Origin: a virus
IMG/VR virus record: IMGVR_UViG_3300045120_000339
Location: 1 to 43,402 of that record
Direction: 5' to 3' (one strand)
DNA length: 43,402 nucleotides
Shown here: positions 1-43,402 of the stretch, piece after piece
Layout of the letters: each line of letters begins with the position of its first letter
Numbering within the stretch: the first letter of the stretch is position 1
Translations under genes and position numbers: made by a program
Notes under the pieces: model-generated
Database searches by the model: none
What the model saw: only the letters and a program-made list of their open reading frames with translations
What the model was told of the DNA's origin: nothing

Positions 1-135
1 GAAGAACATCAGGCGCGCGGCCGGCGCCGCGAAGCGCGGCGGCACGGCGATTCGTCAGCCGGTCAAGACGAAGCCGCGCCAAGTGTAGTACTCTGCAACA
101 CGCCCCGGGCGGACGCGCCCGCATGGTTAAAGCAC
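1..135. repeat. Terminal direct repeat, left copy
   Basis: Bases 1-135 repeat bases 43268-43402 with a single difference (T at 127, G at 43394). The repeat cuts through a small open reading frame that is intact at the right end (43209-43355). The molecule therefore closes into a circle of about 43,267 bp. This is either assembly overlap from a circular or circularly permuted genome, or a true short terminal repeat. The mismatch may be a read error or real heterogeneity. Confidence 0.9.
2..88 (+). CDS. 3' part of small basic protein that spans the contig junction
   Basis: This is the in-frame tail, ending at TAG 86-88, of the 48-aa protein whose complete copy lies at 43209-43355. It exists only because the circular sequence is opened here. 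See that entry for the description. Confidence 0.75.
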   Translation, partial: KNIRRAAGAAKRGGTAIRQPVKTKPRQV

Positions 136-176
136 GCTTTCGTAGGGTGCGAGCGGTTCGAGTCCGCAAGGGGCAC
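102..176 (+). ncRNA. tRNA-like element A (degenerate)
   Basis: A T-arm is visible at 152-168 (loop TTCGAGT, four good pairs). It is followed by GGGGC (170-174), which pairs with GCCCC (102-106) as a possible acceptor stem. Between them lie a GGGC/GCCC hairpin (107-120), a D-loop-like GCATGGTTAAAGC and a stem-loop around 133-148 whose loop reads TTTCGTA. The 107-120 hairpin sits where canonical tRNAs have two linker bases, so a functional tRNA is doubtful. It could be a decayed tRNA gene or a tRNA mimic. Bases 177-270 have no convincing gene, only a CACGGTTC/GAACCGTG inverted pair (175-182 and 261-268). Confidence 0.3.
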
Positions 177-270
177 GGTTCACTAAGCAATACGGTAAGT
201 CGCACTTCGTGTTCCCGCACGATGCCAGCCGACACCGTATGCGAGGTGAGGTCACGGCGGGAACCGTGGC

Positions 271-339
271 AGCGCGTAAGCTCTTGGCCGTAGAGCCCCC
301 CTACCCTGGGGAGGCTGGGTTCGATTCCCGGGCGCGCAC
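271..339 (+). ncRNA. tRNA-like element B (Gly-like, short)
   Basis: It folds as a small cloverleaf. The acceptor has about six pairs (272-277 with 332-337). The D-stem is GCTC/GAGC (280-283/293-296). The anticodon stem is CCCC/GGGG (297-300/308-311), whose seven-base loop CTACCCT would present ACC (glycine-like) after a proper T33. The T-arm is CTGGG, loop TTCGATT, CCCGG (315-331). The variable region is only about three bases and the total of about 69 nt is short. It could be a functional minimal tRNA-Gly or a pseudo-tRNA. It lies directly upstream of a hairpin and the SSB-like gene. Confidence 0.4.
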
Positions 340-387
340 GAAAGCGGGAGCATTGCGCAAAAGACACCTATAGCCGCTCCCGCTTTC
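340..387 (+). terminator. Hairpin after tRNA-like elements
   Basis: A perfect 12-bp inverted repeat, GAAAGCGGGAGC (340-351) and GCTCCCGCTTTC (376-387), has a 24-base loop. It separates the tRNA-like stretch from the gene at 421. It could be a terminator or an RNA-processing hairpin; there is no U-run on the plus strand. Confidence 0.5.
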
Positions 388-420
388 ACTAAACATCGTT
401 ACGAACAGATCGGATTGAGC

Positions 421-1047
421 ATGACTCAGGACCCGTGGAAGGCCGCCAGCGAGAACGCGAACGGTGGCTACGTTCCCGACTCCACCGGCGACGGTGCGGA
501 GATGGGCGGTAGCGGACTCTCCGGCGCGTACGCCCCGGAGGAGGGCACGTCGCAGCTCTTCGGCGGCGGCCCGTCCGCCCCGTCCCTGCTGAACAAGACG
601 CACGGGAAGGGTACGAAGCGCACCGGCATCATCACGAAGGTGCACGACGTGCAGCAGCGCAACTTCGACACCAAACAGCCCGTCTTCTGGCAGCCGGGCG
701 AGAAGAAGCCGGTGGAGAACGCGGTCAACCCGGCGACCGGGAAGCCGAACAGCCCGGTCATGACGACCGTGTTCGACCTCGAGACGGACTACCGCATGGA
801 CGCGGCGGAGCGTTCCGTCATGGAACGTGACGACGCGTGGGAGGACGACGGCTCGCGGGTGTTCTACGCGGGTGGCCGTGACCTGAAGGTCACGCGCGAA
901 GCCCTCGGGAAGGTCGCCGGCCCGATGAACATTCGTGGCCCGGCCGATCTGGTCGGCAAGCGCATCACGGTGGAGCGCACCGGGAAGATCGCCAACCCGA
1001 CCGGTAACCCGTCCTGGATTCTCGCGGTGACGTTCGCCGCCGAGTAA
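421..1047 (+). CDS. Putative single-stranded DNA-binding (OB-fold-like) protein
   Basis: The 208-aa product has a glycine/serine-rich disordered N-terminus (about 60 residues) and then a compact domain opening with KRTGIITKVHDVQQRNFDT. It continues with a basic/aromatic segment, a TTVFDLETDYR strand, and a C-terminal part ending in GNPSWILAVTF. This layout matches the hypothetical or SSB-like proteins of actinobacteriophages that sit beside replication genes. The assignment rests on that resemblance rather than a diagnostic motif. ATG 421 is preferred to the in-frame TTG at 415; the Shine-Dalgarno is weak. It follows the exonuclease/helicase genes across the contig junction, which fits a replication role. 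Confidence 0.5.
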   Translation: MTQDPWKAASENANGGYVPDSTGDGAEMGGSGLSGAYAPEEGTSQLFGGGPSAPSLLNKTHGKGTKRTGIITKVHDVQQRNFDTKQPVFWQPGEKKPVENAVNPATGKPNSPVMTTVFDLETDYRMDAAERSVMERDDAWEDDGSRVFYAGGRDLKVTREALGKVAGPMNIRGPADLVGKRITVERTGKIANPTGNPSWILAVTFAAE

Positions 1048-1108
1048 CTAGCGCGGCTGGCATACCGCGCGGCACCGGGCGAACCTCCGGCCGCCTAGGG
1101 TGCCTAAC

Positions 1109-1212
1109 CTCTTCGACTCGCGTGATGTCTACGGGCATGGCCGCGCGCGGGCGCCACCGGGTTTCGCACCCGATGGCAGTCGGAAGTGTGGGTTCGAGTC
1201 CCACCGGAGAGG
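1109..1212 (+). ncRNA. tRNA-like element C with expanded interior
   Basis: The acceptor stem is seven pairs, CTCTTCG (1109-1115) with CGGAGAG (1205-1211), abutting a perfect T-arm GTGGG-TTCGAGT-CCCAC (1188-1204). The interior of about 72 nt is far longer than the 40-55 nt of ordinary tRNAs. It contains extra hairpins (GGC...GCC around 1138-1155) and a CCGGG/CCCG stem whose loop reads TTTCGCA (possible TCG anticodon, but C at position 37). It may be a divergent class II tRNA or a tRNA mimic. The rest of the 277-bp gap between genes (1048-1324) shows nothing else I can support. Confidence 0.45.
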
Positions 1213-1324
1213 CTAGACGACACTCGTCGTCCATGATGTCAGCGAACTTGCGCAACGGCGCGCAGCACGCTAAGCTTTTCGCAGACGTACAGAAATCAAC
1301 GACAACGCCGGGAGGCAAACCGAG

Positions 1325-1696
1325 ATGACCACGTACAACCTGAACATCGAGAACGAGGACGGCGACACCCTCGCCGACGCGTCCGGTTCGCTCAAGGTCG
1401 TGAAGACCGCGTACGACGAAGCGAAGGTGACCGAGCAGGCCGGCGACGTGACCGTGACCCTGATCGAGACGGACGGCTTCGGCGGCCCACAGAAGGGCGA
1501 CAAGGCGATCATCTCGCTGACCGCCGACCCGGAGACCGTTTCCGACGTGGCGGCGCGGCGCTTCTCGGCCCTGCGCAAGACCGACCCGGACGTCCCCCCG
1601 CGCCGGCCGCGCGGCTCGCGCACCGCGACCGCCGAGACCGGTGCGGCCGAGACCACCCCGGAGACCGAGACGGCGCCCGAGGTCACGCAGTACTGA
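1325..1696 (+). CDS. Hypothetical protein, acidic with Pro/Thr/Glu-rich tail
   Basis: The 123-aa product is not assigned to a family. Residues 1-80 look like a compact beta-rich domain (TTYNLNIENEDGD...VTVTLIETDG). The last 40 residues are low complexity (PPRRPRGSRTATAE, then TTPETET). A good ribosome site (CGGGAGG) precedes ATG 1325, and a strong terminator follows the stop directly, so this ends a transcript. The position after the SSB-like gene suggests an early or middle accessory protein. Confidence 0.7.
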   Translation: MTTYNLNIENEDGDTLADASGSLKVVKTAYDEAKVTEQAGDVTVTLIETDGFGGPQKGDKAIISLTADPETVSDVAARRFSALRKTDPDVPPRRPRGSRTATAETGAAETTPETETAPEVTQY

Positions 1697-1706
1697 CCGG
1701 CGGCAC

Positions 1707-1746
1707 GAAGAAAGGCGAGACGCACGAACGCGTCTCGCCTTTCTTC
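1707..1746 (+). terminator. Intrinsic terminator
   Basis: A perfect 17-bp stem (GAAGAAAGGCGAGACGC / GCGTCTCGCCTTTCTTC) has a six-base loop, 11 bp after the stop at 1696. The symmetric A/T-rich base could work in both directions. Confidence 0.85.
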
Positions 1747-1768
1747 GTAGGGAGAGGAGGCAGTAAGG

Positions 1769-2092
1769 ATGAACGCGGAAGAACTGTTCGAGCGTGGCAT
1801 GGAACTTATCGATCATGGCGCGCAGTACGCGCCAGACATGGCGGTCGCGAGCGCGTACTTCATGGCGGCGCAAGCACGCAAGACAATCGACTCGCAGGAT
1901 GCCATCCTGGTTGGACTACAGCGCGCGTCTGAGCCGACGCAGCCCTCGAGCCCGGGTTTCGAGCCCGTGACCGATCTCGATGGCGATGCGCCCTACCTGG
2001 ACACTGACGGGTATGTCCGGTACTGGTCGAGCGGCGCCCCCTTTCCGACCGACCGGGGTTGGCGCCGGCTCTACGCGCGGGTGCCGTCGTGA
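1769..2092 (+). CDS. Hypothetical protein
   Basis: The 107-aa product has an N-terminal helical region (NAEELFERGMELIDHGAQY) and a C-terminal half rich in D, G, W and Y (DTDGYVRYWSSGAPFPTDRGW). The family is not recognised. The ribosome site GAGAGGAGG precedes ATG 1769. Its TGA overlaps the next gene's GTG, so it is translationally coupled to the two genes that follow. Its C-terminal pattern (short acidic stretch, W...RVPS end) resembles that of the next protein, hinting at a shared module. Confidence 0.75.
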   Translation: MNAEELFERGMELIDHGAQYAPDMAVASAYFMAAQARKTIDSQDAILVGLQRASEPTQPSSPGFEPVTDLDGDAPYLDTDGYVRYWSSGAPFPTDRGWRRLYARVPS

Positions 2093-2343
2093 ACGCCGGT
2101 CAGTACGTGGGCATCATGAAGGTGCTCGAAGAGATCAGGGATCGAATGCCGGAGCGTGAAGTAGAGGCGCCAGTCCCAACCCCCGCCTTCGAGCCGGTGA
2201 AGCAGGACAACGTCACTCCGTGGCAGCATTCCCCGTGTGAGGGGTTCCGCATAGTGTCGATCGGCCAGGAGCCGATCGACCCGTGTTCGGATTGCGGCGA
2301 GTCGGGCGAGTGGCGTCAGATGTTCGTGCGGGTGTCGTCGTGA
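2089..2343 (+). CDS. Small protein with C-x2-C motif
   Basis: The 84-aa product starts at GTG 2089, overlapping the upstream TGA (GTGA). The N-terminal half is helical and charged. The C-terminal half has a Cys-rich patch (SPCEG..., then DPCSDCGESGEW), a plausible but incomplete zinc-binding site. The end (RQMFVRVSS) resembles the end of the preceding protein (RRLYARVPS), suggesting a small gene duplication. Function unknown. Confidence 0.7.
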   Translation: MNAGQYVGIMKVLEEIRDRMPEREVEAPVPTPAFEPVKQDNVTPWQHSPCEGFRIVSIGQEPIDPCSDCGESGEWRQMFVRVSS

Positions 2344-2987
2344 GCGCGGAAGCGACGATGCGCGACGTGCGGCCCGGCGATATCATGTTCGCCCGCCGGC
2401 TTCGTCCGCGCTCGGTGGAGATCGGCGTGCGGATCGGTCAGCTCATCATGGGCGAGACCGGCTATCCGCAGCACGTCGCGGTGGTGGTGGAGGGCAACCA
2501 GGATCACTACACCGTGCCCGCTAATCCGCGCATCGTTCAGGCCATGCCGCGCGGCGCCGAAGAGATCGAGATCGGCCCGGAGCACTTCACGGACGAATAC
2601 GTCTACGTCCGCCCGGCGTACTTGCCCGGCATGGAACTAGACGTTCCGTCACGCGACACGCAGCAGGGCGCAATGGTGGCGCACAACGCACGCGCGTACG
2701 TCGGGACGCCGTACTCCTTCCTCGACTACGCCGCTATCGCCGGTCTGCACTTCGGAATCAAGAACGGGCCGATCCGCCGGTACGTGCGATCGAGCGGCCA
2801 CATGATCTGTTCGCAGTTGGCCGACCAGGCGCTGACGGACGCCGGCTGGCACACCTTCTCGGACGGGCGACTGCCGCAGGACGTCACGCCCGCCGCGCTC
2901 TACCGTAAGCTCATGGCCATGCCGGGCGAGCACCGCACCGGTGCCGCCGACCGCTGGTCGCCGAACGCCGTTGACGGGAGGAGGTGA
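2340..2987 (+). CDS. Permuted NlpC/P60 (YiiX-type) papain-like hydrolase
   Basis: The product is 215 aa from GTG 2340 (GTGA overlap); ATG 2358 is an alternative start. It has the hallmarks of the circularly permuted NlpC/P60 fold: an early RPGDIMF strand, His45 in QHVAVVVE, a GTPYSFLDY segment near 122-130, and then the candidate nucleophile Cys157 in HMICSQLADQAL. Such enzymes cleave amide or ester bonds in cell-wall peptides or lipids. There is no signal peptide. It lies far from the holins, in a rightward operon just before the transfer-like genes, so it could be a cell-wall hydrolase for DNA entry or transfer rather than the endolysin. Confidence 0.7.
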   Translation: MSAEATMRDVRPGDIMFARRLRPRSVEIGVRIGQLIMGETGYPQHVAVVVEGNQDHYTVPANPRIVQAMPRGAEEIEIGPEHFTDEYVYVRPAYLPGMELDVPSRDTQQGAMVAHNARAYVGTPYSFLDYAAIAGLHFGIKNGPIRRYVRSSGHMICSQLADQALTDAGWHTFSDGRLPQDVTPAALYRKLMAMPGEHRTGAADRWSPNAVDGRR

Positions 2988-2992
2988 ACACC

Positions 2993-3061
2993 ATGGAGAA
3001 CATGTGGCCCGACTGGGATTGGGGAGTCTGCGCGCAGCGCAGCGAGGTGATCTGGGCCTGA
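2993..3061 (+). CDS. 22-aa microprotein
   Basis: A very strong Shine-Dalgarno (GGGAGGAGGTGA) sits just ahead of ATG 2993. The product is tryptophan-rich (MENMWPDWDWGV, then a single Cys). It ends 17 bp before a perfect terminator. The ribosome site argues for real translation; function unknown. Confidence 0.5.
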   Translation: MENMWPDWDWGVCAQRSEVIWA

Positions 3062-3078
3062 TCCCAAGCAGAACGGAC

Positions 3079-3110
3079 AAAAGCGCGGAAGCGATCGCTT
3101 CCGCGCTTTT
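3079..3110. terminator. Bidirectional intrinsic terminator
   Basis: A perfect palindrome, AAAAGCGCGGAAGCGA / TCGCTTCCGCGCTTTT, ends in U-runs on both strands. It closes the 1769-3061 operon. Confidence 0.9.
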
Positions 3111-3195
3111 GCTATGTCCGCGCACATACCTCGCACAATCCCGAGAATATGCAACTTGCATTTTTTAACGATCGTTCAGGAAGGTAGACGCGTCT

Positions 3196-3211
3196 CTCAT
3201 ACAGTTGTAAA
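3196..3211 (-). promoter_or_regulatory. Copy of the shared -35/operator element
   Basis: On the minus strand this reads TTTACA-ACTGTATGAG, the 16-bp element found at about a dozen promoters here. No good -10 box or minus-strand gene follows, because the terminator at 3079-3110 lies downstream. It is therefore more likely an operator controlling the plus-strand transfer operon that begins at 3291. The surrounding gap (3111-3290) holds an AT-rich stretch (TTTTTTAACGATCGTT) and a CCCCCGGGGG palindrome near 3225-3234. Confidence 0.55.
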
Positions 3212-3290
3212 CTGCGGAGTATCCCCCCGGGGGAGGAGAGCGGGAAGGTCTCTCTTTCTCCGGGGGTCTTGATTCTCAGGAGGCATTCAG

Positions 3291-4160
3291 ATGAACGTGA
3301 ACTCGAGCGGGCGGAAATGGGCTAGGGCGTGGCTCATCACCGCGATGATTCTCTCCGTGGGCGGGAACATCGCTCACGCTTGCCTGGCCGACAGCACGAT
3401 TCACGTTGCGCTGCGTATCTGGCCGGCCGCCCTCCTTCCCATTTTCACGTTCATGGGTATCGAAGTACTCATCCGCATCGTGTGGGAACGCAAGTTCTCA
3501 TGGCAGTCGGCGAGAATTCTCACTCTCATTCCCGCGATCCCTGCCGCAATCGCTAGCTATGAGCACCTTGGTTCTCTGCTGCTGATGATGGGAGAGAGGA
3601 CGTTCACGGCGTGGACCATCCCGGGCGCTATCGATGGCGCGATGATCGCTAGCACGGTCGTTCTCGTTGTCACCCGCACTCGCCCTCTCTCTCCCGCCCC
3701 CCCTCTCCCGGCCGCGTCTCTCCCGCCGGCGCCCCTCGCGCCCCCGGCGCCGACCGAGGAAGAGATCGCCGAGACGATCGAGCGCATGGAGAAAGCTCTC
3801 TTCCCGATCGGCCAGGAGGGCACCCCCGCCGAGACCGAGAACGCAGAGATTCCTCTCCGACGCGTGGACACGATCATTCCCGAGATCGCCCCCGTCTCGG
3901 TTCCCATTCTTCCGGCCGCGCCGTCGCGTACGTCGGTTCACGCTCTCGCTCAGGGAATCTCGGCAGTCGAACTGCTGCTCGAGGGAAACGCGCCGAGCAT
4001 CGTCGCCGCCGAGACCGGCGCCGGCCAGAGCACCGTCTACCGCTGGTCGAAGACGCTGCGCGCCCTACGAACCGACGTGAACGCGGAAGTCAAGGGCGTC
4101 AACGCCGATCTCGTCAGCTACATGCGCGACCGTGTTCAGCACGAAGCGGCTGGTATCTAA
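3291..4160 (+). CDS. DUF2637 / SpdB-like membrane protein with C-terminal HTH
   Basis: The 289-aa product has about four hydrophobic segments within residues 10-125, a pattern typical of DUF2637 proteins of Streptomyces plasmids, integrative elements and some phages. A Pro/Ala-rich linker (about 130-215) follows, and then a helix-turn-helix-like tail (NAPSIVAAETGAGQSTVYRW). In conjugative Streptomyces plasmids, Spd-type membrane proteins act beside the TraB translocase in intramycelial spread. Ribosome site CAGGAGGCATTCAG precedes ATG 3291. The TAA overlaps the ATG of the FtsK/TraB-like gene, so the two are coupled. Confidence 0.75.
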   Translation: MNVNSSGRKWARAWLITAMILSVGGNIAHACLADSTIHVALRIWPAALLPIFTFMGIEVLIRIVWERKFSWQSARILTLIPAIPAAIASYEHLGSLLLMMGERTFTAWTIPGAIDGAMIASTVVLVVTRTRPLSPAPPLPAASLPPAPLAPPAPTEEEIAETIERMEKALFPIGQEGTPAETENAEIPLRRVDTIIPEIAPVSVPILPAAPSRTSVHALAQGISAVELLLEGNAPSIVAAETGAGQSTVYRWSKTLRALRTDVNAEVKGVNADLVSYMRDRVQHEAAGI

Positions 4161-6109
4161 TGCCGATGCAAAGCATGGAGCACCAAAATTGGGAAGGGAT
4201 GTACCCGAACCTCTTCCCGCGTAAGTTCGAGAAGTTGAACTTCTGCGTGAGGTTCGTCATCGGCCGCCCCCTCGACAACAAGGCGCGCACCGATGCGAGC
4301 TTCTGGCACGCAGCCACCAAGGGCTACCCGTCGCGGTGGCTGCGTCTGCCCGGGTACGCGCGGGCCGGCGTCCGGCTCGGGACGCTCTATCTCCTCCTCC
4401 TGGCCGCCGTCCTCGCGGTCGCCTTCCGGGCCGGTCAGAGAGAGTGGGCTTTCAAGATCATCTTCTCGCACGTCGGGACGCTCTCTCTCCTGGCCGCTCT
4501 CGTCGCCGTTCCCCGCCTGATCAGGGCGTACGGTCTCTCTCTCCCCTTGGTCAGGCTCGAGGAGAGAGAGGAGGGCCGGCGCGCGCGGGTGGTGGTGGAG
4601 AGAGTGCTCGAGGGCCGGTCTCGGTGGGAGAGGACGAAGGTTCTCCCGGTGGCGAAGGTGGTCGGCCCCCTCCTCCAGATCGAGCACCGGCGGCTCAGGC
4701 CGCACGAAGCCCGGAAGTGGGTCACCGTTCCGCGTTCCTACCTCTCCCCTACCGGCCGACCGGTGGAGATCGAGCTCCCCCCGCACTTCTCCGGCGCCGA
4801 CGAACGGCACTGCGTGCGGGTAGTCAAGGCAGTCAGCGCCGCCCTCGGTGCGAGCGAGATGGAACCCTCGTGGCAGCTTGCGGGAGAGAATCGCCGGCTT
4901 CTCCTCTCCGCTCCCGTTCTCCCCCCGGAGAAGGTTCTCTTCGCCGACGTGCTCAAGCACCTCGAGAGTGCGGAGGAGTACCGGCCCGTTCTCGGCATGG
5001 TCTCTCCGGAGAAGGTGCTGCACGCGGAGATGATCGCCGACTCTCCCCATATCCTGGCCAGCGGTGGCCCGGGATCAGGGAAGAGCACGCTTCTCTCTCT
5101 CATCGCCGCCCAGGTGATGCATTGGGGTTGGGGCGTCATCGTGCTCGATTGGAAGCGTACGAAGGCATTCGAATGGATGCGCGGCCTTCCGGGTGTGCGC
5201 ATCGTGAATGAACTCGAGGGCATTCACGACATGGGCGTGACGATCGGCGAAGAAGTCGAAACGCGCATGTCAAGTGGCGGCATGGCCGGTAAGTCAAAGC
5301 TGCTCATTATTCGCGACGAATGGAATATTACAGCCACGTTGCTACAAGAGTATTGGATTAAGTATCGAGCGATGCTCGAGCCGGAAGAGCGCCGGGTTAC
5401 TCCGGTACGTTCGCCAGGGTTGCAGGGGTTCAACATCCTCGACTTCGCCGGACGTGAGTACGGAATGCATGACCTTCTCGCGGCACAGAAAGCGAGCAAC
5501 CGCATTTTCAATTTCAATACCGACATGCGTGAATGCTTTAACATTCGCTTGTTGGCGCGCTATTCGCCAGAGACTAAGCGGATGCTAGTCGGGAACATGA
5601 AGCCGTTTCCGAAGAAGTCGAATATCCCTGGCCGGTGGACGGCAGTGAGCGGCGAGGAAGTAGCAGTGGTTCAGGTGCCGCTGGGTACCGGTGGCGAGCT
5701 GCGGGAGTTTGCGCTCGCCGGCAAGCCGTGCCCGATCTCTCCGTTCGCGTCGGTCGGTAGTCCAGAAATGGAAGGTTCGGGTAACCCCCGGGTAGCCCCC
5801 TATACGCCCCCTACGCAGGGAGAAGAGCTACCCGACGGGGTAACCCCGGCCATAGAGTCTCTTCCAATACTGGACGGTAACATCGTGGCTACCAAGCCTA
5901 TGAAACTGTCTGCTATGGTGGAGAGTCTAGAGCACTTCGGCATCACGAAGAAAATCTTGCAACACGCGGCCGGCGACCCTCTCTCGGGTTTCCCGGTGGC
6001 GACCGGCGGAACGCAGTTCAAGGGCTACGAATACGACTTCGTTGCAGTGAAAGAGTGGGCGCACCGACGCACGGTGGCGATGAAGGTGGAGAGGGCGGCG
6101 AGGAAATGA
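4160..6109 (+). CDS. FtsK/SpoIIIE/TraB-like DNA translocase
   Basis: The 649-aa product has two membrane segments near residues 78-118 (TLYLLLLAAVLAVAF and LSLLAALVAVP). An intermediate domain and an ATPase domain follow, with Walker A GGPGSGKST at 302-310 and Walker B-like VIVLDWKR about 25 residues later. The C-terminus (about 610-649) is a possible DNA-binding tail. FtsK-family motors pump double-stranded DNA. In Streptomyces plasmids (TraB) they transfer unprocessed double-stranded DNA between hyphae, recognising short repeats. The DUF2637 partner supports a transfer-type role over cell division. AT-richer stretches around 5230-5600 suggest mosaic origin. Confidence 0.85.
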   Translation: MPMQSMEHQNWEGMYPNLFPRKFEKLNFCVRFVIGRPLDNKARTDASFWHAATKGYPSRWLRLPGYARAGVRLGTLYLLLLAAVLAVAFRAGQREWAFKIIFSHVGTLSLLAALVAVPRLIRAYGLSLPLVRLEEREEGRRARVVVERVLEGRSRWERTKVLPVAKVVGPLLQIEHRRLRPHEARKWVTVPRSYLSPTGRPVEIELPPHFSGADERHCVRVVKAVSAALGASEMEPSWQLAGENRRLLLSAPVLPPEKVLFADVLKHLESAEEYRPVLGMVSPEKVLHAEMIADSPHILASGGPGSGKSTLLSLIAAQVMHWGWGVIVLDWKRTKAFEWMRGLPGVRIVNELEGIHDMGVTIGEEVETRMSSGGMAGKSKLLIIRDEWNITATLLQEYWIKYRAMLEPEERRVTPVRSPGLQGFNILDFAGREYGMHDLLAAQKASNRIFNFNTDMRECFNIRLLARYSPETKRMLVGNMKPFPKKSNIPGRWTAVSGEEVAVVQVPLGTGGELREFALAGKPCPISPFASVGSPEMEGSGNPRVAPYTPPTQGEELPDGVTPAIESLPILDGNIVATKPMKLSAMVESLEHFGITKKILQHAAGDPLSGFPVATGGTQFKGYEYDFVAVKEWAHRRTVAMKVERAARK

Positions 6110-6405
6110 CGGGAAGTAGGCCGGGGCATCCGCATACATACCGGCCATACGATGAGATCTTCGTGAGTGCGGTAGTGGCTGGAATGCGCGCGACCGGACC
6201 GGTTTACCCGACTGACGCGGAGGAGATCGTACGGCGTCTGGCGGCGCGGAGGTTCAGCGACGGACAGATCGCTTATCGTCTCGGGTGTTGGCGCCGTACG
6301 GTCTACCGCATTCGTAAGCGTGCCAATATTCCGGCCGCACTTCCCTCCGGTGTCAACGTCGCGCACTTCTCCGTCGCGCATTATCCGATGGGGCCGGCGA
6401 AGTGA
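6106..6405 (+). CDS. Helix-turn-helix DNA-binding protein
   Basis: The product is 99 aa from ATG 6106 (ATGA overlap with the translocase stop). Residues about 37-75 form an HTH: ARRFSDGQIAYRLGCWRRTV then YRIRKRANIP, as in small resolvase-type or plasmid regulators. The rest is basic. In Streptomyces transfer operons such small HTH proteins are common between tra and spd genes. A regulator of this operon is the likeliest role; this is inference. Confidence 0.65.
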   Translation: MTGSRPGHPHTYRPYDEIFVSAVVAGMRATGPVYPTDAEEIVRRLAARRFSDGQIAYRLGCWRRTVYRIRKRANIPAALPSGVNVAHFSVAHYPMGPAK

Positions 6406-6863
6406 TGAGCAGTAAGGCACGAGGCTGGCGCAAGTGCGGATGCTACGTTTGGCGCACGCGTAAGCCTTCCGCACCGATCGGCTTGCCGCTCATCGGTCGA
6501 CATTTCGCGTACGTCGGAAAGACTAGCTCGCGTTGGCATCGTGACGCGCAGCACATGGAACGTCAGCCGTGGTCGGACCTCGAGCCGAAAGTCTATGCGT
6601 TGTGGGTTCCGTTTCCGCATTGGAATTGGACGCGCAGCCTGTTCGAACGGTTATATACGTGGCTACTGTTGCCCGTCTATCCGGTGCAATTCAATCAGGC
6701 AAACCCGCGCCGCATTTCGAAGAATACAGCAGAATGGCAGCGTGGAGCGCGTGATGCGAATGGCAAGACAATTCCGGCTCTAGTACGTATGGCCGTGCGC
6801 TGGATATTTTTTTCGGCATTCATCTCCCTGGCCGTGTACGTACTCTTTCGTTGGGGGAAGTAA
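6402..6863 (+). CDS. GIY-YIG-like protein with C-terminal membrane anchor
   Basis: The product is 153 aa. Residues 30-110 carry GIY-YIG features: FAYVGKT in place of the second signature, a following Arg/His pair (SRWHRDAQHM), a Glu in SLFERLYTWLLLPVYPVQ, and an NPRRI motif near the end of the domain. A clear hydrophobic helix (WIFFSAFISLAVYVLFRW) ends the protein, so the nuclease-like domain would be tethered to the membrane. GTG 6402 (GTGA overlap) or ATG 6405 are both usable. It is a plausible partner of the membrane-bound translocase. Catalytic activity is uncertain because the first GIY triplet is not evident. Confidence 0.6.
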   Translation: MMSSKARGWRKCGCYVWRTRKPSAPIGLPLIGRHFAYVGKTSSRWHRDAQHMERQPWSDLEPKVYALWVPFPHWNWTRSLFERLYTWLLLPVYPVQFNQANPRRISKNTAEWQRGARDANGKTIPALVRMAVRWIFFSAFISLAVYVLFRWGK

Positions 6864-7282
6864 TGGGCGCGAGGATGGATCACAACGTTTCCTATTTCGG
6901 GAACATCGAGCGTAGGCCGGGCTCGGGACCGCCTGACCTGACCGGCGGCGCGTGCATGAATCCGGCGGGCATCAAGGCGATGGACGCGTACACAAACTCG
7001 TTTGGCGGCAAGAACGGCGAAGGTGTTCCGCACGCGCGAGTGGTGGCACAACAACTGTGTTTCAAATGCCCTGTGCGCCAGCGGTGCCGTAACGATACAC
7101 TCGAGACAGAAAAGCCCCCGGGCGCGTGGGGTGGAATGTACGGGGCAATGACGCCCAAAGAACGTAGGAGGCTGAAACCAATCTATGACTCGCTCAAAAG
7201 AGGTAACGCATTACACGAACTCGATGCCGTCCAATTCAATCAACCTCCGATCCGGGGAAGAGATCGTGACGGCGCCGGCTAG
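6863..7282 (+). CDS. WhiB-like Fe-S transcription factor
   Basis: The product is 139 aa. The four cluster cysteines are in family order: C31 (GACMNPAG), C66 and C69 (LCFKC) and C75 (PVRQRC), i.e. C-x2-C-x5-C. They are followed by the diagnostic turn GAWGGMYG and a basic stretch (TPKERRRLK) expected to contact DNA. WhiB proteins are restricted to Actinobacteria and their phages, and usually bind RNA polymerase sigma region 4. The start ATG 6863 overlaps the upstream TAA. It probably modulates host or phage transcription from within the transfer-like operon. Confidence 0.9.
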   Translation: MGARMDHNVSYFGNIERRPGSGPPDLTGGACMNPAGIKAMDAYTNSFGGKNGEGVPHARVVAQQLCFKCPVRQRCRNDTLETEKPPGAWGGMYGAMTPKERRRLKPIYDSLKRGNALHELDAVQFNQPPIRGRDRDGAG

Positions 7283-7625
7283 GGAGGCGCACATCCTGCG
7301 AGCGACGCTTGCGGAGATGAAGCGACGCGGTGAGATCGTGAACGCCTACAATTGGACTGAGCGCGGCCAGGAGGTGGGCGTCATCATCGAACGCAATCCG
7401 GCATATCGGCGGCGCGTCTCGCCTAGGGTGTGGAGCGCGGCCGGCGCCGCCCTGATCGGCTTCCTGGCCGTGTTCGTGGCGCACCTACTGTGGGAAGCGC
7501 GTAACTTTCTGGCGGTAGTGGCCGGCGCCGCGTTCGTTCTCATCGTAATCGGCGTCGTGCTTCACATCGTCTTCGGGGGCGGCAATGGCTGTTCCTGCGT
7601 CGTTCACGGAAAGGCGTGCCGATGA
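7185..7625 (+). CDS. Two-TM membrane protein
   Basis: The product is up to 146 aa. Two hydrophobic helices lie near residues 84-103 (AGAALIGFLAVFVAHLLW) and 108-130 (FLAVVAGAAFVLIVIGVVLH). It ends in a Cys-containing tail (CSCVVHGKACR). The N-terminal third is soluble and charged. ATG 7185 has an AGGAGG about 13 nt upstream and overlaps the WhiB gene by 98 bp. GTG 7266, after GGGGAAGAG, is a credible shorter start. Function unknown; it is probably an accessory membrane component of this operon. Confidence 0.65.
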   Translation: MTRSKEVTHYTNSMPSNSINLRSGEEIVTAPAREAHILRATLAEMKRRGEIVNAYNWTERGQEVGVIIERNPAYRRRVSPRVWSAAGAALIGFLAVFVAHLLWEARNFLAVVAGAAFVLIVIGVVLHIVFGGGNGCSCVVHGKACR

Positions 7626-7720
7626 ATTGGCCTCTGGTTTTCCTTCTCTCGATGATAAGCATTTTCGGGATAAGCATTACGGTCATCGCCTTGTGGCCAG
7701 AGAAAAAGCGCGACCGATGA
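7622..7720 (+). CDS. 32-aa single-TM microprotein
   Basis: ATG 7622 overlaps the upstream TGA. The product is one hydrophobic helix (LVFLLSMISIFGISITVIAL) with a short KKRDR cytoplasmic end. The tight overlaps on both sides support translation. Its role may resemble that of small Spd or holin-like proteins; not assignable. Confidence 0.6.
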   Translation: MNWPLVFLLSMISIFGISITVIALWPEKKRDR

Positions 7721-7818
7721 GCGCGCTACGGTACGTCGTGGTAGTCGTGCTCTCAATTCCGGTGGCGGTCTTTATGGCGTGGCTAGGGTATTCGTTCGCT
7801 CGGTGGCGTGAGAAGTAG
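7717..7818 (+). CDS. 33-aa single-TM microprotein
   Basis: ATG 7717 overlaps the TGA of the preceding microprotein (ATGA). The product has one membrane helix (VVVVVLSIPVAVFMAWLGY) and a basic tail (FARWREK). It is the last gene of the rightward arm, ending just before the convergent terminator. Confidence 0.65.
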   Translation: MSALRYVVVVVLSIPVAVFMAWLGYSFARWREK

Positions 7819-7831
7819 ACTGGACAGCAGG

Positions 7832-7860
7832 AAGGGGCGTACCGGTTCGGTACGCCCCTT
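7832..7860. terminator. Bidirectional terminator at the convergence of both arms
   Basis: A perfect 12-bp stem, AAGGGGCGTACC / GGTACGCCCCTT, has a five-base loop. It lies between the last rightward gene (ends 7818) and the last leftward gene (ends 7875). Confidence 0.9.
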
Positions 7861-7874
7861 CTGCGTGCTCGCGG

Positions 7875-8150
7875 TCAGATGTGCGGTTTCGGCTTCGGGA
7901 GGTGCTTCTCCATCCAGACGCGCACCGCGTCGATCGTGCTGTCGCTCAGGTTTGTCGGGCGCGAGCGCTTCACGTAGCCGGCCACCCACGTGCCGGCGGC
8001 CAGGAGAAACGGCGCGAGAGTGGCCTGTAGCAGGCCGGGCAGCGTGCGCACGTAGTCGGTCGCGGTGGTGGCGAGGAATCCGGACGCGGCCAGGGAGAGC
8101 AGGAACGTCGCCCACGTGGACGCCCACACCTTGAGTTCGGTTTTCTTCAT
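7875..8150 (-). CDS. Putative holin
   Basis: The 91-aa product has two membrane helices (about 9-27 and 39-60: TWATFLLSLAASGFLATT and LQATLAPFLLAAGTWVAGYV) and a basic C-terminus with KPKPH. Length, topology and position at the end of the late operon beside other small membrane proteins fit a class II-type holin. The ribosome site (GAAAGG) precedes ATG 8150. The SLAA segment is encoded by one copy of the dispersed 11-mer (8087-8097). Confidence 0.7.
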   Translation of the reverse strand: MKKTELKVWASTWATFLLSLAASGFLATTATDYVRTLPGLLQATLAPFLLAAGTWVAGYVKRSRPTNLSDSTIDAVRVWMEKHLPKPKPHI

Positions 8151-8153
8151 GAT

Positions 8154-8417
8154 TTACCTTTCGGAGACGGGGCAATGCAACCGTTCACGAAGACTTCGCC
8201 AATTGTCGGCGATGCGCTGCCCGGTCTTGGTGGTCGGGGGCGCGTCTTCGTATGTGATGACGTTGCTTTGCACTATGTCGCAGAACTTCATTTCGGTGTT
8301 TCGGTTCAGCCGGAATCCGATTGCGAGTCCGGCGCCGACCAGCGAAAGCGTTACGAGTAGAACGATAAGAGCGGAATAGCCGGTGAGCTGACGTGAGAGA
8401 GCGGCACGCATCGTCAC
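8154..8417 (-). CDS. Small bitopic membrane protein of the lysis cassette
   Basis: The 87-aa product has an N-terminal helix (ALIVLLVTLSLVGAGLAIGF) and a soluble domain with two cysteines (KFCDIV and RLHC) and a PPTTKTGQRIADNWR motif. This motif recurs in small actinophage membrane proteins of unknown function. GTG 8417 overlaps the upstream TGA (GTGA); ATG 8411 is the alternative. It is a possible spanin-like or accessory lysis protein, without direct proof. Confidence 0.65.
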   Translation of the reverse strand: MTMRAALSRQLTGYSALIVLLVTLSLVGAGLAIGFRLNRNTEMKFCDIVQSNVITYEDAPPTTKTGQRIADNWRSLRERLHCPVSER

Positions 8418-8692
8418 GACTTCCCTCCCTTACTGTCCGGGGTGGGAGATGAGGATGGCGCCGACAGTGCCGGCGATTGAGGCGACACCCCACCCGATAC
8501 GGTACCAAAGCGCAGCCCGATTAGCTGAGCGAGACCGGTTCCCGAAATGCAGGCGATTCCCGCCCATATTATCGTTTCGTTCGGCTGGGATGGCGGGGCG
8601 AAGAAGATTCCCGCCTGGCTGAATATCAGCACCCATCCGAGCACGTACGTAATCGTATCTCGAATATACGTACCGATTCCCGGTCGCGTCAC
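8414..8692 (-). CDS. Putative second holin or membrane lysis protein
   Basis: The 92-aa product has two hydrophobic helices (YVLGWVLIFSQAGIFF and TIIWAGIACISGTGLAQLIG) and a Ser/Pro-rich tail. The topology resembles holins annotated in actinobacterial phages. GTG 8692 gives this frame; an ATG four bases earlier leads into another frame. It is coupled to the next gene by a GTGA overlap. Confidence 0.65.
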   Translation of the reverse strand: MTRPGIGTYIRDTITYVLGWVLIFSQAGIFFAPPSQPNETIIWAGIACISGTGLAQLIGLRFGTVSGGVSPQSPALSAPSSSPTPDSKGGKS

Positions 8693-8725
8693 TCATGAGC
8701 CTACTTTCGGTTGGGCGTGGAACGG

Positions 8726-9610
8726 TTAGCCGTTGCCGCCGAGTTGCACAGCCTTGAGAATCGCGGCCTGCTGTTCCTTAATCTCCGCGATCTGCGCCTC
8801 GAGCGCGCCGACGCGGAGATAGGTGTTGTTGAGGAAACCGTACACCGACCATTCCGGGTTGCTCGAGTCCGGCCCGTTCGGCGACGGGAGAACCTTGTCA
8901 GTCATGTTGGTGGCGAACGTGAGCGCGCGGCGCACGTTGACGTCCTCGAGCAACTTCACGAACTGTTCGGGAGTCATGTCGTCATCCTCTTTCTCGAGGG
9001 ACTGACGCCATTCCGCGACAGTCCAACCCATGTCGATCGTGAGTGCCTGCCACATCTTCGGGAACAGGCCGATGATGTTGCGCCGGAACGAATCGTGACG
9101 ATGCCAATTGTGCGTTTCGTCGCCACTGGTCTCGGCTTCGTCGCGGTATTCGTTGTACCCCTCGACCACCCGGTCGCTGTCCACCTGGCCGAGAGTGTAC
9201 GCGTAAACGTCGTCCGGGCGCGGGTCGTTGGGGTCGCGCATCGCATTGATGAGGCGCGTCGTATACCTCGTGATCGTGCGATAGTCGCCGCGCTGCGCGT
9301 CAACGAATGTCCAGTCGTGGCCGGCGCTCTTCGTGCGCCACCATGGGCCGGCGCGGTCGGGCGCGCGACGGATCGAATGATCTGTTTTCGAGTTCCCCTC
9401 GCCGTGGTCGGGAAGGTTCGCGCCCCGGTTGTGATATCCGGGCTTGTCCGCGTACGTGCCGCCGTTCTCGGACAGTTCGGGCTCGAGCGCTTCGCGTTGT
9501 TCGACCAGCCACCACAGCGCATCCGTCATGCGCTCGGGATTGGGGTTGGGTCGCCGCAGTGTGAAGTCGGGCGCGGCGCCGCGCGGGTGCGTGCGAGGAT
9601 TCATGACCAT
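8726..9610 (-). CDS. Putative endolysin-like protein (M15-like, tentative)
   Basis: The 294-aa product has SKTDHSIRRAPDR and GHDWTFVDAQRGDY near residues 70-110 and a His-rich THNWHRHDSFRR near 165-176. These resemble the spaced His/Asp zinc ligands of M15/VanY-like peptidases and related actinophage proteins beside holins. The C-terminal 60 residues are helical (ALEAQIAEIKEQQAAILK), a likely oligomerisation coil. A strong ribosome site (AGGAGGTAAGCGC) precedes ATG 9610. It could instead be a structural protein; the enzyme call is based on pattern and location only. Confidence 0.45.
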   Translation of the reverse strand: MVMNPRTHPRGAAPDFTLRRPNPNPERMTDALWWLVEQREALEPELSENGGTYADKPGYHNRGANLPDHGEGNSKTDHSIRRAPDRAGPWWRTKSAGHDWTFVDAQRGDYRTITRYTTRLINAMRDPNDPRPDDVYAYTLGQVDSDRVVEGYNEYRDEAETSGDETHNWHRHDSFRRNIIGLFPKMWQALTIDMGWTVAEWRQSLEKEDDDMTPEQFVKLLEDVNVRRALTFATNMTDKVLPSPNGPDSSNPEWSVYGFLNNTYLRVGALEAQIAEIKEQQAAILKAVQLGGNG

Positions 9611-9621
9611 GCGCTTACCTC

Positions 9622-10140
9622 CTAGCTAGGACGCTCGAAAACAACCTCGAACGTGGATTGAAAGCCGGACGCAGCGCTCGTGCTGCGCGCCGCCGCCGCG
9701 CCGTTAATCTGCGATGCCATGTGCTCGAGGTAGTCGGTCGTTCCGTTCATCAGCACGACGTACGTTGTTTGCGCGGCGGCGCCGGCAACCGACGCTGCGT
9801 CAGGTCGAACGACCATTTGCGGGGCGGCGCGCGTGCCGTTCTTTGCGATGGCGGCGGCAACCTGAGTAAACGCTGTCGCCGGGGTGTCCATCGATGTATG
9901 CACGGTTACTCTATAGTACCCTGCGATCGTGGGGGTTACGCGCGTCGGGTTGGTCGAAGTATCATGAAAACCGTGCGTGTCGATATCTTCTGATCCGGCA
10001 CCATATGTGATAGCTGTTGTCGTGTTGTTGTTCAGCGATTGCGCCGACTGTGCGATAAGACGCACGATCGGTTTACGAATCGTGTAATCCTCCTGACCAG
10101 TAACGTCGGAGGAGGAAACGGGATCGCCAGCCGCGACCAT
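9622..10140 (-). CDS. Tail-associated beta-sandwich (C1q/TNF-like) protein
   Basis: The 172-aa product, after a short N-terminus, contains the pattern ITYGAGSEDIDTHGFHDTST then RVTPTIAGYYRVTVHTSM. This is shared by many actinophage minor tail or fibre heads with a jelly-roll (C1q-like) fold. Such domains trimerise and bind receptors. It lies between the 940-aa tail protein and the lysis genes, the usual site for fibre or receptor-binding proteins. The Shine-Dalgarno TTTAGGAG precedes ATG 10140. Confidence 0.65.
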   Translation of the reverse strand: MVAAGDPVSSSDVTGQEDYTIRKPIVRLIAQSAQSLNNNTTTAITYGAGSEDIDTHGFHDTSTNPTRVTPTIAGYYRVTVHTSMDTPATAFTQVAAAIAKNGTRAAPQMVVRPDAASVAGAAAQTTYVVLMNGTTDYLEHMASQINGAAAARSTSAASGFQSTFEVVFERPS

Positions 10141-10149
10141 TCATGACTC

Positions 10150-12972
10150 CTAAAGTTGATAGGTGAAGACGCGAAAAAGGCGAATGCGTTTGTTGGCCGT
10201 GTGCGTCTTAACGACATTATTCACTGAGCGCGTGACGTTGCTGAACGTTTGAATTTGGCCAACCGTTACCGGCGCTTGAGTGAACGTCATGCGCTCACCG
10301 TTGATCATGACATCGAACGGATACGATCCCGCATTCGATGTCCAGAGATCGAGCGTCGTTGGGGTGGTCGAGTTTGCATTCGATACTACCGTCGTTGCGG
10401 TAGTGGTCAGCGAGGCGTTCAGCGTTGCGCTCGAGTGATCGTATCGCGTGCGGCCGAGATCTGTTTCGTAGTCGTATCGCCCGGTGTTGTAAATGAGCGC
10501 CGGCGTTGTGTTTCCCTCGATAGTCCACAACCGCTGATACAGGGTCTCGCTGTACCCCTGGAGCAAAAGAAACGCATCCTCGGGTGGCAGCCAAGAAGGC
10601 AACCCGCCGAGTTTCGCGGTGTCGCCGAGATCGAGCGCGGCCAGGGAGAGGAACAGTGAAGAGTCGGCGAGAATCGGCGTTCGATGCATTCCGAGAGAAA
10701 GCGTCGTGTAACGCATCTCTTCGGTAGTCCCGAGGTTCGCAATCCATGACGCGATGTCCGGCAACCGTGAATTGAGATAGGCGTTCAGCGTGACTTCAGT
10801 GCGGTATCGGCCGATGCCGTTCGGTGGAGCTTGCGTGGACATCGAGCCGACGGCTATCTCCCTCTGGCCGCTCGAGGCGTTCGGCTTCGTCACCGTTACG
10901 TCGTTTGTGATTCCCTGATCATCTTCGACTGCGGTCGGAACGTCGGCAAGGTGCTTCGCGGTGTAGCTCAATGTTGCATTTGTGTTGTGTTCCATGTCTT
11001 TGCGCGTGCGATACTGCAACGCGAGGGAATCACGCGACTCACTGAGAATACCGAGATCGGCATCCTGACATTCATATAGCAGGTCCATGAACGTATCAGT
11101 TCCCTGATATCCCATGGTCTCTGTTGACGCCGGGTCGCCGACAATCTCCATGCCGACGCTTTCCTCAGCGGCCAGGCGAGAGAGGCGTGCGCCGGCAGTC
11201 TCGCCAATGAAGCCGTTAGCGCTGCGCGCCATCGCGGTAGAGACGAATCCTAGATCGGCGTTCGCCACGTGAACGTGCGCGATCGACGCATCGATGAAGG
11301 CGGCCGACCCTGCCGCGCTGAAATCGATGTTGGTGATGCGCCCGACCGTACCGGCATAGATGTTCGCCGCCGAAGCCACGAACGATTCTCCCGCGACGTT
11401 ACTCCACTTCGCCTGATAGACGACGTTACCACCGCCCGCTGTCATCAGGAGGTTGAACGCAATCCACCGACCGTTAGGGAAGTAGTCTGCCGGACCGTAG
11501 GTAACGGTCTGAAGGTCGATAACACTTCCGTCCGACGAATAAAAGTTGAAATTGAATCCGCCGGAGTCGAGCGAGATTGTGATGGTGCGCGCGGTTCCGT
11601 TCGTGCTCAACCGCACCAGCGTAGCGAGCGTGGCGGGGAGCGACGGCAACTTAAAATAGAACGTGAAATAACTAACGCCGGTGTAGACGGACTCGAACTT
11701 TGGAGAGGCGATGAAGCGCCCCTGTGCGTCGATGAACGAAGCGGCCGGCTTCGAGCCCGGTAGCGTGCCATCGTCGGCGAACTGTACTTTCGTGACGCTG
11801 CCCGATCGGGCGCCGCTCACGGCGGATGCGGCGACGCTACCCGATTGCGAGCCATCCTCGAGCGGCCAGTATCCAATGAGCCCAGAGCGACGTGTCAACG
11901 TGCGGAAGATGGGCGAGTTGAGGGGCGTCTCCCCCTGGCCGAGTCGGCGGATGGAGCCGGCCGCCGTGACGGATACCCAAACGTCGCGGCCCGTCCTGTC
12001 CCACCTCTGCGGTAGCGACGACAGCTCACCCCAGAAACGAATCCGGTCGGAGGTGACGCGCGCCCGCCCGCCCACCGTCCACGTGGCGCCAGCCGAATCG
12101 GCAAACGAGGTAGTGCCTACGGGCTGCGCGGTGAAATCGGGATTGGCGCGCACGGTGCCGCCGATGCCCTGATAGACACGCGCTTTGTAGATTCGGCCAC
12201 GGAGAAAGTCGGTTGTCCCGAAGATAGTAGACGAATCGTCTCCGTGACCAATACACACGCTAGCGTCACTGGCGAAGATGTTCGTATTGCCGACGACCGT
12301 GGACGTACTCAGCAACGTATAGGTACCGTCGATGCTCGGTGCGGTGTAGAACTCAAGCGTCCTGTTGCCGCCGTTTACCACATCGAGTGTCACCTTGACG
12401 GCGAGTTTATCCGAAGAGATCGGGAGCGGCGCGCTACTGAATTGCGTAATGCGTCCTGCTGTTGTTCCGTCCGTAGACCAACTGAATCCGAGATAGCCAT
12501 CCTGCGTCATGTAAAGCAACCATGAGCGCTGATTCCCGGTCAGTTTGTATTTTGAGAAGAGAATCATTCCCTTGCGCGGTCGGCGCGAGTACGGCTTGAA
12601 TTCAAGACGCACTTCGATGTCGCCGACAATGTCAAGGTTCGCCGAGTCGGGGGTGGACGGGCGATCGGCGACAGATGGAGTAAAGTCGGTGGGCATTCTG
12701 ACGTACGTGTCATCAGTGCCGGCCGTGACGCGCATTTGCGTGTTGCGCGGTAGCTGTCCGAAGTACGTCGAAGAAGGATTGCGATTCGAGAACAGGCCAT
12801 CACGGTTATTGAGCGTGAAGCTGCACGTTTGCGGAGCGACGCGTCCCTGTTCGTTCGCGCGCCCGCGCGTGATCTGCAAACCCGATTCGTAGCGCACGCG
12901 AGATGACACGTCTACCCATGTGCCGTTGATCAGGAACTCGGTCTTCGGGTATCCGTCAGCGGGATAGGCCAT
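10150..12972 (-). CDS. Large minor tail protein with LamG-like domains
   Basis: The 940-aa product's N-terminal 90 residues (VSSRVRYESGLQITRGRANE, then SFTLNNRDGLFSNRN) are the characteristic start of Streptomyces-phage minor tail proteins acting at the distal tail. Two concanavalin/LamG-like regions follow, about 95-290 and 360-590; the second begins with SGLIGYWPLEDGS. The C-terminal third (about 600-940) contains the conserved TDLGRTRYDHSSATLNA-type beta region. It probably forms the tail tip or side fibre contacting host glycans. ATG 12972 follows GGAAAGGCGTAACG. Confidence 0.8.
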   Translation of the reverse strand: MAYPADGYPKTEFLINGTWVDVSSRVRYESGLQITRGRANEQGRVAPQTCSFTLNNRDGLFSNRNPSSTYFGQLPRNTQMRVTAGTDDTYVRMPTDFTPSVADRPSTPDSANLDIVGDIEVRLEFKPYSRRPRKGMILFSKYKLTGNQRSWLLYMTQDGYLGFSWSTDGTTAGRITQFSSAPLPISSDKLAVKVTLDVVNGGNRTLEFYTAPSIDGTYTLLSTSTVVGNTNIFASDASVCIGHGDDSSTIFGTTDFLRGRIYKARVYQGIGGTVRANPDFTAQPVGTTSFADSAGATWTVGGRARVTSDRIRFWGELSSLPQRWDRTGRDVWVSVTAAGSIRRLGQGETPLNSPIFRTLTRRSGLIGYWPLEDGSQSGSVAASAVSGARSGSVTKVQFADDGTLPGSKPAASFIDAQGRFIASPKFESVYTGVSYFTFYFKLPSLPATLATLVRLSTNGTARTITISLDSGGFNFNFYSSDGSVIDLQTVTYGPADYFPNGRWIAFNLLMTAGGGNVVYQAKWSNVAGESFVASAANIYAGTVGRITNIDFSAAGSAAFIDASIAHVHVANADLGFVSTAMARSANGFIGETAGARLSRLAAEESVGMEIVGDPASTETMGYQGTDTFMDLLYECQDADLGILSESRDSLALQYRTRKDMEHNTNATLSYTAKHLADVPTAVEDDQGITNDVTVTKPNASSGQREIAVGSMSTQAPPNGIGRYRTEVTLNAYLNSRLPDIASWIANLGTTEEMRYTTLSLGMHRTPILADSSLFLSLAALDLGDTAKLGGLPSWLPPEDAFLLLQGYSETLYQRLWTIEGNTTPALIYNTGRYDYETDLGRTRYDHSSATLNASLTTTATTVVSNANSTTPTTLDLWTSNAGSYPFDVMINGERMTFTQAPVTVGQIQTFSNVTRSVNNVVKTHTANKRIRLFRVFTYQL

Positions 12973-12974
12973 CG

Positions 12975-14687
12975 TTACGCCTTTCCGGGGACGCCGAGTA
13001 GTTGCTGAACGCTACCATTCGCTTTTGTGCGCACTTCGTAACGAAGCATCTTGAGCATAGCCGAGAGTAGTTCCGAGTCGGCGCCGCGCATGGGCGTAAC
13101 GAGAAGTTGCTGGATGCCGTCTCCCTGGCCGCCGCCCATCATGCGCTTGCTTGCCCCCGTGGGGTAGACGCGTGTGCCGGCGGGCAAGTCTACTAGCTCA
13201 GGTCCAGCTTCGCCGACCATGCGCATACCGGAGTGGACGCCGCCCGACGCGGCGCCGACGATACCGCCGTGCGCGTTTCCGAGCACCCCGCCGAGAACGT
13301 TGCCGATTGTACTGACAACTTGCCGAATCCTTACGGTGATGGTTCGCGGGCGGATGGCGTCGATGTATCCCTGAATTGTGCTGATGGTTGTTCCGATGGT
13401 GGCAACAACGCTCGCGGCGTTACTGGCCATCGCGTACATGACGCCCGCAACTGTTGCCGCCGCCGAATAGAAATACCCCGTAATGTTGCCTTTCAAGGTA
13501 AGCACCGCATCACGAATGGTTCCGAAGGAACCGAGTGCGCCATCCTTGAGATCGTTAAATGCGCGCTTGCCCTTTACTCCGAGATCGTGCACCTTGGAAT
13601 AAAGCTTAGCCATGTTGTTAATCAGTCGGCTAATGAAACCGATTAGCTTCTCAACGAAGCTAAGAAGGTCGGTAAAGAACTGTAGTGCGTCCGGCCCGGA
13701 CTCGGAGAAGTCGCGGAACATATCGCCGATTCGCTGCCCGATCTCGGGGAGGTGGTCGGCGAGCGCCTCGAAGAACGGAGCCGATGCGACGATAGCGTCC
13801 GTCAACCCCGGCAGGATGTTCTGCAATGCGGCGATGAATCCGGTGCCAAGGGCATCGAGCACGGGCGCGAACGTCTGCGCGATCTTATCGAAGAGGGGCT
13901 GAGACTCCGCGAGGAAATCGCTGAACTTCTCCATAAAGTTTGCGAGCGGTCCACGGAACGGCTCGCCGAACTTCGCAAATATCGTTTCGAGTTGCGTGCC
14001 GAGATTCTTTGCCGCGCCCATGATGCGCGGGTCTTTGAACGCGCCGGCAATGCCGAGCGCGAGCACGCCACCGCCGAGCGCGAGCATGATGGAGGAGACG
14101 ACCGCCGCGCCGATGACGGGCGAGCCGAGCCCCACGGCCAGGGAGGTGACGAACACCTTCACGACCGTGCTAATGAGATCGCCGGAGAACGCCGTCGTCA
14201 GCCCATTGCTCAGCGCACTTTTGAGGTTCGCGCCGATGTCTGTCGCCATGCCCTTGAACTTCTGCAATAGCGACTGACGGGACGATTCGTCTACGTCAAC
14301 TTTAACGCGAATCTTGTTGCGATCTGTGTCTTTGTTGTTCGTGGTGCTTGAGTTGTGACTGTCGTTTCCGCCGGGCTTGTCGTGGTAATCGATATCGACT
14401 TTGATTTTGTCGCCGTCGATCTTAATCTTTTCGAAGGCTACCTTGATGTGTTCGGAGATGCGTTCGCGGATACTCTTGCCGATCGCATCGCCGATCTTCT
14501 TTCCGGCTTGTTCGTACTTTGTTGTCGCCTGGCCGCCACTCGCATTCGTAGTGACGGATTGCGTAACGTGATCGTTGATGATGTCGCCGAGATCTTTGCC
14601 AAGCTTCTCGGCATCTTTGCGCGCGGCAGTGAAGGCGGCTTTTGTTTCGTTCTTCGCCTTGATGATGATGGTTACTTCATTCGCCAT
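12975..14687 (-). CDS. Tape measure protein
   Basis: The 571-aa product runs from ATG 14687 (GGAAAG seven bases upstream); GTG 14693 is in frame. The helical N-terminus (IIIKAKNETKAAFTAARK) is typical of actinophage tape measures. A hydrophobic stretch lies near 165-215 (VFVTSLAVGLGSPVIGAAVV), long amphipathic helices follow, and a Gly-rich C-terminus ends it. By the usual 1.5 angstrom per residue, the tail would be about 85 nm. It starts inside the end of the frameshifted chaperone, the standard gene order. Confidence 0.85.
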   Translation of the reverse strand: MANEVTIIIKAKNETKAAFTAARKDAEKLGKDLGDIINDHVTQSVTTNASGGQATTKYEQAGKKIGDAIGKSIRERISEHIKVAFEKIKIDGDKIKVDIDYHDKPGGNDSHNSSTTNNKDTDRNKIRVKVDVDESSRQSLLQKFKGMATDIGANLKSALSNGLTTAFSGDLISTVVKVFVTSLAVGLGSPVIGAAVVSSIMLALGGGVLALGIAGAFKDPRIMGAAKNLGTQLETIFAKFGEPFRGPLANFMEKFSDFLAESQPLFDKIAQTFAPVLDALGTGFIAALQNILPGLTDAIVASAPFFEALADHLPEIGQRIGDMFRDFSESGPDALQFFTDLLSFVEKLIGFISRLINNMAKLYSKVHDLGVKGKRAFNDLKDGALGSFGTIRDAVLTLKGNITGYFYSAAATVAGVMYAMASNAASVVATIGTTISTIQGYIDAIRPRTITVRIRQVVSTIGNVLGGVLGNAHGGIVGAASGGVHSGMRMVGEAGPELVDLPAGTRVYPTGASKRMMGGGQGDGIQQLLVTPMRGADSELLSAMLKMLRYEVRTKANGSVQQLLGVPGKA

Positions 14688-14889
14688 CTTCACTCTTTCC
14701 TGCGTCGCGTATCGACAACATCATTAGTATGTTCGCATCCTCCGCATAAAGCTGCGACGGTAGGCAATGGAACTGTTCACAGAGACCGAGGATTAGTTCT
14801 GCGCGTGTCAGCTCGAACGGTTTCTCTACAACGTTTCCATTTGAATCATAGGCGCCACCGACGGCGAGCCATTGTTCGATCCGCCCTCT
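14677..14889 (-). CDS. -1 frameshift extension of the tail assembly chaperone (T domain)
   Basis: After the slippery heptamer at 14889-14895 the -1 frame stays open for 70 codons and stops at 14677-14679, overlapping the tape measure start. The extension reads RGRIEQWLAVGG then KPFELTRAELILGLCEQFHC, a helical domain like the T part of lambda gpG-GT pairs. The fused product would be about 178 aa: 108 from the upstream frame plus 70. There is no separate start or ribosome site, which supports frameshift expression. Confidence 0.85.
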   Translation of the reverse strand, partial: RGRIEQWLAVGGAYDSNGNVVEKPFELTRAELILGLCEQFHCLPSQLYAEDANILMMLSIRDAGKSEDGE

Positions 14890-15212
14890 AAAGGGTCGGA
14901 CACTTCACCACCGATTGCACTCGACCAGGTTCGCAAAATCTCCATGGCGAAACGGAAGTCGAGCGAATAGAAGCCGGCGAGGTTGCAGGGAATCGGCTTT
15001 CCCTCATCGGTCAAGTTCCATGACTTGAGCGATTCGGCGAAAGTCGTAACCAACTCGCGCACCGACGCGAAGTTTGTTACTGATTCGTCTTTGATGGTGT
15101 CGAGCTGATCGGCGATGTTCAGCAACTTGCCGAACTGAACTGAGCGCGCCTTGATTTCGAGTTCGGGGTATTGCTCGAACTCGAGTTGAAAAACGTACAC
15201 CGGTGCTTCCAT
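14826..15212 (-). CDS. Tail assembly chaperone (G-like)
   Basis: The 128-aa product starts MEAPVYVFQLEFEQYPELE and is followed by helical regions. It lies between the tail-tube-like gene and the tape measure, where all siphoviruses place chaperones. The zero-frame product ends 20 codons after the slippery CCCTTTA (codons 107-108 are CCT TTA). A minority of ribosomes should continue into the overlapping -1 frame. The protein assists tail polymerisation on the tape measure and is absent from virions. Confidence 0.85.
   Translation of the reverse strand: MEAPVYVFQLEFEQYPELEIKARSVQFGKLLNIADQLDTIKDESVTNFASVRELVTTFAESLKSWNLTDEGKPIPCNLAGFYSLDFRFAMEILRTWSSAIGGEVSDPLEGGSNNGSPSVAPMIQMETL
14889..14895 (-). 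other. Slippery heptamer C-CCT-TTA for programmed -1 frameshift
   Basis: The minus strand reads CCCTTTA in the zero frame as C CCT TTA, a perfect X-XXY-YYZ site. It lies near the end of the first chaperone frame, with an open -1 frame that ends in the tape measure start. Confidence 0.85.
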
Positions 15213-15265
15213 GTTGCATGCCTCCTATTGTTGCGCTATTCGTTGACGGCGATTAGCCGTCTTGC

Positions 15266-15673
15266 TTACGACCAGGTCGGTACGGTGCCGTCCGCCAAGA
15301 CACCGGGCGTCGTCCACGTTAGGGCGCCATCCTGGCCGCGCGTCATCGCGTAATCGGTGTAGAGAAGTTCCCCGGCGAGCGTCTGCCCGGACACGGCCAG
15401 GGAGGTAGTGCGCTGTACCGACGTGGACGGCACGGTCTTGAACACGACGTGCGACTTGCCGGCCGCGTCGTTGAATACGCCGTTGAGCTGGATAGTGAAA
15501 TCGGCCAGGAGGAGTAGCCGCTCGAAGGCCAACTTGTCCGCGCCGGTCACGTCCTGAACGGCGCGGGGGGTGGCGAATTGGAAGTTTGTCACGTCGTTCT
15601 TGATGTCCTGCGGCGATCCTGCACTGTCGTCCACCGACAGCGTTGTCCAGCCTAGGCCGGTTTCCTTTGACAT
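15266..15673 (-). CDS. Tail tube-like (major tail) protein
   Basis: The 135-aa product is beta-rich, with FTIQLNGVFNDAAGKSHVVF, VQRTTSLAVSGQTL and TDYAMTRGQDGALTWTTPG. This is the tube-fold pattern seen in actinophage tail proteins (N-terminal domain of lambda gpV type). It lies directly upstream of the chaperone gene, where the tube subunit is normally found. The 242-aa protein at 16288-17016 is the other candidate, and the two may be paralogous tail components. The stop is 54 bp before the chaperone start. Confidence 0.7.
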   Translation of the reverse strand: MSKETGLGWTTLSVDDSAGSPQDIKNDVTNFQFATPRAVQDVTGADKLAFERLLLLADFTIQLNGVFNDAAGKSHVVFKTVPSTSVQRTTSLAVSGQTLAGELLYTDYAMTRGQDGALTWTTPGVLADGTVPTWS

Positions 15674-15853
15674 TTACTCGCCTTTCTCTTCGTCAACGTC
15701 CAGTAGCAACCAAACGACCAGCATCGCCGGCTCGCCGATCTTACGATGAATCTCATATCCCGTACAATTCCTGAACAGTTCTTCGCCGATCGCCGCTTTG
15801 ACTTTGAGGTCAGTCTCGGTCGGCTCGCCCCCAACTACCGTCTTTTTCGGCAT
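15674..15853 (-). CDS. Small hypothetical protein in tail operon
   Basis: The product is 59 aa: MPKKTVVGGEPTETDLK, then a helical region with GYEIHRKIGEPAMLVVWLLL and an acidic end (DVDEEKGE). It sits exactly between two tail genes; the stop TAA abuts the ATG of the next gene (TAAATG). Unassigned, but length and context suggest a small tail assembly or minor tail protein. Confidence 0.7.
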   Translation of the reverse strand: MPKKTVVGGEPTETDLKVKAAIGEELFRNCTGYEIHRKIGEPAMLVVWLLLDVDEEKGE

Positions 15854-15859
15854 CCGCCC

Positions 15860-16288
15860 CTAGCCTCTCTTGCGCGCCTCTTCGATTTTGATCTGATGAT
15901 TAGCGAAGTCGTCAACCCAATCATCAGCATTCGTGTGCTGCGTCGGCGCGATGCGGAGCGGATTGCCTCGCGCGTCGCCGCCCTTGACGCGGAACAGTGG
16001 TTCGCGCTCGAGCGAAACGCGATGCTGCGCAAAGCACTGTTGTCCGGCCGGGAAGATGAACTCAACCGTAGTGCCGCGCGTGACGACGCTGTATCGCCGG
16101 CCGCTTTGCTCCACGATGTACTTCGCTTGCGCAGCGCCGAGCGAAGTCTCTGTCTCGCACATCACCTTGAATCCACGCGCGTAATTCCCGCATTCGACTT
16201 CCGCACATGTCGCTGCCCGCGTGTGCGTGCTGCGCGGTGCCACGATCTGATACGTCTTGTAGTGCTCGGGGCCGAGAATCTTGCGCAT
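15860..16288 (-). CDS. Tail-region hypothetical protein
   Basis: The product is 142 aa from ATG 16288, which overlaps the TAA of the upstream gene (TAATG). It contains four cysteines (CAEVECG, VMCET, QQCFAQ) and beta-rich segments (YSVVTRGTTVEFIFPAG). Similar-sized proteins of unknown function occur between tail subunits in Streptomyces phages. Not assigned. Confidence 0.65.
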   Translation of the reverse strand: MRKILGPEHYKTYQIVAPRSTHTRAATCAEVECGNYARGFKVMCETETSLGAAQAKYIVEQSGRRYSVVTRGTTVEFIFPAGQQCFAQHRVSLEREPLFRVKGGDARGNPLRIAPTQHTNADDWVDDFANHQIKIEEARKRG

Positions 16289-17016
16289 TAGAACGAAACC
16301 GCTGTGTCGTTGCGCGTCGCCTGCACGACGAAAACCGCGTTCGAGAAAGTGCCGGTGGTAGCGACGCGAAGGTATCGGCGCACTGTGCCGGACACCGCGA
16401 TGCGCTGCGCGCCGAACCCGGTTGCGGCCAGGAAAGAAGCCCCGGAGAGATCGAGCCACGCGCTATTGTCCGCGCTGTCTTGGATCTTCACCGTGACCGA
16501 TGTCCCGGTGAACGCCGTTAACTGTAGGTAGAACTGCGCGCCGAACGCGCTCGAGGCGCCGCCGTCCACGCTGGCGCCGTTCGTCGCCGCACCATCCGTG
16601 CGCATCCCCGGCGTGAGCTGGAATCCCCACTCGGTCCCGTACCCGTTCGCCACGGTGGCGATAGCGAACGAGAACGCGCCATCAGCGCCGCGTGTGCCCG
16701 CGTAGTCGATCTGTTTCGCCACGCACGACGCGGCTGGCGAGCCGAGCCCCAACCCCCGACAGTACGTCACGGCCACGTCGGCTTGCGGGAGCGCGGCGAG
16801 CGTGGGGTGCGCGGCGCCGGCCGCCTTGTCGAACCATGACGTGAAGTCGATGCCGCCGTCGCGCAGACCGCCCTCACGATCGAAGCCCGATTGCGTGATG
16901 TCTGTCAGGTCCATGGCGGCCGGCCCGCCAGCAACGCGCTGAATCGATCCGATGTCTCCGGACAGGTCGCGCCCGGACACAAATAGCCGATCGCCCAGAC
17001 CAGATTGCTTCGCCAT
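16288..17016 (-). CDS. Major tail protein-like / tail subunit
   Basis: The product is 242 aa from ATG 17016 (TGATG overlap with the tail terminator-like gene). It starts KQSGLGDRLFVSGRDLSGDI, continues with QRVAGGPAAMDLTDIT, and has a C-terminal beta domain (VTVKIQDSADNSAWLDLSG). This pattern is common in tail proteins of Streptomyces siphoviruses. Its place after the tail terminator and before the chaperones supports tube or tube-associated function. Confidence 0.7.
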   Translation of the reverse strand: MAKQSGLGDRLFVSGRDLSGDIGSIQRVAGGPAAMDLTDITQSGFDREGGLRDGGIDFTSWFDKAAGAAHPTLAALPQADVAVTYCRGLGLGSPAASCVAKQIDYAGTRGADGAFSFAIATVANGYGTEWGFQLTPGMRTDGAATNGASVDGGASSAFGAQFYLQLTAFTGTSVTVKIQDSADNSAWLDLSGASFLAATGFGAQRIAVSGTVRRYLRVATTGTFSNAVFVVQATRNDTAVSF

Positions 17017-17468
17017 CAGGGCGCCTCCGTCCACGCGTCGTTGACAATGCAGGGGATGAGGATGTCAAACACGCGGAACATTCCTCGGTCGATCTCGATG
17101 TATCCCGACTTTGAGGAGAGCTTCTGCCCTTCCTGGCCGCGCACGTCCACGTTCCGAATGCGATCGCCGAGTGTGAAGTCACCCGCGTACGCGGTCAGCA
17201 GGAGATCGAGCGCGTTAACCATGTTTGGATCGATGCTGTCTTCGGGCTGTTGTTTGAACGGCATGTAGATTCGCCCGTTGAATGTGACGACAAGCGACGT
17301 GCTCGCCAATCCCGACGAATCGGCGGGCTCGATGCTCTCCACCCAAATCGAATAGGTGATGCCGAAGCCTGGCACTGATTTGGGTTCGTGGCTGTTGACG
17401 GAATCGAAGACGCCGGCCGCGCTCGCATGGGAAGTGAGAGCATCGATCAACCCATTGACGTCGATCAA
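17016..17468 (-). CDS. Tail terminator-like protein
   Basis: The product is 150 aa. TTG 17468 overlaps the upstream TGA (TTGA). The N-terminal helix (NGLIDALTSHASAAGVF) and following beta-rich core (SLVVTFNGRIYMPFKQQPE) match the size and pattern of gpU/minor tail terminator proteins. The position between the neck protein and the tail subunit fits. Moderate certainty, as no catalytic motif exists to confirm it. Confidence 0.6.
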   Translation of the reverse strand: MIDVNGLIDALTSHASAAGVFDSVNSHEPKSVPGFGITYSIWVESIEPADSSGLASTSLVVTFNGRIYMPFKQQPEDSIDPNMVNALDLLLTAYAGDFTLGDRIRNVDVRGQEGQKLSSKSGYIEIDRGMFRVFDILIPCIVNDAWTEAP

Positions 17469-17839
17469 AAGTTCATCCTATCCATGTGAGCTGCGACAAC
17501 CGGTTGCGCGAGTTCATCCGAATCAATCTCGAGGCGCGCGGTCACGATACGGAATGTGCGATAACCTTTGAATCGTGTCGTCTTGTTGCGCGAGCCCGTG
17601 CCCTCGAGCCACGGTCCGTACACCATTTTGCGATCGTGCACTTTGTCTTGCGTGCCCTGTCGCGTGACACGCAATCGCGTTGTGTAATACGGAGTAGGGT
17701 TGCGCAGCACTTGACCAAATCGAATGTAAAGGCGCTGCAACGCGATGTCAGCGAGATGGTGACGCACGCGCTCGCACATAACTACGGCGGCGCGTTCGGC
17801 GCGACCATCGAATAATGGACCGGACAGAATGACTTCCAT
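17465..17839 (-). CDS. Head-tail neck (HK97 gp10-like) protein
   Basis: The product is 124 aa. ATG 17839 overlaps the TGA of the connector gene. A helical N-terminus (FDGRAERAAVVMCERVRHHL) precedes RFGQVLRNPTPYYTTRLRV, a pattern seen in tail-completion proteins of HK97-type phages. Context between connector and tail terminator supports the call. Confidence 0.6.
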   Translation of the reverse strand: MEVILSGPLFDGRAERAAVVMCERVRHHLADIALQRLYIRFGQVLRNPTPYYTTRLRVTRQGTQDKVHDRKMVYGPWLEGTGSRNKTTRFKGYRTFRIVTARLEIDSDELAQPVVAAHMDRMNF

Positions 17840-18867
17840 CAGACTGCCCTGTGTCGCATCATCTTACCGAGCGCCGAGCGCACATCCTCTTCGAGTTGCG
17901 TGATGCCGCGCCCCGGCTTCTCACCCGATCGGTTCTCGCCTTCAATCCGCGCGTACCCCGATTGTCGCTGCAACAAGTTGTTGATCGCGTAGGCGCGATT
18001 CAGTTCGGCGGCGAGGGGCGGCGGCTGCCAGACATAGGCCGGCGCCGACGTGAGGTGGGTTGCGGCGGTAGTGCCGGCCGCGCCGCGCTCAACCGTGAGG
18101 GAGCGCTGCGCGTAGATCGTGGCGCCAGCGTGCGCGGCCAGGGGGGAGCCGTCCTGCGCCCGGCGCACAATCAGCGTATTGCCGGCGATGTCCAGCACCG
18201 CGACGCGTTCGGCTTCGATGAGGAGGAGATCGCCGATGACGAACGCCGTACTGTCGGCGACGGCGAGCGTCTGTGCCGCGTTGCTCGCGGCGAGCGTCGC
18301 CGTCTGCCCAGTGGTGAGCCACGACTTCCCGGTGACCAGCATGCGTTCCGCGTCAACGCGGATGAGCGAGCCGACACCCACGTACGGCATGGCGCTGCTG
18401 TCCACGCCGGTCTCGGTGGTGTCGAGCGGCTCGGTTACCGTGCCGGCGATCGCCTCAACGTTGCTTACTGCCCACAACCCCGTGATGGCGACGGCGCGCT
18501 GATTGGTGCTCCCGGCCGTGAAATACGAAACGGACCCACGGTTTACCTCGATTGAGGTATACGGGGGTCCGGACTGCGGTTTGAGAAAGGTGTTGCCGCC
18601 AGCGATCGTGGTGCCGTCGCCGTTGACAATGGCGGTCGAAGAGAGCAGATCGAATTCGCCGAACCGGATTCGGTAAGACGGCGAGTCACCATTCGGAAAG
18701 TCGAAGTATCGCGTACCCTGCCACGGATACAAGACGCGATGCACCAGCGCGTCAACGGCGCGGGCGCCGGACTGGATTGCGCTATCGATGTCGCGTGCCG
18801 CATATGCGGTCGCCTTGATGTCCTGCGAAGACGCAACGTCTTCACGGGTGGTATACGGGATACCCAC
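17839..18867 (-). CDS. Head-tail connector protein
   Basis: The product is 342 aa. The N-terminal helical segment (TTREDVASSQDIKATAYAAR, AIQSGARAVDALVHR) is the gp6/adaptor-like fold. A beta-rich insertion (about 90-270) and a C-terminal helical end (LEEDVRSALGKMMRHRAV) follow. Actinophage connectors with such large insertions are known. The start is GTG 18867. A palindromic hairpin lies in the 108-bp gap upstream. Confidence 0.65.
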   Translation of the reverse strand: MGIPYTTREDVASSQDIKATAYAARDIDSAIQSGARAVDALVHRVLYPWQGTRYFDFPNGDSPSYRIRFGEFDLLSSTAIVNGDGTTIAGGNTFLKPQSGPPYTSIEVNRGSVSYFTAGSTNQRAVAITGLWAVSNVEAIAGTVTEPLDTTETGVDSSAMPYVGVGSLIRVDAERMLVTGKSWLTTGQTATLAASNAAQTLAVADSTAFVIGDLLLIEAERVAVLDIAGNTLIVRRAQDGSPLAAHAGATIYAQRSLTVERGAAGTTAATHLTSAPAYVWQPPPLAAELNRAYAINNLLQRQSGYARIEGENRSGEKPGRGITQLEEDVRSALGKMMRHRAV

Positions 18868-18920
18868 TGTCCGGCTGCTTTCTACGGTGTACCTGGCGGG
18901 TGAGATTCAGTTGTGATACC

Positions 18921-18962
18921 GGCCAGGGAGAGAACCCGGAGAAGAGAGCGCTCTCCCTGGCC
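18921..18962. terminator. Large palindrome/attenuator built from the dispersed motif
   Basis: GGCCAGGGAGAG (18921-18932) and CTCTCCCTGGCC (18951-18962) form a perfect 12-bp stem around an 18-base loop that contains most of a GAGAGCGCTCTC palindrome. It lies between the 85-aa gene and the connector gene and could attenuate transcription or form a protein-binding cruciform. It is also the clearest instance of both repeat families joined. Confidence 0.6.
18944..18955. repeat. Palindrome GAGAGCGCTCTC
   Basis: One of six exact copies in the genome. Here it overlaps a CGGCCAGGGAG motif in reverse orientation (18953-18963). Confidence 0.8.
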
Positions 18963-18975
18963 GACAGCGTACCCG

Positions 18976-19233
18976 CTACTCGTCGTCCACGGGCGGGCTC
19001 GAGGGCGCCGGCCCGGGAAGGGTGGTCGGCGCGGTGGCCGGCGCCGTGCTCGGGATGTCCTGACGGATGTACGAAACGGCCGACCATGGGACAAACCACC
19101 GCGTCACCTGGTCGCCGTCCTTCGTCGCGGCGCGCAACCCGTACGTGGTCTGCTCGCCATCGAGCATTTCCACTTCGTTCTCGGAGAAGCTCACTTTGAC
19201 GAAGACGGGAGCGCCTTCCTGGAAACCGAGCAC
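18976..19233 (-). CDS. Small head-region protein
   Basis: The product is 85 aa from GTG 19233, which has GAAAGG seven bases upstream; an ATG at 19287 would lie inside the overlapping zinc-ribbon frame and lacks a ribosome site. The core FQEGAPVFVKVSFSENEVEM, then TRWFVPWSAVSYIRQD, suggests a small beta-barrel. A Pro/Ala/Thr-rich tail follows. Similar small proteins lie between capsid and connector genes of Streptomyces phages. Function unknown. Confidence 0.65.
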   Translation of the reverse strand: MLGFQEGAPVFVKVSFSENEVEMLDGEQTTYGLRAATKDGDQVTRWFVPWSAVSYIRQDIPSTAPATAPTTLPGPAPSSPPVDDE

Positions 19234-19237
19234 GCGA

Positions 19238-19435
19238 TTACCTTTCGTTGCGAATGGTGAGCGGCGCACCGAGGGGGCGCCAGCCATCGAACGGACAGAA
19301 CGGGAAGCCGTCGCCCCCCTCTTGCAACGGCTCGCCGTCGTTCGGGCAGGCTACTTCGCGCCCGGCGTCTTCTTCGTGGAACTCGCGGGCGAGTTGTTCG
19401 ACCGCGAGGAGCTGGTACCAGCCGATGACTTCTCG
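19238..19435 (-). CDS. Double CPxDG zinc-ribbon-like domain in the -1 frame
   Basis: This 65-codon open frame has no ATG, GTG or TTG start at its beginning. It reads IGWYQLLAVEQLAREFHEED and then carries two CPxDG modules, ACPNDGEP and FCPFDGW. This pattern occurs in free-standing small actinophage proteins near connector genes. It overlaps the end of the gene at 19351-19812, and a GGGGGGC slippery heptamer lies exactly where a -1 shift would join them. Alternatives are a non-canonical start (GTC or ATC after a GAGGGGGG ribosome-site-like run) or a sequencing indel. The amino acid pattern makes a coincidental frame unlikely. Confidence 0.55.
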   Translation of the reverse strand, partial: REVIGWYQLLAVEQLAREFHEEDAGREVACPNDGEPLQEGGDGFPFCPFDGWRPLGAPLTIRNER

Positions 19436-19812
19436 CCCCCCTCGTTCTCCGTCTTCGTGTTGTCCGAGCCGGTCGCGGCCTGTTTGCCGTTCTCGGCGCC
19501 GTCCGGCTTGTCGCCGGCCCCCTCGCTCGCGCGCGCGTCCTGCGCGTCCGACGCTTCCGCCTTGACGGAACGCGCCTTCTCCTGGCCGAGATCGTCGGAC
19601 TCGCTCACGGCAAGATCGTGGTCGGGGCCGGCCGGCTGCGTCGGTTCGTCCGGGTTGGAGATGTCACGCTCGTCGGACTCGAAGCCGTCCACGACCGTGC
19701 CGTCCACGTTGCGCGAGGGATCGACTTCCCAGAGACGCTGATTGGCGTCTTCCACGTGCCCCTCGTGACCGGCGTACGTCGCGCCCGTGCCTTCGCTTTT
19801 CTTCGGCGGCAT
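19351..19812 (-). CDS. Low-complexity acidic head-region protein
   Basis: The 153-aa product begins PPKKSEGTGATYAGHEGHVE. The second half is dominated by D, E, S, A and G with no hydrophobic core, so it is probably disordered. Ribosome site TAGGGAG precedes ATG 19812. Phage proteins of this type sit between capsid decoration and connector genes and may act in assembly. The zero frame ends TKKTPGAK at 19351, but a slippery G-GGG-GGC at 19435-19441 could divert ribosomes into the zinc-ribbon frame, giving a fusion of about 190 aa. Confidence 0.7.
   Translation of the reverse strand: MPPKKSEGTGATYAGHEGHVEDANQRLWEVDPSRNVDGTVVDGFESDERDISNPDEPTQPAGPDHDLAVSESDDLGQEKARSVKAEASDAQDARASEGAGDKPDGAENGKQAATGSDNTKTENEGGEKSSAGTSSSRSNNSPASSTKKTPGAK
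19435..19441 (-). other. Candidate slippery heptamer G-GGG-GGC
   Basis: In the zero frame of the acidic protein the codons read GAG GGG GGC, forming an X-XXY-YYZ heptamer. The -1 frame entered here is open to a stop at 19238-19240 and encodes the CPxDG domain. Confidence 0.45.
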
Positions 19813-19847
19813 TCTTACTCCCTACGTGCTGAACTTTGAGCACGTGA

Positions 19848-20168
19848 TTACGTGCTGATGATTCCCGCTGCGACCAGGTCGGCGCAGAGTTGATTGTGTT
19901 GATTGGCGAGCGACTCAGTGAAAACGCGGAGGTTTTCGTATGCCGCTCGAGTTGTGTTCAGATCGCTCAACCTTGCCGCTTGCAGGAGATCGAGCAAACC
20001 ACCAGTGAATGCAGAGTTCAGTGGCGTTGATGTGTACGCGGGGAGCGTCTTCGCTTTTGACGAATACGTCCACGCGTAACCGCTCGTTACGGCGCCGGGA
20101 TTGGTGGCAAGCAAACCGAGTGCGCCGGTCGGTGTGCCTGAACCGGAGAAAGGTACAATGAGTGGCAC
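19848..20168 (-). CDS. Hypothetical head-region protein
   Basis: The product is 106 aa from GTG 20168 (AGGGAG five bases upstream; GTG 20174 also in frame). A Gly/Thr-rich N-terminus leads to a helical C-terminus (TTRAAYENLRVFTESLANQ). Not assigned. It lies among small capsid-associated genes between capsid and connector, so a minor head or decoration protein is plausible. Confidence 0.6.
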   Translation of the reverse strand: MPLIVPFSGSGTPTGALGLLATNPGAVTSGYAWTYSSKAKTLPAYTSTPLNSAFTGGLLDLLQAARLSDLNTTRAAYENLRVFTESLANQHNQLCADLVAAGIIST

Positions 20169-20177
20169 GAGCACTCC

Positions 20178-20744
20178 CTAACTGAATCCGACCCAAAATG
20201 CCGTAGCCGTTCCCGTTTGTGCACCGAAGTTGTTCGGCATGGTGGCAGTGAGCGCGGTATCGGCAGTCGTCGCATAACGAAAGTTCGGCGCCGATAAACC
20301 AATGTTGGTGATTGCGGTCGAAGAGTTGAGCGCGCGAGTGATGGTCGGCATGGTCACAGCGGTAGCGATGAAAAAGCCGTAATAGTACAGGCTTCCCGGC
20401 GTCACCGATTGCGGCGTACCGAACGTGATCGTTTTTGATCCGCCCGACTGCCACGACGTAGACTGATCGGCCGACGTGCTACCGGCCAGGAGAGCGCCCC
20501 CCGCAGTGAACAACGCGGCGTAGGTTCCCGTGAGCGTCGCGCCGCCAGCCGTAAAGTGCATGAGCGCGTTCGTGATGGTGCTACCGGCGGCGCGAAACTT
20601 AATCAGGTTCAGCGTGCCGGCCGCGCTCGCCAGCAACGTGCCGCCCTGACACTCTTCAGGATCGAACGTCCAACCGACCATGTTGTGATCAGTCGGTTGG
20701 AATCCGAATGACGAAGTGCCCGACGCGGCGGCGAAGAGTGGCAT
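20178..20744 (-). CDS. Beta-rich structural protein
   Basis: The 188-aa product is dominated by alternating hydrophobic, Gly, Thr and Ala residues. It includes NMVGWTFDPEECQGGTLL, then LYYYGFFIATAVTMPTITRA, resembling jelly-roll head fibre or decoration proteins that precede connector genes in actinophages. Specific function not assignable. Confidence 0.6.
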   Translation of the reverse strand: MPLFAAASGTSSFGFQPTDHNMVGWTFDPEECQGGTLLASAAGTLNLIKFRAAGSTITNALMHFTAGGATLTGTYAALFTAGGALLAGSTSADQSTSWQSGGSKTITFGTPQSVTPGSLYYYGFFIATAVTMPTITRALNSSTAITNIGLSAPNFRYATTADTALTATMPNNFGAQTGTATAFWVGFS

Positions 20745-20750
20745 TCCAAA

Positions 20751-21041
20751 TCACCACTCAGTGCAACGCGCGTTGCCGTTCGCTGCCGCCCAGATACCGC
20801 GAACCTCGCCGCCGTAGTATCGGGTGACGGGAAACTCGTAGTAAGCGCCCGCCGCGATCTGAACGGTATAGTCCGTCAGGCTTGCGGGGGTACTTCCGAA
20901 CGCCAGATAGAGAATCGCACTACTCTCATTCTGAATAGTGCGACCCCCTGATCTTCCGTTCGCCGGGAAGATGACGACACTCGTTGCCGACGAAGCAACG
21001 GAGAAGCGCGTCGCGTCTTGGTCGGGTACGGAAACGCTCAC
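20751..21041 (-). CDS. Small capsid-associated (decoration-like) protein
   Basis: The product is 96 aa from GTG 21041, two bases after the upstream TAA. Its core is beta-rich: SVVIFPANGRSGGRTIQNES then LYLAFGSTPASLTDYTVQIA and a YYEFPVTRYYGGEVRGIW strand. Proteins with the IxNxS...LYLxxG...YTVxxxxGxxYE pattern are capsid decoration or fibre-head domains in many phages. Moderate certainty. Confidence 0.6.
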   Translation of the reverse strand: MSVSVPDQDATRFSVASSATSVVIFPANGRSGGRTIQNESSAILYLAFGSTPASLTDYTVQIAAGAYYEFPVTRYYGGEVRGIWAAANGNARCTEW

Positions 21042-21042
21042 G

Positions 21043-21495
21043 TTACGCCGCCGTGATTGCGGCGCCGTCGTCCAGCGAAACGTACGTGATGGTCCACGAC
21101 ATGGCGCCAGTGTTCGTAGCGTCGGTCGTGATGCGGATGATGCCGGGCTGGATGACCAACTCGTTCGACTGCTGCACGGCGCTACCGACCGTGGCCGCAT
21201 TCGCCGCGATACCCGAGATGCCGTACAGGTTGCCCACGGCCAGGGAGGTGACGGCGACGTTCGCCGTCAGGTCGGTGGCGATGGAGCCGACCGTGCTCAC
21301 GGCCGTGGCTTTGAGGTTGGTGACCGTCGCGCTCATGGCGGTGGTCACCTCGCCGATCATCGTGGTGACCAGCACGCGCCCGGAGATGTTGAACACGGTC
21401 TGATTGCCGGTGGCCGGAAGAACTGCGGCGGCGCGGAAGGCGCGGAGACCGTAGTTCATGGTGCGGATCGATTTGCCCGCTACGTTGGCACTCAC
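21043..21495 (-). CDS. Capsid-region hypothetical protein
   Basis: The product is 150 aa from GTG 21495, which overlaps the TGA of the upstream gene. Ala/Thr/Val-rich repeats (MIGEVTTAMSATVTNLKA, TAVSTVGSIATDLTA) suggest an extended coiled or beta-helical region between two compact ends. An 11-mer copy encodes VTSLAVGN here. Function unknown; probably a virion protein. Confidence 0.6.
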   Translation of the reverse strand: MSANVAGKSIRTMNYGLRAFRAAAVLPATGNQTVFNISGRVLVTTMIGEVTTAMSATVTNLKATAVSTVGSIATDLTANVAVTSLAVGNLYGISGIAANAATVGSAVQQSNELVIQPGIIRITTDATNTGAMSWTITYVSLDDGAAITAA

Positions 21496-21929
21496 GCGGT
21501 CACGTCCCGGAGGTTGACCGGCCGGCGCTGCGCGTCCACGTCGCCCATGATGTAAACGATGGTGCCGGTCGCGTGCGACGCGCTCAGGTAGCCGAAGCCG
21601 TCCGACAGCGCGCCCTGCGGAATGAAGACGTACAGGAGGGCGCCAGCCACCGCGACCGTGTTGATCGACGTGCCGTTGACGCCGCCGACGCCCTTGGTCC
21701 ACACGCCACCGGTCGCAGCCTGCGTCCAGTAGTCGAACGTGCCGGCGAGAGTCTGCGACGTACCGCCGGACGCCGCGTTCGCTTCCGCGACCGTGAGCGT
21801 AGTCGCGCCGGACGCGCCGACCACCGCGAAGCCGACACCGGAGTAGTCGCGCAGCGACACTCGCTTCGCGCCAGTGGTGATGCTCGAGGTCAGGTTGAAC
21901 ACCCGGCCGAGCTGAGAGATCGAGGACAT
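21492..21929 (-). CDS. Capsid-region hypothetical protein
   Basis: The product is 145 aa from ATG 21929. It begins SSISQLGRVFNLTSSITTGA, followed by a Gly/Thr-rich beta domain (TVAEANAASGGTSQTLAG, GALLYVFIPQGALSDG). It is the first protein gene downstream of the capsid gene after the tRNA-like element. A decoration or minor capsid role fits but is not proven. Confidence 0.6.
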   Translation of the reverse strand: MSSISQLGRVFNLTSSITTGAKRVSLRDYSGVGFAVVGASGATTLTVAEANAASGGTSQTLAGTFDYWTQAATGGVWTKGVGGVNGTSINTVAVAGALLYVFIPQGALSDGFGYLSASHATGTIVYIMGDVDAQRRPVNLRDVTA

Positions 21930-21979
21930 TACGTCTCGCTTTCATTAAAGCCCGAAGAAAAGCTTTCTTCGAACACTGC

Positions 21980-22072
21980 TCTCTCGATCGGACTTGAACC
22001 GATACCCACGCACCCCTTCCGGATATACCGGTCGGGATGTGCGCAGCTCTACCAATTGAGCTTTACGAGAGA
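21980..22072 (-). ncRNA. tRNA-like element D with extended anticodon stem
   Basis: On the minus strand a perfect 7-bp acceptor (TCTCTCG / CGAGAGA) abuts a perfect T-arm (ATCGG-TTCAAGT-CCGAT) and a D-arm (AGCTC-AATTGGTA-GAGCT). The region that should hold the anticodon arm is instead a stacked hairpin of about 37 nt: GCGCAC/GTGCGT, then CCC/GGG, then CCGG-TATAT-CCGG. No normal seven-base anticodon loop is formed. It lies inside the late structural operon just after the capsid gene terminator. It could be a tRNA with an insertion, a decoy, or a processing signal. Confidence 0.5.
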
Positions 22073-22104
22073 ACCCCGCGCGACGGGGCGGCGCCGCGCG
22101 AGAT

Positions 22105-22142
22105 CGGCCAGGGGGGCGGGAGGCATCGCGCCCTCCTGGCCG
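22105..22142 (-). terminator. Hairpin after the major capsid gene
   Basis: CGGCCAGG (22105-22112) pairs with CCTGGCCG (22135-22142), with further GGGCG/CGCCC pairing inside. It begins six bases after the capsid stop. It probably limits read-through to downstream genes and so sets the high capsid dose. Confidence 0.65.
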
Positions 22143-22147
22143 ACGAC

Positions 22148-23521
22148 TTACGGGCGAGTGGCGAGCTGCACGTACGGCGACAGCGCGTTGCCGGCGTTGC
22201 GCGGGGTGATCGCCGACTGGAGCCACGGCCGACCGTCCACGCGCTCGATCACGCGGTAGGCGGTGGTGTCCGTGCCGAACCGGAAATCGGTGGACGACAT
22301 GGCGCTCATCGCCATGCGGTCGCCGATCAGGTAGTGCGAGAAGTCCACGAACGAGATGTCACCGCGCGTGCCCAGCGTGGACACCTTCTCCGAGATGATG
22401 ACCGGCCGGCCCAGCAGGGTCGAGTACGGCGCATCCGCGCCGTTGGGCAGCCACACCGGCGCACCGCCGGTGCCGACGCTCAGCGCCATGGTCGCGAGTT
22501 CCGGGAACGTGTCTGGCGAGACGATCCACACCGCGTTGTTGAGCGACGCCGGCAGCATGCGGGCGTACATCTTGACGATGTTCTCCCACACGATCGTGTT
22601 GGTCGCCTGGCCGGCCTCTGCCCCCACGGCGACGGTGGCCGAGTTGGACGGGTTGAAGATGCCCAGCGGCTCGCCGACGCCGGAGCCGACCAGGAAGGCG
22701 AGGTCTTCGTACCAGGCGATTGCGGCCGGGAACATCTCGTCGATGATCGCCTGGACCGAGATGGCGCTGTCCTGCACGAGCTCGTTCGGGACCTCGGTGT
22801 ACGCGGTCAGCTTCTTCGCCTCGAGCACGACGCGGCCGAACGTCGGCTGCGACTGAACGAGCGCCGCCGCCTCTTCCGTCCAGTACGCGACGACGCCGCC
22901 GAAGACCGTGCTCGCGTTCGAGGTGGAGTCCACGGTCGGGATGGCGGCGCGCAGCGACGCCATGGGGATGACGCGGGCGCGCGGCCGGACGATCGCCGAC
23001 TCGAGCGCGACCTTCATCAGTTCGGCGCGGAACTCTTCCGGGATCAGGAACCCACCGTCCGCCGGCACGGTGGACGACATGGCGTTGCGCAGCTTCGTGC
23101 GCCGCGCGACGATCTGATCGTTGCCGCGCGGGTCCACGCGGGTGTCGATCGTGTTCATGAAGTCCATCATGTCGCTGAACTCGCCATCGAGGACGGCGCC
23201 CATCGCGTGACGGTTGTACGCCTTGCCGGTCGCCCGCGCGGCGCGCACGTCGCCCGGCGACGCCGGCCGCATGTCGTACCGGTTCAGCGTAACGTTCGCC
23301 GTCTTGGCGAAATTGGCGAGCCCCTGCTCGAGGCGCGCGTCGATTTGCTTCTCGAGGTCACCCGCGCTCGCCTTGTTGGACAGGCGCGCGTAGGCCGACA
23401 TGAAGTCCTTCAAGTCCTTCGGGTCGGCGGTGGAAGAGAAGATAGCGTTCCGCGCCTTGTTGTCGGCGAGGAATTCCTCCATCTGCTCGGAGGTTTCCGG
23501 AATTGCGAGAGCGGTTGTCAT
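22148..23521 (-). CDS. Major capsid protein, HK97 fold
   Basis: The 457-aa product has an N-terminal helical delta-like domain (about 1-130, EQMEEFLADNKARNAIF, DARLEQGLANFAKTAN). The HK97 core has classic landmarks: ADGGFLIPEEF near 153, SAIVRPRARVIPM, then TAYTEVPNELVQDSAISVQA, AFLVGSGVGEPLGI and LLGRPVIISEKV near the end. Protease, portal and terminase follow in the usual order upstream. The ribosome site precedes ATG 23521. Confidence 0.95.
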   Translation of the reverse strand: MTTALAIPETSEQMEEFLADNKARNAIFSSTADPKDLKDFMSAYARLSNKASAGDLEKQIDARLEQGLANFAKTANVTLNRYDMRPASPGDVRAARATGKAYNRHAMGAVLDGEFSDMMDFMNTIDTRVDPRGNDQIVARRTKLRNAMSSTVPADGGFLIPEEFRAELMKVALESAIVRPRARVIPMASLRAAIPTVDSTSNASTVFGGVVAYWTEEAAALVQSQPTFGRVVLEAKKLTAYTEVPNELVQDSAISVQAIIDEMFPAAIAWYEDLAFLVGSGVGEPLGIFNPSNSATVAVGAEAGQATNTIVWENIVKMYARMLPASLNNAVWIVSPDTFPELATMALSVGTGGAPVWLPNGADAPYSTLLGRPVIISEKVSTLGTRGDISFVDFSHYLIGDRMAMSAMSSTDFRFGTDTTAYRVIERVDGRPWLQSAITPRNAGNALSPYVQLATRP

Positions 23522-23533
23522 CGTCGCCCTTTC

Positions 23534-24418
23534 CTAGGCAGCGAACTTGAATGCGGCCAGGAGGGCGAACGCCTGATCCTGCGCGCGGATGTTGTCTTCG
23601 ATGGTGATGTCTTCGTGCACTTCTTCGACCAACACCGGATCACTGTTCGTGATTCGCGCATCGGTGTCGTTCTTCTTCTTCGGAGGGAAAGGCGGCTTCT
23701 TCTCGCCTTCCTTCCCCTCTTCGTCTTCTTCGTCGGGGAGAGCGCTCTCTTCCTGGCCGACCAACTCGTCCACCAGGCCAGCCTCGAGCGCTTCCGTTCC
23801 GGTGTACCACGTTCCATCTTCGTCGTTCTGCGACATGAGCGCGCGCCATTCCTCGGCCGTGCCGCCTGCCTTGAGCGCGTACATATCGGCGATGTTGTCG
23901 CTCACCTTGTGCAGCAGATCGAGTGCGCGTTCGTGCGTCTTCGGGCCACCGTACGTGAACGTCATGCCGTCGTGAATCATCACCATGGCGTTGCGCGCGG
24001 CCACTACCTTGTCGGCCGCCATGGCGATGAAGCTCGCCGCGCTCGCCGCGTAGCCGTCGATGAACGCCGTGACAGTGGCGGGGTGACGAGAAAGAAGGGT
24101 GTGAATCGCCACACCTTCGAAGACGTCGCCGCCGCCCGAGTTGATTCGCACGTGAATGTTGCGCGTCTTGATTTCTTTGAGCGTGTCGGACATCTGTACC
24201 GACGTCACGCCACCCTCATCGAAGTAGCCACCCCCGCCGATCACACCATAGATCATGATCTCGGCCGTGTCGTCGCTCAGGTTCGTGACGCGCAACTGCG
24301 CCGGCATTTCCGCCCGGCCGGTCGCCTCACGCATCTTGTCGGTCGCGCGGTCACGCTCCATGACAAATGTCACGGCCGGCGCAAGCGCCGCAAGGATTTC
24401 TCGCCGTCGCCGATTCAT
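23534..24418 (-). CDS. Prohead protease, ClpP/S14 family
   Basis: The 294-aa product has the ClpP-like domain (about 45-215): IHVRINSGGGDVFEGVAIH, the serine in IDGYAASAASFIAMAAD, and the His in AMVMIHDGM. The usual acidic residue follows about 50 residues later. The C-terminal tail (about 225-294) is highly charged (ALPDEEDEEGKEGEKKPP), perhaps scaffolding-like. It overlaps the portal gene by 4 bp (ATGA). It cleaves capsid delta domains during maturation. Confidence 0.9.
   Translation of the reverse strand: MNRRRREILAALAPAVTFVMERDRATDKMREATGRAEMPAQLRVTNLSDDTAEIMIYGVIGGGGYFDEGGVTSVQMSDTLKEIKTRNIHVRINSGGGDVFEGVAIHTLLSRHPATVTAFIDGYAASAASFIAMAADKVVAARNAMVMIHDGMTFTYGGPKTHERALDLLHKVSDNIADMYALKAGGTAEEWRALMSQNDEDGTWYTGTEALEAGLVDELVGQEESALPDEEDEEGKEGEKKPPFPPKKKNDTDARITNSDPVLVEEVHEDITIEDNIRAQDQAFALLAAFKFAA
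23738..23749. repeat. Palindrome GAGAGCGCTCTC
   Basis: An exact copy inside the protease gene's charged tail region, followed by TTCCTGGCCG (a variant of the dispersed motif). Confidence 0.8.
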
Positions 24419-25941
24419 TCCTTACCCTTTCGCTTGCGCACGTATCCGCGACAGTCGTTACCGAACTCTGCGCCGATGCAGTCTTTGTAGCCCTTGCCGT
24501 TCGGGTAATCCTTGTACGCTTCCTCGCGGTTACGATACAGCTTCCCGCGGTTTTTCACGCAGTGTTCGCAGGTCGAATCGTCTTCCTCTTCGACTGCTTC
24601 CCACTTCATGGCGTTGTCCCACTTGGCCCATTCCGCCAATTCGGAAAGCATCGCCTTGACGTTCGCGGGGGGCTCTTCGTCCTTATCTTCCTGGCCAGGC
24701 GCGGGAGGCTTCTCTCCTGGCCGAGCACCGGGCGCGAGGATCGCCGGCGGCTCAGGCTTCTCGAACGCTACCTCGGGAAGACCGATCGCCTTGAGCACTT
24801 CATCCGCGACGAAGCCGGCGCCGACCGCCGCGACGGCGGCATTCCACTGAGCCGTGAGCCTCTGGTTGGCCGCTTCCGTGTCCTCGGCCAGGGGGGATTC
24901 ATAGTCGAACTCGAGCCCCTCTGCGCCGGCGAACAACGGGAGTAGTTCGGTGTTGAACGCTGAGCGCCACCGGTTCAGGCGCGGCACGATCAGCCACTTC
25001 TGAAACAGATACTCGGATGCGTCGGCGCTCGCGCGGTTGACATCTTCCACGATGCCGAGCGCGAATTTCGGGAAGCCGAACGCCTCGAGGATTGCATCGC
25101 GCGTCACGCCACGCAGTTCGGCGAATTGCATCTCGCGCTGCGTAGTGCCGCGCTCAACCCATTGCGCGCCATTCTCGATGATCGCCACACGATGCGCGTT
25201 GCCGACACCCTTGTGCGATTCCGACCACCGCTCACGCAGTTCATCGAACTCGGTATCGCCGAGACGATTCGGTACCTGAATGATGCCGCCGGGCTGCGCG
25301 CTATTGATGAAGTAGTTTTTATTCCACTCTGCTGAATAACGCGCGCTGTCGATGTCCGTAAGAATCGACTGCACGGGGCCGAGCCCCGAGTACGGGTCGA
25401 GCGGATTCGGCAGTCGAATCTGAATCACATCGTCGGTGGCGAGACCAATCTCGGTGCCGTCCGGCGACGTATACAGATAGCGCGAGATGAACAGATACGG
25501 ATGCGGTTCGGGCTTGATGCGGTCGGGGCGCACCGGCCACATCTCGATCGGGATGCGCCCGAACTTCGTCAGCAAGATGTCTGCCTCGCCAGTCAGGTCG
25601 ATATGCTGCTGTCCCGACTCGATCAGCTCTTGCGTTGTCATGAACGGGTTTGGCCGGCGCAGCAGATCGAGCGCCGCGTGCTTCGTGACCTCTTCGCGGT
25701 CTTCCGGTAGGCCGCTCGCCGCCGTGCGCCAGAGCTTCCATACCGGCGCCGACGTTGCGGAAGCGAGCCGGCTCACCGTGCCGTAGATCGTGCCGCTCAT
25801 GGAGTAGGTGTCCATGAGGCGCTGGTCGTCCACCCGCGCGCGCTCGAGCATGCCGAAGCCGCTCGAGCGCGAGCCCATCACCAGCGGCACGGGCGCCTTG
25901 TTGCGCAGCGCGCGGGCGAGGGAACCAAGAGGAGACCTCAC
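24415..25941 (-). CDS. Portal protein, HK97 type, with Cys-rich C-terminal extension
   Basis: The 508-aa product has the portal core (about 40-370), including AALDLLRRPNPFMTTQELIE, ADILLTKFGRIPIEMWPV, DVIQIRLPNPLDPYSGLGP and the FGFPKFALG...NRASADASEY wing. The C-terminal 60 residues hold a motif with four cysteines (CEHC, then DCIGAEFGNDCRGYVRKR), like the small MuF-type domain fused to some actinophage portals. GTG 25941 overlaps the upstream TGA. It forms the dodecameric DNA gate. Confidence 0.92.
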   Translation of the reverse strand: MRSPLGSLARALRNKAPVPLVMGSRSSGFGMLERARVDDQRLMDTYSMSGTIYGTVSRLASATSAPVWKLWRTAASGLPEDREEVTKHAALDLLRRPNPFMTTQELIESGQQHIDLTGEADILLTKFGRIPIEMWPVRPDRIKPEPHPYLFISRYLYTSPDGTEIGLATDDVIQIRLPNPLDPYSGLGPVQSILTDIDSARYSAEWNKNYFINSAQPGGIIQVPNRLGDTEFDELRERWSESHKGVGNAHRVAIIENGAQWVERGTTQREMQFAELRGVTRDAILEAFGFPKFALGIVEDVNRASADASEYLFQKWLIVPRLNRWRSAFNTELLPLFAGAEGLEFDYESPLAEDTEAANQRLTAQWNAAVAAVGAGFVADEVLKAIGLPEVAFEKPEPPAILAPGARPGEKPPAPGQEDKDEEPPANVKAMLSELAEWAKWDNAMKWEAVEEEDDSTCEHCVKNRGKLYRNREEAYKDYPNGKGYKDCIGAEFGNDCRGYVRKRKGKE

Positions 25942-26114
25942 CCGATCACGCGCCGGCCGTGCCGAGCGTTCATCAGGGTGCGGATGCCCGCTTTGACCTC
26001 GGGCGCGAGCGGCACCGGGCGCCGGCCTTCGGGAGAGCGCTCTCTATCACCTTCGAATGATTGCTCCGTCAAAGACTTCTCCTCAACGGGTTCTCTCGCG
26101 GTTTCCTCGCTCAC
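25938..26114 (-). CDS. Small charged protein upstream of portal
   Basis: The product is 58 aa from GTG 26114 (overlap with upstream TGA), ending ARHGRRVIG. It is Glu/Arg-rich (ETAREPVEEKSLTEQSFEGD) with no hydrophobic core. The double overlaps suggest real translation. Function unknown; a head assembly role is possible. Confidence 0.55.
   Translation of the reverse strand: MSEETAREPVEEKSLTEQSFEGDRERSPEGRRPVPLAPEVKAGIRTLMNARHGRRVIG
26033..26044. repeat. Palindrome GAGAGCGCTCTC
   Basis: An exact copy within the small gene upstream of portal. Confidence 0.8.
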
Positions 26115-26302
26115 TGCTCTTTCCCCTCCGGCTTCGTCAGCGCCTCGAGCGCGAGACAGGAGAGACCAACCCCCAACAACCCGAGAGCGGGGGTGACCAG
26201 GAAGCCGGCGGCGCAGAGAGCGGCGAAGCCGGCCAGGGAGAGCACCCACCCCCGAAGAACCGAGAGTCGTCCCCACTTGAGCATGAGGCGAGGATACAGC
26301 AC
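26111..26302 (-). CDS. Small two-TM membrane protein
   Basis: The product is up to 63 aa from GTG 26302, which sits on the edge of the terminator stem with a G-run upstream; ATG 26284 gives 57 aa. Two hydrophobic helices (VLSLAGFAALCAAGFLV and ALGLLGVGLSCLALEAL) are separated by a short turn. An 11-mer copy (26230-26240) encodes LSLAG. Unknown function within the head operon. Confidence 0.55.
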   Translation of the reverse strand: MLYPRLMLKWGRLSVLRGWVLSLAGFAALCAAGFLVTPALGLLGVGLSCLALEALTKPEGKEQ

Positions 26303-26338
26303 GAAGCCCCCCGACCGGCGGTGGTCGGGGGGCTTCGT
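26301..26338 (-). terminator. Strong intrinsic terminator
   Basis: A 16-bp perfect stem, ACGAAGCCCCCCGACC / GGTCGGGGGGCTTCGT, has a six-base loop. It separates the RNA-ligase-like gene from the portal block. Confidence 0.85.
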
Positions 26339-26361
26339 GGCTGCGAGGCTCGGTCAGCGTA

Positions 26362-26925
26362 TCACGGCTTGGGGAAGTCCTTCTTCTTGAGCTTCGCCAT
26401 TCGTCCGTCGCCGGGGTGGTGCCAGACGACACCCTCCCACGTGAAGTCGGAAGCGGTGAACCATTCGCGCAGCCCATCGTAGGTGAGCGGCACGCCGGAC
26501 AGCTCCCACGCGCGCTGCGCGTGCTTGTGGTAGACCAGGCCGGGCCACTTCACGCCCTCGGGATTGCCGTTGATCTCCGGCGCGATGAGTTCGTACGTGC
26601 CGGCGTTCGGCGTCGGCGACGCTTCGCGCGCATACTCGAACACCTTGACGAACTGCGATTCCGCCATCGGAATCCAGCCCACCATCCGGCCGGTCGCGCG
26701 GTCGAACTCTTCGCACTTGAACGACGGCGGCGCCGCGACGTCGGCAGGCACGACGCGGCGCGCCCACCAGTAGTCGCCCGCGTCCTTCATGACGCAGACG
26801 CCGTTGAGTTGACGCAGCGCCACCCCCTCGCCAGCGAGTACCCATTCGCACTCCTGGCGCACGCGCCGCGTGACGAACGGCTTGCCCTCGGTGTAGCGCA
26901 CGAACAGAGTCGGGATCTTCTTCAC
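26362..26925 (-). CDS. RNA ligase-like (DUF5565-type) protein with altered active site
   Basis: The 187-aa product begins MKKIPTLFVR, then CEWVLAGEGVALRQLNGVC, GYELIAPE-type and NGNPEGV motifs (here GTYELIAPEINGNPEGVKW). This is the order seen in the RNA_ligase/DUF5565 family of actinobacteria and their phages. In that family the segment after GEG normally contains the nucleotidyl-accepting K-x-D-G. Here the corresponding residues read RQLNG, with Q39 and N41 replacing Lys and Asp. The protein may bind but not join RNA, or use another residue. ATG 26925 overlaps the upstream stop. Confidence 0.75.
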   Translation of the reverse strand: MKKIPTLFVRYTEGKPFVTRRVRQECEWVLAGEGVALRQLNGVCVMKDAGDYWWARRVVPADVAAPPSFKCEEFDRATGRMVGWIPMAESQFVKVFEYAREASPTPNAGTYELIAPEINGNPEGVKWPGLVYHKHAQRAWELSGVPLTYDGLREWFTASDFTWEGVVWHHPGDGRMAKLKKKDFPKP

Positions 26926-27113
26926 GCGCTTTCACCCCGAAGGTACTTCTCGAACTCGCGCGCCATGCCGATCGCCGCTTCGGTCTGATAGTGATACTTG
27001 CTGCCCGCGATGATGCGCGCCGCACAATCGAGCGCGATCTCCCGACGCCGCTCCTCCCTGGCCGATGCGATCTCCTCCGTGGTAAAGAAACTTTCATCAT
27101 CCATTGCCGCCAT
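26922..27113 (-). CDS. Small helical protein
   Basis: The 63-aa product has acidic and basic helices (EEIASAREERRREIALD) and ends REFEKYLRGES. ATG 27113 overlaps the end of the upstream gene; ATG 27104 is an alternative. One 11-mer copy (27054-27064, minus-sense ARE codons) lies inside. Unknown function, possibly a partner of the RNA-ligase-like protein. Confidence 0.65.
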   Translation of the reverse strand: MAAMDDESFFTTEEIASAREERRREIALDCAARIIAGSKYHYQTEAAIGMAREFEKYLRGESA

Positions 27114-27276
27114 TGCCGCCCCTTCCGGTCATGCTGTACCCGTGGACGCCGGGCGCGTTGTCGTGCGCGGCCGGCTCTGTCTTCGCGTGCTCGATCTCTC
27201 GATACTGGTCGAAATCGGCCAGGGAGGAGGGGCGCCGGCAACCGAGGTAGGTAGTGGCCGGCGCCTCCGGCTTCAT
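27097..27276 (-). CDS. Small Gly-tailed protein
   Basis: The product is 59 aa from ATG 27276, overlapping the upstream TGA (ATGA). Sequence features are SLADFDQYREIEHAKTEPA and a Gly/Asn-rich end (TGRGGNGGNG). No family recognised. An 11-mer copy at 27216-27226 encodes SSLADF. Confidence 0.6.
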   Translation of the reverse strand: MKPEAPATTYLGCRRPSSLADFDQYREIEHAKTEPAAHDNAPGVHGYSMTGRGGNGGNG

Positions 27277-27407
27277 CGCGCGGCGCGACGCGAACGGAAC
27301 GTGTCCCATCCATACCTCGGGAGTCCGTAGAACAGGGTCATGATGATGGCGGGGAGAAGTGTCGCGTAACACTTCCCGGGCGCCTTGCGCGGACCGGGGT
27401 CGCCCAT
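27273..27407 (-). CDS. 44-aa protein with one hydrophobic stretch
   Basis: ATG 27407 overlaps the TGA of the preceding gene (TGATG). The product is basic at both ends, with a central hydrophobic stretch (CYATLLPAIIMTLFYGLP) that may be a membrane helix. Phages often carry such genes immediately downstream of terminase. Not assignable. Confidence 0.6.
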   Translation of the reverse strand: MGDPGPRKAPGKCYATLLPAIIMTLFYGLPRYGWDTFRSRRAAR

Positions 27408-27556
27408 CAGATTTCACCCCCGCCGCACGACGTGTCGCCCCAATCGTTTTCGTACATCGGGGTTCCCGGGATCGCCGTCGCGCCAGTCATGAAGACCAGC
27501 GCGATGATGAACGCGACCATGCCGCGCACGCCGAAGTTGCTGAGTCGGAACGTCAC
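27407..27556 (-). CDS. 49-aa membrane or secreted microprotein
   Basis: GTG 27556 follows GGAGGCAAT, with a dedicated promoter just upstream. The product has a hydrophobic segment (GMVAFIIALVFMTGATAIPG), possibly a signal or anchor, and a short acidic end with one Cys. It is the first gene of a four-gene mini-operon read toward the RNA-ligase-like gene. Confidence 0.65.
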   Translation of the reverse strand: MTFRLSNFGVRGMVAFIIALVFMTGATAIPGTPMYENDWGDTSCGGGEI

Positions 27557-27583
27557 ATTGCCTCCAACTGTAGTCGTCACCTA

Positions 27584-27612
27584 AGTCTAACCCGCGCTCA
27601 TACGGAAGTCAA
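27584..27612 (-). promoter_or_regulatory. Promoter with shared operator element
   Basis: -35 TTGACT (27607-27612), 17-base spacer beginning TCCGTATGAG, -10 TAGACT (27584-27589). It directly abuts the terminase stop and drives the small-gene operon starting at 27556. Confidence 0.75.
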
Positions 27613-29034
27613 CTAAAGCCACCGAACCCGCGTCGTGCCGCGCAAGTCCTCTTGCGCAACGACATAGCGAGCAGTGTCCATGCTGTGATCATCGAGCTTG
27701 AGCGGTTCCTCTTTGACCGGCTTGCCGTCCGTCCCCGGCGCCCACACGTAGCCCTCGATCTCCTGGCCGAATCCCAGCGGCTTGCCGGCGGCGGCAAGCG
27801 CCTCATCTCGCGCCAGCAGCGCCGTGCGGCAGACGACCAGGCGCGGCAAGCCATCGCCGGCCAGACGGAGGCGCGACGCCACCGCCTCGATGCCGTCCTT
27901 CACGGTCTTGGTGGCCGGCTGCGTACCGAGCCCGAGATGCTTCTCGAGCGTGGCGCGGTCTTCGGCGTCGTGGTCGCACACGATGTAGCGCGGGCGCTTG
28001 TACTTCCATACCGAGCGCGACACGTCGATGCGCCCATCGGAATCGTAGACGCGCCCCTTCTTCATGATCACGTTGTCGAGGATGACCTTCGCATGATCCT
28101 CAACCAACATCTTCGATTGGTAGTGCTCGAGCTCGAGCCATAGCCGGCCATCAGGATCGATGGCCCATTGCTGCCAGACGAACGGATTGGTATAGCCGAA
28201 GTCCACACCCCACACGCGATCCCACTCGAGCGGCAAACGCTTGCGATCGGTGAAATGGACGCTCGGTTTCCAGTCCTCGTAGACGATGCCCTCTGCTGCC
28301 GCCCACTGCCCCTTGCGCAACCGGAGGTAACGCACGCCGGTCAGCGCATCGAGCACCGACAAATACTCACGCCCACGCTCGGTCATCGTTCCATCGTCGT
28401 TGAACAGTACGGGATTGTCTTCGTGCTGTCCGTAGAGCATGATGCACGCGCCCTCATCGCAGCGCTTCTTAAGCCAATGCGACGGCTGTTGCGGGTTGCA
28501 GTCGGCAACGAGTTGCTGAAACGAAAGCCGGCCGTTGCGCAACCGAGTGAGAAGCTTTTCCCAATCGGTGATGTTTAACTCTGTCGCTTCCTGAACATAG
28601 ATCACGTCGTACTCAGACGACATGATCTTATCCGGCTTGTCCATCCCGCCGACCGTGATGGTGCTCCCGTTTGAGTAGATGTACGCGGGCGGCTTGTCAG
28701 TGCTTCCGCCATACCATCGCACGATGCGCGCGGCGAGCGCCTCCGCAGCGACGTGCGTCTTATAGGTAACGAGCCCCGTCGCGGTGAGCGAAACCAGCGT
28801 CTTGCGCACGATCAGGATGCGCACGTTGTCAGTGAGCAGCGCGATTGCGTGGAGCTTTTCGAGTACGGCGCGCGACTTGCCGGTGCCGGCCGGACCCGCC
28901 ACCAAGACCTCACGCTCGCGCCGCCGGAAGACCTCCAGCGCCGCCCCCCTGGCCGCGTACCGGCGCACGATCTCGCCTGCCGGCCGCGCCTCCACCTCTG
29001 CCTCCACCATGACTGCAGGGTACCGGCGAGGCAT
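27613..29034 (-). CDS. terL: Terminase large subunit
   Basis: The 473-aa product has Walker A GPAGTGKS at 47-54, Walker B YDVIYVQE at 142-149 with catalytic Glu149, a coupling-like DCNPQQPSHW, and a RuvC/RNase H-like nuclease domain opening WGVDFGYTNPFVWQQW. Later acidic residues lie in IVCDHDAEDR and KLDDHSMDTARY. It powers DNA packaging and cuts concatemers. ATG 29034 lacks a clear ribosome site; ATG 29010 is an alternative. A minus-strand terminator sits between it and the upstream small genes. Confidence 0.93.
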   Translation of the reverse strand: MPRRYPAVMVEAEVEARPAGEIVRRYAARGAALEVFRRREREVLVAGPAGTGKSRAVLEKLHAIALLTDNVRILIVRKTLVSLTATGLVTYKTHVAAEALAARIVRWYGGSTDKPPAYIYSNGSTITVGGMDKPDKIMSSEYDVIYVQEATELNITDWEKLLTRLRNGRLSFQQLVADCNPQQPSHWLKKRCDEGACIMLYGQHEDNPVLFNDDGTMTERGREYLSVLDALTGVRYLRLRKGQWAAAEGIVYEDWKPSVHFTDRKRLPLEWDRVWGVDFGYTNPFVWQQWAIDPDGRLWLELEHYQSKMLVEDHAKVILDNVIMKKGRVYDSDGRIDVSRSVWKYKRPRYIVCDHDAEDRATLEKHLGLGTQPATKTVKDGIEAVASRLRLAGDGLPRLVVCRTALLARDEALAAAGKPLGFGQEIEGYVWAPGTDGKPVKEEPLKLDDHSMDTARYVVAQEDLRGTTRVRWL

Positions 29035-29057
29035 CGGCCCGGGAGGGCGCCCGGCGA

Positions 29058-29069
29058 GAGAGCGCTCTC
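29058..29069. repeat. Palindrome GAGAGCGCTCTC
   Basis: An exact copy in the gap just upstream of the terminase start. Confidence 0.8.
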
Positions 29070-29081
29070 ACGACAGCGCGA

Positions 29082-29116
29082 AGAAAACCCCCGTCGCCGG
29101 TAAGCGCGGGGGCTTC
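29082..29116 (-). terminator. Intrinsic terminator upstream of terminase
   Basis: On the minus strand CCCCCGC pairs with a downstream CGGGGG and is followed by a TTTTCTT run. It ends transcripts of the small genes at 29155-29411. Confidence 0.65.
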
Positions 29117-29154
29117 TCCACCGACCGGGGTGCCTCCACCGGGGTCGGTCGTCT

Positions 29155-29244
29155 TCAGCGCGGTCGGCGCGGAGTGTTCGTCTTGGGCGTCTGCGTGCTC
29201 GGACGCGGTCGAGGGTTCTGCGGTTTGGCCGGAGGGCGAGGCAT
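29155..29244 (-). CDS. 29-aa basic Pro-rich microprotein
   Basis: ATG 29244 overlaps the TGA of the preceding gene (TGATG). The product is almost entirely Pro, Arg, Lys, Thr and Gln (RPPAKPQNPRPRPSTQT). Translational coupling supports expression; function unknown. Confidence 0.5.
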   Translation of the reverse strand: MPRPPAKPQNPRPRPSTQTPKTNTPRRPR

Positions 29245-29411
29245 CAGCGCGCTTCCGGCGGCGAGGTGACGAACACGGGACGGAAGTCCTCGGTCTCGCG
29301 CGCGTCTCGCGGGGCGACGTCTGTGGCCGGCGCGTCCTGCGCGGCGCGCGTGAAGCGGTCCTCGAGTCGGTGCCGACCGTGGTGATCGCCGGGCTTCGTA
29401 CGTCCGAACAT
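29244..29411 (-). CDS. 55-aa hypothetical protein
   Basis: A strong ribosome site (GGAGGCAGAGGGA) precedes ATG 29411. The product starts FGRTKPGDHHGRHRLEDRF and is otherwise Asp/Ala/Arg-rich. It has its own promoter 41 bp upstream. Function unknown; part of the mini-cistron cluster. Confidence 0.6.
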   Translation of the reverse strand: MFGRTKPGDHHGRHRLEDRFTRAAQDAPATDVAPRDARETEDFRPVFVTSPPEAR

Positions 29412-29451
29412 TCCCTCTGCCTCCCGCGTCGCTGTCTTGCTGACAACCACA

Positions 29452-29480
29452 ACACTACCCGCCACTCATACAGTTGTCAA
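29452..29480 (-). promoter_or_regulatory. Promoter with shared operator element
   Basis: -35 TTGACA (29475-29480), 17-base spacer beginning ACTGTATGAG, -10 TAGTGT (29452-29457). It serves the gene at 29411. Confidence 0.75.
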
Positions 29481-29500
29481 CTAGCAATCTCGGCGCGCGA

Positions 29501-29512
29501 GAGAGCGCTCTC
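29501..29512. repeat. Palindrome GAGAGCGCTCTC
   Basis: An exact intergenic copy just upstream of the promoter at 29452-29480; followed by TTCCAGGC. Confidence 0.8.
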
Positions 29513-29529
29513 TTCCAGGCACAGCAAAA

Positions 29530-29550
29530 CGCCCCGCCATGGGCGGGGCG
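29530..29550 (-). terminator. Intrinsic terminator
   Basis: CGCCCCGCC / GGCGGGGCG with a three-base loop; on the minus strand it is followed by TTTTGCT. Confidence 0.8.
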
Positions 29551-29598
29551 CGCTCGGTGCTCCTCTTCCGTGACCGTTACACCGTTACGGCCGGGCGG

Positions 29599-29625
29599 GT
29601 GACTCGGGGCCGAAGCCCCCGTCAC
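29599..29625 (-). terminator. Hairpin after the 29639 gene
   Basis: GTGAC...GTCAC with an inner GGGGC/GCCCC tetraloop hairpin lies 14 bp past the stop. A terminator is likely, in series with the one at 29530-29550. Confidence 0.6.
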
Positions 29626-29638
29626 ATCGAGAAGTGTA

Positions 29639-29890
29639 TCACATGAAGCGGAGGAGGTGGCGGGGCTCGCCACCAACGGTCGGCGCGAGCGCGCGGTCAG
29701 CGCTAGTGATCCGCGCCCGCACGGGCTCGGGTTCGGCGCGGAAGTCGTCGCACTCGAGCAGCTCAAGCACGCCAGCTTCCATCTCCTCCGCGCTCAGGCC
29801 GGCGATGTCGCCCACCCGGACCCAACCGGCCTGACCGGCGAGCGCTTCGAGGATGATGGCCACTGCCGAGTCGGTGCTCTTCGTTGTCAT
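29639..29890 (-). CDS. Small helical protein from a leaderless transcript
   Basis: The product is 83 aa from ATG 29890; an in-frame ATG at 29896 touches the -10 box. The ATG lies exactly six bases after TAGACT, where transcription should start, so translation would be leaderless. The sequence is helical and acidic: VAIILEALAGQAGWVRVGD, then SAEEMEAGVLELLECDDF. It looks like a small winged-helix-type regulator but no signature is clear. Confidence 0.7.
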   Translation of the reverse strand: MTTKSTDSAVAIILEALAGQAGWVRVGDIAGLSAEEMEAGVLELLECDDFRAEPEPVRARITSADRALAPTVGGEPRHLLRFM

Positions 29891-29896
29891 ACCCAT

Positions 29897-29924
29897 AGTC
29901 TACACGCTCTCATACAGTTGTCAA
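29897..29924 (-). promoter_or_regulatory. Leaderless promoter with shared operator element
   Basis: -35 TTGACA (29919-29924), 16-base spacer ACTGTATGAGAGCGTG, -10 TAGACT (29897-29902), then ATGGGT and the ATG of the gene. Confidence 0.85.
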
Positions 29925-29934
29925 CTACAGATAC

Positions 29935-29968
29935 GAGAGAAGCCCCGCGAGGTGGCGGGGCTTCTCTC
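29935..29968 (-). terminator. Intrinsic terminator
   Basis: GAGAGAAGCCCCGC / GCGGGGCTTCTCTC stem abutting the stop of the gene at 29969-30136. Confidence 0.85.
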
Positions 29969-30136
29969 TCAGAGCTTGCCGTCCGGCGCGACCCGGAAGT
30001 CGTGCGAGCTACCCACCGGCCGCGCCGTCCGCAGCTCGCCGGCCCGATCGGCCGCCTGATTGGCACTCATCCCCCGGTCGGTGACCCGCGCCTTGTTGCC
30101 GTTCTCGGTGACTCGGACCACGTGGTAGGTGCTCAT
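29969..30136 (-). CDS. 55-aa DUF2188-like small protein
   Basis: The product reads TYHVVRVTENGNKARVTDRG, then AADRAGELR and PVGSSHDFRVAPDG. This resembles the compact beta-alpha fold of small DUF2188-type proteins in actinobacteria; the assignment is tentative. ATG 30136 follows GAGGGAGACAAAAA. Unlike its neighbours it is not leaderless: the position equivalent to the leaderless ATG here reads ATA. It is flanked by its own promoter and terminator. Confidence 0.65.
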   Translation of the reverse strand: MSTYHVVRVTENGNKARVTDRGMSANQAADRAGELRTARPVGSSHDFRVAPDGKL

Positions 30137-30169
30137 TTTTTGTCTCCCTCACTCACTACTTATACCCAT

Positions 30170-30198
30170 AGTCTACACACCACTCATACAGTTGTCTA
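30170..30198 (-). promoter_or_regulatory. Promoter with shared operator element (leftward of divergent pair)
   Basis: -35-like TAGACA (30193-30198), spacer ACTGTATGAGTGGTGTG, -10 TAGACT (30170-30175). It faces the rightward promoter at 30235 across 36 bp. Confidence 0.75.
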
Positions 30199-30234
30199 TG
30201 AGTGTGCGTGTGTTGTGTATCACAGCGAGACTCA

Positions 30235-30262
30235 TTGAGTTCTGTATGAGAGCGTGTAGACT
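30235..30262 (+). promoter_or_regulatory. Leaderless promoter with shared operator element
   Basis: -35 TTGAGT (30235-30240), 16-base spacer TCTGTATGAGAGCGTG, -10 TAGACT (30257-30262), then ATGGGT and ATG 30269. Confidence 0.8.
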
Positions 30263-30268
30263 ATGGGT

Positions 30269-30448
30269 ATGACGACGAAGAGAACCGAAAACGCCGGATA
30301 CGCGGAGCGAGTCGAGCAGGAGCGGCCGGCGCGCGACCACTACTACAAGACTTCGGTCGAGGTGGGCGCCGCCAAGGGGCGCGCGTTCGCCGAACGACAG
30401 GACACCATGGACGCGCTCCACGCCGAAGCGCAGAGCGGGCAGCACTGA
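30269..30448 (+). CDS. 59-aa charged protein from a leaderless transcript
   Basis: ATG 30269 lies six bases after the -10 box; ATG 30263 is also in frame. The product is highly charged and helical (RTENAGYAERVEQERPARDH, then AFAERQDTMDALHAEA). It is one of only two rightward genes in the leftward arm, a single-gene unit with its own promoter and terminator. Unassigned. Confidence 0.7.
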   Translation: MTTKRTENAGYAERVEQERPARDHYYKTSVEVGAAKGRAFAERQDTMDALHAEAQSGQH

Positions 30449-30451
30449 CAA

Positions 30452-30480
30452 CGCAGCCCCGGCCAGCGGTCGGGGCTGCG
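30452..30480 (+). terminator. Intrinsic terminator
   Basis: CGCAGCCCCG / CGGGGCTGCG stem directly after the stop at 30448. Confidence 0.85.
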
Positions 30481-30506
30481 TTCGTGCGCGCGGGGGAGCG
30501 CTCTCT
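30481..30506. repeat. 26-bp direct repeat, copy 1
   Basis: Identical to 30751-30776. Each copy follows the terminator of a rightward mini-cistron and ends in a near-match (11 of 12) of the GAGAGCGCTCTC palindrome. Confidence 0.85.
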
Positions 30507-30518
30507 ACAGATCAGTAG

Positions 30519-30546
30519 TTGACAACTGTATGAGAGCGTGTAGACT
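30519..30546 (+). promoter_or_regulatory. Leaderless promoter with shared operator element
   Basis: -35 TTGACA (30519-30524), spacer ACTGTATGAGAGCGTG, -10 TAGACT (30541-30546), then ATGGGT and ATG 30553. It is identical through the spacer and -10 to the promoter at 29897-29924. Confidence 0.85.
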
Positions 30547-30552
30547 ATGGGT

Positions 30553-30723
30553 ATGACGCAGACGAGCAACGCCGAACAGTATGAGATCGTGCGAGTCGAA
30601 AGCGACGGCGACGAACTGATCGCCACCGGTTCGCTCGCCGAGATGTACGCGTTGCGCGACGAGCTGCGCGAAGAGCTGGACGGCGCCGACGACAACTACA
30701 AGATTCAGCCGGCGCAAGACTGA
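30553..30723 (+). CDS. 56-aa acidic protein from a leaderless transcript
   Basis: ATG 30553 lies six bases after the -10 box (ATG 30547 also in frame). The product reads SNAEQYEIVRVESDGDELIA, then LAEMYALRDELREELDGADD. It is a small alpha/beta protein resembling DUF1508/DUF2188-like folds, tentatively. It forms a single-gene unit with a terminator four bases later. Confidence 0.7.
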   Translation: MTQTSNAEQYEIVRVESDGDELIATGSLAEMYALRDELREELDGADDNYKIQPAQD

Positions 30724-30727
30724 ACGC

Positions 30728-30746
30728 GCCCCCGCCGCGCGGGGGC
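30728..30746 (+). terminator. Intrinsic terminator
   Basis: GCCCCCGC / GCGGGGGC with a three-base loop, four bases after the stop at 30723. Confidence 0.8.
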
Positions 30747-30750
30747 TCTG

Positions 30751-30776
30751 TTCGTGCGCGCGGGGGAGCGCTCTCT
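30751..30776. repeat. 26-bp direct repeat, copy 2
   Basis: Identical to 30481-30506. The pair suggests that the two mini-cistrons with their 3' flanks arose by duplication. Confidence 0.85.
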
Positions 30777-30780
30777 CGGC

Positions 30781-30897
30781 TTACCCCTTGCCCGGGATGA
30801 CCGAGACCGGGAACGGCATGTCGCACGTCAAACACCACCACACCCAAGCGCGCCGCGTCATGTAGCGCTTGCAGTTCGAGCACTTACGTGAGGTCAT
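30781..30897 (-). CDS. 38-aa zinc-ribbon protein
   Basis: ATG 30897 follows GAGGGGGTGAACACC, a very strong ribosome site, and overlaps the end of the upstream gene. It has two C-x2-C knuckles (KCSNCKR and CLTCDMP) separated by WVWW. This is a compact zinc ribbon, often found next to terminase in actinophages. Confidence 0.7.
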   Translation of the reverse strand: MTSRKCSNCKRYMTRRAWVWWCLTCDMPFPVSVIPGKG

Positions 30898-31360
30898 CGG
30901 TGTTCACCCCCTCGAGCACGTAACGCACGGTCGCGCTGGTCTCGGTCTTCGTGGCCGCGTCCAGCCCCTCGAGCCGGCGCAGCTCACGCGACGCCTCGAG
31001 CGCGAGCTTGAGCGCCTGCATGCGGCCGGAGTGGTCGCGCACCACCGACTGATCGACAGGGTCGCGGACGATGTCACCATCCTTGCCGGCGACGACCGGC
31101 GCACCCTCGAGCGCGGCCAGGGAGAGCGCTCTCTCGATCACATCTTCTTTGAGATCGATCAGTCGGCGACGCATCTCCGTTCGATCCACTGGCGGCATCT
31201 TCGCGCGACACTGCGCCACGATGGCCGAGACGCGCTGAAACGAGATACCCAGTTCCTCGGCGATCTTTGTGGTGCGCATTTGCTTGCCGGTGTAAAGGTC
31301 CCACACCTCGCGCTCCCGCTGTGTTAACTGCGGGAGCGCGTCCTCCTCTGCCTGATTCAA
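30884..31360 (-). CDS. HTH protein, probable small terminase subunit
   Basis: The product is 158 aa from TTG 31360 (TTGA overlap with the upstream gene). An N-terminal HTH of sigma-4/LuxR type reads LTQREREVWDLYTGKQM then TTKIAEELGISFQRVSAIV. A helical oligomerisation region follows (ERALSLAALEG, MQALKLALEASRELRRLEG). A DNA-binding HTH plus helical core upstream of TerL is the usual small terminase plan; a transcription regulator is the alternative. It carries an 11-mer fused to a palindrome (31114-31133). Confidence 0.6.
   Translation of the reverse strand: MNQAEEDALPQLTQREREVWDLYTGKQMRTTKIAEELGISFQRVSAIVAQCRAKMPPVDRTEMRRRLIDLKEDVIERALSLAALEGAPVVAGKDGDIVRDPVDQSVVRDHSGRMQALKLALEASRELRRLEGLDAATKTETSATVRYVLEGVNTDDLT
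31122..31133. repeat. Palindrome GAGAGCGCTCTC fused to the 11-mer
   Basis: An exact copy directly continuing a CGGCCAGGGAG motif (31114-31124), giving one composite site inside the HTH gene. Confidence 0.85.
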
Positions 31361-31761
31361 CGCTTCTCTACACCTTCTACGCCGATACCGATGTGACCGT
31401 GCTGTCCGTTCGGATGACAACGCTCATCCCAATTCTCAGGGTCAGGACACCACGCACACACTCGCGGCGGCGCCGGCACGCCACGATCGAACGGAACGGC
31501 GGCATGATCGGACGGCACGCCTCGAGCGAGCCATGGCGGACGCAGCACGTGCGTCTGTGCCGCGTCTTCATTGAGCGGCATCGCCTGTTCGTGCGGCCAG
31601 GGAGGTTGCGCCGGCGTGCCAGCCGGCCGATCGAAGATCGATTGTGCCTCCGCGTTCAGCGCATCGAGACGTTGCGTGCATTCCTCGAGCGCACGCACCA
31701 ACTGTGCACGCTCGCGCAGACCGTGCACGATATCCAGCCCGATCTCTTCCAAGCCCCTCAC
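31357..31761 (-). CDS. Hypothetical protein with Cys/His C-terminus
   Basis: The product is 134 aa from GTG 31761 (GTGA overlap). An N-terminal helix (LVRALEECTQRLDALNAEA) precedes a Pro-rich middle and a potential metal-binding end (VCAWCPDPENW, then ERCHPNGQHGH). Co-translated with the genes on both sides. Function unknown. Confidence 0.65.
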   Translation of the reverse strand: MRGLEEIGLDIVHGLRERAQLVRALEECTQRLDALNAEAQSIFDRPAGTPAQPPWPHEQAMPLNEDAAQTHVLRPPWLARGVPSDHAAVPFDRGVPAPPRVCAWCPDPENWDERCHPNGQHGHIGIGVEGVEKR

Positions 31762-32462
31762 GATGCCCCCTCTTTCATTTTCGACTTCTTCGGCGCCGCC
31801 GCCACCCGCGCCGCCGCCGCAGTTGCGCTATCAAGTTTCTGCGCCCGCGCCACCATGCACGCGAAGCTCAGTTCTTCCGTACTCAGGGTCGGCGCCATCT
31901 CAAGGTAGTCACGCAACTCGGTCACGCCGAACATGCCGAACGGTGGGAGGTCCGGCCCCCACACCCATACGCTACGCCACATCCAGGTAGCACGGCCGGC
32001 GATCGTGCGATAGACCGCGTACGCCTGGCGGCCGGTGTCCACGTGCCCGCCGAATCGCACGCTGAACAGTTCCTCTTCCTGCCACGATCCGCGCCACTTC
32101 TTCGGCCCGAACCCCCGCGAGTACATGATCTTGATAGACCATCCCCACCGGTACGCGACATCGGCCAGGGAAGTCACCGCCGCAGGCACCCGAATCGCCT
32201 CGACCCCCACCCCCGGCACGATCGGCGGCGGCGGCTTCTCGGCGCCGGGCTCGGCGGCCGGCCCCCGCGTACTCCACCCGCCCGGGTGATAGTGCTCCGT
32301 CCGGGCGACCGCCGGCACCGGCCGGCACGTGCCGCACAACGGGCGCCCCCGAAAACCCGGCGCGGCCAGGCAGCCGGCGGCACACTCGGCGCACGGCACC
32401 GTGACCAGCCGCGCACTCGCGTCAACCTCGGGTGCCTCTTCGAACTCAAGCGGCATAGACAC
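31758..32462 (-). CDS. Hypothetical protein with N-terminal zinc finger
   Basis: The product is 234 aa from GTG 32462 (GGGGGTG seven bases upstream; ATG 32456 alternative). Residues 24-46 hold VPCAECAAGC and LCGTCRP, a four-to-five-cysteine zinc site. The central part is Trp/Tyr-rich (YRWGWSIKIMYSRGFG, WMWRSVWVWGPDLPP) and the C-terminus is Ala/Lys-rich. Not assigned. It lies between the resolvase and the HTH protein and may bind DNA. Confidence 0.65.
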   Translation of the reverse strand: MSMPLEFEEAPEVDASARLVTVPCAECAAGCLAAPGFRGRPLCGTCRPVPAVARTEHYHPGGWSTRGPAAEPGAEKPPPPIVPGVGVEAIRVPAAVTSLADVAYRWGWSIKIMYSRGFGPKKWRGSWQEEELFSVRFGGHVDTGRQAYAVYRTIAGRATWMWRSVWVWGPDLPPFGMFGVTELRDYLEMAPTLSTEELSFACMVARAQKLDSATAAAARVAAAPKKSKMKEGAS

Positions 32463-32982
32463 TGATATGCACCCCCGGTAACGAACCCTTCGAAGCCCAA
32501 TCCGTCCAGCGCTTCCCGTTCATCCCGGCCGCAGACGGACCGATCACGAAACGGTCATCCTTGATAAGCCCCGACTGTGTCAGCGCATCCAGCAGATTAC
32601 GACGTAGCTTGTCCTCATCGCCGATGTCACCAGCCGTGGGGAACGGGGTGTCGTGCGACTCCCATACCTCGCCATCGCGCTTCACCGCGACCGACCGCTC
32701 GCGCTCGAAGAGGAACAGCCCATCGACGTAGACGGCACCCGCGTACGGCTCGGGATCGAAGCCCGCGATCTTCGCGCCGCGCCGCAACGGCGTGATGCCG
32801 CACTGTTCCCAGATACCCCGGATCATCGTGCGCTTCCACGCCACCGAGTGCTCGCCGGTCTCCACCAAATGCACGCGCGTCGCCCCGCCCTTACCGCGCG
32901 AGACCTGTGGCGTCAGTGACCCCTTGGTACGCGGACGCCCGGCAACGAAGATCGTCACCGGGCCACGCTCGAGCACGCTCAC
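32446..32982 (-). CDS. rusA: RusA-family Holliday junction resolvase
   Basis: The 178-aa product has the family layout: N-terminal VAGRPRTKGSLTPQV strand-loop, then the catalytic acidic cluster GDIGDEDKLRRNLLDALTQS followed by GLIKDDRFV. It resolves branched DNA before packaging as a dimer. GTG 32982 overlaps the upstream TGA. It is somewhat longer than E. coli RusA (120 aa) because of an insertion around 85-115. Confidence 0.85.
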   Translation of the reverse strand: MSVLERGPVTIFVAGRPRTKGSLTPQVSRGKGGATRVHLVETGEHSVAWKRTMIRGIWEQCGITPLRRGAKIAGFDPEPYAGAVYVDGLFLFERERSVAVKRDGEVWESHDTPFPTAGDIGDEDKLRRNLLDALTQSGLIKDDRFVIGPSAAGMNGKRWTDWASKGSLPGVHISVYAA

Positions 32983-33203
32983 AGCGCGAACAACTTCTCT
33001 TCGTCGGCGAGCGTCATCAGCTCACGCACGATCGAGCCGGTCACCGTCAGCCCACCGTTCGGACCGAGCACCCCGAGCGTGGCCAGAGCGCGACGCTCGC
33101 GTCCGTCCGAGCACGCCGCGCCAATCTTGTTCGAGCCGGCCGACATGATGACCGTGCGCTGAATGGGAGTCAGTGCCGCGATGATGGCTTCGTGCTTCGT
33201 CAT
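32979..33203 (-). CDS. Small regulator-like protein from a leaderless transcript
   Basis: The product is 74 aa from ATG 33203, six bases after TAGACT; an in-frame GTG at 33209 touches the -10 box. It reads HEAIIAALTPIQRTVIMSAG then RERRALATLGVLGPNGGLT and ends LADEEKLFAL. The helix-turn-helix-plus-wing pattern suggests a winged-helix DNA-binding protein. It heads the operon containing RusA. Confidence 0.65.
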   Translation of the reverse strand: MTKHEAIIAALTPIQRTVIMSAGSNKIGAACSDGRERRALATLGVLGPNGGLTVTGSIVRELMTLADEEKLFAL

Positions 33204-33209
33204 GCTCAC

Positions 33210-33238
33210 AGTCTAACCCCCATTCATACAGAAGTCAA
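33210..33238 (-). promoter_or_regulatory. Leaderless promoter with shared operator element
   Basis: -35 TTGACT (33233-33238), 17-base spacer beginning TCTGTATGAA, -10 TAGACT (33210-33215), then GTGAGC and ATG 33203. Confidence 0.8.
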
Positions 33239-33243
33239 CTACC

Positions 33244-33756
33244 TCACGACGCGAGGATGAGTGCCGGCACGAACACGCCGAAGAAGAGGTGCCACGACTG
33301 ATCGAGCGCCCATGCCCCCGTCCCGAGCGTCGGCTGGTCAAGAGTCACTCTCCGTGACCCCCACCCGGCGCCGTCACTGGCAAAGGTGATCATGGAACGG
33401 GGCTTACCGAGAGTGAGGAAGTCGCGAGTAGACGGCAGTCGCCGCGCCAGCCAAAACATGAGCCCGTGCTCCCGCCGGTCGGCCGCGTAGTGCGTCACCC
33501 CGGACACGGCCAGAGCGACGACCGACCGCCGCCACCCGCCGCCCGGCAGATCGAGCACCAGCCACACCAGCGCTAGACACACGCCCTGGGTCAGCACGTA
33601 CGTACTGACGTGCGCCGCGCACGTCAGCCGACCGGTCCAGCCGGCGTCCCCCTTGTGCCGCGTCTCAGCCTCTGTCTGCACCCAGTAATCGCCGACGTGG
33701 TGCCCAACGTAGAGCGCGAGCCCCGTGGCCGCGAACAGGGCCACTGAGCCGCTCAC
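33244..33756 (-). CDS. DUF3307-like membrane protein
   Basis: The product is 170 aa from GTG 33756 (GTGA overlap). It has three to four hydrophobic segments and the characteristic HHVGDYWVQTEAETRHKGDA after the first helix, then CAAHVSTYVLTQGVCLAL and SGVTHYAADR. The G-D-[FY]-x2-Q and repeated His pattern fits DUF3307-type proteins found in phages. Molecular role unknown; membrane location likely. Confidence 0.7.
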   Translation of the reverse strand: MSGSVALFAATGLALYVGHHVGDYWVQTEAETRHKGDAGWTGRLTCAAHVSTYVLTQGVCLALVWLVLDLPGGGWRRSVVALAVSGVTHYAADRREHGLMFWLARRLPSTRDFLTLGKPRSMITFASDGAGWGSRRVTLDQPTLGTGAWALDQSWHLFFGVFVPALILAS

Positions 33757-34283
33757 GGCCGCGTCTCCACGCCCGGCCCCCACTGGGCTCGCGGCAAAGC
33801 GCGCCCGGCCGTCTCCGGCGCGCTCAGGGCCGCTCGCGCGACTTCCACGGCGTCGGCCAGGGAGCGCAGCGCACTGTCCAGCCCCTCGCGCTCTCGCGCG
33901 GCGGCCCGGGAGGGGGTGGGCCGCGACAGCACGCGCCGAATTCCGGACATGCAGTCGGAGCACGTGGCCGACCCGGCCCGGCCGGTGTACGGACCGTCCT
34001 CGGACCCGCACTCGGCGGCATCGCGGCCCCGGGTGCGGAAGTGGACCGGCGGCGGAGCATCGGCCAGGGAGAGGGGCAGCTCAATCTCCGGAGGGTCCAC
34101 GATCTCGGCCAGGGAGAGGGGCAGCTCAATCTCCGGAGGGTCCACGATCTCGAACTTCCGGTACTCGATGAACTCGAACGCCTTGAGCAACCGGTCCGAC
34201 GCCGTGAACGTCCACGCGAACGGCTCGCCTTTCACCCGATGCACGTTCACTCGGTTGCTCAACACTTCGACCCAAACTTGCAT
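33753..34283 (-). CDS. Hypothetical protein with tandem 15-residue duplication
   Basis: The product is 176 aa from ATG 34283 (GGGAGGCATA upstream). An N-terminal beta-rich domain (QVWVEVLSNRVNVHRV) is followed by EIVDPPEIELPLSLA repeated twice in exact tandem (45-bp DNA duplication). A C-rich patch (ATCSDCMSGIRRVLS) and helical end (LRSLADAVEVARAAL) follow. Not assigned. It carries three copies of the 11-mer. Confidence 0.7.
   Translation of the reverse strand: MQVWVEVLSNRVNVHRVKGEPFAWTFTASDRLLKAFEFIEYRKFEIVDPPEIELPLSLAEIVDPPEIELPLSLADAPPPVHFRTRGRDAAECGSEDGPYTGRAGSATCSDCMSGIRRVLSRPTPSRAAAREREGLDSALRSLADAVEVARAALSAPETAGRALPRAQWGPGVETRP
34060..34152. repeat. Exact 45-bp tandem duplication
   Basis: Copies at 34060-34104 and 34105-34149, plus three further matching bases. 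Each unit starts with TCGGCCAGGGAG, the dispersed motif, so motif and duplication boundaries coincide. It keeps the reading frame (15 codons). Confidence 0.95.
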
Positions 34284-34301
34284 TATGCCTCCCTCGTAGT
34301 T

Positions 34302-34333
34302 ACCTAACCCTACCACACTCATACAGAACTCAA
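34302..34333 (-). promoter_or_regulatory. Promoter with shared operator element
   Basis: -35 TTGAGT (34328-34333), then TCTGTATGAGTGTGG and TAGGGT/TTAGGT as possible -10 boxes (spacing atypical). It drives the gene at 34283. Confidence 0.6.
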
Positions 34334-34378
34334 CTAGCTCTGTTTTTTCTCGATCCCGCCTCCCGCCACCATCCGCCC

Positions 34379-34599
34379 TATCCGCCACCCCTGTCCCCTC
34401 CTAGGGTCGGGGACAGGGGGGCGGATACCCTTGGGAACCCTTGGCGGATACCCCGGCGGATACCTGGCGGATAGTGGCGGATAGCAGCTCAGGGGGGTGG
34501 CGGATACTTGGCGGATATAGTCGCGTATACACCCTGGCGGATACCCCGGCGGATACCCCTAGTCACGAGACTATATCCGCCACCGATGTCCGGCGGATA
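34379..34599. other. Iteron array, probable replication origin
   Basis: GGCGGATA occurs in direct orientation at 34420, 34443, 34455, 34466, 34476, 34499, 34510, 34536, 34548 and 34592, and inverted at 34379 and 34574. Spacing is often 10-12 bp, near one helical turn, as for plasmid iterons bound by an initiator. The array lies at the 3' end of the prim-pol/helicase gene; the last two copies are inside its coding sequence. A GC hairpin (34388-34419) flanks it. No other explanation for the repeats is visible. Confidence 0.8.
34388..34419. terminator. Hairpin flanking the iteron array
   Basis: CCCCTGTCCCC / GGGGACAGGGG, a nearly perfect 11-bp stem. It could terminate the leftward replication transcript or form part of the origin. 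Confidence 0.6.
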
Positions 34600-36830
34600 T
34601 CACCTCGCGTAGTCTGTCCGGGTTTGAGGCTTTCCAAAGCGTCAGCATCGATCATCCATTTCTCACCTCTCACGTTCACCGCGAGGGGTTCCTCCCTGGC
34701 CGATCGAAGCGAGAGCACCTTGTCCCACGCGCCATCGAACGATTTCCGAGCGATCGGGCCGAACGTTTCGATGAGGTTGTGTCGCGCTTCGGCTTTCGTG
34801 AGCCCGGTCGTCCCGCCGATGTAGAGCAAAACCTTGATGAGATGCACTTGGTGACCGCTGTAGCCGGTCTCCCACGGTTCCGCCTGCTGGAGGAGCACCG
34901 CGAGCCGGCGATCCGCCTCCCTGGCCGAGAGCGCCCGTTCGTCCACCGGGCCGGTGGCCGCCGCCGCGATCACGAACGGGTCGGACGCCAGTGCGAGCGA
35001 GGTGATCGGCTCGCCGTCCTCATCGGCGCCGACCACGACCGAGACGAACGCCAACTCGAGCGCCGGCCGCTCATCAAGATCCTTTTGTTTCTCCACCAGC
35101 AGGCGCCCGCGCAGCCCCTCACCCTTCTCCACCTTGAGTTCCGTGTCCTGCGCGCCATCGATCGCCGAGCTCCCTCGCGCGTCGCCGCCCTTGCGCCCGG
35201 TGTGGTGAATCGGCATGACGCACGCCCCCGTCGCCCGCTTGACCGCGTCCACCGCCTCGATGAAGTGGCCCATGTCGGTCGCGTCGTTCTCGTCCAGCCC
35301 GACGCTGAGCCGGGCTTGCGTGTCGCCGACCACCAGCACGGGCGCCAGCCGCCGGCACGCCTCCACCAGCACAGCCCACGCGGCCCGGTCGCCGGCCTGC
35401 ACGGGGCGCGGGAGCACGTGCACGCCGGCCGGGAGCGGCCCATGCACCACTTCCCACGCCTTGATGCGCTTCCCCAGCCCACCGGCGCCCTCTGCGGCCA
35501 CGATCACCACCGGTCCCTGCGTCACCTTGAGCCCCTGCCACGGCCGGCCGGCGGCGACGTGACAGGCCATGTCCAGGGCGACGAAGCTCTTGCGGCACCC
35601 GGGTGCCCCGATGAGCCACGCCGCGCTGTCCAGGTTGAGCAGCCCCTTGATGAGCGGGCGCGGCGCCGGCCGTTCCTTCACCTGATCGAGCGTCAGCATC
35701 TCGGCGAGCAGCGCCTCCACTGCATCGGCCGGGGGCGCGGCTGCAGTAGATACTTGCGGCGTCAACAACCCCTCGAGCTCGGTGCTCTCCCTGGCCGACG
35801 CCTTCCACCCGTCCGCCGGCGGCCGGCGCCCGTCCAGCACGGGCCGAAACTTCTCCACGGTCCATGCGCTCGCCGGGTGGTGCTCGTCGTACGGGGTCGT
35901 GCTCAGGGCGTCGCGGAGCACCTTCATGGCGCCGTCCACCGTCAGGAAGGCCGGCACGAAGTGCGCCAGCTGCACGGCGGCAGCGTTGCAGCGTTCCTCG
36001 ATCTCGCCGATGCGGGCCGCCCGCAGCCGCTCGAGCACCGGCGCGGTGTAGGCCCGGGCCTCCTCCGGCGTGAACACGCGCTCGCCGGCGTCCGCCCGGC
36101 CCGGCCCGGCGAAGAGCTGCGAGGTGGCGGCCGACGCCGTGACGAACGGGCTATCGCCGGGCGCCGGCGGCGCGCTGCGCCGAGCTCGGTGGGCGGCGAT
36201 CCGGGTGCGCACGCCCTCGATCGAGTCGTCGGAGCCGGCGAAGTCGGCCAGGAGGGCGAGGTCAGGTGCCTCGAGCCACCGGTACGGCGCCGGCTCGCCG
36301 GTCACCTTGGACGGCTTCACGGTGGGCGCCAGGTAGGCGAAGCCTCGCCCGTGCGTGCCATGGGCGTCCGGCGCCGCCGCGCCCGACTGCAGGTCCAAGC
36401 CCGGCATGAAGCCGTTCGTCTCGCGCTCCCCGGTGGGGCTGATGACGAAGTGCTCGCCGCCGGACGGGGTGGTCTGGCGGCCGAACGTGCGCGGCCAGTC
36501 GCCGGCCCGGCGCAGCTCCCTGGCCGATGCGTCGCCGCCGTGCCGGGGGTCCACATCGAGCACGTCGGCGAGGTGGCCGCCGACCATCCCGAGGGCGTGG
36601 CCAGGCTCCCACCGCTCGAGCCAGACCGGCGCCGGCACGGTTTTCTGCCACTCGCGCGGGAGGTGGAAGGGGGTCTTGCCGGCGCCGTGCCCGGCGATGT
36701 GGCACGTCCCGCCGTGCGCCGCCGGGCACGGCGGGGCCGAGAAGACCGGGATGCCGTGCGAGATCAACTCGCGGGCGATCTCGAGGGATTCTTTGATTTC
36801 TTGGGATGAAAGGTGTATAAGTTCGCCCAT
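34563..36830 (-). CDS. Bifunctional primase-polymerase / RepA-like helicase
   Basis: The product is 755 aa. The N-terminal prim-pol domain (about 20-210) has the metal-binding DVLDVDPRHGGDAS and later GGEHFVI. A linker and helical bundle follow (about 240-360). The C-terminal RecA-like RepA/DnaB ATPase has Walker A GAPGCRKSFVALD (Arg where Gly is usual, a substitution type tolerated in this family), VVIVAAEGAGGLGKR and MPIHHTGRKGGDARGSS. Such fusions prime and unwind DNA at plasmid and phage origins. ATG 36830 follows GGAAGG. Four 11-mer copies encode SARE here. Confidence 0.88.
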   Translation of the reverse strand: MGELIHLSSQEIKESLEIARELISHGIPVFSAPPCPAAHGGTCHIAGHGAGKTPFHLPREWQKTVPAPVWLERWEPGHALGMVGGHLADVLDVDPRHGGDASARELRRAGDWPRTFGRQTTPSGGEHFVISPTGERETNGFMPGLDLQSGAAAPDAHGTHGRGFAYLAPTVKPSKVTGEPAPYRWLEAPDLALLADFAGSDDSIEGVRTRIAAHRARRSAPPAPGDSPFVTASAATSQLFAGPGRADAGERVFTPEEARAYTAPVLERLRAARIGEIEERCNAAAVQLAHFVPAFLTVDGAMKVLRDALSTTPYDEHHPASAWTVEKFRPVLDGRRPPADGWKASARESTELEGLLTPQVSTAAAPPADAVEALLAEMLTLDQVKERPAPRPLIKGLLNLDSAAWLIGAPGCRKSFVALDMACHVAAGRPWQGLKVTQGPVVIVAAEGAGGLGKRIKAWEVVHGPLPAGVHVLPRPVQAGDRAAWAVLVEACRRLAPVLVVGDTQARLSVGLDENDATDMGHFIEAVDAVKRATGACVMPIHHTGRKGGDARGSSAIDGAQDTELKVEKGEGLRGRLLVEKQKDLDERPALELAFVSVVVGADEDGEPITSLALASDPFVIAAAATGPVDERALSAREADRRLAVLLQQAEPWETGYSGHQVHLIKVLLYIGGTTGLTKAEARHNLIETFGPIARKSFDGAWDKVLSLRSAREEPLAVNVRGEKWMIDADALESLKPGQTTRGDIRRTSVADIVS

Positions 36831-36867
36831 TGTGGTACCTTCCGAATGAAACCAGCGCAGAGAAACT

Positions 36868-36897
36868 AAAGGCCGGGGGTCGACTCCCCCGGCCTTT
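36868..36897. terminator. Bidirectional terminator
   Basis: AAAGGCCGGGGG / CCCCCGGCCTTT with a six-base loop separates the RHH regulator from the replication gene. Confidence 0.9.
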
Positions 36898-36932
36898 CTG
36901 CGTATGTGGATATGCCTCGTGGACTGCTGATA

Positions 36933-37271
36933 CTAGTACTTCAGCGGCCCCCGGCGGCCGATCGGCGCGGGCTCGCCGGCCGCTTCCGCCGCGAGCGCCT
37001 CGAAGCCCTCCAGCGAGGGCAGCGATCGGCGGCCCTTCACCGTTTCGCGCACCCACAGCCGCCAGTCGGTGGCGCCTTCCTTCTCGGCCAGGCGGTAGAG
37101 CCGCTGCAACCGCTCCTGCTGCGCCGCCTCGAGCACGCGTAGCGGCCCGGCCGTGTCGTCCACCGCGCGCCGCACCACCTCGGCGCGACTGACGCCCATC
37201 ACGATGCGTAGCGCATCGACTCGATCGAGCTGCGTCCGGTCGAGAATCCCCATGAATTGGATCTTGGACAT
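36933..37271 (-). CDS. Ribbon-helix-helix regulator
   Basis: The 112-aa product begins IQFMGILDRTQLDRVDALRI, then MGVSRAEVVRRAVDD. A beta strand plus two helices is the MetJ/Arc RHH plan at residues 4-40. The remainder is helical (QERLQRLYRLAEKEGATDW). The start has GGAGAGTGACCA upstream. It is the first gene of the leftward arm, beside the divergent control region, so it is a good candidate for the protein that binds the shared TTGACA-ACTGTATGAG operators. Confidence 0.7.
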   Translation of the reverse strand: MSKIQFMGILDRTQLDRVDALRIVMGVSRAEVVRRAVDDTAGPLRVLEAAQQERLQRLYRLAEKEGATDWRLWVRETVKGRRSLPSLEGFEALAAEAAGEPAPIGRRGPLKY

Positions 37272-37331
37272 TGGTCACTCTCCGTAGTTAGAAGCCGGTT
37301 ATCGCCGGCCTCTTCCTGGCCGCGCATCCTC

Positions 37332-37361
37332 ACCATACAGTGTCACTCATACAGTTGTCAC
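37332..37361 (-). promoter_or_regulatory. Leftward promoter with shared operator element
   Basis: -35 GTGACA (37356-37361), spacer beginning ACTGTATGAG, -10-like TATGGT (37332-37337, 18-bp spacing). It drives the RHH gene. Confidence 0.65.
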
Positions 37362-37386
37362 CTACTCTCTATGTGTGTTACGGTAG

Positions 37387-37402
37387 TTGACATCTGGATG
37401 AG
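37387..37402 (+). promoter_or_regulatory. Rightward copy of the shared operator element
   Basis: TTGACA-TCTGGATGAG, 25 bp from the leftward copy in opposite orientation, just ahead of the gene at 37423. No convincing -10 is seen. It probably completes a divergent operator pair. Confidence 0.55.
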
Positions 37403-37422
37403 CGAACTTGATGGAGGCATGC

Positions 37423-38244
37423 ATGTACTTCGAAGCTGGCGTGACGGTTACCCCACACATGGCGCGCGAGTTCCTGTCGCGCAACGTGGAGAACAACCGG
37501 CCGCCGAAGAAGTCCAAGATCCCGATGTACGCACGGGACATGGCGTCGGGGAATTGGCGTTCGGGTACGGGTGAAACGATCAAGTTCAACACGCGGCGCG
37601 AGTTGATCGACGGACAGAACCGCATGCACGCGGTCATCCTGGCGAACGTGCCGGTCAAGTTCGATCTCGCACATGATGTGTCGGTCGAGGTCATGCCCGT
37701 TCTCGACTCGGGTGCGGCCAGAACGGGCGCCGACGCACTCGCCATCTCCGGCTCGCGCGATCGCACGATGCTGTCCAGCATCGTGCGGTGGGCGATCATG
37801 TGGGACGCGAACCTTCCGACCGGCGCCGGCCCGCTCAAGCCGACCAATCTGGAGATCGTGGAGCGCGCGAACGCGGAACTCGGTCTCTTCGACGCGTGCT
37901 CGCAGCGAGGCAAGGATGCGCAGCGCATGGGGCTCGGTAACGGGTCGGTGGCGGGAATGGCATTCTTCGTGTTCTCGCGTCAGTCAACGAGCGAGGGTAA
38001 CGAGCACAAAGAGTTCTTCGATGCCTTCCTGTCCGGCGCGAACCTCGAGCCCGGCTCGCCGATTCTGACGCTGCGCAATCGCATGGTTAAGGCGAAGTTC
38101 GATCGTCTCACGCGAGCGGAAGGGCTCGCTCTGTACGTGCGTGGCTGGAATGCGTGGCTTCGCCGTGAGACGCCGGCTCAGCTCATCATCGTCAAGGGTC
38201 AGCTCAGCAATGAGAACTTCCCGAAAGTTGAGGTAGTGAGGTAA
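37423..38244 (+). CDS. Conserved actinophage protein (ParB/DGQNR-like)
   Basis: The product is 273 aa from ATG 37423 (GGAGG five bases upstream). It carries YARDMASGNWRSGTGETIKF, ELIDGQNRMHAVILANVPV and MPVLDSGAARTGADALAIS. This is the DGQNR-type motif set of a protein common in actinophages, distantly like ParB N-terminal/sulfiredoxin domains. Function is not established. It heads the rightward replication arm. Confidence 0.75.
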   Translation: MYFEAGVTVTPHMAREFLSRNVENNRPPKKSKIPMYARDMASGNWRSGTGETIKFNTRRELIDGQNRMHAVILANVPVKFDLAHDVSVEVMPVLDSGAARTGADALAISGSRDRTMLSSIVRWAIMWDANLPTGAGPLKPTNLEIVERANAELGLFDACSQRGKDAQRMGLGNGSVAGMAFFVFSRQSTSEGNEHKEFFDAFLSGANLEPGSPILTLRNRMVKAKFDRLTRAEGLALYVRGWNAWLRRETPAQLIIVKGQLSNENFPKVEVVR

Positions 38245-38381
38245 TGAGGCGTGGACTGTGCGGGGAGCGTGCCGATCACTCCCCGCACGTGCATCACTCG
38301 AAGAGTCTCGGCACGTACTGGTGCGCGGCCGACCAGGCGCAGCGCGAGCCGTATCGATCCGAAAGGAAGCGGGAGAAGTGA
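38244..38381 (+). CDS. 45-aa Cys/His microprotein
   Basis: ATG 38244 overlaps the upstream TAA (TAATG). The product RRGLCGERADHSPHVHHSKS then GTYWCAADQ fits the small C...HxPHxH...YWC family of probable zinc-binding proteins in Streptomyces phages. Its end overlaps the next GTG. Confidence 0.65.
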   Translation: MRRGLCGERADHSPHVHHSKSLGTYWCAADQAQREPYRSERKREK

Positions 38382-38785
38382 CCCCGGAAGAGCAAGCCGT
38401 CATCGATGCGGCAATCAGGTGGAGCAACGCTGATCCGCGCTGGTGCCGGCCTGTAGAGAACGCTCTTGATGAAGCTGTGGCAGCGCTCGAGCGTTCGCGC
38501 CAGCCGAAGACGGAACTGCGGTGGTATCTGAGGACGTGGGCGGACGTGCGCGCCGGCGACGTGGTGCGCTTCACGACGGCACGCGATCGGCCCGCCATCG
38601 TGACCGCGATCTCTCGCGTCAACCACGTCACGCCGCGCCCCTGGTCTTCGATGAGCGTCACCGTGGACACGGCGCCGGCCCACAAACTCTCATTCAACGC
38701 GGACGCGGAGATCGAGATCGAGATGGACGTGCGCACGTACGACGCCATGATCGTGCTTGGTGGTTGGACCGAACGTCTTGCGTAG
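38378..38785 (+). CDS. Hypothetical protein
   Basis: The product is 135 aa from GTG 38378 (GTGA overlap). Helical N-terminus (EEQAVIDAAIRWSNADP), then a beta domain with VRAGDVVRFTTARDRPAIVT and MSVTVDTAPAHKLSFNADAE. The small barrel resembles SH3-like domains. Unassigned; a promoter follows its stop directly. Confidence 0.65.
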   Translation: MTPEEQAVIDAAIRWSNADPRWCRPVENALDEAVAALERSRQPKTELRWYLRTWADVRAGDVVRFTTARDRPAIVTAISRVNHVTPRPWSSMSVTVDTAPAHKLSFNADAEIEIEMDVRTYDAMIVLGGWTERLA

Positions 38786-38813
38786 TTGACTTCTCGACTA
38801 GGGTCGGTATAAT
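38786..38813 (+). promoter_or_regulatory. Leaderless promoter, consensus -10
   Basis: -35 TTGACT (38786-38791), 16-base spacer, -10 TATAAT (38808-38813), ATG at 38820 after six bases. The spacer lacks the CTGTATGAG operator, so it may escape the shared control. Confidence 0.75.
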
Positions 38814-38819
38814 AGAGCT

Positions 38820-38978
38820 ATGAATCCGAAGTGCGGAACGTGTAGACGAGTACGCGTGTGCTCAGATTCAATACGATGGAATGTTGCTTACTCTGTTCGC
38901 CGTGCTATGACTTTTTCTGAATGGATGAACTATCTTCGCTCGCATCGCCCGACAAACACTCCGGAGGGTATGAGATGA
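38820..38978 (+). CDS. 52-aa Cys-rich small protein from a leaderless transcript
   Basis: The ATG lies six bases after TATAAT. The product NPKCGTCRRVRVCSDSIRW then MTFSEWMNYLRSH has three cysteines near the start. TGA 38976-38978 overlaps the helicase ATG (ATGA), so it may serve as the leader cistron for coupled helicase translation. Confidence 0.65.
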   Translation: MNPKCGTCRRVRVCSDSIRWNVAYSVRRAMTFSEWMNYLRSHRPTNTPEGMR

Positions 38979-40798
38979 ACCCGCTTGACATCCTCCGTGG
39001 TTATCAGCGCGAGGCGCTCGATGCGCTCTGGAAGTCGTGGGACGCCGGCGGTACGCGGGTCTCTATCGTCATGGCCACCGGTCTCGGGAAGACGAAGGTC
39101 TTCACTCGTGCGGTGTGGAAGTGGTTGCAGGAGAAGCGCGAGGATTCTTCGTTCAAGGCGAACACCGGTAAGCGCGTGCTCGTCATCGCGCACACAGATG
39201 AGCTGATCGAGCAAGCGGCCAGGGAGATGTGTCTCGCGTGCCCCGGCTATTCGGTCGGCATCGTCAAGGCGAACCTGAACGAAACGCACGCGCGCATCAT
39301 CATCTCAAGCCGGCAGACACTCGCGTCCGAGCGTCGTCGCGCGCAGATTCGCAACGTTGGTCTCATCGTCGTTGACGAATGTCATCATGCTCTACGTACA
39401 AATACGTACGGGAAGATCCTCGAGCACTTCGGCGCGTTCTGTATGGAATATTCCGATGGAACGTGCACCGAGCATCATGGAAACGTACATGCGAACCCGG
39501 GTGCACAAGTCAAGGTGCTCGGGGTTACGGCGACGCTGGCGCGCGGCGATAAGGGCAAGCTGTCTACCGTGTGGGAGACGGTTGCGTTCAAGCGCGACAT
39601 TCTGTTCGGCATCCGTAACGGCTTCCTGCTGGACGTGCGCGGCGAGCGCGTTATCGTCGCCGACTTCGATCTCGGAAAGGTGAAGCAATCCGGTGGCGAC
39701 TATCAAGAGAGTGCGCTCGCGGATGAGCTTGAGCGTACGTTCGCGCCGCAGAAAATCGCCGAGAAGTACGCCAGTGTGGCAAGGGTCGTGGGCGGGAATG
39801 CGTTACGTCAAGGGATTGCGTTCTGGCCGTTGGTGGACACTGCCTATCATGGTGCGGAAGCTTTTGAGGCAGCGGGCATTCCCTCTGCGGTTATCCACGG
39901 TGGCCTACCGAAGGAAGAACGGAAGCTGATTCTCAAGCGCTTCCGCGCCGGTGAGATCACTGTCGTGCATAACTGCATGGTGTTGACCGAGGGGTTCGAT
40001 GCGCCGTGGGCTGATGTGGTGGTGATTGCCCGCCCGACGCGCAGCGCCCCGCTGTATCAGCAAATGGTCGGCCGCGTGTTGCGCCCCGACCTGAACGTGC
40101 CGGCGGCGGCCAGGGAGAAAGCGCTCATCCTGGACGTGACGGGAGCCGGCGCTACCAATGATCTTCGCTCCCTGATCGATCTCGCCCCGGAGCGTCCGCT
40201 CAAGCGCGATGAAGACATGGATGACATGTCGTTGCTCGAGCTGGACGACGCGCTCTTCGAGTTCGAGGAGATCAACAGTGGCGGGAGCGTCGAGCTTCCC
40301 GGGCCAGCCGCGTACGACGGCGAGACAGCAACGATCGCATTCGATCCGCTTCACCGCGAATCGTTGTGGGCGCGCACGCCCGAGGGCATCCCGTACATGA
40401 CGGCCGGGTCGGCCGGCTTCGTGTTCCTGTTCGAGCGCGAGCCCGACGCCTATGACATCGTGTTCTGCACGAAGGTCGATTACCGCACCCCGCCGCAGCA
40501 GGCGAAGCGTCTCGAAGTGGTCGGCGGTGAGGCCGGCCTGACGCTCGAGGATGCGTTGATGTACGGCGAAGAGTACGCGTTCGAGGCGGGCGGGCATGGT
40601 GCGAAGACGCTGGCGAAGCGCACCGCGTCGTGGCGCAAGGATGAGCCGAGCGACGGACTCAAGCGCAAGGGGCAAGTGCTGCGCGTCTGGAAAGACGGCA
40701 TGACGAAAGGCGAACTCGCCGAAGCCATCAGCGCGAAGATTGCGGCGAACTCGATCGATCCGCTTGTGCGCACGGTGCGCGCCAGCATGAAAGGATGA
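38975..40798 (+). CDS. Superfamily 2 (DEAD/ResIII-type) helicase
   Basis: The product is 607 aa from ATG 38975. Motif I MATGLGKT (33-40), motif II DECHH (134-138), motif III VTATLARGD, and motifs IV-VI including AVIHGGLPKEERK and QQMVGRVLRPD. The C-terminal 180 residues are a phage-specific extension. It probably unwinds or anneals DNA in replication or recombination with the nearby nucleases. Two 11-mer copies encode AARE. Confidence 0.88.
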   Translation: MNPLDILRGYQREALDALWKSWDAGGTRVSIVMATGLGKTKVFTRAVWKWLQEKREDSSFKANTGKRVLVIAHTDELIEQAAREMCLACPGYSVGIVKANLNETHARIIISSRQTLASERRRAQIRNVGLIVVDECHHALRTNTYGKILEHFGAFCMEYSDGTCTEHHGNVHANPGAQVKVLGVTATLARGDKGKLSTVWETVAFKRDILFGIRNGFLLDVRGERVIVADFDLGKVKQSGGDYQESALADELERTFAPQKIAEKYASVARVVGGNALRQGIAFWPLVDTAYHGAEAFEAAGIPSAVIHGGLPKEERKLILKRFRAGEITVVHNCMVLTEGFDAPWADVVVIARPTRSAPLYQQMVGRVLRPDLNVPAAAREKALILDVTGAGATNDLRSLIDLAPERPLKRDEDMDDMSLLELDDALFEFEEINSGGSVELPGPAAYDGETATIAFDPLHRESLWARTPEGIPYMTAGSAGFVFLFEREPDAYDIVFCTKVDYRTPPQQAKRLEVVGGEAGLTLEDALMYGEEYAFEAGGHGAKTLAKRTASWRKDEPSDGLKRKGQVLRVWKDGMTKGELAEAISAKIAANSIDPLVRTVRASMKG

Positions 40799-40808
40799 GG
40801 GGGCCGGG

Positions 40809-41051
40809 GTGTTCAATAGAGATGAGATGAGAAATCCGGAGAAGGCTCGTTTACGTAGGTTGATACACGCGAAGCTGTCCGGTCAGGCGAGAAACGATGC
40901 GCTTCGGTTGCTCAATAGGGGGCTAGGCGAAAGTTCGGGTAATAATTTCATTGAGCAACTTGAGTTGCTACCCGACAGGAAAAAGCCGTTTGCCCCGATA
41001 GATGAAAATGGAAACCAATGGCGTTCCGGCAATAGAAAAGGTGAGGCATGA
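40809..41051 (+). CDS. Small basic protein
   Basis: The product is 80 aa from GTG 40809 (GAGGGGGCC upstream; ATG 40824 alternative). Basic helical N-terminus (PEKARLRRLIHAKLSGQARN). The DNA here is visibly AT-richer than its neighbours, suggesting different ancestry. Coupled to the next gene by ATGA. Unassigned. Confidence 0.6.
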   Translation: MFNRDEMRNPEKARLRRLIHAKLSGQARNDALRLLNRGLGESSGNNFIEQLELLPDRKKPFAPIDENGNQWRSGNRKGEA

Positions 41052-41332
41052 AAGCCACGCGAGAAATGGAAAACGCATTCTTCGAGGCGCTTCCCGGCGG
41101 CGAAGACGCGAAGATCGGCGACATTCAGCGCGCAATTCAGGCTGTGCTCGATCTCATCGATCCCGTTCCGCCGAACGTTATCGTCATAACGGATGCGGAC
41201 GGCGATGAATGGTATCGGCGTGGCAATACATCGTGGTATCACGACATGATGTGTATCGGCCGTTCGATTATGGACGTAATCGAAACGTACGGGCCGATCA
41301 CGTGGAACGGGAAAGAGGAGGCAGCGAAATGA
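41048..41332 (+). CDS. Hypothetical protein
   Basis: The product is 94 aa. Helical start (REMENAFFEALPGGEDAKIG), then a beta segment VIVITDADGDEWYRRGNTSW and ETYGPITW. The motif DxDGxxWxRxG resembles small actinophage proteins of unknown function. ATGA overlaps at both ends. Confidence 0.65.
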   Translation: MKATREMENAFFEALPGGEDAKIGDIQRAIQAVLDLIDPVPPNVIVITDADGDEWYRRGNTSWYHDMMCIGRSIMDVIETYGPITWNGKEEAAK

Positions 41333-41679
41333 CAACGAAGAAACGTACGTGGACGGTGCCAGCTGAAGTGCTGCGCGTGGTGGACGGCGACACGCTGGAA
41401 GTGATGCTCGATCTCGGATGGGGGATGTTCCATAAGACGAAGGTGCGGCTCGCTGGCGTCAACGCCCCGGAGATGAATACCCCGGAAGGTGTCGCGGCGC
41501 GCGACTTCGCGCGCGACCTTCTTCGTGTCGGCGCAATGCATCCCTTTCCGATCGAGGTGGCGTCGCACTCGCTCGATAAGTACGGGCGCACGCTGGGAGC
41601 GGTGACGTATAACGATGCATGGGCGACAGTCGATCTGGCGTCCGCACTTCTCGCCAACGGGCACGCGGTGAAAGCGTGA
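41329..41679 (+). CDS. SNase-like (thermonuclease fold) nuclease
   Basis: The product is 116 aa from ATG 41329. VLRVVDGDTLEVMLDLGWG, TKVRLAGVNAPEMNTPEG and later SHSLDKYGRTLGAVTY match the staphylococcal nuclease OB-fold (R-x-x-G-[IV]-x-x-P-E and Y-G-R). No signal peptide, so it acts in the cytoplasm, perhaps in host DNA turnover or recombination. Coupled to the exonuclease gene by GTGA. Confidence 0.85.
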   Translation: MTTKKRTWTVPAEVLRVVDGDTLEVMLDLGWGMFHKTKVRLAGVNAPEMNTPEGVAARDFARDLLRVGAMHPFPIEVASHSLDKYGRTLGAVTYNDAWATVDLASALLANGHAVKA

Positions 41680-42698
41680 GCGACAGCATCTCGCAACTCT
41701 TCATGACGGCGGCCGAAGCGCGCGAGGTGGGCGGCGACGGGGAGAAGGTGTTCGGCCAGAGGAGCAACGGTCGATACCACATGCCGACTCTGCCGGACGA
41801 AGCGACCGTGAAGAAGTTGCCAGCCGGCGCCGCCCCGTGGGTGCCGCGCGGCATTCAGTCCGTCACGACAATGATCGATGGCTTCGAGGAATCCCGCGCC
41901 CTGAGTATCTGGGAGCAGGAGCAGATGCTGATCGGGCTCGTGAGGCAGCCGACCCTGTACGAAGAGCTGACGCTCGCCGTGCACCGGTGGGTGTCCGAGG
42001 GCGCCGACCTCCGCAACATCAGTCAGCATCCGCACATCCGTAAGGCGTTGACCGGCGGTAACGATCGGTCGGCGACCGAGGTCAGCATCGTGGGACGGGC
42101 GAAGCAAGCGGCCGGCGCGAATGAGGCGCGTCAGGCCGGCACCAACCGGCACACCGCATGGGAGCACCGGGCGAAGACCGGCGAGCTGATTGGCACCCGG
42201 GCGATTCAGGGGCAGTTGCTCTCGGTGGAAGCTCTCCTGGCCGCCGCCGGGCTCGAGCGCGTACCAGGGCTCAGCGAGCGCGTCGTGCGGAACGTCGCCG
42301 TCCGGGCGGCGGGCCGCTTCGATGACATCCTCCGCGAGCGCGCGACCGGCCGCCTGCTGATCGCCGATCTGAAGACGAAGCGCAAGGCGTTTCGTTCATA
42401 CATGGCCGTTGACGCGCAGCTCGCCACGTACGCGCGCAGCGAATGGATGCTGCAATGCGAAGATTGCGACGCTTCGCTGGAACACGTGCATTATGTGTCC
42501 GGTCCGGTGCATCACGTGGACCTGACGGAAGGCGTCATCCTGCACGTCCCGAGTGACGGCGGAACACCGTATCTGCGTCGCGCCGATCTAGTCGAGGGGT
42601 GGAAGGTGGCGCAGCTCGCCCGCGCTGTCCACGACGCGCGCTCGCGCGGGATGAGCGCCGAGCGCGCCCGCCTGGCCGAGTGGGTGCCGCACCGATGA
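41676..42698 (+). CDS. RecB/Cas4-like PD-(D/E)XK exonuclease
   Basis: The product is 340 aa from GTG 41676. The catalytic core reads AAGRFDDILRERATGRLLIA then DLKTKRKAFRSYMAVDAQLA: an acidic GRxD, then D-x-K, then the Q-x-x-x-Y helix. Cysteines in LQCEDCDASLEH may be structural. It likely resects DNA ends for recombination-dependent replication with the SF2 helicase and the SSB-like protein. Confidence 0.8.
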   Translation: MSDSISQLFMTAAEAREVGGDGEKVFGQRSNGRYHMPTLPDEATVKKLPAGAAPWVPRGIQSVTTMIDGFEESRALSIWEQEQMLIGLVRQPTLYEELTLAVHRWVSEGADLRNISQHPHIRKALTGGNDRSATEVSIVGRAKQAAGANEARQAGTNRHTAWEHRAKTGELIGTRAIQGQLLSVEALLAAAGLERVPGLSERVVRNVAVRAAGRFDDILRERATGRLLIADLKTKRKAFRSYMAVDAQLATYARSEWMLQCEDCDASLEHVHYVSGPVHHVDLTEGVILHVPSDGGTPYLRRADLVEGWKVAQLARAVHDARSRGMSAERARLAEWVPHR

Positions 42699-43057
42699 GC
42701 GCCGAATGGGGCACGCTCGAAGAGGTGATACAGCAGATGCTCGAGGCGAGATTCCGGGAGTACGAAGAGGCGATCGAGCGCGATCTCATCGAGGGCGCCG
42801 GCATCGGCGAGCCGGTTGGCATCGTTAATGAGGCTGTGTTCGCGCAAGAGCGCGAGGGGCGCTGGCGTCCGCCAGCCGGCTGGCGCGAGCACGTGGCTGG
42901 CGAGGTGCTGACCGGCGAAGTGCTCGAACAGGATGGCGACCGGTGGCGCACGGTCAACATGGGCGGCTTCTCGGTGACCGACAACCGCAAGGTGCGTTTC
43001 ACGCGCCTCGAGAGCGAGGCTCAGAAGTTGTTCCGGATTCCTAGCCCGGGTAGTTGA
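42695..43057 (+). CDS. Hypothetical protein
   Basis: The product is 120 aa from ATG 42695 (overlap with the exonuclease stop). Acidic helical start (TLEEVIQQMLEARFREYEEA), then a mixed domain with EREGRWRPPAGWREHVAGEV and MGGFSVTDNRKVRFTRLES. Unassigned replication-region protein. Confidence 0.65.
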   Translation: MSAEWGTLEEVIQQMLEARFREYEEAIERDLIEGAGIGEPVGIVNEAVFAQEREGRWRPPAGWREHVAGEVLTGEVLEQDGDRWRTVNMGGFSVTDNRKVRFTRLESEAQKLFRIPSPGS

Positions 43058-43082
43058 CAACCGTATGAGCACCGACTAGAGT
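43054..43082 (+). promoter_or_regulatory. Promoter with shared operator element
   Basis: -35 TTGACA (43054-43059), 17-base spacer beginning ACCGTATGAG, -10 TAGAGT (43077-43082). It begins a transcript running through the small basic protein and the tRNA-like elements across the contig junction. The 126 bp after it hold no gene, only a GCGCACC/GGGTGCGC hairpin (about 43103-43142). Confidence 0.75.
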
Positions 43083-43208
43083 TGGTCTCAACAGCAAGGG
43101 AAGCGCACCGAAACACTGCATAGCTTATTTCGCGGGGTGCGCGTGCCGGTAGGTGGTTAGGCCGGTGCAAGACAAGTCAAGATCTTCGGGCGAGGGGGAG
43201 GCGAGATA

Positions 43209-43355
43209 GTGAAACTGTTCGGGATTGGCAAAGAGGTCAGCCGGACGCCGGTCAGCAACACGACGGCGAAGAACATCAGGCGCGCGGCCGGCGCCGCGAA
43301 GCGCGGCGGCACGGCGATTCGTCAGCCGGTCAAGACGAAGCCGCGCCAAGTGTAG
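43209..43355 (+). CDS. 48-aa small basic protein (complete copy)
   Basis: GTG 43209 follows GAGGGGGAGG. The product reads KLFGIGKEVSRTPVSNTTAK then RRAAGAAKRGG and ends KPRQV. It is basic and Gly/Ala-rich, probably nucleic-acid-binding or disordered. It crosses the circular junction (see 2-88) and lies upstream of the tRNA-like elements. Confidence 0.7.
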   Translation: MKLFGIGKEVSRTPVSNTTAKNIRRAAGAAKRGGTAIRQPVKTKPRQV

Positions 43356-43402
43356 TACTCTGCAACACGCCCCGGGCGGACGCGCCCGCATGGGTAAAGC
43401 AC
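43268..43402. repeat. Terminal direct repeat, right copy
   Basis: Repeats 1-135 with one mismatch (43394). See the left copy. Confidence 0.9.

Follow-up and report, generated by a model that had tools for sequence, protein, structure and literature searches.

Occurrence of the word in the window

The window, i.e. the whole stretch of 43,402 nt of soil phage DNA analysed here, encodes a terminase large subunit, tail proteins, an FtsK/TraB-like ATPase and a set of replication and recombination proteins, and the 11-mer CGGCCAGGGAG is dispersed among these genes (Table 1). A sequence-only reading had reported 23 exact copies on both strands where chance would give far less than one. This count was confirmed, with 15 copies on the plus and 8 on the minus strand between 6824 and 40117, compared to an expectation of 0.06 from dinucleotide shuffles, none of which (0 of 100) reached 23. 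Since the copies at 34061 and 34106 originate from a single 45-bp tandem duplication, about 22 of them are independent. Another 20 sites of the form GGCCAGGRG were found beyond the exact copies (0.93 expected). The core CGGCCAGG occurs 59 times compared to 3.8 in an order-3 Markov model, which makes it the top 8-mer outlier of this genome. No conserved flanks were found around the copies.

Table 1. Positions of the 11-mer copies and of the genes discussed in the text.
Feature	Position	Strand	Remark
CGGCCAGGGAG	6824..6834	-	SLA phase if ORF 6402-6863 is coding
CGGCCAGGGAG	8087..8097	+	LSLA, antisense in 7875-8150
CGGCCAGGGAG	10638..10648	+	LSLA; in 940-aa tail protein; L009 also has core
CGGCCAGGGAG	13121..13131	-	GGQG; in tape-measure-like protein
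CGGCCAGGGAG	14135..14145	+	TSLA
CGGCCAGGGAG	15394..15404	+	TSLA
CGGCCAGGGAG	18920..18930	+	outside called genes; faces 18953 copy
CGGCCAGGGAG	18953..18963	-	outside called genes; adjoins GAGAGCGCTCTC
CGGCCAGGGAG	21237..21247	+	TSLA; L030 also has core
CGGCCAGGGAG	26230..26240	+	LSLA
CGGCCAGGGAG	27054..27064	-	SARE
CGGCCAGGGAG	27216..27226	+	SSLA
CGGCCAGGGAG	31114..31124	+	LSLA
CGGCCAGGGAG	31594..31604	+	outside called genes
CGGCCAGGGAG	33854..33864	+	RSLA
CGGCCAGGGAG	34061..34071	+	LSLA; unit 1 of tandem repeat
CGGCCAGGGAG	34106..34116	+	LSLA; unit 2 of tandem repeat
CGGCCAGGGAG	34692..34702	-	SARE; Prim-Pol/helicase gene
CGGCCAGGGAG	34917..34927	-	SARE; Prim-Pol/helicase gene
CGGCCAGGGAG	35787..35797	-	SARE; Prim-Pol/helicase gene
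CGGCCAGGGAG	36516..36526	-	SARE; Prim-Pol/helicase gene
CGGCCAGGGAG	39216..39226	+	AARE; RadD-like helicase gene
CGGCCAGGGAG	40107..40117	+	AARE; RadD-like helicase gene
Span of 59 CGGCCAGG copies	2262..42678	both	
Prim-Pol N-terminus + AAA_25 helicase	34563..36830	-	possible reader or component of its module
SF2 helicase, closest solved structure RadD	38921..40798	+	candidate module
PD-(D/E)XK exonuclease	41619..42698	+	candidate module
RusA-like Holliday-junction resolvase (weak match)	32446..32982	-	common to motif phages
Terminase large subunit	27613..29034	-	marker gene, its clade bears the word
FtsK/TraB-like (pRL2-11-like) ATPase	4160..6109	+	initially proposed reader, not supported

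Most core copies (51 of 59) lie inside called genes. Codon-preserving shuffles, by which the sequence-only reading had proposed to be judged, did not reproduce the counts: they gave 0.17 ± 0.40 copies of the 11-mer in called genes (maximum 2) compared to 19 determined, and 6.9 copies of the core (maximum 14) compared to 51. The count of the 11-mer is therefore not explained by the proteins. Eleven copies in called genes read SLA, seven ARE and one GQG, three lie outside called genes, and the copy at 6824 would be a twelfth SLA copy, provided that ORF 6402-6863 is real. The claim that nearly all copies share one codon phase has thus to be modified to two phases, SLA and ARE, on opposite strands. 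The word accounts for 8 of the 41 AGG codons. Of the reading phases open to codons, almost every one showed an excess of CGGCCAG, which reached 15-fold in the rare GCC-AGG phase, and the word was found outside genes as well.

With 31 core copies on the plus and 28 on the minus strand, and 26 sites in sense and 35 in antisense to transcription, no strand polarity was observed, neither overall nor by segment. The core sites are not clustered. The genomes of motif phages contain 59-97 sites at a mean spacing of 412-736 bp with both strands pooled, i.e. about 0.8-1.5 kb per strand, and the spacing is slightly more regular than random (combined P=0.013).

Distribution of the word among related phages

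In a terminase (TerL) clade of 13 phages with a support of 100/100, 12 members are enriched in CGGCCAG, 2.4-4 fold above the codon null, and the remaining one (L231) is a 6.9-kb contig with five 11-mers. The amounts in genes relative to the codon null were 61/19.8 for the window, 59/17.5 for G768, 74/25.5 for G769, 90/28.3 for G770, 53/18.2 for G771, 73/21.6 for G772, 40/14.8 for G773 and 31/8.9 for L009. Most of the 19 control relatives differed by less than 3 sd from the codon null, the highest value being 22/11.2 (L247). In the isolates NBR1, Upyo and EmiRose, whose modules are related, CGGCCAG reached only 1.4-2.1 fold. No matches to the 20-mer CGGCCAGGGAGAGCGCTCTC were found in viral and genome collections, scans of viral contigs with the primase-helicase and a tail protein returned no relative, and a literature search gave no description of this word.

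Behind the constant core, the tail varies by lineage (GGGAG, GA, A, CA, C), and CGGCCAGGGAG, the form found in the window phage and its closest relatives, is one dialect of a trait common to a phage clade. Among close relatives with 85% DNA identity, 16 of 20 sites are intact, compared to 39% for matched words (P=3e-4), while among distant relatives the sites turn over and their density is kept. Together with the failure of the codon shuffles and the excess in nearly all phases and outside genes, this turnover at constant density bears out the earlier proposal that the DNA and not the protein is selected. It is very probable that CGGCCAG represents a selected, clade-wide DNA word.

A replication and recombination module as possible reader

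Since CGGCCAG is far commoner than the proteins or the probable hosts can explain, something appears to read it. A module of Prim-Pol/helicase, RadD-like helicase and PD-(D/E)XK exonuclease is encoded by each of the six long motif phages and largely missing from 23 motif-less records. Besides the window, G768-G772 contain the Prim-Pol/helicase and close homologues of the other two proteins; in the motif-less records, the Prim-Pol/helicase occurs at full length in 0 of 23, and remote homologues of the RadD-like helicase and the exonuclease occur in 4 and 2 of 23, respectively. The capsid of G768 is just 38% identical, yet this phage has both module and word, whereas most capsid relatives of 51-57% are without the word. 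Because module and word occur together in one clade, their association may reflect a single evolutionary event. The HTH protein at 30884-31420 was considered as a specific reader and rejected; it has remote homologues in motif-less phages too and is possibly a small terminase.

The best overall explanation, to which we give not quite even confidence, is a dispersed word CGGCCAG(nRnG) that is kept by DNA-level selection in one actinobacterial siphophage clade and read by this module. To a similar degree, falling just short of probable, we infer a phage-encoded reader within the module, which would comprise the three proteins travelling with the word and the RusA-like resolvase. In a Chi-like scheme, an enzyme that acts on phage DNA at breaks or during replication and enters from either side would meet a word in readable orientation within about 1 kb, where it would switch from degrading or unwinding to recombination.

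Chi is a short asymmetric word that is dispersed, lies mostly in genes and has variants by species. The phage word is likewise short, asymmetric, mostly located in genes and variable, and just as Chi is enriched in the genome it protects or helps to recombine, the word is in excess over the codon null in the phage genomes. In contrast, Chi is a trait of host chromosomes and usually strand-biased, whereas the word described here is a trait of a phage clade and without strand bias. A search of the window for a RecBCD/AddAB-type enzyme found none; its helicase and exonuclease genes are candidates for a Chi-type reader. A Chi-like action would be the simplest mechanism, albeit a doubtful one; among the functions suggested by the sequence-only reading, the Chi-like site survives best. 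With a little more confidence, though still tentatively, the word may be regarded as orientation-independent, with evolving dialects, and read by a phage recombination or replication protein as a phage-specific Chi-like self-signal. The RadD-like helicase belongs to SF2, whereas the motors of RecBCD and AddAB belong to SF1, which counts against the best explanation, as does the modest CGGCCAG enrichment of NBR1, Upyo and EmiRose.

DNA uptake sequences in Neisseriaceae are also dispersed words, in which the core stays constant and dialects distinguish the lineages (PMC3630211), as found for the phage word. However, they mark the chromosomes of competent bacteria; here, no link to competence was seen and the sampled chromosomes of the probable host group show no comparable enrichment. 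Dispersed words that form dialects, such as Chi, DUS and KOPS, are familiar from bacterial chromosomes, and a strong, unpolar word of this type that is restricted to a phage clade and tied to its module would point to a phage-run counterpart. It would serve as a self-mark in DNA repair or exchange, and the module offers a concrete list of candidate readers; a Chi-like self-signal might in addition limit recombination between lineages of phages.

Alternative explanations

A host factor could read the word, for example as host Chi for RecBCD/AddAB/AdnAB or as the site of a defence or organising protein, so that the phages would conform to it in order to survive within one host group and the dialects would track host species. 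The composition of the window correlates best with Thermoleophilia contigs, which suggests Thermoleophilia as host. A few of these genomes are mildly rich in CGGCCAGnRnG (up to about 440/Mb, 4-fold above the reversed pattern), and L289 showed 45/27 over the codon null. However, the 11-mer reaches at most about 22 per Mb in 399 Thermoleophilia and 397 phylum-wide genomes compared to 530 in the window, none of 249 genomes attains the CGGCCAGnRnG density of the phages (725-1150/Mb), and most of 40 sampled chromosome stretches were close to the codon null. This explanation is unlikely. A paired-motif scan of genome contigs yielded, among the matches listed, unrelated taxa and no single host. The capsid search in the 397 phylum genomes gave one relative (51%), and the terminase search in the 399 Thermoleophilia genomes one relative (48%) without the word.

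Less likely still is that the phage Prim-Pol begins lagging-strand primers at the word, as needed every 1-2 kb per strand. The occurrence of the Prim-Pol/helicase and the spacing per strand would fit, and the Prim-Pol of phage NrS-1 provides an example of a phage primase-polymerase recognising a long (8-nt) template site (PMC8718748). This enzyme is more efficient on a short GTGG site, and clade-wide selection for a dispersed word is not described in the text consulted. Furthermore, a fixed origin would create polar segments, which are absent here.

A repressor or silencer of the phage that binds the word throughout the genome appears very unlikely. The comparison is with the stoperators of cluster A mycobacteriophages, which are described as many asymmetric, dispersed sites whose motif varies among relatives (PMC6550527), and WhiB-like, RHH and HTH proteins are encoded. 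But stoperators follow transcription and lie in promoters and short intergenic spaces at about 20-30 per genome, whereas the phage word is more numerous, balanced in orientation and mostly intragenic.

We rate marginally lower still the possibility that codon choice, codon-pair bias, a mutation bias or the avoidance of other words produced the excess as a side effect. In some phages other words do exceed the codon null by 2-4.5 fold; examples are CTCGAGC in the window and TGCCAGC in EmiRose. Against this stand the excess across phases and outside genes, the 11-mer being about 80-fold above an order-4 Markov model, and the site conservation at 85% identity.

The reader favoured by the sequence-only reading, an FtsK/TraB-like motor recognising the word in the manner of KOPS or TraB TRS, shares with these systems a dispersed motif in genomes with such an ATPase, which the window and G771 encode, but is highly improbable and not supported because the sites lack polarity (and clustering) and the gene is missing from three records that contain the word, the complete circular G768 as well as G769 and G770 (40-41 kb). 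A packaging or partition signal, expected to be single or clustered, does not fit the number of sites per genome. The lack of conserved flanks speaks against a decayed mobile palindrome; the palindrome GAGAGCGCTCTC is a separate, mostly intergenic element.

Abundance of the word in the window

The window contains 23 exact copies of the 11-mer CGGCCAGGGAG compared to 0.06 expected, and beyond these copies 20 more sites of the form GGCCAGGRG (0.93 expected). With 59 copies against 3.8 by an order-3 Markov model, CGGCCAGG is the top 8-mer outlier. Within the called genes, 19 11-mers and 51 copies of CGGCCAGG were counted, while synonymous codon shuffling yielded 0.17 and 6.9, based on our own gene calls and on shuffles keeping codons, but not dicodon bias. 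The genic 11-mer counts bear out the sequence-only reading that the DNA rather than the protein is selected. Their distribution over the phases SLA (11), ARE (7) and GQG (1) is what would be expected if selection acted on the DNA and only tolerable peptides persisted. In 8/8 long records examined, the 7-nt core CGGCCAG was over-represented in nearly every codon-formable phase. The excess was largest where the core is read as GCC-AGG (roughly 6 to 15 fold); the Leu-Ala and Gly-Gln phases showed about 2-4 fold. DNA outside called genes also contained the core, with 1.0-3.2 copies per kb.

The window is an entire IMG/VR virus record. Since its ends overlap by 135 bp, it is probably a circular siphophage genome assembled in full, encoding an HK97-type capsid, portal, terminase, tape-measure-like and tail proteins as well as a Prim-Pol/helicase, an SF2 helicase and an exonuclease. 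Its first 25 kb had no near match among 50,697 phage records. By tetranucleotide pattern, the ten best-correlated contigs (0.63-0.73) all belonged to Thermoleophilia, which is a hint at this host group.

Features of the window
Feature	Position	Strand	Remark
DUF2637-like protein (below cut-off) and pRL2-11-like FtsK/TraB ATPase	3291-6109		ATPase of Streptomyces plasmid type; relatives of both in G771
FtsK/TraB-like ATPase	4160-6109	+
GAGCGCTC-centred palindromes	18946, 23740, 26035, 29060, 29503, 30496, 30766, 31124		mostly GAGAGCGCTCTC; 6/8 outside called genes
Repeats TCATACAGTTGTCAACTA and TACCCATAGTCTACAC	29452-30571 and scattered		promoter-like
Tandem duplication, 45 bp, exact	34060-34149		contains two 11-mers
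Prim-Pol/helicase	34563-36830	-
RadD-like SF2 helicase	38921-40798	+
PD-(D/E)XK exonuclease	41619-42698	+

Distribution and turnover

To gather relatives, viral contigs were searched with the capsid, portal and terminase. Judged from these sequences, CGGCCAG enrichment is a trait of a phage clade, with lineage dialects. The terminase tree contains a clade of 13 (support 100/100), of which 12 were enriched by the codon-null test; the 13th, L231, is the closest kin of the window (80%) and carries five 11-mers on a 6.9-kb contig with few called genes (L231, L010 and L030 are short records). Most of the 19 control relatives lay at ≤3 sd from the codon null; L247 (22/11.2) is among the mild exceptions. 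L247 and L248, which fall outside the clade, showed a weak excess.

CGGCCAG in genes of the window and its relatives
Record	Observed	Codon null
Window	61	19.8
G768	59	17.5
G769	74	25.5
G770	90	28.3
G771	53	18.2
G772	73	21.6
G773	40	14.8
L009	31	8.9
L235	18	4.5
L236	12	4.0
L239	13	3.2
L240	25	10.3

In the window, G is favoured directly after the core (7.1x), with C absent in genes; the relatives showed G and A (G768), A (G769), C and T (G770) or C (G772). Position +8 was commonly R, and position +10 commonly G. A second word, ATCGGCCAC, has 17 copies in G770 (L265, L266) and is represented by 14 copies of GTGGCCGAT within 6 kb of L236; it may be a further dialect.

Only 2/20 sites of the window coincided with those of L009 and 1/6 with L010, which indicates that sites change position while their density persists; for L030, 3/5 coincided. 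Between the close pair L009 and G768 (DNA 85% identical where aligned), 16/20 CGGCCAG were intact compared to 150/387 composition-matched words (P=3e-4), and 10/13 compared to 198/489 for coding sites with the same peptide only (P=0.01).

None of 397 Actinomycetota genomes had more than about 22 11-mers per Mb, and the maximum for 399 Thermoleophilia genomes was lower; the window has 530 per Mb. The phages contain 725-1150 CGGCCAGnRnG per Mb; pooled Thermoleophilia samples gave about 120, and the highest value among 249 whole genomes was about 440. Among 40 chromosome stretches, one (L289, 45/27.4) clearly exceeded 3 sd over the codon null. Provisionally, the word thus appears to be no trait of the sampled host-group chromosomes, while the true host may lie outside the sample.

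Possible function

Prim-Pol/helicase, RadD-like helicase and exonuclease were all found in the window and G768-G772. Full-length Prim-Pol occurred in 0/23 motif-less records (one C-terminal match), which comprised remote helicases in 4 and remote exonucleases in 2. The G768 capsid is only 38% identical to that of the window, with motif-less relatives nearer at 51-57%; nonetheless, G768 has module and word in common with the window. By this distribution, the word follows the replication/packaging half of the genome, not the capsid. In-frame stops in the homologues of Prim-Pol in G769 (TAG) and of an HTH protein in G770 (TGA) reflect error or decay.

Word orientation was balanced and unordered along every genome examined, and sites were spaced a little more evenly than by chance (combined P=0.013). 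Together with module association and motor distribution, this fits a word for double-strand processing best, Chi-like or otherwise, but the module association comes from one clade. The FtsK/TraB-like motor, previously favoured as reader in analogy to KOPS, is present only in the window and G771 among the word-bearing phages compared. The unpolar orientation speaks against it, as does G768, complete by a 127-bp end overlap, which has the word without the motor. Balanced, unordered orientation likewise counts against a fixed-origin priming signal and against stoperators, whose orientation tracks transcription.

Other repeated elements

The GAGCGCTC-centred palindrome, found seven times within the 6.9 kb of L231, appears to be an operator-like element separate from the 11-mer. 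TCATACAGTTGTCAACTA and TACCCATAGTCTACAC look like phage promoters, with TTGACA on the reverse strand; GTCAACTA occurs 20 times in the relative L233. CTCGAGC is a second enriched word across the whole window (63 in genes, 18.8 by the codon null), and words other than CGGCCAG attain 2-4.5 fold over the codon null in some phages. EmiRose (L325), a cultured Corynebacterium phage with a related exonuclease/helicase module, carries several dispersed words, including TGCCAGC (43 compared to 9.5 by the codon null) in several phases.
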